The translations under genes were made by a program, and so were the position numbers. From positions 124,001 through 188,000 of the forward strand of contig JBAJFE010000046.1 in the NCBI GenBank assembly GCA_037903355.1: 64,000 nucleotides of DNA, read 5' to 3'. Below, in pieces: positions 1 through 64,000 of this stretch. Position 1 is the first letter of the stretch; the number at the start of each line of letters is the position of its first letter. The DNA is from Trichuris trichiura (lineage: Eukaryota > Nematoda > Enoplea > Trichinellida > Trichuridae). The notes under the pieces are model-generated. The model worked only from the letters and a program-made list of their open reading frames with translations. It made no database searches and was not told the origin of the DNA.

Positions 1-121
1 TTTAACCTCATCAATACCAGCGGTTACTAATCATCGAGAAAGGTAGAACAAAAATCTGCAGCATTTCGCGCATCTGCCTGACTTTTAGTTTGCTATCGAG
101 AAAAAAATTGAGAAAATGCGT

Positions 122-405
122 AAGCTTATCCTTTCGAAAAACAGGATGTCTTTTAACAGGCTTGAATAGTTTCATAGTAGATCTTCAGATTCACGGGTTT
201 TGCCTGTTGGGTGTAAACAAGCTCCCCAACACTGCTGACGACGGAACACGAGCAGTTCCGAAACGTACGGTATTCGTTTTGTTCTGTAATTTCTCTAACA
301 ATTTGCTCATCCATCCGTTGGTAGGGCATTTTGAAGTTTACTTACAGATACACCCAACAGGCAAAACCCGTGAATCTGAAGATCTACTATGAAGCTTATC
401 CTTTC
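122..405 (+). mobile_element. Leader-plus-palindrome element, copy 1
   Basis: A 14 bp direct repeat, AAGCTTATCCTTTC, lies at 122-135 and 392-405 and looks like a target-site duplication. Inside it is a unique leader (about 136-172) containing GGATGTCTTTTAACAGG, followed by inverted arms at 173-214 and 350-391 (42 bases each, essentially perfect). The interior is not palindromic. At about 316-340 it carries the motif CTCATCCATCCGTTGG, shared with the arms of the copies at 4.2 kb and 19.4 kb. No coding capacity is visible. The leader resembles that of the other copies in this window. The shared architecture is seen directly; mobility is inferred. Confidence 0.75.
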
Positions 406-3400
406 TTGGAAAGAATTTTTAATTTCTTGTCTTAAAGCACCAATAATCGTTGCATGACCAAATTTTAAGCAAAGCAGTGAGTAGATGTTCGTAATGCTTG
501 TTGGTGAAGTTCTTGAATGACAGATGAACGAGAAGTTAGAACCCTCCCCTCCTTAAAGTAGCCACTAAATAGAAATATGTTACACTTTTCTAGTCACCAT
601 GCAGATGTTCTTGTATCCAATGTTGGTTTGAAACGTCGCTTTGGTTCGTTATCTCGTTTGTTGTGCGATTTAGTAAACACGTCACTTGCGTTCATAATTC
701 CCATGCTTCTCTTCCAATTTTAAAAGATTTCTCCTGGTTTCTCGGTGCATAAGGGAAACCGCTTATCCACTTGACACGTTATTCTAAGTGTCATATGCTG
801 TACCCAAGGATGCACAAGAAATTACAGTACAAAATTAATTAAGCAGACATGATACGCACCTTTCAAAACACTTGATTTCATTGGTTTACTACTAACGCTT
901 TTGTTGTTCCTTTCGCTTCAACGTTGTTCCTATACGATTCCTTCGCGTGACCTCGTTGATTAGCAACCGGCAACGCGTAGATTTCATGGGTGAATAAAAC
1001 TCAGCGTTGACAACTCACAAGTTTTCCTTATAAATTGCCTTCCAATCGATGACAATAATAACCACCTTAATCTATTTCAGAGACTAAATGCAAGCCGGTT
1101 AAGATTTTTTTGTTTGTCATTTCTAAGCAAGCTGTGCCGTTAGAAGTATCAATCCATTAAAAATTCTTCTGAATTTAGTTGAATGAGATTTGTAACTTTT
1201 CATCAAAATAGTAGTTATTCTTGCAATCTGACGTTGTTATTCCGGCAGAAAATTTGTTTTTCTTATAAAATAGCGCTGAGTTTCCATTATTCGATTATAC
1301 GACTGTTTATAGCGGATCGACTTACAAGTAATAGTTATCGAGCTATTACTACCGAGTGTTACTACCTTTGTAATTTCACCAGTGTTGTCTCAGTTCCCAG
1401 TTTCAGCACTGAAGCAAAAGGTATTAAAGTTGAGCGTTCCAGTAGCAAAGATATCTGATAAGCATCATTGTTGCTTCTGCAAAGTAGGTGCTTCTTGTTT
1501 TACAAAAAGATTGCTTAGTAATCGAAAAACGAACTTCATTTGTCATTACATTCGGAACTTTGTTTGTCCGGCTGATAGCAAAGTGGACAATAAGTGATGA
1601 AAACTGAAGATGAAAGTGGAGACATAAAGGGGTCAGCGAATTTGGTTACAGCTTAAAAGTTTAAAAAAGTCGGTTAAGTTGGTTCTCTTAAGCTAATACT
1701 CTGGGGTACTAAATAAGCGTATTAGCGGCTAATCTTTTTGCATGTTTCTGTTCAATAACTCGTCATTTCATCTTTTGATTCTATTTATTTTTTACCTACT
1801 TCAGTTTCTTTCTTCTTTCCTTATTCTTCTCTTGCTTGTTCTTTTCGGCATTCTTCCTCCGTCATTTGTATTTTTAGTTTATTTCTATATTATAACAACG
1901 AAGAAAGCAAAAAAGACGCTGGGATGAATTACAATAATGAAATTCCATTTCCAGTTCAGGCTGTATGTAACTGGAAGAAGAACAGGAAAACAAAACAAAA
2001 GAAAAGAATGAACTACGTATTAAGTTATGAGGAACGTGTAGTGCGAAAAGAACAGCCACTAGTATAGCGATTTGGTACAATGAACCAATTTTAAAGCATT
2101 TTTCTGAATTTTCCACTGTTAAGGCGTTCACTGTACTCTTTTTGTCACCTTTATCATTTCCATTTTTTACCATTTGCTTTGACGACCCTATGGAAAGCCC
2201 ATTTCTAAAGTCCTTTAAAGAAGCAAGGGTTCAACTTTTCGTTGCCAGACGGATTCTTTCTGTAAAATTAAGTCAGTGATGAAATCAATGCGCCTAAAAA
2301 GGAAATAGGCGTTTAACGCTCTCCTAACTTGTCCACACGCAATATCTTCTTTCATCTTCTGTGCAGTTGAAGCTGTAACGGTTTAGAACGGGATCTCTTA
2401 ATTTCATATCGTGCAGAGAAAATTAGCCCTTCTTGGGGAACTTTTACTCATAACTCTTCCACTTTTCGTAGCGATTTCCGTATAGTTCTTCTCTTTTGAG
2501 CTATAACCTGCTTTTTCAATTTTATTTTTCATTTTTGCGATCATCAGATATGGAGCGTTTGGATCTCACTTGATCCATTAGCACTAAAGCTCTTATCACT
2601 CAGTTTGACAGATTTTGTCTTTTGTAAGTCTCCCTGCCGGATTAACTTTGGCATGGAGTTCAGCTGTCAGGTCTATCATCTGCCGTCGCCAAGCCTGTCT
2701 GGCAATGGTGTGAGCAATGAATCGGCCAGAAGAACGTTTATTTACAATAAAATGAGAGCTCTCAAATCGTGCCAGAGCCCTCGTCAGTGCATGATGTAAA
2801 AGTAGGTAGGGGAACGAGATGGTAATAAATGTTTTAAATTAAGAGTTCCAGTTTAAAATGAACTGCTTGCCAAATTGTCAAAACACGATAATGAGAAGTG
2901 GTGTCCACGGCTAATACGCAGTCATTCCCCCATGCAACAAGATAAATGCGTTCTTGGGAAACCTTACATTCTACGAAATCGCTTTATACAATGCACGTTA
3001 AGTATAAGAAATTGGGACTAAGGGGAAGTACTTAAAAGTTCACTTACTTAGGCATAAAAAGTGAGAATCGGTTATAAAAGTGTAAGAATTAAAAAGAAAG
3101 CATTAGTAAAGTACGTGTAAAGTATCTGTAGGGCTTTAGTATACAGTGCTGCGACGTGTCTTTAAACAAACTGAGACCCGAGATTACGGGAACTGTCCTA
3201 AGAGCTCCGTTCTGAGGCGTTCCGGTGAAACGGATACAACGTAATTACGTGTAATGAAAATAAAAGATTTAAATGGTTCATTCGCATTCTCAGTTCATTG
3301 CATCTTCAAGGATGATAAAAGTATGCGACTTGCTGATCTCAACGTAGGGGTTAATGAAACTGGCCAACTTGTTTGGAAGCTTTGATGCCGAGAGGGAGGC
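406..3400. other. Intergenic or intronic DNA, no supported gene
   Basis: Only short open frames of fewer than about 100 codons occur here. None has recognisable domains or a convincing chain of splice sites. T-rich and A-rich tracts are frequent, for example around 1742-1920. I found no RNA gene or repeat structure that I can support. Confidence 0.5.
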
Positions 3401-3419
3401 TTTTGCTGCTCAGTCATTA

Positions 3420-3608
3420 CAGTAAAACCCATGAATTTGACCACTGCTATATGGTGACCACCTCCCTGAGTTGACCGAATTTTGACCAGTTGATTTGTCC
3501 GCACGTTAGCCGAGCCACTTATACCCACTTCCTATATGTTGACCACCTCCTATGTTGACCAGTTTTCCCCAGTCCGTTGGGTGGTCAACTTAAGAAGGTT
3601 TTACTGTA
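3420..3608. mobile_element. pogo/Tigger-type MITE
   Basis: Both ends begin with CAGTAAAACC next to a TA dinucleotide (TA at 3418-3419 and 3609-3610), in inverted orientation, which is the pogo/Tigger (Tc1-mariner superfamily) pattern. The terminal inverted repeats continue imperfectly with a TTGACCAC motif. Further TTGACCA-type motifs recur in the roughly 189 bp interior, for example near 3463-3470, 3540-3545 and 3555-3560. There is no transposase; it would need an autonomous relative. Imperfect arms suggest an old copy. Confidence 0.75.
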
Positions 3609-4149
3609 AATAGTTTCTGCCGGCATTTGTCGTTTTCATTTAAATTTTCAGTTCCCTGTTCCTCGTGATGGTGCTCTGTAATTGCAGACACTGTCGGCCA
3701 TTTGCGGGGAGAGTTCATTTCAGGCGTGCTTCTTAATGTTGTTATTCGCTGCGTGTGGATTGAACAAAGTGCATTTCGCCAGTAGAAACAAGGATTGCAA
3801 TGTGCAGTCGCAAAGTAGATCGAATCTTTTCTAAAACGAACGTAAATTTCGTGCCATCTGTCACCACGATTTCTCATAAATAGCTGTGTTATACGAATTC
3901 TACTGCCAAACTTGTTGAATAGGGTTATCTTTTCTCGCGTATGTCGAATCTCATATTCAGTTTGACAGAAGCCTGATTAATTGATGAAAGCAAAGAATCT
4001 TTCAGATGTTGACCCGTCGCGTCTTCAGCATTTGACATCATGGCGAGGAGACGCTGATGGCTAGACAAGACAATTTCTGAAAGCACCCTTCTCATTTTTT
4101 ATTGTTCTTAACAATTGAACTGTTTTCTGTCGCGTTGATTATTTAGAAC

Positions 4150-4465
4150 TGGTTTATTCAAACTACTTCATACGGTATGTGTTCTTGCCCGTTGATGGGT
4201 TCTGAAATTAAACCGAAGCAAATGCCCTACTAACGGATGGATGAGCAATTATTAAGAAAAAATACAGAACAAGTACAGAACACTTTGTTCTAAGTACTTG
4301 TTCTGTATTTTTTCTTAATAATTGCTCATCCATCCGTTGGTTGGGCATTTGCTTCGTTTTAATTTCAGAACCCATCAACGGGCAAGAACACTTACCGTAT
4401 GAAGTAGTGATGAAAATCCATTGCCCCGTTAAGAAACACCCCGTGTTCAAGATGGTTTATTCAAA
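4150..4465 (-). mobile_element. Leader-plus-palindrome element, copy 2
   Basis: The 13 bp repeat TGGTTTATTCAAA flanks the insertion at 4150-4162 and 4453-4465. Long inverted arms run from about 4163-4276 and 4293-4407 with few mismatches around a short loop, so a transcript would form a hairpin of more than 110 bp. The leader lies on the right in reverse orientation (4408-4452); read on the minus strand it contains GGTGTTTCTTAACGGGG. It is the same subfamily as the copy at 19253-19560. No protein is encoded; open frames across the arms are artefacts of the palindrome. Confidence 0.85.
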
Positions 4466-4603
4466 ATAAAACGTTTGCGGCTTTGCTACCCGTTCGTTAT
4501 AACGAACGGGTAGCAAAGCCGCAAACGTTTTATTCTGAATAACGCACCCGTTAGAAAGGAGGAGAAAAAGAAAAGAGAAAAAAGAAGAATTGGTTTATTC
4601 AAA
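4453..4603 (-). mobile_element. Leader-plus-palindrome element, copy 3 (adjacent)
   Basis: A 70-base perfect palindrome (arms 4465-4499 and 4500-4534, no loop) is followed by a reversed leader and A/G-rich tail (4535-4590). A third copy of TGGTTTATTCAAA is at 4591-4603. On the minus strand the leader reads CTCCTTTCTAACGGGTGCG, matching the leader motif of the other copies, although the palindrome body is unrelated in sequence to copy 2. The shared 13 bp repeat suggests that two elements inserted successively at one site. Confidence 0.8.
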
Positions 4604-7600
4604 TTCATTAATGTGGAAATACTCGTTGCAATGGAACACAATGTTGCGTGGTAGGAGATGTTAACTTGACTGCTAGCTTTTACCTCAGCAAACAGAATAT
4701 AATTTGAAACTAAGAGTGTTGCTATGTTCGACTGATCTTAAAAATCGATCAAGCATAGGAACACTATGTCGCAGAAGGTGCAAAAGTGTAGCAAACAGAA
4801 TTTTTCTGCGATGATCAAAATAGACTAGTGCATCCAGAATGATATTACTGCGTTTAAGTAGAAAGTTATTCTGTAGTTATTGCGCTTTTACGTTAACGCT
4901 GAAGAAAGTTAAAGTCAAATATTTAAAACATAATTTACAAAATTTTGCATATTATTCAGCTTTTTAGCAATTGTAAGTGACTGAATTTTCAGTTATTCTT
5001 GAACTTAAAAATCCTTCAGGCGTTTCAGTTCTTCTCTGTATATGCGTATTCATAAAGAATATTTGGACAACCAGTGCGTGATGTCCAACGCTTATTTACG
5101 GCTAGTCTGAGCCAAAAGCGGCTTGTCGCGAATGCATAGTTTACGATATGCGATTTTGTTAATTTTTACGGAATTGATCGGTTTATTAAAGACATTTTTT
5201 TTTATTTCGGAACCGTCTCCATTCTTCTTGTCCCATCACCAGCGAAATAAAATGACGTGACAGTGAAAATGCAATTCCCCGCAATTGGTTCGTGTTCTCT
5301 TTGTAAATGTGGAAGCAGTCGATTGGTTCTTTGTGAAACGTTTTCTGTCAAATGTAGCCTTCAGGGGCCGCCCTATCGGATGACAGACCAGGTAGAATCC
5401 AAAAGCCGTACAGGTATCATAAAGCTTTCTTCATAAAAGGAAATGTATGAGGTAAATATGCTACGAAAATATTAACGTTTTTACTGGACAGTCATTCTAC
5501 TGCTTTCAAGAACGCAAAATTCCGGGTGACGCGCACGCATATTACTTTGCTCGTCATTTTTAATGACCTCAAAATCTTGATAATTTGTACAGAACGGCTG
5601 TTTCCATTGAGTAAATTGTAAACTAAAAGACAGCTTTCGCGACCCGGCTGGTCCTGTCTTTGTTGCTGAATATGAGGTTACTTTCGACGAATCTGTACCA
5701 TTCGACGCTAGAGATAGGATCAGTCGCACCTTATAAGTTCTATCTCGTTTTATCTATTAATCTATTCGTTGGAAACGGTAATTCCATACAAATTACGAAA
5801 TTCCCGTTATCTATTATGGGATAACTCTGGAAACGTAACGTCTTGAAACTTATTCCGTGATCCTGTAGAAGGGAAATAACCGGCAAAAATTGTGATAGCC
5901 GGACTATTATTAAGGCAACAAAGTACACATTTCTGCGGCAGCAATACCTGCGCAACATTTTTTGTACTATTTTCAGTGCTTCTTTTATCCAACAAGCACC
6001 TGAGAGATGATTTGAAGATGAGATGAAAATGCGCAAATTATTGCCTTATATAATGAAAAACTCGACGGTGATATCTACGCTTCTGTACACGTGAACGACC
6101 CGGAAGCTCATACGGAGGCCTTATTTAGTTTTCATTCCGTCAAATGCCTTCGGTCCTGTTTTCGTAGACAAGCTGTGAATACTAATCCACTGCTTCTCAG
6201 AGCATTATGTTGTCTACAGTCAAGAATTTGCTCACTACATTCTACCAGAAAAACAAGCTTTCTCAAACTGAGGTTTCGCAAAGTTTTACAGGGGAAAATT
6301 TATACATTACGTAACCTGCGAATGTCTGGATAAATACACAGCCGCATATGCGATAATGGGTTCCAAAGCTTTCTGCAGGTAGCCCGAACGAGCATACATT
6401 ATGTTTTACTTGTTCCTTTACAATTTTGTTATCACTGAATGTATAAATAGGCACAATAATAAAGCAACGGTAATCACTGATGATAAAATAGAACAATTAT
6501 GTAAATTCGTTGGAAACTCAATTATCCAAGATAATTTTTGCCAGGTTTAACTCGCATAATTAGAAATTCAGGTATTCGAGTATTTGCTTTGTTTGTCAGT
6601 CCTTTGTATGTCTTTTGACTTCATTTACTGCCAACCTCATTTGTCAAAGATATCCTACAAGAACATTGTTCTACCACTTACCATCAAGATGACATGCCTT
6701 TAAAAAATTTGCGCATGTTGGCCTTAGCGTCGTTATGGTTTTTTGACTGCCAAGCTGCAGATATTTTTCAAGCACAGCGTGGCTTTTCAACCGTATCCCT
6801 CTTGTTCTACCAACATGGTACTGCAACTTCTAAACAGCGATATAGCTTATCACGATGTGTGCTTGCAGTTTTTATTTTACCTCTCAGCCAGAACTTCTCT
6901 CACTCTGGATTCCCTTTTTACGTTTAGCATTCAGTCAGAAGTTTCATAGTCATTCACTATTTCAAACTCTGAATGTTCATTTTGTCCAGTTACATGTCAG
7001 CGTCAAAGTTGTCGCATGTGCTTAATATCGAAAGGGTTTGTGGGAAATCAAAGATTTCTACTGCAATTGTGCATCATGCAGCTAAGGTTATTTTGCTCTG
7101 CCATTCGATTTTGCTCTTCTGCTGAAGAGTAGTCCTTGGTCATTCAGGTCGATGAAACACAACTTTTTCAAACCTTTCAATTACTCTTTGCAAAAGGTTG
7201 TATGTTCAATCCCATTAGAAGTGCATTAAGTAAAATAAGGTTTTCTTCAGCACAACGTATTTGATAAACGTGCAGTCTGTTTGATAACAGAGGCAACTAC
7301 TGCATTATTAATCAACAGCTAAGATTCACTTCGTGGATAAGCTGGATTAAGAGGAGACACTTGTTTTGGAGAATAATTTCTCAACACTTTACTCCCCCCA
7401 GTGCCCGTCCTCCTATACTGCTGGTTGCTGACCTTTTCAGAGACTACATCCCCTCATCCTGCATTCCTCCTCTTTTTATTAAAATGCACTTTATCTTCCG
7501 CCCACTTCCTTCGGCTTCCAATGCTTTCACTCACGACCTTGGTTTCTTGAGTCCGCTGAAATGTTCACGGCCTCTAGAGGTATTAACGCCTAGTTAGAAC

Positions 7601-7711
7601 ACAATTGTAGGCCAAGATGGAGGAATTTTTCATCACGGCACTCCGAATGGCGATAAAGATTTAACGCGCATGGCTCGCTTGTTTCTGAAATTCTGTTTTT
7701 AATATTTTCAG
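4604..7711. other. Mostly unassigned; isolated exon-like frame on minus strand
   Basis: No gene is confidently supported. A minus-strand frame of about 85 codons (5481-5735) is rich in Ser/Thr and sits after a possible acceptor near 5735, but no partner exons with matching phase and no recognisable domain were found. The remaining short frames look like chance. Confidence 0.3.
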
Positions 7712-8120
7712 GCTGCGCTCAACAACTAAGAACAAGACCGCTGATGGGCAGTGAGCCAGTTGTACGTAAATATAAGCAAGCAGGTGTAATTGCTGGTCAT
7801 TTAATCTTGCAGGCGGTGAGTATTTTCCAGTTTATTAAACTTGCAGATCTGGTGGTTCCGAAATCATTTGGGCACTTTACCTTTTCAAATAAATCGTTAC
7901 TTAGTGATTGTAATAATAATTGTTTTTCCGTGGCACTAACTATAAGACACATGTGCAAAATGTTTACATAATGAATGAGAAACAATTAGTGGTGTCTTTA
8001 ACATAGAACCGCCTGCCATAAAATTATTAAATAAAGTCAGTCTTGACGAGCATCTCAATGCTGAAAACTTGTGTTGTTCTTTGCAGGATTCCACTAATGG
8101 CAACGGACAAGAGATTACAG
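7712..8120 (+). CDS. Possible two-exon fragment of an unrecognised gene
   Basis: A frame at 7712-7815 follows a good acceptor (TTTTCAG) and ends at a strong GTGAGT donor in phase 0. It joins 8087-8120, which lies between a TTTGCAG acceptor and a GTATAC donor, and the codon phase is kept. The joined product includes KQAGVIAGHLILQA followed by DSTNGNGQEIT. No start codon, stop codon or family could be assigned. It could be an internal part of a longer gene or chance. Confidence 0.3.
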
Positions 8121-9462
8121 GTATACCGAAAGAATAATGGAATAGATTGGCGCGAATGAATTGATTGAATAAGCTAACAAAAGAGAAAGTCTTTCATAGA
8201 AATGTTGAATTAAATTTCTAATTATTTTTCGCCTAAGTTTTTTTTAGTGGAAGTTGGTCAATTTATCCGTTTCTCCATAACAGGTTATCTATTTATGATG
8301 GTTTATTAGTATCTCATAAGTTTGTACGGGAGGAAACCTTTTATTGCAGTTGCGTAAAGCGGAGAATCCATAATTAAACCTTCCTCATTGCCAGTGTCAG
8401 TGCAATGGTGAACTGAACGAAGCGATTGGCGCCTGATGACGGTCTGAAAGATGGATTAAGATTTAAGCAGCGACTTTCTACGTAATGTTTGTAAAACGTA
8501 TTGTAAAAATTTTAATAAGGCTGAATTGCATCGATCTTGTTCTTACTTGTCCTTGCTCGTTATGTGAATTGACCATTTGCATATCGTGCAGTCGGTGTCC
8601 CCCATTGTGACGCGGACATAAAGTCTCATAAACGACGATGTATTCTTCTGTATTCGGACGACAAATAAGAGCAAGAAGGAATAGTCCGGTCGTCCTACAA
8701 GACCGATGAAGTTTAACTTTATTTCGATTTTCATAGCAGTTGTTACTGTTCTTTCATGGAGTCACCACTCAAACTCAACCATTCCTTTTCAGAATGTCCG
8801 CAGGCACCAATCGCCACATTAATCCTGCCACTGTAATGCTACTTATGATTGCGAAAATAGTGCATTGTTTTTGGAAGTTTGCTAATTTTTCTTTTGCCAT
8901 GCTCTTATATTTGGTCAGATAGGCAGCTTAGAATTACCGCTTCTTACCAACATAGTACTAGATTGTAAGTTACTAAATGATTCATTGACTTCGATTGTGC
9001 AGTTGAGCGTATCTGTTGAAATAGAATGTGGCCCTGCAGTCATGTTCTATCGAATGCTAAAGCCATAACTGACTTTCAATATTGTTGCGTACACTAGTTA
9101 TTAACATAAATAATTTACTTAAATTTAAGAAGTGTAATATTTATGCGCTAATGGCGGATTCAATTTTATGCATGCTAAAGTAGCGAGGTACTACATGAAT
9201 TGATCGAGAAGAAATCGTTAATATGAAAATAGCGAAATTTAATTGAGTCTACCGTTGTATCAGAATGTTCCAATGTTTTGTAGACTATTAGGCGACCTGT
9301 CAAATCTTAAGCAACTGCAGTGACGCGGAATGGAAAGATGTACTAGTTCTTAGTGATTCCTTAGGCAACGGAGTAAATTACAGCTCTTGTGGCTTTTTTG
9401 AATGTTGGCAAAATTGAAGTCACTAACTGATTGCTAAATATTGCATTCCATCTAGCTTCGTG

Positions 9463-12400
9463 ATGCAAGAAAATGGAAATAGTTCAATTGCATTTGGAAA
9501 CTTTTCTACGCAACAACCGGAAGCTGACGATTCTTCTGACAATACTATTCATGCAGTTGCAGGCCTTCTAAACTTCTCCTGCAACTTAACTCTTTTTGCG
9601 GCCATTTTGTGTAAGAACCGCCGAACTAGGATGGACAGATTTCTGGCAGGTACGCCGTTCTTTCTTTCGCATTGTCACTCCTTACTCTTTGTATTTGTTC
9701 ATGTATTTATTCTTTTTCTTTTATACGATGGTTTCTTCGCATGCATTATTGTCATTGTACTTTTTTGTTACAGATTTTTAGCCATGAGAAAATCACATTT
9801 CTAACCTTTTTGTTGAAAACTGTCTAACCAAAGCCGTTTTAACTCATCGCGGTGATACTCAAAAGCTTTAGCAGAGCGCGGGGTTCGTATGCATTAAACA
9901 GAAAACGTGACTTTTACAGCAAAGGATCTACGTCAAGTGTGCCAGGTTTAGTTTCAGGCAGAGGTATCCGCGCGCTGAATGGTGAAAGTTGAGGCACCAT
10001 GTTCATAATGCTAAGTTTTTATGCAGCCATACGTAGCCTGCGTGTCGCAATTTTAGGCGGCTAATCTAAAGGCACTCTCCAGATATTGTCGTAATAGTAA
10101 TATGATCTTGTTTGCGCAAATCACCGCGTATCGTATTACTTTTGAAGAAAAACTTTAATCGTAGTAATCAATGTATTTACTTTGTTTTTGGAACGATTTG
10201 TTTCTGTTACCATTCGACGTTGTAGTTGTAGGACTGTACTTAATGGACAAATAACGCAGCATTTTATCAATAAAAGCGAGAGAGTAAACCTTATTCATGC
10301 ACATTCAACGGTAGGAACTAAAAAAGGAAACTACAAGCAGCGTTCTCTATTTTACTGGCAGCTGACCATCCATGTTCTAATTAGAGTATTCTTTATGGGC
10401 ACCGTCAACATTCAGGAGGAAATAATAGTTTTGAGGAAACGTTGTCATTTACCAGATGTGTTTCAAAGCATGTGTTCTTTCAATTTGCAATAATTGTATT
10501 AATAAATCTTTGCTAAATGAATTAACTGGGTCTGCTGCCCCATTGGCAGTTCGTTTGCAGTTTATGGCAATAATTCTCTCTTGCATCTGGGCACGGTAAT
10601 TCAAATGAGCCTGTGCTGGCTATTATTGGTCGTTATAGGTATTTGAATATTCCGCTCCTTGTAGCAGGTTGATCATTTTTGATTGTGTAAACTTTTATTA
10701 AATCTTGACCTGTTCCGTTTATCCAAAAAAATCAAGCATTCAGAGCTTTCGGATCTGATCTCAACCTGCCCTCCGGGGAAGTGGACGACTGCGACGAATT
10801 GATGCCACGATATCGCTATCTTAACTTAAAGCATATTCGTGTAAAGTGTACCAGATTGATAACATGATGATTACTGCTTTTTGGGTTAAAAGTTCTTCAT
10901 CTACCAGCTGCGCGTTTTGTGTCATTTTGCCCTGAATTTTGTTTCGAAGATGTAGCTTCTTGGTACGGGACGGTAGGTTTTCATGATTCATCTCTTTCTT
11001 TTTACGGAGTATGTTCCGTTAAGAATACAATAAGTTTTCAATTTCCGAAGCTTTCGGACCGAGCCTGACCCGTTCTCAGTGGTACCAAAAGTTACGTAAA
11101 TAGCAACTGCGAGTCGCCAGTCAATCGGTTCTAACGGTTTAAGGCGAGTGTTTTAAAGTCCTGTTTTTGAGGTTTCTTTGTCCGTCAGCTGACTCTGTGT
11201 CTTGTTGCGTGTATGTCGTACTACCTTATGATGTACATTGTGTTCCATTTTTTCTTTTTTATATTTAACTCCATTGTTCTTTTCATGTTCGTTATATCCA
11301 TTGCCATTTGGAAGAAACATGAAACGGGTGAACATATGGAACAGAAATGTGCTGGACTGCACTGTTCCGTTACAGGTGATGCTTTCGGTGCTCTGCCCAT
11401 GGAAATGGAGAGGTCTAGTCTTGGAGAACGTCCCTGATTCCTGGGGATGGTCTCATTTTGAAAATTACTTCTAGCACTGCTTTAAGCGGTTAAATGTTTC
11501 ACGTGTTCACGAAATTTGTGTTATAGTATTTAAGCACTTTCACCAGGATAAACAGCGGAACAGGCATATTCTACAGCGTAAACTATTCCTGCTTCTTTAG
11601 TGAAGAGAACTTATGTTTTGTAGTTGCGCAGAAGTAAACTTAAGTTTTTGGAGCTCTTGAAAATGACTGTGAAGCATAAATTGCTGCTAGCCACTAAACT
11701 TTTTCTCCTAATCCTGCATAGTAGGGCAATATGAGGTGCTGCCTAATAGGGGTGTCAGGCTTTTAGGAAAAATTCGAGTGAAGTTTTCACCAAATGACAT
11801 TCTTTATGAAAAGGTTAGTGTAACAGTTTTTTGAAAAGGGTACCCATGGTGTGATTAAGTTCCGAGCTTAGAAATTCAGGACTTCACAAATTAATTGCTC
11901 TGTTTATTATTCCGCACAGAATTCCACGCAGTACCGATTTGGGAAGGTGGGAGCAGAAGTGGAGACATTAATTTTTGTGAGTAGGTCTGTAAACTTTAGT
12001 CTTCAGCACATCAGCTGTGCGTATAACCAATGCATGAAGGAAAGAAAATGTCTTCCTATGTTTTTTTCGATATTAAAGACAATTTGGTTGGAAAAAATGC
12101 TGTTACAAACTTTGGGAACTGTTCTTCTTTTTAATTTTTTAAAACATCGTCAGCATATAGCTTGTAAAGTCATGCTGCACTTTCGGTACCTGCTGTTACC
12201 AACTACACAATGAGAAAAAGTAGAAAAATGAATGAATCCACCAGAAGAATAATATATCAAAAATTTAAGCGTTGCAATGGAAAAATATTCAGAACATGAT
12301 TTACGCAAGTCGACGCAAAACACGCAAATGTCTAATAAAAGAAATTAAAAAGCTTCCAAAGCTATCAGAAACTAAATGATTTAATTGCACCAAGAGCTTT

Positions 12401-14086
12401 ACCGCAATTTTCGCAAATTTATTATAAATGTGAAAAGCAGTAACCACCTTGGCATCCAATTGCCACAGTTCACTTTCTGTTGTTGACATGTTAGTTTCAG
12501 ACCCCAAAGCTCTGGTCGCTTGATTCTTTCTCATAAGCAGGTCATACTGTTATAAAGCTTTGCACCGTTACGAGGTAATTATTAATAGTATTTTTTGTTG
12601 GAGATATAGTATTCGTTTTTAAATTTCTCTGTTTTATCACTGGTTTTTATGAAAATGTTTGTTCTTTAATAAAATATGAACTAGTGTGTGTTAAAATATG
12701 TAAATAATAACAATACTAACCACTTCTGATACTGTTTGTTAAATCTTAACAAATCTATGGCACTTTCAAATTACACCCGTTAAAGCTATGGTTAGGGTTT
12801 GGATAAATTAATGTGTGTGACAACATGTCACTTTTCTATCTTATAGGTGTGGCAGCAGACACAATGTTTATGAATTTCATGATATCTGTCTTAAGCCAGT
12901 GATAGCTCAACGTTTATTTCGTTAAAGAGGGGAGAACTTTACGTACTAATGACGATGTAGTTTAATTGTCTGAAAAACCATTGGCTAAAACGGTTACTCT
13001 CAAGGCTGCTCGAAGATCTGGCATGTGTTAAGAGAAGAGGGAGCCTTATCTCTAGTGCATGCGAGATAACTGTGGTCTTGTAGGAAACATTGAAAGGACA
13101 GGCTTTAGGCTGTGAGGGCACAGGTGGCACAAATGCCAAGAGACTGTAGGTCAGAAGTAGAATGAAGTTGGAGGAGAATTTTTAAAATAAGCCATTCAGT
13201 GACCACTGTGCTGTATTGTCACTGATCCACGCAGATATCTGATTGGTTGTGCAGTATTGTTTTGATTGCTTGTGTGGAATTTTTATAGTTATATTCGATT
13301 AAAAGTGTTCACTTTTCAGCTTATGCGTTCGGATCTAGCCTGTTGGGACTAGGTTACGCTTCTGAGGCCATGAAATATCTTCTTCTTCGCAACTGGGAGG
13401 TACTGGTGCGGCCAGCTTATTGTTTGTTAGTCAGCCCCAACGTTCTGCTTTATGCAATCGGAGATAATATGGCTTCCTTTTCCATTTTTTGTATGGCTAT
13501 GAACTCTTTTGTTGCCATTTGTTTTACGCAAATGTCCGGCATACTTCGGCAGGCTATGCATCGATCTGTTCTTTTGTGCGTTTTGTTTCCTGTCGGCGAC
13601 GCGACATGGTGCTGGATTAGTGCCTTTTCGAAGGACCATGAAAGGATTCCCATTCTGTGCGACTATATGGAAACGGTTGGCTCGCTGTACGCAGTTTATC
13701 ATGTCTGTGTTGTCAGTATTGTTGGGGCTGTAAGCATAGCCGTTTATGTGGCAGCATTAATATTGTTAATGCGCCGGAAGTCTTCGTCTTCTGGAGTCAG
13801 AGCGGTTCAGATTCGCCGTGAAGCTGCGGTTATGAAGCAGGTGCTATTTATTGTATTGGTTACGTTTCTGTTCCTAAGTATGCCAAATATTATTGAAATG
13901 TTGTCGATTTTGGAGCAGGTTAACGTTTCATTATCTGAAAATGTTTGGTTCATGCAGCACGTCGGGTTCAGTATTGCCGCAATGTATAAGATTGTTGCGG
14001 ATATTTCATTAAGACAGGCTATTCGAAGAGCAGTGTGGTTCTTGAAAAAATCTGATACGGTAGTGGAGACTGTCCAAACTTTATAG
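9463..14086 (+). CDS. 7TM chemoreceptor-like GPCR (nematode Srsx-like)
   Basis: Two exons (9463-9649 and 13320-14086) join in phase 1 across a 3.67 kb intron with GTACG donor and TTTTCAG acceptor, giving about 317 residues. The N-terminus has two N-glycosylation sequons (NSS, NFS) and no signal peptide. Hydrophobic segments fit seven helices: TM1 is in exon 1, TM2-TM7 are in exon 2. TM3 lacks a DRY motif (the equivalent region reads MNSFVAICF). A basic loop precedes TM6, and the C-tail after TM7 is short and basic. Size and layout match nematode serpentine chemoreceptors (Srsx-like); ligand and subfamily are unknown. A polyadenylation signal AATAAA lies at about 14142. An extra small exon in the long intron cannot be excluded. 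Confidence 0.78.
10945..11095 (+). repeat. Decayed single-arm copy of the leader-type repeat
   Basis: Leader motif TTCTTGGTACGGGACGG at about 10958-10974 is followed by GTTTTCAT, a TTTACGGAGTATGTTCCG segment and finally AAGCTTTCGG...GACCCGTTCTCAGTGG (about 11048-11084). The same order is found in one arm of the copy at 45.3 kb, so this looks like an old copy without the second arm. A further fragment with AGAGCTTTCGGATC is at about 10742. It lies inside the long intron of the receptor gene. Confidence 0.55.
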
Positions 14087-16437
14087 GTCAAGGATGTCAT
14101 GTTTCTAATGCCAAAAACGATCAAGCGTATTCATTGGTATGGAATAAACGTTCCACTGCTAGTCTACGGCGTTAAGCAAAGTCGATGTCCTATTGGATTC
14201 TTGAAGAAATCGATCACGTCTGATTGCGTGAGAAAATAATTTTTATTGCTTTATGGAAAATTATTTTACGGGGATTTCATTGCTCATTGCTCGCTCACAA
14301 CCCTCACCACTACTCCTGAAAATGCATGGCATGCATTATGCGTCTTTTAGAAGAAAATGATGAACGTGAGTACATTTCACAAACGCTTGATTTTTCAGAA
14401 AGTCAATTGTGATGCTCCACCATATGTTAAACATTCTAGGCTGATTAAATACAGATGCAATGTAGAACTCAATAGGCGGCACAATTTAATTCATTCCTTC
14501 AAAGTTGTAGTCGTTCTGCGTCTCTTGCATGTTGTTAAAGATATAGTGTTAGTGTGCCTTTTCATTCTTGAAAGGATAATCGCTAGCTGTTACTAGTTCC
14601 GTTAAGAAGTATGTTTTCTTAAAAAGTTTGACAGAGGCTTTCCACAAAAAATAGCAGAAGGTAAGCCAGGTTAAAGTATTCAATTTCAACACGCATAGTT
14701 TTCTTTTTTCTAGAGGTGGACACGTACTTTAGCAACTTAAGCCTGAACGTCGGTTTTGTAAAGGAAGACGTTTCACAGAAACACTGTTTGCTTTTTTGGT
14801 TGGGGAATATCTCACCATTTAGTGCAACGCTTCTCAGGAGAAGATGGAAGAATCACCGCAAGTTAGAAGCACTCCCATTGACCTAGAAGCTATACAGGGT
14901 GGAATATCACTCCAATTGCTCAAAGAAGGAACTGCGCAGGAAAAATCTCAATTCGCCAGTAGGAAGTAGAGCTCCTCCGATATCATCGGCAGCTGAGAGC
15001 ACCCAGAGACGGTGGCGTTTAAACCATTGTTTCTTAAAGGGGACTGTGAGGGCATCCATGGGAGCGATTGGTGGAGCCAATGTAGGCATTTGGACTATAA
15101 CGCCCTTAGATAGTGTTATGTGCAACAGCATCTAAGGCACGCGGAACTAATGTCTCTCCAACATCCCTGTCCACCTAGTTCTTTTTCTCTTGAATTTTCC
15201 CTACGTTTCGCTTACGTCTCATTGAAGTTTTAATGTCCCACCCGTGCGTTAGTTGTAGGAACTGCACTTATTGCTACCCATCGTTGTCGTTTTCGCACTC
15301 TTTTGACAGTGTCTCTTGTGATCAAGCATCCTTGTGACCGTTCTTTCCTCAAATTCTTCTTCTGCGCCATTTTCCTATGTGATCAGCTCAGGGTGCGACG
15401 GTGAGATTGAGCTTGAGAAACATTGATATAAAATGAAGCACAGACAAGTCTGAGATGAAACCAGTGATTAGAAAAAACAAACATCAATTTCAGGTGGGAC
15501 TTTTTATCGCTTGACATAATATGTCATTTCAAAAGTATTGAGCGAACTAAGGCGTTTTCTTCAAATTTTTGTACAAGCAATAGAAAGTACGTTTGCCTGA
15601 TGATCAGCTTTTGCCTCTTTTCTACTTCCAATCTACAAATCGTGGCAGCGTCAAATTTTATTTTGTAGTAAAACTGTTTTCAGTGTGAAATGTTTGTTAA
15701 ATACGGAGAAAGTTTTACGTCTATCTTACGAAACCTTCTGCGTCAATAGCAATGAAAAAGAAACGATGAAACCCATCGCCCGAGAAAGTAAGCTGCTCAG
15801 GTTATTACTTCAAAAAGCTGCTTTATGCCGACTTTAGGCTAGAAAGGCGCTTTGCAAGTGGATTGAACAAATACAGTTTTTTGTACTGCCTAGCTGCATG
15901 CTGAAACCAAAAAGGATCAACAGAACGTATTAGTTTGGCCAGAATTGTTGTTTTGCCTCTTCAGAATTGATCCTGTTCTTCGAAATGCCTGAGCATGACT
16001 GATGCAGCTGTTTGTAGAGTATACAGAGTAAAAATACAGAAATTGTGGAATGTGGACGTTCTTTAAAAAAGATGCAACAAAACAAACCTCGTGTTATCCT
16101 ATTGTCACGACAGTTGCGATCGGGAATTTGAAGAGAATGTTAACAATAGAAAAGTTTTTCTGGCCACCTGTCTAACAGTGTCTTTTCCTCTCTTCCCCTG
16201 TTATCAAGACATTCTTGTTAAGTTTGACATCAAGAACGACAACAACTAAATATTGGGCGCTTTAAACAGGGATGGAACGTGTTTACAAAGCACTATGTCA
16301 ATCTGCCGAACCCGTTAAACCGGAAAAAAGCTCTTTACAACTAATTTACTGTGGAGATTCGTTGGCAAAGTTGCCATAACTTCAACTCGAACGACTGTCG
16401 AGTGAAAATGTAATAGCCAGCTGTAAACAAGGAGGAC
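14087..16437. other. Intergenic, no supported gene
   Basis: Short frames only. No domain, repeat array or RNA gene recognised between the receptor gene and the small secreted-peptide gene. Confidence 0.5.
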
Positions 16438-16445
16438 TATAAAAG
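16438..16445 (+). promoter_or_regulatory. TATA box of the small secreted-peptide gene
   Basis: TATAAAAG lies 45 bases before the ATG at 16483, placing a start of transcription at about 16466-16470 by the usual 25-30 base spacing. An upstream ATG at 16463 opens a 7-codon frame whose TGA overlaps the main ATG (ATGA). Whether that short frame is transcribed depends on the exact start site. Confidence 0.6.
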
Positions 16446-16482
16446 TGCTCCTAGTTACAAGAATGGACAATACAATCGCAAA

Positions 16483-16847
16483 ATGAAAATTGTGCTTGCA
16501 GTGACAATCTTTCTTGCTTTTTTCTTCAGCTCTCAGGAAGACGAAGCGGAGTTAGAGGGTATGTAAACAGATGACAACCATGTCGCTAGAATCGTACATG
16601 TAAAGTAGTTGTAGACTCATTTTCCCTGAATTGTAAATTGTAACTTAACCGTGTAAAATTTAGCTTCACCGGAAACGGTGGCAGAAATTAAAAGCGATCC
16701 AACAACGGACCACGGTATGCTCTAGTCGAATTCAATAATTCTTTTAAATTTCGCTGAATTTCAGCCTCTTCTTCCGAACAAGCAGGAGAGCACAACAGTT
16801 CTTCTGAACAGCCAGAAGCTCATGTCGAGGAACAGTCCGCATCTTGA
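16483..16847 (+). CDS. Small secreted acidic Ser/Glu-rich peptide
   Basis: Three exons (16483-16558, 16664-16714, 16765-16847), all joined in phase 1 with GTATG donors and TTTAG/TTTCAG acceptors, encode 69 residues. Residues 1-17 (start MKIVLAVTIFLAFFF) form a clear signal peptide. The remainder is acidic and rich in Ser, Glu, Ala and Pro, with no cysteine and one NSS sequon. It has its own TATA box and an AATAAA at about 16955. I do not recognise a family. It could be an antimicrobial, mucin-like or host-interface secreted peptide; nothing in the sequence decides this. Matching phases across all junctions make it likely real. Confidence 0.72.
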
Positions 16848-17324
16848 GCAGAACAAAAGTGAGAATGAGGCATGATTGAGAAGCTGTTCTGGTCGTTTTT
16901 TTAAATCATTGTCTCTCAATGTCGACAGGAAAAAAGTGATTATTTAAGCACATTAATAAACATTGCAGAACAGGATTTTAACTGGTTCAGACGAAGAGTG
17001 GTACTTTCGTTCAGAAGCTGCTGATGGACAGCTGGATCGTAAAAGAACTTAACTGCAACGTAATTCTCAAGCCGTAAAAACACTACTTCTAAATTAAGGC
17101 AAAATTGTTTGCAGCGTTATTCTTCAACTGCTGTTCATTCTGCGATGTAAGCATATCAACGAAGATAGATGTGCGAATATTTTTAAAGTCGTTAAATGTA
17201 GTGTCGTTTAGCAGACCGTGAAGACCTTTCGTATAACAACGGTTTATTGCAGAGTAAAAGCGGTAAATTTAACACACAGCTGATAACGATAGCCTGAACT
17301 CTGTAGGCTCAGGCTTGACGCATA

Positions 17325-18308
17325 TACAGGCGGCCTTCGTTATCCGCGGATTCTATATAACGCGGTTCGTCCGGCGTGAAATAGTGACGTCATATTTTCA
17401 CAAAAACATGCGTACCGCTGTCTGGCATTATAGTTGCAGTACTGTCGTTGCCTGCCTGAGCAGCAGCGTGATCGTCTGCCTGGGCGCGAAAGACTTTTTC
17501 TGCCTACAGCGCTCTCTAACCGTGCACAATGCTAATGAGGCCTTGTCGGTTTTCTGATTGTTCGTTATTGCTTCGTACGCGTTGTCGAGCCTATTCGCCG
17601 TGCACAAACATCAGTTTCCCTGCAGCGTGGTAGGTCTGAACTTTTGCGTTGTTTAACTGGTGTTGCATAGGAGGATAACTGACGGAAGGCAAGTAAGTGA
17701 ACACAGCGGTTTCTCTAGGGCAAAGAGACAACGTAGTGTCCTTGACTTTTGAAAAGCGGATTGTCATTTGCCGAAGTGGGCCGCAGGATCGGGAAGAATG
17801 AATATCCAGCATTCGTACGATAAAACGGAAGGAAACTGAGATTTGAGGAAACGTGTATTCTGACCCTTCATTGGCGAAAAGAGCTGCTGTACTTCGCAAC
17901 AAGGTCCTCGTGGAGGCTGAAAACCGCTAAGCATTTGGATAGAGGACATGTTTCGGAAGAATGTCCTCGTCGACGAGAAAGTTATTCGGGAGAAAGCGTC
18001 GAGCTTATAGTAGCACTTCTCTGGTTTGGTTGCAGAGAGCGAGAGAAAAAGGTTTACTGCTAGCAAAATATATGAAGCGCTTCAACCTCAAGAACGTAAA
18101 GATCACTGGGGAAACGGCATGGCTTATTTCGTAGCTGCCTCGACGTTCCCAAAGAAATTCAAGGGGACAGGACAAAATACGCAGCTAGAATATAAGCTAT
18201 TTAGCCTTTTTCATAGGGTAGCCAATATAACGCGGAATTCAACTTTACGCGGTAAAATGCTCAAAATGTTGGACGAACTAACCGCGGATAACGAGGGCCG
18301 CCTGTGTA
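17325..18308. mobile_element. Degraded pogo-like DNA transposon
   Basis: The left end reads TACAGGCGGCCTTCGTTATC. The right end, read on the opposite strand, gives TACACAGGCGGCCCTCGTTATC followed by CGCGGTTAGTTCG, matching the left-end CGCGG segments. Strings such as ATAACGCGG near both ends are typical of pogo/Tigger termini, and TA flanks both sides. The roughly 1 kb interior has a plus frame at 18026-18373 of 115 codons beginning with a basic stretch (ERKRFTASKIY), but no intact transposase domain is visible. The ends differ by a 2 base insertion, so the element looks old. Confidence 0.6.
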
Positions 18309-18369
18309 TAAGCCCTTCTCGACCTCTGCCCTGCGCATTTCCACAGACTGTAAACTCTTTAATTGTCGC

Positions 18370-18600
18370 CTAATTAGCTTATTGGGAAGCAGGCCGCGAG
18401 ACCGGCTTTAATCCTGATCCTGGCAGCCTTTGTGCTAGGCCGTCGATTTCGGGTTCCCACGCCGATCCTGAGGTCATGCTTTCACGTCGCCGTCGAGTCC
18501 GTGCCCCTGCGTCGCTCTTCGGGCCGCGCTCTTACGGACGGATTTCGCCCTGCGCTCATTAGGGTGCTGGTGCATCCACCTCTGGCAGATGTAGGAGCAT
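18370..18600. other. Locally GC-rich, CpG-rich stretch
   Basis: Base composition rises clearly above the surrounding sequence, with many CG dinucleotides and an uninterrupted plus-strand frame (ending at a TGA near 18608) of low-complexity Arg/Leu/Val/Pro content. It abuts the right end of the pogo-like element. Neither a gene nor a known repeat is recognised; it may be unrelated inserted DNA. Confidence 0.35.
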
Positions 18601-19239
18601 CAAAATGAAACCTAGAGTCATTCTTGTACGGCATTTTCAGATAATCACACAGGTGCGGGTTGAATTAGGAGCAACGACTTAGCGGCGGACGCAAGAAGTG
18701 AGTTCGATCGCGCACATTTAATCAAAATGATGGTATGTGAAGTTCGGCCAGGAAGGGATTGCACTTCATTGTTTTATTGAGGCGATCAAAGCTCAGCCGT
18801 TAACACTGATCTCAATGGAAGTCATCACCCAATCACGGGGAAGGGTGCAATACAGTTTTCCGGCGGTAATGCATTTAAAGAAATCGTGAATTTGCTTTCT
18901 TGAATTAGGAAACTGATACTTTAAAACGGCGATTTTAATCAACGTGAGTGCAGTTATCACTCTCGAGAACACGCGGCTGCGCCAAACGTTATGCTCCCAA
19001 TGAATGTGCAAAATCATCAGGAATAACCGCCGCAAAGACGCTATTGGTGGACATTAAGTAATTTGCCAGGTTGTTTAGCCGCGGTAACTTGAATGAAGAA
19101 AGAAACTTGTTCTTATTATATTAATGACTATGTAATCATTTTCTTTTGAATTATAGTTTTGGCTAATGAAATAAGCTATTCATTTTTGCGTCATTCAGGA
19201 AGCCTAGTTCAAAATATGGATAATGGAGAAATTTAAATT

Positions 19240-19573
19240 AGGTGCTGTTGGATCTTGAACACGGGGTGTTTCTTAACGGGGCAATGGATTTTCATCTCTA
19301 CTTCATACGGTATGTATTCTTGCCCGTTGATGGGTTCTGAAATTAAACCGAAGCAAATGCCCTACCAACGGATGGATGAGCAATTATTAAGGAAAAATAC
19401 AGAACAAGTACTTAAACAGTTCGAAACTGTTTAAGTTTAAGTACTTGTTCTGTATTTTTTCCTTAATAATTGCTCATCCATCCGTTGGTAGGGCATTTGC
19501 TTCGGTTTAATTTCAGAACCCATCAACGGGCAAGAATACATACCTTATGAAGTAGAGATGAGGTGCTGTTGGA
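19240..19573 (+). mobile_element. Leader-plus-palindrome element, copy 4
   Basis: A perfect 13 bp direct repeat AGGTGCTGTTGGA lies at 19240-19252 and 19561-19573. The leader (19253 to about 19292) contains GGTGTTTCTTAACGGGGCAA. The palindromic body runs from about 19293 to 19560 with long arms (TCTACTTCATA... and its inverse) and a short centre near 19420-19436. Body and leader match copy 2 at 4163-4452, in the opposite orientation. Few arm mismatches and an intact duplication suggest a recent insertion. Confidence 0.87.
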
Positions 19574-19924
19574 CATTTTGTCGCTGCTGCTCTGCTCGAG
19601 TCTTGATGTACGTTTTAGGAAGTAATCAACTTTGGTTCTGTTTTTCGAAATTTTGTGGTCATGTTACTAATCTTTAATAAATTTAAGTAAAGTTCAAGAA
19701 GTATTTCAACTGACTGGCCACAATTATTCGTAGGAAAGGAGAGGTGTGCTATTGTTATGCTTTAAGCATTTTAAGAGGCGGATATATTTCTTCTATGCAT
19801 TCTTAACCAGCAAGCACAAACGCTGAATGAAGATGACCGAGCGTTTTAAAAGAAAGAAACATAGTTATGATTGAATTGTTTGTTCACTCAGAGCTTGTCT
19901 TGTTGAGAAATACAAAAAATTGTA

Positions 19925-20055
19925 ACGGAAGGCCGTAGCTTTCGAGCCGCGCGTAATCCGTCCTGAGCGGTACTAAAAATTTAGTACTCTTAAAGCTCTG
20001 CACGGATAAACAATTCAAACATGGAAACCTATGGTCTAGTACCAAAAAGTTATAT
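19925..20055 (-). repeat. Decayed copy of the leader-type repeat
   Basis: At 19937-19970 the sequence GTAGCTTTCGAGCCG...GAGCGGTAC corresponds to the inner motif of the 45.3 kb copy. A reversed leader-like stretch, ATGGAAACCTATGGTC...GTACCAAAAAG, lies at about 20021-20050. The arrangement fits a degenerate inverted copy. No duplication could be identified. Confidence 0.45.
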
Positions 20056-20254
20056 TTTCAGAAATAGTTATTGCAAAAAAGCTTCTACATCGTACATATC
20101 GTATTGAACTTTAATGCCGTGCAGTGACATTAGTCGAATAAATTTAATCTGTAGGAACGGAACAAATGTTGGAAGAGACTTGTATGGCCTACCATTCAAC
20201 TGTACGTGAACATCATGTTTTCTATAGGTACCAGCATTGCACTTTAATGAAAAA

Positions 20255-21207
20255 ATGTCGATACTGGAATGTCTACGAATACAGGTGGATGAAATTTGTG
20301 CAATTTGTAGCATTTTTTCTGGACAAGGGGAGGTACAGATTGACGAAAACGCCTTAAATTCTGTTCGCCAGTATATTGCTGCGAATGGAAGTATTCCCGA
20401 AACTCCGAAGCCGTTGGACATATTTTTTCACCTCGAGGTAGGCAGATGAGTTTGAATGCCCGCATACAGTATAATACTTAACGATTTATGTAGGGTGTTG
20501 GCAAGCTTGGTGAAATGGAAGTCCAAGTTGAGCTTCCTCTGAATTATCCTCTTTTAAGGCCGCCGTCCATGTTTGCTCGTTGTAAAACTCTTACCGGAAA
20601 CCAAGTATCTTTTCTAAACACAGCACTGCGTGAGCAAATTGCTAAAGTGTTCAGTCAATGTCCTGTTTTGTATGACATTTTGCTTTGGCTGGATGAGAAT
20701 GCTCAGCTCATTCTTGAAACTGCTTCAGTGGGGCAAACAGTGGTAAAAGATGAATTTTCGAATGTGCACCCCTCGGTTGATAATTTGGGACGATTTTGGA
20801 TCTACAGCCACCATATCTACAACAAAGAAAAGCGGAAGGGTATTCTCGCTATGTCAAAAGAGTTTGATTTGTCCGGATTCTGCCTTCCTGGTAGGCCGGG
20901 CATAATTTGCGTTGAAGGAATGAGAAGTGATTGTCAAAGGTTTTGGGAAAGAATTCGTAGTTGGACGTGGAAACGCATTTTGTTAAAGCATCACGAACTT
21001 GCTGTCGTTGAAGCGGACATCACCTTGGAAGCTCAACTGGCTGCCTTCAGAAAGTTCAACAGTTTTTCGGAAGTTGCCTTCATATCGCATAATGGAAGAG
21101 GACGGGAGGTGCATATGAACCTCGGTGATTTCTATGCATTCCTCGTAGAACACAATTGTGCCCACATTTTTCCTATGTACTTTGGCGTTCACGGTCAGTG
21201 CAAGTAA
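20255..21207 (+). CDS. RWD domain-containing protein 2 (RWDD2A/B family)
   Basis: Two exons (20255-20437 and 20494-21207) join in phase 0 across a 56 base intron, giving 298 residues, close to human RWDD2A (about 290). The N-terminal part is an RWD domain (roughly residues 1-120, including FHLE, a polar stretch and the YPLLRPP turn typical of RWD folds). The C-terminal half is the RWDD2 signature region (DUF1115), with SGFCLPGRPGIICVEG at about residues 185-200. The role of the family is poorly known; RWD domains usually mediate protein contacts. The start ATG at 20255 leaves a compact N-terminus; an upstream in-frame ATG is absent. It is convergent with RRP5. Confidence 0.93.
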
Positions 21208-22808
21208 GATGCTATGTCATTCTGAATAGTTTCGTATAGATGCGACCGAATGAACTAGTCTATGTATGTTTCTTATATGCGATGCTGTTGATCCCTTTTA
21301 GGAAGCGTATAGTGACATTCTTGAGCCATGCTTACTGAAAAGTATTAGCGATTTCTGTAGTCCATTTCACATTTCTTCTCTTAAATCATATTAAGGAAAC
21401 GTTTGGTTTAATTCTTATGTAATGTATATGATGTTTCGTGGTTTTTGTTGCGGTAAGTTACCTGTACTTGTTGAGCCGGTTCTTTAAGATTGAGCTTTTG
21501 CAGCTGATTTTTTCCTATCGTCTGCGTGGAGTCTAATGTTGAACAGAAAGAATGTCGTAATCTTGTAATGTAATGTAAGCGATTTATGCTACAGAAGTCA
21601 CGAACTTGAAGAAAGGCTCGAAAGTTGTCCGCGCGACGTTTAACAATGTTCATGGGAAAAGCCTTGTCATTTCAATCTATCTGATGTAGCAAATAAAGTC
21701 ATAATTCTGCTTGTTCTTTGTTCGCCTGAAGAATCTGCAGAGACCGTCCATGTCCATACAAGAGGTAGTTTGCTATCCTTAATTTCATGAGCAGCACTGC
21801 ATATGTTTAGTGAGGTTTGTTCGTCATTGGCCAAAACCCCGCTCTCATCATTGATAGTGCTGTTGTGGGGAACATGCTAGTTTTGTTTTAAAGGCTGTCT
21901 GCGAAAATGAGGTTAGCTTTTAAAGAGCGTAGACACCGTGACGAATGTTCGGTAACCGCAGATGCTTTTAGTGAAGCCAGTACTTTAGTTTAAGAGGGTC
22001 GCACGTGAAGTTCTAAAATTGCAATTTGCAATAAAAGTAAGGTACCCATGGAGTACATTTTTATCTTCCATTCAGGTTTTTCTGAAAAAAATGACGTTCC
22101 ACAGTGTCACTTTGTTGAATGTGACCGCAGAGATTTCAGTGTTGGTGCGTTATCTTATCGAAGACATTGAAGTCGTATGCGTAGGCAGTTCTCGCATCTA
22201 CTAGCAACGGATAAGCATACCATTCAGTTGACTTCATTGGATATAGAAGCCGTTCTCGTTTCAGAATGAGCGTATAGTCATTTATTGCTTGTTTATCAGC
22301 TATTTTCTTTCGTCACACAGCAGGATTCGAATGTTTGCGAGGACATATTACGTTCAAATGTTAACACTGACATAAGCTGTTGTTTCACTTGCATTTCGTC
22401 GGTTGATATTCTTTAGGTTCCCAGTCGTTATTATTCGCAATGTTATTTCTACATCAGTATGCTGGCAAGGCGGAAATTTTTACCGTTGCTGCTGGTTTTA
22501 GGATTAGTACTAAACCGTATTTTCCATTTCGATGTACAAGGTTTTCGATTGTCTGCTGAATGAGTTCTGAACTTTTATTCTATTCTGCTCCGTTAGTTTA
22601 GTTGGTAAGGCCTTCGAGTTTTTGGCAGGTTTGCTCTTTTCCGATTGTTTTCAGGAACCTTCCGGTTTTCTTTTTCGGTTATGAGCTTCAGCTTTTTGTC
22701 AAATTTATTGAACAGAAGGATGTACGTTTTCGGGACATAAATCTGCTGTACCTTAGACGTTGTCCCGTTTCTGGTCAGGAGGCGTTGTAATGAGTGCTGT
22801 CGTTTGTC

Positions 22809-23200
22809 ATGTCCTGTAACATCGAGACGATATTCTCGTCCGATGAGAAAATCCTTTGCGTTGTGAAGTATGACACTGCGCTGCTGAAAGCCTCCTATCA
22901 GTCCTTTTTAATCACTTTTGCAAACGGTACTCATGCATAATCGTTTTCAGAGCTCTCGTTCTATGTAGTGATCAAAAGCTCCCTGTTGGTCCATCCATGG
23001 TACTAATGTTTAAATGCCTTTATACTTTGGCTTGTGTGTTTTTACTTTTTAACAAACCGTTGGAGAAGCCACAGAAGAGCTTTAGTTGTAGTAGCTTCGG
23101 CCAGTTTAGGTTTTCGAAACAAGCAATGAAAAGACATTTGATGGAATATCTGACTAAAGAAGGAAGGCAGCAATGTGAGGAATTGCTTAGCATTACGTAA
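22809..23200 (+). CDS. Possible small gene, exon structure unresolved
   Basis: A frame from ATG 22809 encodes MSCNIETIFSSDEKILCVV and continues to 22926 (39 codons). A downstream frame ends at 23200 with a charged helical segment ending CEELLSIT. Linking them in one reading needs a 24 base intron (22927-22950), which is shorter than normal spliceosomal introns, and a second intron ending at TTTAG near 23115. An alternative using a donor at about 22897 changes the middle frame. No family recognised. It may be a real small protein gene with a wrongly guessed middle or a pseudogene. Confidence 0.3.
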
Positions 23201-23304
23201 TCTGCTTAAAAAAAGTGCGTCAGTTGAAGAAATGATGTTTAATTCGTACACAATCCGATGTTTAAATACTACTTAATACGAAATTATTGACAAAAATGCA
23301 GCTT

Positions 23305-26300
23305 TTAAGGGGAACGTTTCCATTCAGCCAGTGAGGCATGATTAACGAAGTGAGCAGCTTTTAACTTCACTTTTTCGACATCGTTTTTTGATCCGTAGCG
23401 CGTTTCAAGTTCTAACCATTTTTTGTAAAAGCTACGCATCTTATGCGCTGACATTTTCAACGAGATCACGCGCTCAATTATGAGCCTGCAAAAATCGTAC
23501 GTTGCTACATAGATAACAAATGAATACCTGAACCTGGCCTCTTCCATGCTTCGATATTTCGCATTCAGGTCTATGTACACATGCCATATGTCATATCGCT
23601 TCGGTTTTTCATCCAGTATTTTTTCGAATAGGGTACAACCGCGGTCTGGATCTCCAGAGCATTTGAATTCCATCTGAGCAAAACGTGATGTTAGGTCGAT
23701 ATGCACACTTTTTGGCATCGACTTGAAGCTTCGTTCCATTGTATTTCGAGCAAGCTCAGTTCTGCCGGTCATCATGTAGTATTGACAAGCCATGATCCAG
23801 CATTCGTATTCGGAACGAAATTTGTTGAGCAATTCAGTAACTAGTAGGTCACCTTGCTGTGTTAACGGAAGCCCTTCTGTAGCAGCTATTAAATACATCA
23901 ATCACCTACCTGAACCTTATGGCTTTTTTGGTATATTTTTAGCAAGTGCGAATACAAAAGAAAATGATCGTTCACTTCCAACGCTTCGGCAACAATTTTG
24001 TCCATGGAATCTTGAGAGCCAAATTCGTTTTCCAAGTTTAGTAGGGCTAGCCAGATGTTGAAGCGTTCTGTTTCGTTTCTGGAACCGCAATGATCGTTAA
24101 ACAATGAAAGCGTCAGTGAATACTCGATTGTACTTTGCTAAAATTGTCTTCAGTGCTTTTCTACCAACAGCGCGGGCCTTATCAACGTCATTTAGCTCAA
24201 GGAAATAAGCCATGTAGCGAGTCCACAAAGCGGACGAATTCGGTGATGCAAAAAGAGCCCTGTCAAAGTCTTGAGTTGACTGCAATCCTTTGTCAGGGTC
24301 TAGCAGCATTAATTCTCGCTGAAGTAGAAACATTCAATTGAGTATGAGATTATGCGAAGTACCTGCAGGATTTGTTGCTCCTCAAGTACATCATTTCCTG
24401 ATACGTTTTCGCGTTCCCTTGAGTGCAACATGTCTTGTTGTGCAGTGGCGCCCGTTGTTACGCAATCAGCGCTGCCTTCCTGCATACCAGTGTTCCTACC
24501 ATCGTCAGGCGAATTTGGCTCGCCCAGTAAACTGACTCCTAATAGGCTTTTCAAAGAAAATTGAACAGGGTTCCATACGAAACTATCTGTTGATACATCC
24601 ATTTTTTCTTCGTTATTTTCCAAAATTTTCGAGCAAGCTGCAAACAGTAAGAAAGAGATAATACATGTATCGGAAAGCGACTCGAGTGAATGTAGCCGTC
24701 TAAGGCAAAGATGCTCTGTATGCCAGCAACGCAATAGTGCCGTCTCATGAAAAACTGTTCCCCCATTAGAATCTGTATGCAAATTAAGGTCTCTCAGTTA
24801 GACGTAATAACCGGCCAAATCCATTTAGCTGACTGATGGGGTGTGAAGTGAAAAGAAGAAGCATATATGGAAATGAACACTTGCGCTTTTGTTACGAAAT
24901 CCTATAGCTTTTTAGAATACAAATGCGCTAAGATTGTTACTGCAGTGCAGACCAGGGCTACAGGAAAACTGTTGCGCACACGCTTATTAGGTAGACTTAC
25001 TCCTCATCCTTTTGTGTGAACAAGAATGGCTCACGCTAAACCATGAGCAGTTCTCAGCCAGTTGCTCATAGGCGTCTTGACACTGATCTTCATTGTGCAT
25101 TTGTTTGCACCGAAAAGATTCAGGCAGTTGGTCGTCAACGCCAGTATCGATTCGGAGCATAGATAGGGGAATCATTGAATTCTTTTCAACGTCCAAACTT
25201 TTCAGACCGACTCCTGAGGTCTGCATGACTGCTACTGTTACTAAGGAGCCAGGCTGGAAGGCCTTGCTCAAACTTTCAGTTCTGTACACTGATGTCCTCT
25301 CGAGTGTTACAAAACCAAAAATATTGTATCCCAACGCTACGTGGAGTTGTGTAGAAGTCACGTCTCGAATGAAACCGCGGCAAACAGTGCCAGGACAAAG
25401 AGCACTAGTCGATGAAATTACCGGGTCTAAAATTCAAGGTGCGAAAATGAAGAATGGTAGTAAAAAAGCACTCGTTTACCTTTCACGAGAGCTTTATCGT
25501 TACAGCAAACGCTTTCACGCAAAGACACTACCCATTTTTTGTTTCCTTTACATAGAACTGGACATACGTCGACGAACTTATTTTTCTTTAATAGCTGAAG
25601 CACATCAGCAACTTTTTCGTAGTCATCAGTCATATCTGTCAGGTAGGCTACTCCGCTACAACCAGCTATGAGGTTAAACCTGGCCGAAGCGGTAGTTTTA
25701 ACGGAGACAACCTCTGCCACTGTCGGTATTCCTATTTGCACTATGGAGGTACAGTTTTCGTACGTCGATAAGGTGACGTGATGATCCTTCGGTTGCACAC
25801 CGGTAACGTAAAAGTGGCGCAGTTGTCCTGATTTGAAGTTATCTAAAGCTGTCCGAATCTCGCTGGCACATCGCCCAAGATGGAACTTGTCAACGGTCCC
25901 CTTCCAAATAGGGTTCACTTGAACGTGCCAATTTCCATTTCGACTTTCGCTTAAAACTGCAGTCACTAGTTCACCCTTGCTGAATTTCTCCTGATAACCA
26001 ATGGCGCTTTTCGCATTGTTCCTGGCAAAAATTTTACTTTCCTTTAACGTACAGAACGCAATCTTTGTTCTTTTAGACCTTCCAATCTTCCGAAGCGACT
26101 TGCCTTGAAATGGTTTCAAGTGAATTACTTTTACTGTAACCAGTGTGCCTTCAGGGAATGTGTCCAGCAGATGTGAACCATCGGGAACGTTGTCCTTCAG
26201 TTCGGTAATGAATACCCTACCTTGATGACGCCCGGCGATCAGCAGTTTTAAATAATAACCATCGGTGCCAGTTACGATAGCATTATATAAACCAAGGGGA

Positions 26301-29300
26301 GACAAAGAGATGCTCTTTTCTTTCAGTATTGCCCCTAAAGGCACGGCTGTATCGCCATGAAGGACGAGCGTATCAGATTTCATTTTTCCATAAACTAGGC
26401 GGTTTAAGACAGGCGCTACCAGTACTCGATTATCAGACAAATCTTCCACGTAGACTTTCAGCGTTTGACCAATTCGGTATTTGGAAGCCTCAACGCCAAA
26501 GTCGTTGTAATGCAATCTTGCAGGCATATAACACATCAAGCCAGAACCATGGCCAGATATTAAGACCAAGATAAGATTACTTTTGATTAGAACAACTTGC
26601 GCGTTCAACTCTTGCTTCAGTCTAACTATATCGGCAGCTAGTTTGCCAGACATTCTCTGACACTTTCTAACTACTTTTCCCCTTATGGCCACTTCCAAAA
26701 CCTGGTTTTCGTAATCAACAAACAGTATCACGGCAGGATGTTCACTTCCAATCTCATAAGCGTCTGCAACTCTTTCCATGTGATGAGCTATTACGACTGC
26801 ACGAGCGCTGGAATTAACTACAACACACTGGAGTGTGCGCTCAAAAGAAGCGATCACTCTAACGTTACATATCTGGCCGATATGAAAATCGGACAAGCAG
26901 ACAATATCTGAACGTTGACGTATAACGTCTAATTCGGCCAGGTATTGACGAAGTAACTTGAAGCTAGTCTCCAAACCTTCCGTAAGGCTGTTAACTATGT
27001 CCATGTTTATAGACATATTCTTCCTCACTGAGTCAATTTTTTGAATTCGGCCAACAACTGATACGCCCAAAACAGATTCAGGATCAAACTTGTACCTCAA
27101 AGAACCCGAAGCGCATATAGCAGACATGTGGCCAGGAAAGTCGACGAAGAAACCGTGCGATTGATTATAACGAGCTATATAGCCATAGGCCAGTGAGCCG
27201 ACGTCTACATCAGAAAATGTTTTGGGGGCAATGCCCAGAGCAACAGCCTGCACAATTACCGGTTTCATTGTGAATAAAGGAGTTGGCCCCACTTTCACAA
27301 TCACTAGTCCCTTGAGGCAATCGCCAGGCTTGTACTGAGACACCAATTGATCGGAGATGAACAAAGAATCTGTTAAATGTTCCTTAGGAACGTAACCAAC
27401 GAAATTATTCTCAAGGCGCACTTGCAATCCGGAAGGTTCTACAGCAACTACTTCGCCGGTGTGAACTCGAAAGTCAGGCTTACAACGTTGCTTTGCCATT
27501 GGAGAACATTCTACCTTGACATGTTCCGTAGTTAAAGACTTCGATTCTGTAGCAGTGTTCGGGAGGACAAGACGTATTCGATTTTTTGAAACATTAACTC
27601 CATCCACAACTACTCGGATGACTTCACCAATGTAGTACACTTGCTCCGGTAGCTCTGATATATTCGCATCAATTAATGCCGATTTTGGCAAAAGACCGCA
27701 AAGATTGTTGTAGAAGGCAACAAGAATACCAGAAGGGAAAAACTTCGTAACGTAACCATCGAAAGTTTGGCCAATGATCTTCACACTGCATTCCACCAAT
27801 GGAGGAAGCTCGGAATGTACTAAACTTTTCTTTGCTGTCAACAGGAGCCTGCGTGCCTCCAAGTCAACGGCAAGTACACGAACTGTATGTTTGCTACCGA
27901 TGGCAAACTTATTTCGATTAACAAAAACATTTGGCGCGTCGCTGCAGTGAATCTTTCGGATTACACCGTTGAATGTTTTGTACAGCTTAACGTAAACTTG
28001 CTCTTCAGTTGCGTACGCAACCGTACATTTTACTAAAGAACCCGCAACGGCTTCTTCGAGTGTCGAGAATGGTTGTTTCAGTGCTTCCAAGCGGCAAGAT
28101 GCGAAATACGATAAGTAGAGCCCAGACAATCCAACAATGCGCATCTTGTGACGTGATCCAATCTTGTAATGTTTAGCAATATTGTCCATGTACTTTTGTC
28201 TTAATCGTTTGGTAGAACACTGGACGTAAGATTGGTCTTCCATTTTAAAGGTGACACCAGTTTTATCCGAAAAGCAAACCTTGCCGTAACAAATTTGACC
28301 TTTGCATAGCGACGGGTACGTTGTGTCCAAAGATGCGCGACGTAGTAAGGTATCCCTCGCGGAAAGCCCTAATATGGTAGATTGAGGCATGCAAAATGTT
28401 ACCATAACATCTATCAGCGAGCCGGATTTGTGCTTGGCAGCATTGTCGGAAGGATGACGAAGATGCGACTGAGAAACATAACCAATTTGATTAAATGGTA
28501 AATGAACAAGCAAGCCACTTTTCCAAGTTCGCAACACAGTAGCTTTTGCAGTCAGACCTGGCATCACAAGCATCAGCGGAAAATCGACCTGAAGTTCATT
28601 ATTGTCATTTTCGCTTAATAATTGACGCAGTGGGCGTAAGGAAATGACACGCTTTGCCTCTTCGAAGCTTTCGTCAACTACGGAACATATCAACACTTTG
28701 CCCACTGGTAAACTTTCGCCATCGCATACATCAAATGGCATAAAGCCTAAGACGTCTTTAAAACCCAAATCCAGTAAGTAACCTTTTTCTTCGTTACTAC
28801 GAACAGCAGCGGCAATGACCTAAACATTGCGAAAAGAGAATAACGCGTGAGCTATCCCTTTCTTTGCGCTTACATGATACAAATTTTAGCATTTTCAGAA
28901 CTACACGCACAGTTATGGAAGCAAAGAATAGTAATTTTGTAGTACTTTATGGTATGCGTAGGTTTTTTATTTCACGCTATATCCCCATTTGAACGCAAAA
29001 AAGGTTTTTCTCTCGGATCTTTCGGATTGTAGTGAAACCGGAAAACTGTAGTAATAACCTTTTTGCGTTCAAACAAGGAATACTGTAACACAGGAAGTCT
29101 ACACAAAGAACAGGAATGACTGATTTGCTCTCTTCATTTCAGTCTAGAAATTTAAGCTAAACAAATGTAAATATCTGTTCTAAAAAACATCTAGTAACGC
29201 AATTACAGTACGCAGCTTCTTTCCGTTCATAGTTTGTCAATCATTCTAAACGTACTTATTGTTTTATCGGTTGTCCCAACTTTAGGTAAACGATTTTACC

Positions 29301-29965
29301 GGTGCAGATTACTAAATTGTTATAAAGCATTACTGTGAACGTCAACAGAAGAAGATTATATTTAACAAAAAACTTTGACCATAAGAACGCTACTTACGGC
29401 GCGATGTCGTAGGGCGCCAGGAGTTAAATGGCCATTGACAAGAACAGGATCAGACGATACGCTCCAATGGCTGTCAATCTTTCCGGACGGTAAAGTGCAT
29501 TGCACCTTTCCAGTAATTTTGACGCAAATCAGGTCCGAGGGTTTAAATAAGTTGTCCAAAATAGATGTTCCTTCATTATCGATGCCGTCAACAGATTGAG
29601 CCGTAGTGGCCAGAGGACCAGAAATTGAGCAGATTGGTAAGACGGCACGCACCTTTCCGGGCATTTGCACACTAAAGCCAGTTCCGATGAAATTCTGAAT
29701 GGAAGCAATGCTTAGCATTCCAGTTTCGCATGTCTAAAGCAGAGCTGTTGGACAAGCGTTTCACATATGAAAATTGACAAACCGAATTAGTCAAGTTTTG
29801 CGCCCAAAAGACTTCGTCAAGCTGGAAATCGTCTTCTTCCGAAGCTGCTGAATTGGTCGCTTTTCTTCTGTCTCTTTTGTTTTTTGCCGACGGTGGAAAT
29901 GGTGACGAGGGCTCATGAAGGGGATTCACAATTAATTTCCCACCACGGGGAAAGGACCTTTCCAT
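23305..29965 (-). CDS. pdcd-11: RRP5/PDCD11 pre-rRNA processing factor
   Basis: Eight exons (29965-29783, 29733-29398, 28819-25480, 25426-25001, 24637-24363, 24318-24134, 24078-23906, 23876-23305) give about 1829 residues; human PDCD11 is 1871. RRP5 is a nucleolar U3-associated protein needed for both 18S and 5.8S rRNA maturation. The N-terminus has the family motif SFPRGG. Residues about 62-1400 are a long series of S1 RNA-binding repeats. A linker with SFVWN precedes a C-terminal HAT/TPR array from about 1530 (DFDRALFASPNSSALW, FNIWLALLNLENEFGSQ). The start was chosen at 29965 because MERSFPRGG fits the family, although the frame is open upstream to 30172. All junctions keep phase; the last intron (23877-23905, 29 bases) is abnormally short. 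Polarity and spacing suggest possible co-transcription after the VIP36 gene, 293 bases upstream. Confidence 0.95.
28988..29073. repeat. Inverted repeat in an RRP5 intron
   Basis: TTTGAACGCAAAAAAGGTT at 28988 and AACCTTTTTGCGTTCAAA at 29056-29073 form 18-19 bp arms (one base bulge) around a loop of about 48 bases inside the 578 base second intron. No target duplication or leader motif was found, so its relation to the other palindromic elements is unclear. Confidence 0.7.
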
Positions 29966-30257
29966 ATTTAGCTGCAAATCAAATCTGCATCGAGCTGTAG
30001 CAAGACCATCAGTAGGGCAAAATATACACGACAGAGTTAACGTCAGATAAAACAAGCAATGAAACTCGAGTTCGGCGAACATATTTATTTTTGAGTAACT
30101 TAACAAGGTTGCTGAAAAATCGCACCCTTCTCCGGAGCACATGCAACTGGCAGCAACAGCAAAGGAAATCATGCCGACGTGTTTTTAGTCTGTCAAGCGT
30201 AACTTCCTTGGTCGTCCCGAAGTTGTTACAGGAAGTCGAATTATTTCGTCAAAATGT

Positions 30258-32378
30258 TCAGTAGAAACGCTTCCGTCTGTTCTCCTGTTGCTGTTGAATA
30301 AATAACACCCCGATAACAATGACAACAGCTACGATCACAAGAGCCATAACAAACAGGAACCCTGTGCGTAATTTGCTGAGTCTTGATGGCGGTGGGTTAT
30401 CGTCAATGTGATCTTCAATATAAGAGTTTTGCCCAAAATTTTAATTTAACGCAGCATTTGTAACTCATACCACGAGGTGCCGAAACTTTCTCCGCGTTAG
30501 GTTCAACCTTGTTAGCATCGTAATTTTCTCTCTCCGCTCTGTGGTACTCAATTTCGTACATTCTTACCCCGATGATGTCGTGATTGTCTGAACGAATTTG
30601 CATAAGCGTAGTTTTAAAATTGTTACGTACCTGAAAGATCGCCGGTAGCAGCAGAAAAACCAAAATGATAATTCAACGGTAAAATGACATTTGGTACGGT
30701 AAAACAATGGTCCCAAATACCTTCATTTTTAACGTCCGTATATACCTTAATGTTTAAGGAACAACATAATAGGCAATGGATGCTAGGAATGACTACATAC
30801 CGACAAGATCTCACCGACATAACGAACCAAAATGCGAGTTGGGTAATCCTTATTTCTGAAGTAAGAAGTACAACCTTTCTCGTGCCCTCCGAGTTGAGTG
30901 TGCGTGCCATCTCGGTCGTGGTCGTAGTGCAGTGAACCGTTGTTAACCATGGCTGATACGTACGGATGCGCGTGCTAAAATGTGGGCTTGATGTTTAAGC
31001 ATACACTCAAAATGGTGCCAGTAACGCACGTTATGGGCTTCCGGGTGATTTGTGTAGGTGTCTAAGAAGACAGCAAGGCCTTTGAAAAAATCTTTGGAAC
31101 CAAAAACGGGTCCTGGCTGGCCAGGGTCCTTGGTGTACCATATAGCAATTCCATCGCCGTAAAGAGTGCCCGTTTTTCCTCGAACAGCGAATGCGACTTC
31201 GAGCTCCCAATCGCGAACCATCACGGGCTTTAAAACCGCACTGGATTATAAATGTCTACGGCCTAAAGTTTTCCAATTCTTACTACGGTGTTCCAAAGTT
31301 GTCCCTGCCGGCTTGGATCGTCCGAAGTAAGTCGTATCATTTCATTGGTAACCATTGTTGACCCACTGAATAGCCAAAATGGGATATCAAAAGATGCACC
31401 TTGAAACGAAAAATATTACTCTTTAACAGGAATTGAAGACAAGAAGAGTAATGAACAAATGTTCAATCCATACACATCCTACGCAACTATGGATCGGAAA
31501 TTAAAGTTACGTAATGATGCTTAGAAAAACTTGGCTGAGGTGAAGCGATATTGTTCATCAGAAGTCTTCTGTGCAGCAGTGCAAGGAGGGATATCCTTGA
31601 CTTGCTAAATTATTTGAACTCTAGTCTCGACGACTATCAGTCAGAACAAGCAGACAGACTAGATCTATAGGCTTAACACAATGTTCAGCTGTAAGGCAAG
31701 CATTGCCTCTATTATCAGGACCTCTTTTACAAGGCAGACAAAGTTGCAATAATAGCATACATTATACGTCATCATGACTTAAATAGATGCCCATTCTTGC
31801 GTTTTTACAAAGAAAAAATGCTAATATTAATGTCAATAAGCGCTGCTTTGCACCAAGTGGTAGCCAAAGGCGCAAAGAAGGTACAAAACCTTTGCAAGAC
31901 TTCCAGTATTATCCTGATCTTGCTTTTTTAAGCAATATTGACGCCTTTAGGAAAAGGCTAATTTTTAAAATGCCGTAAAGCTCGAAGTAAATTACGGACG
32001 TTCTCGCATGGACTGTAAATGCTTGTGGCATAATACAGCGGTATTTCAAATTGAAATATATCTGAACGCTTTGAGAAAAATGTCACTTATTGAAAAGATA
32101 GCTCAGTATTGTTAACTATCACCCGACATTTCAACCTTTAAAACAGTTGCACGAAGCAATGAAGTACGATCTATTTTAAGGCAGCAGCACGACGATGTCG
32201 GTATCCCATAGAGTAGTCACATTTACTTACTTTGGTACGGTTTAGATAAGGAATATTCCCGCCGGAAAAAACCACGGACTTCATCAGTTCGGGTGCCAAG
32301 TTGCAATTCAGTTGCCAAAATCTGACAGAATCCAGCAAGAAGGGTACTAAGTTGAACAACAAAAGAGTTTCCTCGTCC
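30258..32378 (-). CDS. VIP36/LMAN2-type L-type lectin, cargo receptor (5' exon not found)
   Basis: Seven exons (32378-32231, 31399-31284, 31227-31030, 30974-30801, 30745-30631, 30587-30471, 30412-30258) keep phase and give 340 residues without the initiator. This is a Golgi/ER cargo lectin that binds high-mannose N-glycans on secretory proteins. Visible marks are a hydrophobic signal-like stretch in the first exon, then RREYSLSKPYQ, the lectin core with GSTMVTNEMIRLT, GDGIAIWYTKDPG, GPVFGSKDFFKGLAVFLDT and MVNNGSLHYDHDRDG, a GDLSDNHDI strand, one transmembrane helix near the end and the cytosolic tail RRKRFY, the ER-export type tail of VIP36. The first exon listed has no ATG and starts after a TTTTTTGCAG acceptor, so a short 5' exon is missing. 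An 831 base intron follows it. Confidence 0.93.
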
Positions 32379-32470
32379 CTGCAAAAAATTGCTTCACTTC
32401 TTTTACCTATATTGTAATGTATATGAGCCGTCTTTCGAAACAATGTCTATGAGCATGAAAAAAAGATTGT

Positions 32471-32731
32471 ATAAATTTCAAAGATGTGGTTTTTTGGTAC
32501 GGGACCGTATGTTTTCATAATGAAAAAGCTTTATTACGGGTAGAGTCCCGTTTAATGTGTGATAAAAGGCGTGAACTTCGGGACTCCGTGAACAGACTCC
32601 TACATATTTACAATTTAAGACCACTGAAGACGGGTCTCGATTGACCCGAAAGCTCCGGAGTTCACGCCTTTTATCACACATTAAACGGGACTCTGCCCGT
32701 AATAAAGCTTTTTCATTATGCATAAACTTCA
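32471..32731 (+). mobile_element. Leader-plus-palindrome element, copy 5
   Basis: Arms of 61 bases at 32516-32576 and 32660-32720 differ at about one position. The leader (about 32481-32515) contains GTGGTTTTTTGGTACGGGAC. A 10 bp repeat ATAAAYTTCA (9 of 10 identical) flanks it at 32471-32480 and 32722-32731. The loop carries CTGAAGACGGGTC and GACCCGAAAGCTCCGG, shared with the copies at 45.3 and 59.5 kb. It lies just 5' of the first VIP36 exon found, so it may sit in that gene's first intron or promoter. Confidence 0.8.
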
Positions 32732-35111
32732 TTCTAAACTACATATTTTACGTCTTGATTAAATGGATTAAACTGAAGCCGCTACGGCAAACACTATGCA
32801 TTACTGATATTCACCACTGCTAACTAATGCTAAAAGATCGTTCGCCAATTGGCATAAAGCAAGAAATGTTAAACAAAATATTTCCTGCTATTCTTGTTTT
32901 CAACCCCAAACAATAAATAAAGTAAAAAACCTTACCGGTGAACTGTTGATAAAGTACCGCTAAAAACAGAAAAGTGCAAACGTGTATCTTTCAGAAAGAA
33001 CAGAATTTTTTAAGTTAAATTGATTCAAAAAATGTGACAGCAGAGATGTGTTAAAACTGAAAACCGAAAAGTGGAAAGCTTCTGAACAAGGAGGTGCTTG
33101 ACTGGTCAGCTACGAAAAAGCAATGCCTTAAGGCAGCATTCACAATCCGTTATTACAACTGTCTGGGTTAGCACGACAAACAAAAAATTATTGAAATTCG
33201 GAAAGAAATGTGAAAGATACACTGATTCACTGACCCTCTCACCTTACTGTTGCTTTATATACGCAATCTTCTCTACATCTACACCTAGTGGATTCAAAGA
33301 ATGAAGCAGCAAAAGAATTGGGAAAATTGTTGCATCCATATATCGGTAACGATCAATTTTTTAACAAGAAATCAGAACTAACGTATATATCAACAAGTGG
33401 GTAAGACACCGTTCCTGGAGCAGCGCTAGTTAGTTTAGGGCTGGCATAATACTGTTTTCTGAAAAAAAATTCAAACTAGGCTCGGCCAAAAGGTTAACTG
33501 CAGTGCTGAAGCAAGCGACACTATTGTTTTAACTTTTATTAAAAGATCCTAAAACATTTATTAACTTGAACATTAGAGAAAGAGAAAAATTCGGGAAACG
33601 CAGGTATCTTACGTATCACAACATAGCATCAAAGATACTCCAACGATGAGCTGATGGGCTTACGAAGCTTTGATTACCTATATTTCAGAATAATAAAACG
33701 TTTAATTACATGATTTTCCCTTTTAAGATTCAATTTTAAACAGCCAACCAAGAAAGAGACTCTTTCATTTCGCCGCTGAGAAGAGGTGATGGCGACGACT
33801 GGAAAGCTTTGGTTGGTTTTTTAAAATTGAATGATGAACAGGAAAACCATATAACAAAAACTTTCACTATGGAAACCTACGGGCCCGTTAAGGAGAGTTT
33901 TGTCTTCAATATTTTCCAGCATAATTAGCAAAACACATTATGTGCCAAAGATGATAAAAAACACGCAATACATGTAATTAGCCAGTAAGAAAACATGCGT
34001 ACAAGATTCATCTTTTACGGAAGAGAACGGGCAGGAAAGGTCTTCACTTCAAACCAAACCAGCAACGCATGAGATACAAAGCGAATTTTCAGTTGTCCAT
34101 GTACTGTAGGAGAAGAGTTTTCACGTACTGTTTACCGTTTAACCTTTCCATGGCTATTTGCTGTACACTAGCTTTTCCTACTCTTTTCTGTTTCTACATC
34201 CCACGTAACCAGACAAACAAGCGGTAACAACGCATAATCATTTGCTGATCGTGGATTCTAGGGTAAACATTGAATCAGCCCAAGTGAGCCTTGGGTAAAC
34301 GTCGTATTCACAAAAACCATTGTGCGCTGACACTAACTTACAGCCTCAATTCCCTACGGTTCCTGAAGATTTAATTTGCTAAATCGGATGACGCTAGTAC
34401 ATTACAAACAGCACTATATGTAAACAATGCGACATTTCATTTTTCTTCGTAAATGCTAGCAAGTGAGCAGAACAGAAAGTAGCAGACTCAAAAATTGCTT
34501 TGCAAACAGGCCGTTTATTGTCAGAAAGAAAGACAAAAAATTGGTGCATAGAATTTCTTATGAGGCGTTCACTCTTCAACTTACTGAGCGAGATTTAAAT
34601 AAGTGTATTTGTAGCTAATCAGAAACCAGATCGGATAAAAACAGCAAGACAGTGTGCTGTTACATTTCTTCTTCACACCAGTCCATAGTTACTTTTAAAG
34701 CTGCACGCGCATAATATTAGGTAAAATAGAAATAATTTGACTTTTTGAAGTTAAATATGCCAAACTAACAATTTGTCAAATACGAAACGCGGGATACGTA
34801 GAAAAGATTTTCAATCAAAAGCATGTTTACTACACCATAGAGAGTAAGCTTAAACAACTGCAGATTTTTACCGTACAGCAAGGAAACGTTAAGTAGTCCC
34901 AAGTTTGCTCGAACCTGATTATTCTATATGTTAGTTAATTACTTAGCCAGAGGATAAACGTTTGGTGCGGTTTGTTCGGCGTGCTATGGTAGCACTTGGC
35001 TTGAATATTTATGTAAATAATTGTTGTTAACACATAGGAAATGTTTTGTCCCTGGAATTCAATTTTCTGCCCAGCCTGATTAGCATTTTACCATCCCGTG
35101 GTTATTCTGCG
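32732..35111. other. No supported gene; one decayed repeat copy
   Basis: Only short frames are present between the divergent VIP36 and Kelch genes. At about 33770-33895, CGCTGAGAAGAGGTG, a GGAAAGCTTTGG segment and a reversed leader-like ATGGAAACCTACGGGCCCG resemble the inner motif and leader of the palindromic family. This is probably an old copy with no visible duplication. Confidence 0.45.
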
Positions 35112-38100
35112 ATGTCTACCACATTTCTGTGTCGTTCCCCAGCGGTGGAGCAGTTTGCTTCTTGCAGTGATGGTACTCACACGTATCTGTTCGGTGGGGC
35201 AAGGTTCGACGGGACATTCATCAATGAACTGTTCCAATTTTCACTGGAGAAGCGTAAGTTTTCCATGGCCAGCTGTTTAACAACTGATTGCATTGTTAAA
35301 AGCATGCGCTTGTTGGTACAATTTTCTTTGCTTAGTTTTATTCAACTTTAAAAACATAAGTGCTGTTGTTCATTTGCTCTAAGAGATTAATTGGGAAAAT
35401 TGAAGGCCATTGAGGTAGCTAAATAGTAAAGCCAACGCTTTGCAGCGCCTGTTGCATTTACTGTGCTCTCGTGCCACTGTATGTAATAATCTTTTTGCGC
35501 TGCAGCGTTGTGCATCACTATGACTGATAATATCAAAATATTGATACGACAGTGCTTCAAACAGCAATACTGCAGCTGCAATGTTGTTCATCGTTGTAAA
35601 TTAACCAATAAGTGTTTGCGCATCTGTTCTAATTGAGTTTCTTTTTCCAAACGGAGGCAGCAAATCCTTACATTTCTCGTAATTTGTGAAAAGTTTTTAA
35701 AAATTGTGCATGTAAATTCTCTTTCGAGCGTGCAGTTTTGTGACACTGACGCAGTTTTCCTCTTGTAGTTTTCATTTTCAAGCTATATTATATACTGTTA
35801 GTATTGGTTTGTCAACGTAGGCATAACGGTTGATTGGCCTTCTTAGTGCAAGATAATGTTTTAAGGCAGCAGCAAATAAGTCAGTTCGCTTATCCAATAC
35901 AGTAACTTCTTTCAAGGCTTATGCGCAACCTCAATGTCCTAAAACTTAGAAAATTTTGTTGTTTGATGTTGCAGAGTTAATAAAAATTTCGATACAGTAG
36001 CAGCAATCTCTTTGATTTTTCATAAATCTTTTTGCGTTTGCGTAGACTGGATCATATTGCCAGCAAGTGGAAGCACTCCTAAACCTCGAGTCGAGGCCAG
36101 TTTGACCTGCAGTAATTCGACTTTGTATCTTTTTGGCGGCGTTGGACCAGATGGTTCTCTTTTGAATGACCTCTACTCTTATGACTTGGGTGAGTAGACG
36201 ATTTCAGCTACAGCTCTGTTTTATGTGCTTTCTGATGAGCTTTTGCTTTTGTTGCGCAGTTTTATCTTGAATTCATGGTTTCTTAAAAGGCCCATCATAA
36301 GGTTTCATATAAAATGTCAATAATACAGACCCTTTGAATGTAGCAAAATAAAACTTAGATTGCGTAAGGATCAATTAAAATGCTTCTTCAGCATTTGAAT
36401 GAAAGCGGTATTTCCAGCGTGTAGAAGGTGCATCAAGTTTAGAGTATAGAACGACTGTTGAAAGAAACGAAGCTTGATGCGTTATTCCTTAATAGTGGGC
36501 GTCGTTTCATAGCGATCATAAACTTGCCCAGACGTTGCTCCTTTGCTAATTTCTATGCCGATTGGTTGTGCCATTACTTCTGTTAGCGAAAAGCTGTTTG
36601 ATTATTTTTTGGTTTGCTAGTGGTTTCCATATTGTAAAATCTACGAATGGAATTTTTTTTAAGCAAGCAACGGCATGCTCATAGCGGCAAAAAGCGAAGC
36701 TGGCCAGAATCATAATAGTCAGTGGTTGTTGCACTGCTATATAAAGAGCCCAATTAAATCTATTAGACGAGACCGGTTCCCCGGTACCGTAAATGATAAA
36801 AAAGTAGACGTGATCGCGCTTGAAAACTTCAGGTTTTTGTGTTAGGGCATTCCGTTGCGATTGCCGATAACGCGCGTTTTTGCCAGAAACATTGCGCTGG
36901 CTGTTGTTAATTTATTCGCACTTCATGTGAAGTAAGCTGACGCAAAAATAGCACTCGAATCTCTCCAGAATCATGAAAGCGGTACCAAATCGGCACTGGC
37001 AGTGGAATACGCCTTGGCTCGTTTGCAAGAATTCTCTACCTGAGCACATGAGAAAAATTAAGTGGACTTTCAGTCAGAATAGGAGTTTGGAAATGAGCGG
37101 CGTACTGTCATTTTTGACAAATGCTTTTTACGTACTGTCATTCTCTATGAAAGAGTAGGATAAATAGTTCCGAGCGTTTAAGCTGCATCTCAAGCATGTT
37201 TGTCCTCTTATAGCGCGAAAATTGTTGCAGGTATTCACTTGCTAATCAGAGTCGATATTTGATTCAAAACTTCATACCTTAAGCGGGCCAGTTGTGAATT
37301 CAAGGATGCTCTCGCTGTAGCCTGTTGTTGACCGGCGCTTTTGTTTTCGCTTTACGTATTGTTACTAATTCTTTGTTTTGCAGTTCGAAATGTATGGATT
37401 GTTTTGTGCCACGTGAATGGCCTTGTGCCGTCTCCTCGGCGTTTATGTGGTTTTACTGCTTCTAAAGATGCCATATTTTTATACGGAGGGGATGTTGGAT
37501 TAAATTCCTCTTCCACTGTATCGTCTCATTTCCGATCTTTACCTTCATCTTCCGGGGAATTCTTTTCGTTCACATTTGGTATGGGATTTTTAGATCTGAG
37601 TTTTGGAAAATTACCCTTTCTATTCTGTGCAGAAGCAGCAAGCTGGAAACAAATAACATGTACCAATGGATGCGAACCCCCTCCTCTCTGCGCGTGCACA
37701 TTGATTTGGGCTTGCAATCGTTGCGTCCTTTTTGGCGGAGAAAATAACCTTGGCAATAATACCTGTTCTACATTTATGTACAATCCTGGCAGGTCTACTT
37801 ATATGTTCTTTCTTTTTTCACATTGCTTATGTGTTTTAGAGAAAAACGCTTGGACGTCGAGTTCCTCCAGTGCTATTTCTTACCGCTGTAGCGTCTCGGC
37901 TGTCGTATATATGGATCGCTTCATCATTGCCCATGGTGGTAGAGATGCTGATGATTTTGAACTGGACGAATTATTAATATATGATATAAGTTAATCTGCT
38001 TTAGCTGTATGCAAACTTTTCTGAGCAGTGATTTACTTTAGATAAGGACATATGGATGAAATCGCAATCAGAAGAGTGCGAAACGTTCATTACTGAGGTC

Positions 38101-38250
38101 GGCTGTAGGTACAGTCATGGTTCCGCGGTGTTAGCAGATAGTCATGGTCATTTCTGGTTCTTTTTATTCGGTGGCGTAAGAAATACTGATGTTGGCACAG
38201 GCATACCTCAAACTCAACTAACTGATAGTTATTTGGTACCTGTAGGTTAG
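35112..38250 (+). CDS. Kelch-repeat beta-propeller protein (RABEPK-like?)
   Basis: Six exons (35112-35253, 36046-36189, 37384-37578, 37633-about 37790, 37840-37989, 38042-38250) encode a chain of Kelch blades with the hallmark double Gly and flanking aromatic residues: YLFGGARFDG, YLFGGVGPDG, FLYGGDVG, VLFGGENN, IIAHGGRD and FLFGGVR. Exons meet in phase 1 almost throughout, one or so blade per exon. The last blade, with HGSAV...FLFGG...SYLVPVG, resembles the end of Rab9 effector p40 (RABEPK), but assignment below Kelch propeller is uncertain. The junction between exons 4 and 5 has no canonical GT donor in the right phase; a GC donor at about 37788 would fit. A further exon after 38250 is possible because the stop TAG overlaps a GTTAGT donor. 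Confidence 0.82.
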
Positions 38251-39751
38251 TAAGAATGTATTTTATTTCATATTTAAATGAGGGGAGATTTAAATAAATT
38301 TTTTTTCGTAAAGGCACTGCTCCAAGTAATAAAGTTGCGAACATGCAGTTGTTTTCTACTTCTTCTTCTTCTTATTATTATTATTAACGTTTTCATTGTC
38401 AAAAGCTTCAGGACAAGATTGGTCGGCTTACTCATATGTTTAGGACAATAGTAGTCCTGAAAGCTTAGTTTTCAACGTCCAGCGAACTCTCCAACATTTA
38501 CTTATTGGCTTTGACAAGAGTAGTTAACAAACATGCTTACACCGCACGCGTAACTGTGGGACAGTGCAATTGTGCTAGCAATAATTGTTGAAAACAAGAT
38601 ATCTTATAACAGACCTATAGGCGTTTATTATAGCAGATTAACGTGTGCCTATTTTATTGAAAAGACCAAACGGGTGGAAAATCGTAGCTTTCAAGAACTT
38701 CAGATCCAATCTTCAAAGTGTTAAGTCGACATGAGTGTTAGTCAGGATAGGTTTAGTGATGTTTCTGCGTTGTGGAGTCATGATACGTAGACGTCATTCC
38801 AGTTTTCAAAGGTTTCCTTGCTTTTGACTCATCGTTTTGGCTGTTTCTTTGGTAACAGTAATTATTATCACATAAGCAATATCCATTTTAGATGCCTTGT
38901 TACGGTCGACAATACCTTACGAAGCGGAGTGTCCTTCTTCTTCTTCTTGCACTGCACATGTTTACAACATCTGCCATGACTGCATCGAAATATGACGTTG
39001 TTCCTTTGGGAACAATTTGGAGGAGATATTCACATCAAGAGCACATGTAAGACGGAGCTGCGGTTAACAAGCAAAAGGTAATATTTGTATACTGTTTCCC
39101 AGTTGTCATTATGTTCGCCCACGGGGCTCTTACTTTCTGCAGGTATTCAGACTAGAGCAGTCCGTGAGTTAACAGACAGAGGTATCACTTTGAAGCACTC
39201 AGTCTACGTCTTTCGACTTAAAACCGTACCAGCTCATTATTAAGTCGGTACTCAAATTAACAGCCGTTTGTAACAGGTACATTTTTCGGGCAACAAAATC
39301 TTTAACTGTACCGGTTAAATTTCTTCGTTACCACAACGACAATTCTGGCAGTAGCTCCTTTTTGTAATCAATGCGTTTACGTGGCGATAAGCACATTTTA
39401 GGCACAGCATCCAAAGGATTAAGTTAACTTTCTGAAGTATACTTACTCCCTTTTGATCTTATTGCAAACAGAGAATTTTGAACACAGCATTTGTAACTGG
39501 GTTCATAAATTTTCGTAGTGCAGATTTTATTTATGGATCAACCCGTTCACAAAGTATAAGATACGTTGGAGCTTTCGAGTCCCCCTTCTCGACCTGTTCT
39601 CAGCGAGAGACGGGAAAATTTCGTTTTTATGCTCTTCGGCAGTTTTCAATCCATCCGGTTTATTTAACAGGAACCACGACCTTTCCCTCGAGAAATTTTT
39701 GCGAAAAAGGACTTGAACTATATAGGCAATAGAAGGTAGGAAGGCCACGGT
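38251..39751. other. Intergenic between convergent genes
   Basis: No gene supported. At about 39570-39605, GAGCTTTCGAGTC...GTTCTCAGCGAG is a decayed match to the inner motif of the palindromic repeat family, and a weaker AGCTTTCAAGAAC is near 38690. Confidence 0.4.
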
Positions 39752-41655
39752 CTATCCAATAGCTGAACAGAAGAAACACTGTTTAAGTGAAGGAGAAACA
39801 CTGTACTTTTCATACTCATCCTGCGTGATTGCATCCAGCAGTGTAAAAGTGATGGGCAATGACCGGTAGGTGTTTTCGTCATTATTCAACAAGTAATACA
39901 GCTGAAAAGTAACAGTGCAATGCGGAGAGATGGACGCATTGAATACTTGAATATCTCGTAGACGATGTGCCGGTGTTCGATGCTCGTCTTCATTGGAAGA
40001 GAGTATTAGCTCGAGCTCTTCAGCAAAGCTGTATGAGAAAGGAGTTACAAGAGAGAGGATGAAACAAAGATAGTTACGTGTTGTATTCGTGAAAGTTGCA
40101 AATAAAATCTTCGGTTTCATTCTCCGGATATTTGATTAAAACCGGCCAAATCAGTGCGCCTTCTTCATTGAAATGTACCTGACTGCTGGCTCCGTGCAAG
40201 TTGACTTCAAGGGTGGACCAGTCAAAGCAATCAGTGTAAATATCACTGTGTGCAAATTTTAGCTTTCGTTCCTAATGTAGGAAAACAGCGGCAGTGATAA
40301 TGCATGAAAATGTAACTTAGGTCTCACTTTAAAACTGTCTAGTAAACGTTTCTTATACGCATCGTCTTCTTGGATGCGACGATCAGCAATTTTTTGTTGC
40401 TCTTCAAAGTCGCGGAGCTGCTTAGTTACCTTTGATCGCAAGGAGTCGAAATCTTGCGGTAAAGGGCCGGTAGAGTTAGATTCATATTCAGAAAGCCATT
40501 GCATTGCTTTTGTTGGTTGACGAAGTCGAATCAAGCACAGAACACCTTGAAGAAATTAATTATTACATCAATTTCATATTGGCACTATCTCGTCACTTTT
40601 AACTTGTAGAACATGTGCACCATTACATTAATGGGAAAGCTCTGTTTTACTGCGATTTTTTCGTCAATTCAATGGCAAACTAAATGCCAACTTAATCCGC
40701 TTGCTTTGCAAACCATGTTTATGAATTTAATGCCTCTTTGAATTATTGAAAGTTTTTAAAATGTCAATGGAGGAAAAGTGTTTGAGCAAACTTTCTGACT
40801 TTCATGCTTTTGGTTAGTCCTCCTGCTCTTGAATTTGTCAACATCTGCATATTGACGGGAACCAGACAGTATGAAATAATTTTTAAAAAGCGAACATTTC
40901 TTTCCTTAAAAAGAGAGGGCACTCTTTCAGAATGAAATTCTCGTAGGAATTTTCGTAGATAGGTTGATTAATGCTAGCAGCAAAAAGAAGAAGTGTCAAT
41001 TCGGCAGGGTAATGTTAAAGCGAAGACAGGAAAAACTGTTGCCAAAGAGCATACCTCTGTTCACCGCTTTCCAGTAGGTCGGACGAAATTTCGTAGCCAA
41101 CAAGCAGTCTTGCAATGCCGAACGGATGTTGCCTTTGAAAGTAAGTTAAACACGAAGATCATGAATCAACATTTTTACCTACCCAAACGGAAATTCGCAG
41201 CAGCTCTGTTATTGTACAATACGGAGTTTAAATGGTTGTCCTTACACTGTTTCTTTAAAGCTTCCGTGTAATCTCTTATCGCTCGGCCGTACTGCTTCAG
41301 TTCGAACCACTTATTGCCGTCCTTTTTTAAGCATAAAGCTTGCTCTAAGGGTTGCAATGCGTAAAAGGACAATAAAAGGTAAGTTTAGTCCGAACACCTT
41401 CTGCCGGTTCGTCCTCATCATACTTAAGCGATTGCAAAGCTAATACTTCATCCGAAACGTTGCCATCGTCTGGCAGCTTTTGCATGAAAGCAGGATGGCT
41501 CTCCAGTTCCTAAATGTATCGTTTACCAATGTATTGTTGTTTTGTCCAACAACCTTAAGCATGTCATCAAAACAAAATGGCTCCCTAAGATTGTCCTTCC
41601 ATCGATCCATACAGTTATCGAAATCGTCATCACTATTGCTTCCTTCACTAGCCAT
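39752..41655 (-). CDS. ttc-4: TTC4 (Cns1) tetratricopeptide HSP90 co-chaperone
   Basis: Seven exons (41655-41554, 41509-41398, 41344-41183, 41132-41055, 40545-40328, 40271-40078, 40028-39752) keep phase and give 380 residues; human TTC4 is 387. The family binds HSP90/HSP70 through TPRs and is linked to the replication and chaperone machinery. Residues about 70-190 form TPRs (KKDGNKWFELKQYGRAIRDY, VLYNNRAAANFRLGN). A charged helix (EEQQKIADRRIQEDD) follows, then the C-terminal wheel domain (GALIWPVLIKYPE, TFQLYYLLN, DEYEKYSVSPSL). The short N-terminal segment with MDRWKDNL matches the family start. Introns are about 44-56 bases except a 509 base one. Confidence 0.94.
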
Positions 41656-43428
<1,773 letters not shown>

Positions 43429-44451
43429 CTTTTTAATGTTGATTGCTTGAGGAAGCAACTTTGGATTGAGAAGCCACGGAATAGTTTCGTTGGCCACTTG
43501 TCGATCCAACGGACAGTAGTTGTACAACAATGACTTCCTGACCGCATCACGAATGGTGCTTTCGCTAACATCACTGCATGCGGTAGTGAAGTCAGCAGAT
43601 TTTGCCACCTCCATGAAGAACAGAACGTCGACGTTACTATTAACCATACAAACTATTACCTGCTTTCGCTTGGCGTTCAATTCATTCACATAACATTGAG
43701 TGATCGCTTTAGTTGAGCCTACGTAAGCGGTTGAAACGTTGATCAGTTCAAGGAAAGAATGAGGCTGTCCAACAACCCTAGGACCAAAGGACAAGCTTCT
43801 CTGCGAATATTCTGCACATCCAGTAGCTACACCACTCATTAGCTCAATTGGAACTCTCGTAAAGGTTTTCCAGTCAAGCGAATAACGAAATAACTGATAG
43901 GACACTTCGCCACAATTCCTTTGCTCACCAGCCGCTAACGGCTCCTCCGTAATGAGAAAAAAGAGCACACCCTCGCGACAGAAATTTTCCGTTAAAGATT
44001 CTACATCACAAAGTTGCCTGGATACAACGTGCTCCAAGCGGCTGCGATTGGGCAGCATTGATTGACGACGAAACCGAAACCATCCTAGAGGCCCATAGTT
44101 CGGTCTTTCGTCAAGTATTTTGGCACTGAGCTGTAACAACTGTAACGTTTGAAAAGGCAAATTCATTCACAGCAGTCGGGGACAAACTTTTTCAATAAAA
44201 TCCATACGAAGCGCAAGCCGACGATCATAAAAAGAGTGAGCAGATCCGCAGTTGACAAATCGCTCTATGTTTACGTCCCGGGTCATGAGAACTGTTTGAT
44301 CCGACGAAATCGCATCGCTACACAGCATGGAGCTTCTAGTTGAAATGGAACCATACAAAATCCCTTCAAATTCTGCCACCGAGTTGCACGCGTCATATAG
44401 TAGAAAAGACAAAACAGCCGGGCTCAGATGAACCTTCAACTCGGATTCCAT
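43429..44451 (-). CDS. Abraxas/FAM175-type MPN-domain protein
   Basis: Two exons (44451-44188 and 44139-43429) join in phase 0 over a 48 base intron; 325 residues are visible before a GTAAAT donor. Abraxas proteins are catalytically dead MPN scaffolds that pair with BRCC36 in the BRCA1-A or BRISC deubiquitinase complexes. The MPN beta strands begin near LSPAVLSFLLYDACN with EGILYGS (the zinc-binding JAMM residues are absent, as expected). The family hallmark GWFRFRR is at residues 107-113, followed by a basic helix and VSRQL. The remaining 180 residues are divergent. The terminal exon is not settled; no SPxF C-terminal motif is visible. Abraxas 1 and 2 cannot be distinguished. Confidence 0.85.
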
Positions 44452-44831
44452 CTTTCTTTAGTTATATGAGATGTTTTGCAGCATAAGAATGAATGTAAAT
44501 GAAATTAAGTAAGACTACGAATCAATGGAAGTTAACTGAGCAAAACATCTGCAATAGGAAATATTTTTTTGCAGCAACGCAGTCATTTCCAAGATGTTTA
44601 GCAATACATTTAAATACAGCCAGTTTCAGAGGAACCGTAAAAAAAATTACATTAAATAATCTTTACGACAAAAAGTTAAACCTAAAAACGAAACAGTTGC
44701 TTGTTTAGAAGCAATGACTAAAAGGTAAATCTCTGAGTGACTTGACGAACACAGACGTTTTGCCACCGCCATTCTACTTCTTAGCTGAACAGAGGAAATA
44801 TGTTGTTTCTGCATACCATAATCCGTTGACT

Positions 44832-45008
44832 TCATGGCACATCGCTGTAATCTTCGATCATAAAACAGATAGGGTGTGCTCTTCCAAAACTGTACAGCAC
44901 GGATCGGTCCTTTGGGTACCAGCGGCAAAATGTCTTCCAACCAAACCTCGGTTTTTGAGGAAGCAGCTTCTCATCAAAAAAATGGTGAAACAAACTCGGC
45001 GTAATACA
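44832..45008 (-). CDS. Exon-like frame of unknown gene
   Basis: After a TTTGCAG acceptor at about 45009, the minus strand is open for 58 codons with aromatic and basic residues (SLFHHFFDEKLLPQKPRFGW). An alternative frame across 44647-44940 has VPKGPIRAVQFWKS. No start, donor or family could be established. It may be an exon 5' of the Abraxas-like gene, a separate small gene or chance. Confidence 0.2.
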   Translation of the reverse strand, partial: CITPSLFHHFFDEKLLPQKPRFGWKTFCRWYPKDRSVLYSFGRAHPICFMIEDYSDVP

Positions 45009-45260
45009 CTGCAAACGCAGTCATGAGAAAGTTATCCTGCGAATTAGTTATTGGTAGAGCTCTAAGATGGGAGTGTTGTAGGTTCCTCGGTTGACGGAGG
45101 TGTTGTCAAGCTTGGCGGCTTTTGTCATCTGGATCTTAAGCAGGTTGACTCTTCAAATGTTTCTCCAAGGAGCAAATATTTACAGGCGTCATCACATCCA
45201 TTAATGCTGTTGAACTGGTGGTTTAGTTTTTCTTTCTTCGGTTTCTGCTGATGCATTAGT

Positions 45261-45488
45261 AATGAATAAAGCCTTGCAAATGTGGTTTCTTGGTACGGGA
45301 GCGTGTTTTCATAATGTAAAGCTTTATTACGGAGTAGGTTCCCGTTTAATGCGTGCTAACTCCGGAGCTTTCGGGTCAACCGAACCGCTGAAGACGGGTC
45401 TCGGTTGACCCGAAAGCTCCGGAGTTAGCACGCATTAAACGGGAACCTACTCCGTAATAAAGCTTTACATTATGAATGAACAAAGCTT
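45261..45488 (+). mobile_element. Leader-plus-palindrome element, copy 6 (perfect arms)
   Basis: Arms of 74 bases (45310-45383 and 45401-45474) are perfectly complementary around a 17 base loop. The leader (about 45276-45309) contains GTGGTTTCTTGGTACGGGAG. Flanking direct repeats AATGAATAAAGCCTTGC (45261-45277) and AATGAACAAAGCTTAGC (45475-45491) match at 14 of 17 positions. It is the same subfamily as copy 5. Perfect arms imply either recent insertion or arm homogenisation, yet the flanks carry mismatches. A transcript would form a very stable double-stranded hairpin. Confidence 0.87.
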
Positions 45489-46489
45489 AGCATTCGTAGC
45501 ACAGTCTGAATTCAAAGACGCTTTTTGGCTTTTTACGACTCCTATAATTGTAGTAGAGTAAAAGTGGTTTGTTGGCCTTTCTTATGCACTAACAAGGAGG
45601 TGACATCGCATTTTTTGGAACATTTTTGCTTGCATCATCGGGGTTAGACGTTAAGGCACAGACCTAATATATATCGTTAACGACAAAAGCAGAGATGTTC
45701 CGTAGGCTACGACATCACCTATTTTTGCATTCGAGAAAAAAGTGCTGCATTTTTGCTTTGCTAGCATACTGTTATGAAGCTTCACATTTTCAGATTAACC
45801 AAAACTGTGAAATTATTTTAAAGATTGGTGAACTGCTAACAAGTCCGCATGTTTGTTTTCATTTTTCATGTTCATTGCGTGAAAAATGAGAACTTAGATT
45901 TTCAAATTAAAATGATACCCTTTCTGTCGGCAGCGTGCAGTGAGCTTTACTGGAATAAATGCAAAAAATAAGTAGAAATCTGAGTTTGGCTTTCCACCTG
46001 GTCGACTCATGCTGCTTGGGATTTCTTGTCATCGGCGAATCAAGAATGGTTCACGAACTGATGAAGCGCGTCGGCAATTGGAACTCGAATATAAAGTCGA
46101 GATTTGAATGAGTTCTTTTTCTCATACAGTTTAGTGTTACCTATTTGTTCTTTATCGATTATTGTTCTCTAGTTATTGCGTGTAGTCTATGGATATTGTT
46201 CCAAGTTCACACTACGAGCTGACACTTCAATCCTAGTCGTCTCGCGATAGCATTGTTTAAAGCTTTAACGTTGCTTCGCTTTGCAGTTTTTATTATAGAG
46301 TCGACGTCTAGCTTAGCGGCTAGCCAAATGCGCAAGAACATCGTTGCTGTTGAGATGTAGGCAGTGATTAGCCCTGATGGGATGTGGTCTTATAGTCTTT
46401 TACTGCTAGTAGCTTGAAGTTTTTCACAACTTTTTAGACAATGTCATAGAATTTCTTCTGCCGATATTGGTTAGCTTAAAATTTTGTTC

Positions 46490-47781
46490 ATGGAAGCAGT
46501 AACGGTTGTATGTTTTGGTCTTTCTATATGGTTGATTGTATGCTTGCTACGTCCGCCGCGAGAACTGGCTAGCAGTGGCTTTTCCGTCGATGCCCTGTTG
46601 AAGTTATTCCTCTGTGATGAAAGGAAATCGTTTATTCGTCATCATCTTTGGCGAACCTGCCTAATACTTCCTGTGCAGTCGTCGATCGCGCTTCGTAAGT
46701 GCTTGGTCTGCTATCAACGGTTTCGTCAAATGATGGTTTCTAGTAATACTGTACGTGATTAGTTGTTGTCTTGTGAACGTGGACCCTGATTACCAGTTGT
46801 GTAGCTGGTTATGGTATGTGATCATTTCCGTTGTTATTTTGCCAATTCTCTTCCGAGCGCAACTATGGCATTTTGGCGATTGGGGTGCACATCCTGTGGT
46901 AAAAAACTTGCGGATGTACGATTCAGGTTGGCAGGACGTCGCTGCGCATATTGACTCCGAATATGAGCAGCTGGATAAGTTCGTTGCTCAGCTAAGCGGT
47001 GGCAGAAGATTTGTTGTAACGAATTCTTGGATAGTTGTCGTAGACGGTTCAATTGTGAGGTTAGTAAAACAGGAAGATGCATCTCTTTCTATAGTCAGTT
47101 CTGTCGAACGTGGGTTCAACGATCAGCTGGTCTGTATCCGAGTGAAAAGTCGAATAGGTGCAGTTGAACCTTTTGTAGTCAGGTAAATGCGTTGTAAATT
47201 TTCGTAAGCTTTGTTTTTTTCTTGTTTAGGTTTAATGGTTATTTGTTGCGTGATTTGCGCTCAAAACTGAGAATTCCAATTGCCAGACTAGACAGCGTTG
47301 TACAAAGCGTGGAAGATCGTTTTATAATGGCGTTTCAAGAGTATGTGCTCAACAGCAATCCTCGTTACGACCCAGCTTTATGGCCGGTACGTTCTTATGT
47401 CTGTTGCCGTAATTTGTTTGCATGTATAAATTGAGTATTGGAAACGAGTTGAATTCAGAGCGAAGGTTCATGCATTGGATGTTTTCAAAATGAAGCGAAT
47501 GTGAAAATCATGAAAACATGCAGTGAGGAAAGTTTCGGCGATTTGAATGTGGATCAACAACTGCCTTGTTCCTCGTGCAACTGCCGTCCGATGTGGTATG
47601 ATTGCTGTACAAATTGAACATATTTGTCGTGATCGTACTTGTCAGGTGTTTGTCATGTTTGGGTCGTTGGTTTGCATCAAGACAAAATCCAAATGTCCCG
47701 GGAGAATGGATGCTTGGCAAGTCGCCTTGTCCGAATTGTCGCGCTACATTCTGCGTACTTGACGTTTGTCTTCCCGCGTAA
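46490..47781 (+). CDS. tmem-129: TMEM129-type ERAD E3 ubiquitin ligase
   Basis: Five exons (46490-46694, 46744-47182, 47230-47386, 47459-47595, 47646-47781) keep phase and give 357 residues; human TMEM129 is 362. TMEM129 is an ER-membrane RING ligase acting with Derlin-1 and p97 in ER-associated degradation. The N-terminal half has three hydrophobic segments (about residues 4-20, 65-85, 96-115). The middle has HPVVKNL and a DKFVAQL helix. The C-terminal atypical all-cysteine RING reads GSCIGC, CSSCNCRPMWCLSC, RWFASRQNP, CPNCRATFCVLDVC. All cysteines expected of the C4C4 RING appear present. Introns are 47-72 bases. Confidence 0.96.
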
Positions 47782-49594
47782 AATCGCTGCTTTCTGTTAC
47801 AAAACTTTAAATCTAACTAAGAATGTCTCGGCAATTTAAATGTTGCACCATAGTTGACCTCGTTTGTAAAGGGAAGTAACTTGTAGTACAGTTTATTACT
47901 GTCGAAAAATTCGGAATTCATGTATGCCTGACCCGTCAATCTTTCATTGCGCAGTGAATTTCGTTTTCCGAGTACTTGAGTGGGCTTGCTTTGTCCAGAG
48001 GCATAGTTGCACTTCGCCGTATACACACATTTGCATCTTTGCAATTTTGTTGAGCGCAATGAATTTATTTAAGTGTTAATCAGAACGGAATGCAATCATG
48101 GCGACTAAATCGTCAATAAAGGAAAGGTATGTTATCCTTTCAAATCGATAGTGTCAGGACATGCAGTCGTTCCGTTGCAAACTTGCATTTTCTCTCACAC
48201 AAATCAGTTTAATTTTGCACTGAAGAACTTTCTGGCCCTGTGTTTTACATGACTTTTTGTAATAAAACTCAGTGTCATTGGCCACAGAATAGCGATTAAA
48301 AAATTATGAAAGAATTCAACGATTTCAATGAGGAGAACGCAAGCCGCTAAGAAATGCGCGCTGCCGTTTCTGCTAACTTGGCGGTATAACACGTGCACTG
48401 TCGAGTGGACTACGTAATTCGATTCGAAATCGATCCTGAATTTTTAAAATTCTTCATCCAACTGAAAGGCAAGCTTACAGCCAACTGTGCGAAAATGGAA
48501 TGTTCATTCTCTTTATACACGGCCGATTGTAAGTTTCTTATGCTGCTCTAACATCGGCAATGGTCTGGCACAAATGCGTACATTATGTGTCCAAAAGGAT
48601 AGATTGCCTTTTATTGGGCGCTTGGTCTGATCGTTAAAAATAGCAGCAGAACTGCCGATATTTTCACGGTGTTTTCTCGTTTTCTTCTGTTCATTGCTTT
48701 CTGTAGTTACGCAAAACAGATGTTCGATTGCAAGGTAACTCTTCGTAGACACAGGAAGCAACATACAGAAGAAGTTCTGTTTGAACTTCCCTCCTCTAGT
48801 ATTTAAACTACATTTTGTCCCAATGTAGTGCGTTGTAATGGCTTCAGTGGCGTTCGTAGGCGATGGAGCAAGATAAGTGCTGAACGCAGAGCAAAGAAAA
48901 ATTGTTTTACAGAAGATCAATCCGTTGTCTACCGTAAAATTATTCAAGAGGTAGTGGGCAGGAGAAAGTAGCCAGAAAAGCCGTACGAAAGGTGGAAAGG
49001 AAAAATGAAGGACCCGTGAAAAAGAATTTTTGCATTTGAGCAGCAGAGAAGTGCAGAAGGCAAATGTGTGCATTAGCTGCTCGATGATTGATCGAGAGAG
49101 ATTCATTTTGTTGGTACAGTTAATGAAAAACCTGAAATCTCAGAAAACCGTAATGGTTTTCCGATCATCATCGTTTATGCAAAGGCGTCAGCGTACGCGT
49201 TGACTCCATCTGCTTTACCTTCTTAACGCCGGCGATGGTAAAGTACATTACAGGTATGCACCGCTTAACGAGGCTTTTATGTTAAGAAGAAGCTGAATTT
49301 ATGTCCTTTTTGGGCTTACGAAGAATTTGCGGTGGCTCTATTCGCCGTTCTGAAGAAAGAGGAAAACGTACAACAGCTTCTATAACAGTTAGAACATTTT
49401 TTGCAAGCGGTAAATTTCGAGCGCAGCAGACGATCAGCTGTAACCGCTTAAGTCCAAGAAAGCGAAAATGAATTTCTCACCTGTCCTGACGGTTCTGTGA
49501 AGCCGTACCAACAAAAGAACATTCAATCTTCCCGCAGTCCCAGTCGTCAGCTCATTATCTTCTCAGTTATGATAACTGTAACAACGATGCATCC
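47782..49594. other. No confident gene; possible short plus-strand exons
   Basis: A possible start exon at 48098 (MATKSSIKE followed by a GTATGT donor) and an exon-like frame at about 48420-48531 (FEIDPEFLKFFIQLKGKLT..., GTAAGT donor) are on the plus strand, but their phases do not join directly. A 197 codon minus frame at 48513-49106 has no recognisable domain and probably arises by chance. Confidence 0.3.
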
Positions 49595-49805
49595 GCTTAG
49601 GCCAGTGTTTCTCAACGTGGGCCCTGGGGTCCCCCTGGGGGGCCATGGGAGATTTTAGGGGAGCCCTGGAAGCCAGGGGGCCCTGGAGAATAATGCAGCA
49701 GGACATTGTCCCAATAAACGGTGGGCCCTTATAAGGATTAGGGGTGCCCTGACAAGCCCTAGGGAAGCCCTGGGGCAAAAAAGGTTGAGAAACTATGGCT
49801 TAAGC
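49595..49805. mobile_element. hAT-type MITE
   Basis: Terminal inverted repeats CAGTGTTTCTCAAC (49603) and its partner GTTGAGAAACTATG (ending 49797) match at 12 of 14 positions and have the CAGnG...TTTCTCAAC start common in hAT elements. Eight-base flanks GCTTAGGC (49595-49602) and GCTTAAGC (49798-49805) agree at 7 of 8, the hAT duplication length. The 195 bp interior is unusually rich in GGGCCC/CCCTGG runs and has no transposase. Confidence 0.85.
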
Positions 49806-52800
49806 TATTTCCTCCTTGTGCAGAGCCGTTTACAAATTAAAGCGAATTTTAGTATACCATAAGAGTTTTCCGGATTTTTTTGCCATTTCTGGTCCCTAGC
49901 GTTGCGCAGCAGTTCTTTGTTTGGGTTTTGGTCTGCTCAAGCTCTTTTGCTGTGTTATATGATAGGAACTTCCAGCCCTCTTTTCTCCAGTCCCATCAAT
50001 CCTCGTAAAACAGGGTATGCGTGTACCAGAATTTCGGAGTTCAAAAACTTTTAAAAATCGACATGATTTCACAAATGGTTCCCTGCATAAGTTCAACTGG
50101 CGATCCTGTGGGAAAATGGATTTGGACAGCTTGCTGCATATGAGAGTAACACACTGCCTGATGAATGGGGCGTTCACATAGGAGCTACAGACGTTGACCA
50201 CGGATTTTGATGAACTTTTAAAGCTCAATATAATCTTGACTTCTCTAATAATAAAATGGTTTAACATGATTTTCCTACGAAGTTTAAAAATTAATGAAAA
50301 ATCTAATTTTTACAGAGGCAAATGACTGGGAACGATGGATTTTAAGGAACGTTGATTAAAGTGCTTCGTCATCCGTATTTTCAGCTAATAAAATATACCA
50401 ACTCTTAGAGTACTACACAACATTATTTTCTTGCTACGCTTTCGGAATGCATGTGAAATGCTACGAGAAATGCTAATTATGCGTACACATTTAAGTTCAA
50501 CTACTAACATCTCAAATTGCGATTCTTTGCCGGTAGGAACCCACCATTCATACTGTAACTGTGCAAAATCGCCAAAAGTGCAGGTTCCTCTGGAATCACT
50601 TTGTCGTGGCTTCCTATTGGACGAGCGCATGCCGTCGCATTACGGAGATTAGCGCTAATCCGTGCTGCCATGCCTCATAAGAAATACACTGCTTCATTTA
50701 AATGGTTTTCGATTAACACGCTAACTCGCTTTTCCGGGATTCTCCAAGAGCTCAGTTTCTTAAAATAGCATTGATGAACGGGGACATGCATTGAGTAAAC
50801 ATGCAAATCATAAAGCGCGAATTGCGAGTACTGTATGCTTTTGCTTTTTCGCTTTTAAAGTCGGTTTATTTTTCTTCCTAGCAACGGTGTAAAGGCAGTT
50901 GGTTCGTGTCTACGTTTCCTCAAATGTTTTCGTTAAGTGTGCTTTCTTCTGCTTTTTTTTACGGAATGCAAGTGCGGTCTCTGTTGTAACTTCTTTTTGC
51001 GTAAATCATTCGCTTATCGAACGTCCCATTTTTTAACAGTGGCTAACTTTCTGGACAATCCGCGTATCTTTAGAAAATGGGACGTATTTTTTTTTGAAAG
51101 CTATCTACACTGTAAAAACGTGAGCATTTAATGAGTGGATTACTTCCTTAAAGGCTTGTGCACCCGTTTCGAAACCATGCGTTCCAGTTTCCACTGTCTT
51201 ATTAAACTAGATCTTGACAACATTCTTCCCCCAGGAGTAGTGGCGGCAATATCAGTGGGTAATACGCGACGATAACACGTGTCAGCGGAACAACAGGAGG
51301 GACATTTTAGTGCGGGTCATTGAACACTGGACAATGGACCACCACACCTTATGTGTAGGCTTAGGCTTAGGCTTAGGGCAGGACAGGACGCCTGGCAGAC
51401 GTACAGTACCCACTTGACCTCCTTTGAAGTTGCAGCTACAACTTCTGAGGGGAGGAACGTTGGGAAGTAATTTATGTCGACAGATGAATTCTCCCTTTGT
51501 ATGTGCACGTCATAACTCAATATTCCTTCCTGAAGCCAATAGTAACTGTTGAAGAGTATAATGGGCAACAAAAACCGGAGTCATGGAGTCTTCAGGATTC
51601 TATCGTTCACGTCATCAGCGTACGAGTAGCTCCTGTGTAGGCATTGGAGGAACATTGGCGTGTCAGTGAACTTTAAGTGACGCAATTTTAACTCACGTGG
51701 GTTTTGCAGCTGAGCTAGCCTATTTAGCTTGTTCAAATGTCGCTCAGGCACGAACCACTCACTGTCTTTGTTCAAGCAATTGTTGTTTTATATATGCATA
51801 AAATGTTGCTTTTATTTTTCTTCGTGTTTGATGACTTTTTTTGCATAACTCTATCGTGATGCGTTCACGTTTGCATTGCGCTGCTTGCTCTACCGCCGCT
51901 GATATTCTAAGCATTTTTTCTTGGCTCCAGCTTTTATGGGTCTTTTCTTAAGGTGTTAACTCTGTCAAGCAAAGTGCTGTTTTTCCTCGACGTAAGTTGC
52001 GGAACAGTGGCGCAAAAATCTTTAGTTGTCAAGGCAGTTTACTACTACTTTTTAGTTCCATTGTGAAGGCGATCACACTCGAAATTTGCCTGTTAAAATG
52101 ATCCAGGAAATTATGTCGACTTCCAGTTTTAGTTATTGCTAGAGGTAAAAGTTATGCCAGCCAAGCTAGCGAAGAGGTCTTCAATGTCGTAACTGACCGT
52201 GTTATCTCTCGACGTAATCTTTTCTTTTTTTAAATTGGTTTGGGAATTGATGGTGGTTTTTATATTGGATGCGCTTTTTTCTCTCCTCGATTATCACACT
52301 TTGAAGTGGAAGGTTGCTAGCATCGAAGTAAGGCTGTTAGCAGGTGGCGTGGAAAAAGTGTGTTGCTCGCGATTATTGGATAGAGTTCAGGGTCTTTGCT
52401 TTGGTGATCACTCATCGCTCTCCGTTCTGTATTATTTCATTCCCTTGACTATGTTCACTTGGTTGCAAACTTCTTAAACAAAACTAACGGGACTGAGAAC
52501 GTGCTTCAGAAATAACAAAGATCGGGTTGCTGTTGTAAAAATGTGGGCATAGCAGTAAAACGATCGTAGGTATGCAATATTAAGGAGCGCTTCTATGTCT
52601 TTTGCTTACCTTTACCCAACTGTAAAGTACGTAGCAGTTTCCACTGTTTTGCAGTCTCTCCTTTCGTATAAATATCTCGTGCTTTCATTGCTGCTTATGT
52701 GCTCCTTCATAGCCTAATTATTCTGCTATACTTATGTGAACTACACTTTTCAACGAATGGTGCACAGATATTGCCTTTTTGATGTTCCTAGGTCTCCATA

Positions 52801-52943
52801 GTTATATTAAATATTATATAGCAAGGGTAAACATCATTTCTCTCTTTGAAGATTCATTGAAAGGCGAGTATTTGAAACAATTGAAATGGCTAGTCACTTT
52901 CGTTGTCGTTGCTCCGTTGATTGTCATCTCAGCCTGTTGTCAG
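49806..52943. other. No confident gene; possible retroelement debris
   Basis: Short frames only. A plus frame at 50431-50652 ends with KVQVPLESLCRGFLL, faintly like a SOCS box, but stands alone. At 51230-51780 the composition and minus-strand strings resemble the tail of an LTR retroelement polyprotein, too degenerate to classify. The 5' part of the RAD51D-like gene may lie at the right edge. A weak inverted repeat (CGTCCCATTTT near 51022 and AAAATGGGACG near 51073) is also present. Confidence 0.3.
51355..51378 (+). repeat. Interstitial TTAGGC telomere-like repeat
   Basis: About 3.7 tandem units of TTAGGC (GTAGGCTTAGGCTTAGGC then TTAGGG) lie within otherwise non-repetitive DNA. TTAGGC is the standard nematode telomere unit. 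Such short interstitial runs may mark break repair or chance. Confidence 0.8.
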
Positions 52944-52945
52944 GG

Positions 52946-53855
52946 ATGAATCTTTACCACGACATTTACAACAATACGGCAGTATACGGTTGCGGCCATG
53001 AGCAGTACGGTAAACGGATGCTGTACGGATAGTGTTGACGTATTAATTTGATAGGATAGACAGGATGCTCAAAGGTGGCTTTTATACGAATGAATTCACT
53101 GAAGTTTCCGGGCCAGTTGGTGGTGGCAAGTCGCAAGTGACAGGCTGATATATGTGCTTCATTGTTTCATGCGTTCATTTGCAGCTGTGTCTTTGTTTTA
53201 TGGCCAATCTGATCGCAAATAGTGATGGACGTGTTCTGTTCGTAGATACTACCGGCTCATTTTCAGCGCTTCGAATAGCAGAAATTCTGCTTGCAAAGTA
53301 TTCCGTCGTTGAAATGAAGGTTTGAATGGACCTGCACTTTAGCTACTTCAATCATCATTTAAGGAGGTGGGAAATCTCTTGAGAAGAGCGGTTTATGAAA
53401 AGTCGAATGATCGGAGGCAATTAGATGAAATTTTGGATTCCATTTGCGCGGTTAGAAGTCGATCAACTTTCACATACGTTAAGCCTAATCGTTTTAGAAT
53501 GTTAACGATATCCGCAACAATTTGAAAGCGGTCGTAGTTGATCACGTGAGCACTGTACTTTCCCCTACGTTAGTTCAAGAACGGATGCAAGGTTTGTTTC
53601 GTCTTGATCAGTTCTACCTTTTCCTTTCAACTTTTAGGCATGCAAAATATGATGCGTACTGCGGTGAGGCTTAGAGATTTGGCGAAGCGCTATAATTTAT
53701 GTGTAGTGGTGGTTAATAATGCAACTGAAACGGAAAATGGCGAGTTGGAACCGTCGTTAGGTCCTTGGTGGACTAGCATTCCTGACACACGATTGCTTGT
53801 CAGGCCTGTCGATGACAATCTGTTCAGTGCTCAATTGCTGAGGAGTGTTAGAGCG
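52946..53855 (+). CDS. RAD51D-like recombinase paralogue (C-terminus unresolved)
   Basis: Six exons (52946-53004, 53055-53136, 53185-53319, 53364-53450, 53498-53591, 53638-53855) keep phase and give 225 residues. RAD51 paralogues assist RAD51 filament formation in homologous recombination. The order matches RAD51D: NLYHDIYNN, IDRMLKGGFYTNEFTE, Walker A GPVGGGKS (residues 39-46), LCLCFMANL, RVLFVDTTGSFSALR, Walker B AVVVD (132-136) with HVSTVLSP, a helical region and NNAT...SLGPWWTSIPDTRLLV. The ATG at 52946 lies two bases after an acceptor, so an N-terminal helical domain may be encoded upstream or truly be missing. The last exon ends at a GTAAGG donor; a candidate final exon (54143-54163, SSFSEE-stop) fits the phase but is weak. 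Confidence 0.82.
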
Positions 53856-54840
53856 GTAAGGCGTTCATTTGAAAATTCAAAAAAATTATTCTGGTCGTTC
53901 TTCCAACGTATTATTTAATGCTTCGCAATGGTGTGTTCTCTTGTGTATAGCGTAAGGAAGACCTGACACTTAGCTATCGTTTATGATATATTCCTTGATT
54001 TATTGATGCTTCGGGCGTACACTTCAAATGAAATCAACACCTGAAGAAATTGAGTAGCCATCATTTTTCCAATAGCACTCTTAGTTTAGTTGCTTTCCTA
54101 ATTCTTTTAGGTTGCGTGCTTGAATGTTGTTTGCTGTTGCAGTCATCGTTCAGCGAAGAATAATTAATTCTTTTCAAGTAGTTAGGAAGTTACAAAAATG
54201 TTTCATCAGTATTTTCAGGATTGTGGTAATAGTGTGACGTTCAGCTTTGGTGCTCAGGGATTGTTATCTCCATGCAGTGGTTGTTGATTTGCGTTGTACA
54301 AAGAATGGATTGAAATAGTGCTTGATTCGCCTTGGTGTTGATCACTCACACAGTTAGGACGGTAACACTAGTGTGCCCTGCTGTTATTGCGTTCGAGTAA
54401 AACATGACTAAAAAATTTCTTATCTCTGATTCTGTTTTGGAAATTTAGTGCCATTCATTTTATTCGCGTTCAGTTCATTGTTTAGTCGCTGACGGCGGAT
54501 GGGGATGGCTACGTGCTTTTCAGCGAAAAGTTCAGGAGCGCAAAAGAAGTATGGCACTTTTGTCTAGTATTTGCATAATTACCAGGCTTCAATTAATGGC
54601 AACCGTAAATGTCTAAATTTCTGAAGCCCGAATTTCATTTGGCATTTGCAAAATCCCCAGAGCAATAGGTGCATTTTTGCGATTCCATTTCAATTTACAT
54701 GTATATATAGACGTCTTGCATATATATCTGACATGTATACCTGGATGATTTACCTTAAATTATCGTCCGTATAATGCCTTTAATGAATAGTGGAAACGTT
54801 GTTATTTGATTTTACCGTAAGTTAGCATGTTTTTAAAACG
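53856..54840. other. Downstream of the RAD51D-like gene, no other gene seen
   Basis: Apart from the candidate last exon at 54143-54163, only short frames occur. A TATATA/ATGTATATATA-rich stretch lies around 54700-54735. Confidence 0.45.
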
Positions 54841-54979
54841 ACATGGAACTAAATGTAGTGTCTTCGTACGGGACCAAATAATTTCATTTTTTGGCTTCTT
54901 TTTTGTACGGATTTTTTCAACGGGACAGAGAAAATCCATACAAAAAGGAAGCCAAAAAATGAGACATGGAACTAAATGT
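54841..54979 (+). mobile_element. Leader-plus-palindrome element, copy 7 (short)
   Basis: A perfect 16 bp direct repeat ACATGGAACTAAATGT lies at 54841-54856 and 54964-54979. The leader AGTGTCTTCGTACGGGACCA (54857-54876) is followed by inverted arms at about 54888-54922 and 54931-54961 (CATTTTTTGGCTTC and inverse) with slight mismatches. The body is unrelated to other copies, but leader and layout agree. At 107 bp it is the smallest copy seen. Confidence 0.83.
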
Positions 54980-55050
54980 TATTTGTTGTAGTTGAAAGTA
55001 AAAGTGTAAGGATCATGGTAGGCGTCGTACGCAAAACGTTTTCCAACTTG

Positions 55051-56371
55051 CTACCCATACCCAGTATCTGACGGGGTCTTGTGCATTTTTGGATCTTCTG
55101 ATGGTATAAGAACCTCGCTGATGCCGCAATCGCTATGACAGTAATGTGCTGAATATCCGGCCTCTCCAGGCGGGCCAATACATCCAGGTTGTCCTGGTGG
55201 ACCTGTTAAGTTAAGCATTGAATTGGAAGTGCAATGTATGCGAACTGCGACCTTGTGGGCCCTTGAGACCTTTGAGACCCGATGGACCTGGTAGTCCTGG
55301 CACGCCTGAGGTTTGCATTGGTTTACCGCAAAGGCCTTAGCAGTAGCAGCATAAACTGTTTTCACTGGCGTAATGAGAATGAATTTCCATACCTGGTAGA
55401 CCTTTCGGTCCGGGCAGTCCTAAAGTCTTCTGTGTTGTGATAGAGCAAAGTAATGCAAAGTGTACTTACCCGGTGGGCCTGGCACACCTTTATGGCCCAT
55501 TCCTGAATAACCGGGTTGGCCAGGTGGTCCATGAACCCCAGGAAATCCAGGGAGACCTTTTCTTCCTTGCGATCCCGGTAGCCCGGTTAAGCCTGGAATT
55601 CCTGGCATACCTGGTTGACCACGTTCTCCAGGATAACCTTTGTTCCCGCTGATTCCTCGTTCACCCTGAATGCGCAAGTTTTGGGATTATTTTTGCTTAA
55701 GCTTCACCTGATATCCTCGAAGTCCTGGTGGGCCAGCAGGACATGTTATGCATGGCATTTCTGGTGCTCCTGTTAAGCTGATGTCCTTTCCATCTTCTCC
55801 GGGTTTTCCAGGTTTTCCTGGATCTCCTGGATTTCCATCCTCTCCTAAGTTCATGATGTTGTTCTGTTGCCCGACAGTGAAGCTTGCAAAACTGGTACCT
55901 TGATGGCCTGGCGGTCCTGGTAGTCCATGTGGACAAGCGAGCTGGGTACAACCTGCCGAAAAGCTCGTTGTAACTATACTATCAGGGCCATTTCTACTCA
56001 CTTGGACATGTTGAGCGAGCAAAGCATTCCGGTTGTTCACCGCAAACGTAGCGTTTGGTTTTACCGTGGAATGATCTCAGGCCAGCGATTTCATTATGGA
56101 ATCGACCAGATAGCAGCTAAAAGTACATAATGGGAAGTTATAGTGCCAACCTAAATCAGGGCTTCACCTTGAAATTAATAGCGCGCTGATTAATGGCATC
56201 GTTGAGTTTTTTAACAGTAAAACAGAAATAGGGTGTATAAGTAGTCACTAAAAAAATGGATCCGACGCTCAACAGTATAGTCAACGTTGCAAGCAGTTGA
56301 AAAGCATCTCTAAATGTTTGATCCAGATGCCTGCATTGAGCATTCTTGTAAATATACTTTGCAGCTAGCAT
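55051..56371 (-). CDS. Nematode cuticle collagen
   Basis: Seven exons (56371-56168, 56116-56002, 55952-55708, 55665-55470, 55419-55393, 55305-55252, 55202-55051) keep phase and give 330 residues. The N-terminal block has the nematode cuticle collagen transmembrane and signal-anchor region ([21 protein letters not shown], about residues 25-45) and a KTKR sequence at about 86-89 that fits the subtilisin-like processing site. Cysteine clusters (CGEQPEC, CPSCTQLAC, CITC) flank interrupted Gly-X-Y blocks rich in GPPG and KGxPG. The non-collagen tail after Gly-X-Y is about 37 residues with two cysteines. One exon is only 27 bases. It is presumably secreted by the hypodermis in a moult cycle. Confidence 0.97.
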
Positions 56372-58462
56372 CGTCTGCAATCACGCGAATAATGAACACA
56401 TGACCATCATCAGGTGTGGGAGTTCAGTACGTAATTATATTCGTGTAGCATCTGCACGATTGTAAAGGTCACGTTGGACGTTGCTCCAGTTGTACGTTGT
56501 TTTTGTGGTCAACGTAAATTTGGTCTGCAGTGAAGTGGTCATTTGAAGAGTTGCAGATTTTTACAAAATTAATTCCTGCCTTTAATGTTCTCTGCGACAA
56601 GCTGAACAAAACGTCACTGTTGCTGCTTAACGTTTTCTTTAAAGGGTTGTTCCTTTGAACACATAAATTCCGGTACCAATTGCACGGTTGCTCGTATTGA
56701 AATTTTATTTACTGAATGAACCCATTTATTTACGGAACTTTATTTGCCTAAGCTTTCGACACTTTTGAAATTCTCTTTTTTCATCATCGGATAGGGCGGT
56801 TGCCCTTAAGCAACAGTGCATTTGCATAATGAGAAAACAAAATTAGTGGAATTTAAAGGACTATACCAGTTGACTAGCACTAGTCACGGAAGGTCCGTTG
56901 ACATTTGAGAAATTGCTTGTAAGTTTACGATCGCCTTCATTCGATGAATTAAACTGTTCTATGGATGATAAATCTTTAGTAAGTTGCAAGACGGTTAGAT
57001 TTTTCCGTCGCTCCAAACTATGCGACTGTAGTGAACGTAACGTTCTTTGTTTCTTGCTTGTAATGGTCTGTAGACAGTGCATCCTTTAGTGCCCATTGTA
57101 TGAAATTGACGTTAACAGGTTTAAAAATGTGTTTGGACCATTTTTGTTGAGCTCCGTCCATACGAGTAAGGAAGGTAATGCTTTGTTCATTTTATGAACT
57201 GTGGAAACCACGTAGGCCACCTCGTTTAAACGTGCTGGTTTTCACCTTTTGTGCGTTTTGGATTTATTTTTCAAGCTTTTCACTGTGTCATTGCAAAAGC
57301 CCGTGCCACTGCATGGTTTTTATAGTTTGTCTTCATTTCAGCGAAGTTGTGATGATCGTAAATGCAATGTTCTCTTTTATTCAACCTTTGTACCAAATTC
57401 CCTTCCTATCCAACGTAACGTTTCTGCGTACCAAATCCACCTTGTCAGTTTCGTGACGTTGAGAAAAGCAGTACAGTATAGTTCAGTTAATTGAAGCGGT
57501 GTCAGAGAAGGGAAAGAGTCGCCTAAAAGATTAGTAACAGTATTTCCTGGCAGTTTTACGCGCGTAGAATAAACACGGGTCACCTTTGAGTGTAAAAGTG
57601 TGTAATTCTATCCTTTTCATTTGAAATAGCGATTGTCGTGCACATTTGTTGGTCCTTCTTGCATTCACATTGCAGCGCCTTTGTGGAGTTGACGTATAGG
57701 TTGCCGGGTTACCCAGTTTACGGAATGTCGCATATCCGTCGTCAAGGTTTAATATTATGCGTTCGCCTTTCTCCTGTATTCGAAGTCCTGCCAAAACCTG
57801 TTTCTTAAAGTGCCTGCTGCCGACTTATGAGCAGTATGCGCGCAAGTATACATCTTCCTTCTCTTGTGTACCCTATTCGCTCCTACCAGTTGAGTTCACT
57901 GATTCGCATCACTTCCCAGTATTGGAGTTTCATTTTATTGTTTCTCAGTCTATTTTTTATTTTCCGTTACTGCATATAGCATCATTTGGGTGTCTTAGCT
58001 GCAGCAATGGGTGATCCACCTAATCTTTAAAGAAAAGTCATCATTGTGATTTGTCTATAGGCGTTGTCTTGTGGCCAAGTGCACAATTATTTGTATAATA
58101 AGTTTTGATAGAACTTAAAGCATTTACGAGCGCGTGTTCAGCAAAAAAATTTCTTTTCAAGCCGCTGATACTCTTTCATTACGTAATTTTATCAGAGCGA
58201 CGTGTTTGAAGGCATTTTGTGTTGCAAAATTTTCGATGGTCTCAATGGTTCTCTCATAGTTAATAGATGTAATGTTTGTCGAGCTTTTTTTAATCAGTCA
58301 GTTACAATAACTGTCGTATTGACCTCTGGAATGCCGCTAAGCGCGCTGCAGGTTGCTACTGCGGTGCTCTACTGAATTCAGTGAATAAAGCCCATTTAAG
58401 AATGAAACTTGTTGAGGATTCAACTTTTTTATTTAGACATTTCGACCTGCAGGATAGATTGT
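56372..58462. other. No confident gene; one exon-like minus frame
   Basis: On the minus strand a frame of about 80 codons (57531-57773) follows a TTTTGGCAG acceptor and contains KGERIILNLDDGYATFRK and several Cys residues, as in an extracellular domain. No partner exon or family was identified. The rest has short frames only. Confidence 0.3.
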
Positions 58463-63149
<4,687 letters not shown>

Positions 63150-63352
63150 CTAAATGTAGGAAAAAGCCTAGTAATTTTTCCGTTTAGGTCTGAGCGAGAA
63201 ATAGTTTTTAGTGATACCTTGGTTAGCGCAAGAGACTGTTTTTAACGGTTAAATGTTCCATCGTTAAAAGCTAATTTATGAATCGTCTATACAAAACGTG
63301 ATGGATCAATTGCTAGGGAGAGGCGCCTGCGATCTGCTTCCTTTCAGTATGC

Positions 63353-63679
63353 ATGTCATGTCTGTCTAAAGAATCTGCCTGTTCGTTAGGGGGAAGGAAG
63401 AGTTTCATTGTCAGAGTTTTCGGGACCAATCTTGTCCCGTCATTAGCGAATCAAATGGTGCGCATTGAGAACGAGCACCGTGACTGTGCATCATTCGATT
63501 CTGCTTGCTTCACGTTGGGACAGCTCATTAAGTCTGTTTATAAGAAGGGCACTATTTCTCATTATCAAGTCATTCAGCAATTAACTGCACTTACCAATAG
63601 AAGAGCTAGCGTTATTGCTGCAAAATGCGGGCACATTTTGGTGAACTCCATTGGGGGTGTATTGAATCGGGATTTTTGA
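63353..63679 (+). CDS. Unassigned 108-codon frame
   Basis: A plus-strand frame beginning with an ATG about 10 bases after a CTTTCAG acceptor ends at TGA 63679. It has balanced composition with helical stretches (CFTLGQLIKSVYKKG, VIQQLTALTNRRASVIAAK). No domain recognised. It could be the last exon of a plus-strand gene or a chance frame opposite the 5' region of the minus-strand gene. Confidence 0.3.
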   Translation: MSCLSKESACSLGGRKSFIVRVFGTNLVPSLANQMVRIENEHRDCASFDSACFTLGQLIKSVYKKGTISHYQVIQQLTALTNRRASVIAAKCGHILVNSIGGVLNRDF

Positions 63680-64000
63680 GCAGCCTTTTTATAGAAGCAA
63701 ATGAGATCGGGCATTTGTATTTTTTCAGTAACAGCTGTTCAGTTACATCCGTTGCGTGAAATTGTGCAAACTTTGTCTGTTGTTGCGTAACCCTGACTAG
63801 TCGATCCAAATGTTACGTGGTTTTAGTGTATGCCGCCGTTTGCTAGGTCGCATTGACAACATTTTCTTTTCTGCTAGTGTTTTTGTTGAGTAGATTTTTT
63901 CAAGTACCAATGGATACTTTCTGTAAGTAACGGGCATTAAAGTTAAGTTTAGTTTCGCTTCTTCGTGGATATTTCTCTCATTACTACACTCGTTTAACGA

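Follow-up and report, generated by a model that had tools for sequence, protein, structure and literature searches.

One-tailed palindromic insertions of Trichuris trichiura as short ORF-less copies of Penelope-like retrotransposons

Seven insertions in a 64,000-nt stretch of the Trichuris trichiura genome (hereinafter, the window) consist of a direct repeat, a short leader, a long palindrome and a second copy of the direct repeat, which raises the question of what kind of element has such a one-sided structure, and how it is integrated. The first-pass annotation had described this layout and knew of no family with it. The kind is, in fact, known: the insertions are short ORF-less copies of Penelope-like retrotransposons (PLEs) with inverted pLTRs and a one-sided tail, families A and A0 being probable members and family B being assigned to them by its layout only. 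Inverted pLTRs, one-sided tail and target-site duplications (TSDs) are already published PLE anatomy (PMC3846280, PMC11167929). What is new here is the scale and two regularities, one tail per pair of arms and a cluster of arm ends.

Layout of the seven insertions

Re-measurement confirmed the layout in all seven insertions, with 27–57 unpaired nt on the leader side and 0 on the other. The chance level for the TSDs was estimated by comparing the score of each insertion with 200 random window pairs; 0, 0, 0, 0, 13, 3, and 0 of these pairs, in the order of the insertions, reached the observed score.

The first insertion (122..405, forward strand), of family A0, has TSDs at 122–135/392–405 (14/14 identical), the tail at 136–175, with antisense MKLFKPVKRHPVF, and arms extending to approximately 391. 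Family A is represented by two elements with 13/13 identical TSDs. One lies at 4150..4465 on the reverse strand (TSDs 4150–4162/4453–4465), the body preceding a tail at 4410–4452 whose forward strand reads ATG... MKIHCPVKKHPVFK; in the other, at 19240..19573 on the forward strand (TSDs 19240–19252/19561–19573), the tail at 19253–19295, also with antisense MKIHCPVKKHPVFK, precedes the arms. The family B hairpin (4453..4603, reverse strand; TSDs 4453–4465/4591–4603, 13/13 identical) adjoins the former, and the middle TSD copy 4453–4465 (TGGTTTATTCAAA) is common to both neighbors. Its tail-like segment (approximately 4536–4590) has no ATG, and one of its frames reads ILNNAPVRKEE.

Family C contributes two forward-strand hairpins. 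The one at 32468..32731 has a weak TSD (32468–32480/32719–32731, 11/13), the tail at 32481–32518 (antisense MKTYGPVPKNHI), a hammerhead-like core in the arms and an ATG (32718–32720) at the right edge, and the one at 45261..45486 has a moderate TSD (45261–45272/45475–45486, 11/12), the tail at 45273–45312, frameshifted in this copy, and the core at 45388–45417. Finally, the family D hairpin (54840..54979, forward strand) has 17/17 identical TSDs (54840–54856/54963–54979), the tail at 54857–54887 (antisense MKLFGPVRRHYI) and arms.

Beyond the seven, two more PLE pieces are present in the window, both on the forward strand: a tailed end at 10945..10984 (antisense MKTYRPVPRSYIFE), with no partner found within approximately 4 kb, and a 5'-truncated copy at 59228..59632. 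The latter retains C-terminal RT/GIY-YIG ORF codons (KEALYIRHNLTYNRDQGADVSEIWTNIVTRYDCCS), followed by the 3' UTR with a hammerhead-like core (59540–59569) and by an untailed arm ending at an ATG (59626–59628); (TAA)n runs adjoin this copy.

Coding content of the tail and proteins beside the arms

The ACGGG word, previously proposed as a common mark of the leaders, is present in six of the seven and absent from the leader of 122–405 (TTTTAACAGGC). The leaders are related across families, as had been noted; nucleotides were also compared, and the relationship is clearest in reverse-strand peptides. Read backwards, the tails yield the N-terminal peptides MKTYGPVPRNHVF, MKIHCPVKKHPVF, MKLFKPVKRHPVF, and MKLFGPVRRHYIF. 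The leader is the tail of a PLE; its reverse strand encodes the beginning of the PLE ORF, approximately 13 codons. In the samples taken, the edge of the palindrome coincides with the start codon of the PLE, and the leader is antisense to codons 1–13. The pattern MK...[PL][VL].[RKN]..[VIL]F has 86 matches in 331 kb of loci, most of them fetched for these very elements, and none in the reversed sequence, and the frame continues into the PLE protein in L071, L075, L082, and L095. Thirteen codons counted from the boundary ATG are free of stops in 74 of the 79 family C tails with such a codon (eight more have no CAT at the boundary), in five of the six from family D, and in all tails of families A (11/11) and A0 (5/5), which code in the PLE N-terminal manner. 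Interpretation of the leader as a spliced leader or a Pol III box was dropped after the coding reading had been found.

The genome contains 71 GIY-YIG matches, and family C sequence is present in all twenty of these loci that were fetched (L009–L028). In each of the four ORFs tested (L069, L070, L073, L074), RVT_1 above the cut-off and GIY-YIG are found together, GIY-YIG being C-terminal to the RT domain. In the samples taken, family C arms are the PLE pLTR, adjoining RT+GIY-YIG ORFs; the pLTRs are direct plus inverted in L071 and inverted in L072, L073, L074, and L076, with the tail located 3' of the ORF in L072 and L073, and 5' of it in L074 and L076. The earlier suggestion that a reverse transcriptase is responsible is correct, and the TSDs agree with target-primed reverse transcription, also proposed there.

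For families A and B no ORF-bearing partner was found here, and neither they nor A0 were linked to an ORF; none of the 100 family A tails listed is closer than 4 kb to any of the 71 GIY-YIG matches. On C9 (67.5–70.9 kb), two family A tails follow each other in direct order at a distance of 2.8 kb. The tail boundary of family B has no ATG, and the PLE N-terminal start pattern is not found there; this family, also seen doubly tailed in L098, is placed with PLEs by layout only.

TSD-flanked long inverted repeats are also a feature of foldback or MITE elements that a DNA transposase mobilizes; the leader would then be sub-terminal sequence. The chance of this explanation is negligible, as the ends are asymmetric, the TSDs are variable in length (9 to 21), the leader codes for the PLE ORF start, and family C arms adjoin RT/GIY-YIG ORFs; for families C and D it is refuted by ORF linkage and the coding tail. 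The first-pass annotation had rightly set the insertions apart from MITEs and cut-and-paste foldback elements, and had rightly pointed to the leader on one side, which is their key feature. Its idea of a leader picking up unrelated foreign hairpins does not hold, as tails and arms co-assort by family. Sub-threshold matches to Rfam miRNA families occur on both palindrome strands, as expected of a long hairpin, and the reading as miRNA genes was rejected; such hairpins can be mistaken for MITEs or microRNA precursors.

A hammerhead-like core, CTGANGA-stem-GAAA, has 1047 copies in the genome compared to 0 for the control. Read by eye, the core has one extra base after the CTGANGA box, no hammerhead was found in the Rfam search, and RNA folds suggest an outer stem, its sequence varying among subfamilies. 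Retrozymes are direct tandem repeats with a hammerhead, and the insertions could similarly be independent hammerhead RNAs that PLE proteins have borrowed, rather than PLE derivatives. The abundance of the core and the lack of a detected ORF-bearing partner for families A and B agree with this explanation, but we consider it improbable, given that the core and the arms are also found at PLE ORF ends, the tails encode the PLE N-terminus, Rfam yields no hammerhead match, and all 17 close neighbor pairs among the 100 copies listed are inverted, not in direct tandem.

Tails and arms genome-wide

The main leader pattern has 1201 matches in the genome, compared to seven for the reversed pattern, and the family A tail has 217, compared to none for the control. 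A TSD score of at least 7 is observed for 57 of the 67 paired tailed copies and for 17 of 200 flank-swapped pairs. For the analysis of geometry 14 of the 67 elements, with TSD score below 7 or junction outside the limits, were excluded. In the remaining 53 the tail length is 31–47 nt and the TSD length 9–21 nt (13 or 14 in 25 elements), the longest TSDs containing mismatches or simple repeat. In the samples taken, copies mostly combine a tailed with an untailed end and have a TSD of 9–21 bp. ORF-less palindromes account for 35 of 50 sampled tails; these 50 exact-leader loci all come from contig C1, and three of the leaders belong to double-tailed pairs. Extrapolation yields several hundred to approximately 1000 short copies in the genome.

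Among 23 pairs of facing arms in loci selected without reference to the tail pattern, exactly one end is tailed in 21 (P = 3e-5 against 1:1), of which 16 have a TSD score of at least 8; one of the other two is two-tailed, and one untailed (L069). This count leaves out 140 of 308 arm ends, those with more than three errors, and eight of the 23 pairs come from the window (two) or from loci retrieved because they resemble a complete tailed element (six). In the ORF-selected loci 13 of 15 pairs are one-tailed, or 12 of 14 without the L014/L057 pair, complete only via overlap with a tail-chosen locus. Three double-tailed pairs, C1:187150 (score 7), C1:7129542 (score 5), and C61:294657 (score 8), have a weak or absent TSD.

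The arms are joined head to head in the samples taken; among the 100 exact hammerhead-like copies listed, all 17 neighbor pairs spaced by no more than 4 kb have this orientation. They were mapped in the 41 of 53 elements shorter than 1000 bp; the junction limits partly predetermine the possible position of the untailed end, and the automatic mapping is wrong for at least two copies. The arms differ by at most 5 nt in 20 copies, the tailed arm is longer in nine, and the untailed one in 12, or in ten after removal of C1:5547290 and C1:6306529, which look misassigned. Arm ends cluster, in the samples taken, at 100–119 nt upstream of the start codon (47/82), which could reflect the pLTR limit, not the RNA 5' end. 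Both ends are in the cluster in 20 copies, four of them with an unmatched center of 38–454 nt. As only four of the 82 arm ends fall at 60–69 nt, and the cleavage point inferred from the core is approximately 66 nt from the boundary, hammerhead-cleaved RNA as the template has no support.

The ORF-less topology is that of L072 and L073 minus the ORF, as would be expected if the hairpins were internal deletions of ORF-bearing PLEs with inverted pLTRs, later multiplied from one or a few masters. This scenario is improbable, since loop positions vary among copies, whereas a single master would produce a single loop, and the two arm ends cluster at equal distance from the start codon.

Possible routes to a palindrome

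One route to a palindrome is self-priming, proposed on an antisense template in PMC3846280 and suggested for these insertions by the first-pass annotation: a single tail-started cDNA folds back at its 3' end and serves as its own template. Many loops of 0–5 nt, some of them at natural inverted repeats (stem II, CTCCGGAG), agree with it, and the junctions at natural hairpins in C1:4636561 and C1:5547290 are predicted by it equally well. The arms within an element are usually alike: in 24 of 45 elements (plus two ties) they are each other's best match, compared to a mean of 1.15 and a maximum of 7 for random pairing; in 19 of the 45, an arm has a better match in another element than in its own partner. 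Still, self-priming cannot be the general route, because the leaderless arm outreaches the tailed one in 10–12 of the 41 short copies, and because copying would traverse the tail, whereas 21 of 23 pairs have a second end that terminates close to the start codon and carries no tail copy. Moreover, the arms of C7:5986692 come from two different subfamilies, and in L074 and L076 a sense ORF follows a short antisense arm, which copying of the tailed arm cannot yield. As the sole route self-priming is contradicted, and we regard the model as unlikely.

We favor, as the probable explanation, head-to-head joining of two cDNAs, each begun internally and each on its own target strand. The PLE protein, probably a dimer, would nick both target strands, the nicks being separated by approximately 13 bp. 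Reverse transcription would begin within the element RNA, on one strand at about codon 13, producing the tail, and on the other strand at the start codon, producing none. Both cDNAs would extend toward the RNA 5' end approximately 110 nt away, in a strong-stop-like manner, or stop earlier, and their 3' ends would then be joined in a near-perfect palindrome, sometimes via short complementarity, e.g., that of stem II of the hammerhead-like core. Given a tandem RNA template, one arm might continue through the ORF, and the resulting copies would contain an ORF that may face either way with respect to the tail.

Biochemical data on the PLE of Anolis carolinensis (Poseidon, PAc) provide precedents: both strands are cut and extended, and, as proposed here, the tail separates two neighboring RT start sites that are internal to the RNA (PMC11167929). 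A hammerhead motif is located at the pLTR/ORF junction there, and a hammerhead-like core in the arms here. At that, the main start in PAc is 111–118 nt into the ORF, whereas the ends here are at approximately nt 0 and 38, and in vitro the start site of PAc showed no strand difference, which speaks against the model, while here mostly one end of each kind is observed (PMC11167929).

The Pen families (Penelope/Poseidon-type) of Adineta vaga likewise have one RT+GIY-YIG ORF, pLTRs in direct or inverted orientation, palindromes at the inverted junction, and a one-sided 31-bp tail in N-terminal codons, and L071, with two direct pLTRs and one inverted, has the arrangement described for Pen2a_Av (PMC3846280). 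The differences are in the TSD length (8–10 bp in A. vaga, a mode of 13–14 bp here), in the tail, which covers approximately codons 12 to 22 in A. vaga and codons 1–13 here, with the pLTR edge at codon 1, in the dominance of ORF-less palindromes here, and in the number of tails, more than 1000 here (PMC3846280). Penelope of Drosophila virilis is described as having pLTRs, inverted arrangements and an optional 30–40 bp tail (PMC3846280, PMC11167929); its introduction into laboratory D. melanogaster is reported in PMC3846280. In the open-licence PMC literature covered, we came across no account of ORF-less one-tailed palindromes occurring in abundance.

A stricter version of the two-cDNA model, an asymmetric two-start rule, has somewhat less than an even chance of being correct. 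According to it, in each event one strand would use site 1 (about codon 13) and the other, site 2 (codon 1), the RNAs would be two copies bound to a dimer of the protein, and the usual outcome would be joined strong-stop cDNAs. If this is true, ORF-less palindromes would be what PLE integration yields by default and would record its first steps in fossil form, and the codons MK...PV...VF would be doubly constrained, as protein and as RT start signal.

The later steps of PLE integration are "yet to be validated experimentally" (PMC11167929), and self-priming and the choice of template are left undecided in PMC3846280. This genome provides a natural data set for testing how PLEs finish integration and why their pLTRs are inverted: it ties the tail to codons 1–13, suggests the one-tail rule, and shows that either arm may be longer.

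Leaders of most palindromic insertions encode the N-terminus of Penelope-like elements

The first-pass annotation described seven insertions in the window (122–405, 4150–4465, 4453–4603, 19240–19573, 32471–32731, 45261–45488 and 54841–54979), each built as direct repeat, one-sided leader, palindrome and direct repeat, and we find all seven as described. The direct repeats are 13–17 bp long with a mismatch-free core in five of them; at 45261 the repeat matches in 11 of 12 positions, and at 32471 in only 11 of 13, a level equalled by random pairs in 13 of 200 trials. The ACGGG word, ascribed to all leaders, is present in six and absent from the remaining one.

The nature of the leader (tail) is seen in a genome locus, L071, where the palindrome arm (pLTR) runs through CACT into ATG AAA ACA TAC GCT CTC GTA CCG AGA AAC AAC ATT TTC AAG ACT ATA CAG, the start of the open reading frame (ORF) of a Penelope-like element (PLE). 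Read on the opposite strand, codons 1–13 of this ORF make up the leader; the start codon marks the edge of the palindrome. The peptide pattern is retained across families despite different DNA: MKTYGPVPRNHVF in family C (32471, 45261), MKIHCPVKKHPVF in A (4150, 19240), MKLFKPVKRHPVF in A0 (122), MKLFGPVRRHYIF in D (54841) and MKTYRPVPRSYIFE in a lone tailed end at 10945; in the copy at 45261 the reading frame of the leader is shifted. Searched as a regular expression, the peptide has 86 matches in 331 kb of loci versus none in reversed sequence, and the frame continues into the PLE protein in L075, L071, L082 and L095. Hence the similarity of the leaders reflects a common PLE N-terminus encoded in them, and the palindrome bodies are unlike because they are pLTRs of different PLE families.

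A search of the genome for the GIY-YIG domain yielded 71 matches, and BLAST of the window elements found family-C sequence in all 20 loci around the best ones. In eight 6-kb loci leaders or a hammerhead-like core adjoin open frames, the longest of 448–865 codons, and all four open frames tested contain both RVT_1 and GIY-YIG, the domain set of endonuclease-bearing PLEs. L071 has two direct pLTRs and one inverted, while the pLTRs are inverted in L072 and L073, with the leader 3′ of the ORF, and in L074 and L076, with the leader 5′ of it. Family D adjoins PLE ORFs by coordinates (e.g., a tail at position 1443286 and an ORF at 1443533–1445668 of contig C9). For family A, none of 100 listed tails lies within 4 kb of a GIY-YIG match; family B (4453) has no start codon at the palindrome edge and is placed among these elements by layout only. 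The window also contains a 5′-truncated PLE (59228–59632) with the C-terminal codons of the RVT_1/GIY-YIG ORF.

Abundance and target-site duplications

The search covered a 72.7-Mb eukaryotic assembly of 62 contigs, including the window; its mitochondrial COX1 is open throughout with the invertebrate code. The family-C leader has 612 and 589 matches with at most three mismatches versus 3 and 4 for the reversed pattern, and the family-A leader, 217 versus none in the control. Among 50 exact C-leader loci, all on contig C1, an inverted partner occurs within approximately 510 bp in 35 and farther away in five, with none inside the fetched stretch in ten; 31 of the 35 have a target-site direct repeat (TSD) score of at least 7. 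In the fetched loci 67 of 90 C leaders are paired, and 57 of these 67 reach that score, compared to 17 of 200 swapped-flank controls. The TSD length in 53 kept copies is 9–21 nt (13 or 14 nt in 25), and the target is T/A-rich 5–7 nt before the TSD. For family A, with the two window copies counted, a partner lies no more than 900 bp from eight of the 11 leaders in the loci, and seven of these eight have a TSD score of at least 11.

At 4150–4603 of the window, a second element of another family directly adjoins the first at the same or overlapping target sequence; such neighbors are also seen in the C1:2711993, C1:3093875 and C1:3019297 regions. Taken as single cases rather than as an enrichment, these four suggest that a cut site was used again or that several templates took part in one event.

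The hammerhead-like core (CTGANGA-C-GGGTC..GACCC-GAAA) is found at 45388–45417 of the window and in 1047 genome copies, and was not called by Rfam. Its outer stem seems to vary by subfamily (AACTC/GAGTT, AAGAC/GTCTT).

One-tailed palindromes and their possible origin

Facing arm pairs from loci not chosen by tail comprise 21 one-tailed, one two-tailed and one untailed (P = 3e-5 versus 1:1), and those from tail-chosen loci, 32 one-tailed and two two-tailed. The cleaner figure is 13 one-tailed of 15 pairs in ORF-selected loci (one pair complete only via overlap with a tail-chosen locus), since the other eight of the 23 pairs come from the window or from loci retrieved for their similarity to a tailed element. 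Inverted pairs with a tail at both ends, and with a weak TSD or none, were observed at C1:187150–187276, C1:7129542–7129853, C61:294657–294906 and in L098. Among 100 exact hammerhead-like cores listed, all 17 neighboring pairs no more than 4 kb apart have a head-to-head orientation.

In 41 short, ORF-less copies, with arm ends mapped on 26 PLE 3′ regions, 47 of 82 ends cluster at a distance of 100–119 nt from the start codon. This is shortly upstream of the core, whose distance from that codon is 87–95 nt in 19 of 24 references. The tailed arm is longer in nine copies, the arms agree within 5 nt in 20, and the untailed arm is longer in 12, or in ten if two that look misassigned on inspection are set aside. 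Both ends lie in this cluster in 20 copies, four of which have an unmatched center of 38–454 nt. In the hairpins at C1:2114515 and C1:69752, the mapped arm ends are 127 and 236 nt apart, and the gap is filled by long AT-rich or (ATT)n sequence.

A single snap-back of a tail-first cDNA could yield neither an untailed arm that exceeds the tailed arm in length nor the order in L074 and L076, and ought to duplicate the tail. All three features would be accounted for by two cDNAs, one per nicked strand, beginning at two neighboring RNA sites. In an Anolis PLE, two adjacent internal reverse-transcription starts with the tail between them, and extension of both strands, are described; no difference in start site between the strands was observed there (PMC11167929). 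The arm-end cluster suggests that synthesis of both cDNAs frequently reaches the 5′ end of the RNA, in which case the short palindromes would be joined strong-stop products. Joining of cDNA ends by short complementarity could explain loops on stem II (C1:4636561, C1:5547290), for which self-priming would account equally well.

Among 45 elements compared, the partner arm of the same element is the most similar in 24, tied in two and surpassed by another arm in 19, the mean for random pairing being 1.15. In the ORF-bearing insertion at C7:5986692 (L020), the arms match two subfamilies at 1.00 and 0.99 and each other at 0.87, as if two RNAs had been used in one insertion.

Relation to known elements

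For Adineta vaga PLEs, the published anatomy includes inverted pLTRs and palindromic junctions, TSDs of 8–10 bp, and a tail that is present on one side and lies in the N-terminal codons (PMC3846280). Inverted pLTRs are also given as a PLE feature, along with short 3′ extensions, in a curation guide (PMC8969392). The tailed palindromes thus belong to an already known kind of element. In the open-licence literature searched, we found neither the one-tail rule nor any account of PLEs whose main product is an ORF-less one-tailed palindrome. Several PLE frames in the genome are open for 850–901 codons without stops, some of them 97% alike, and, judged from such long and near-alike frames, these PLEs may have been recently active.
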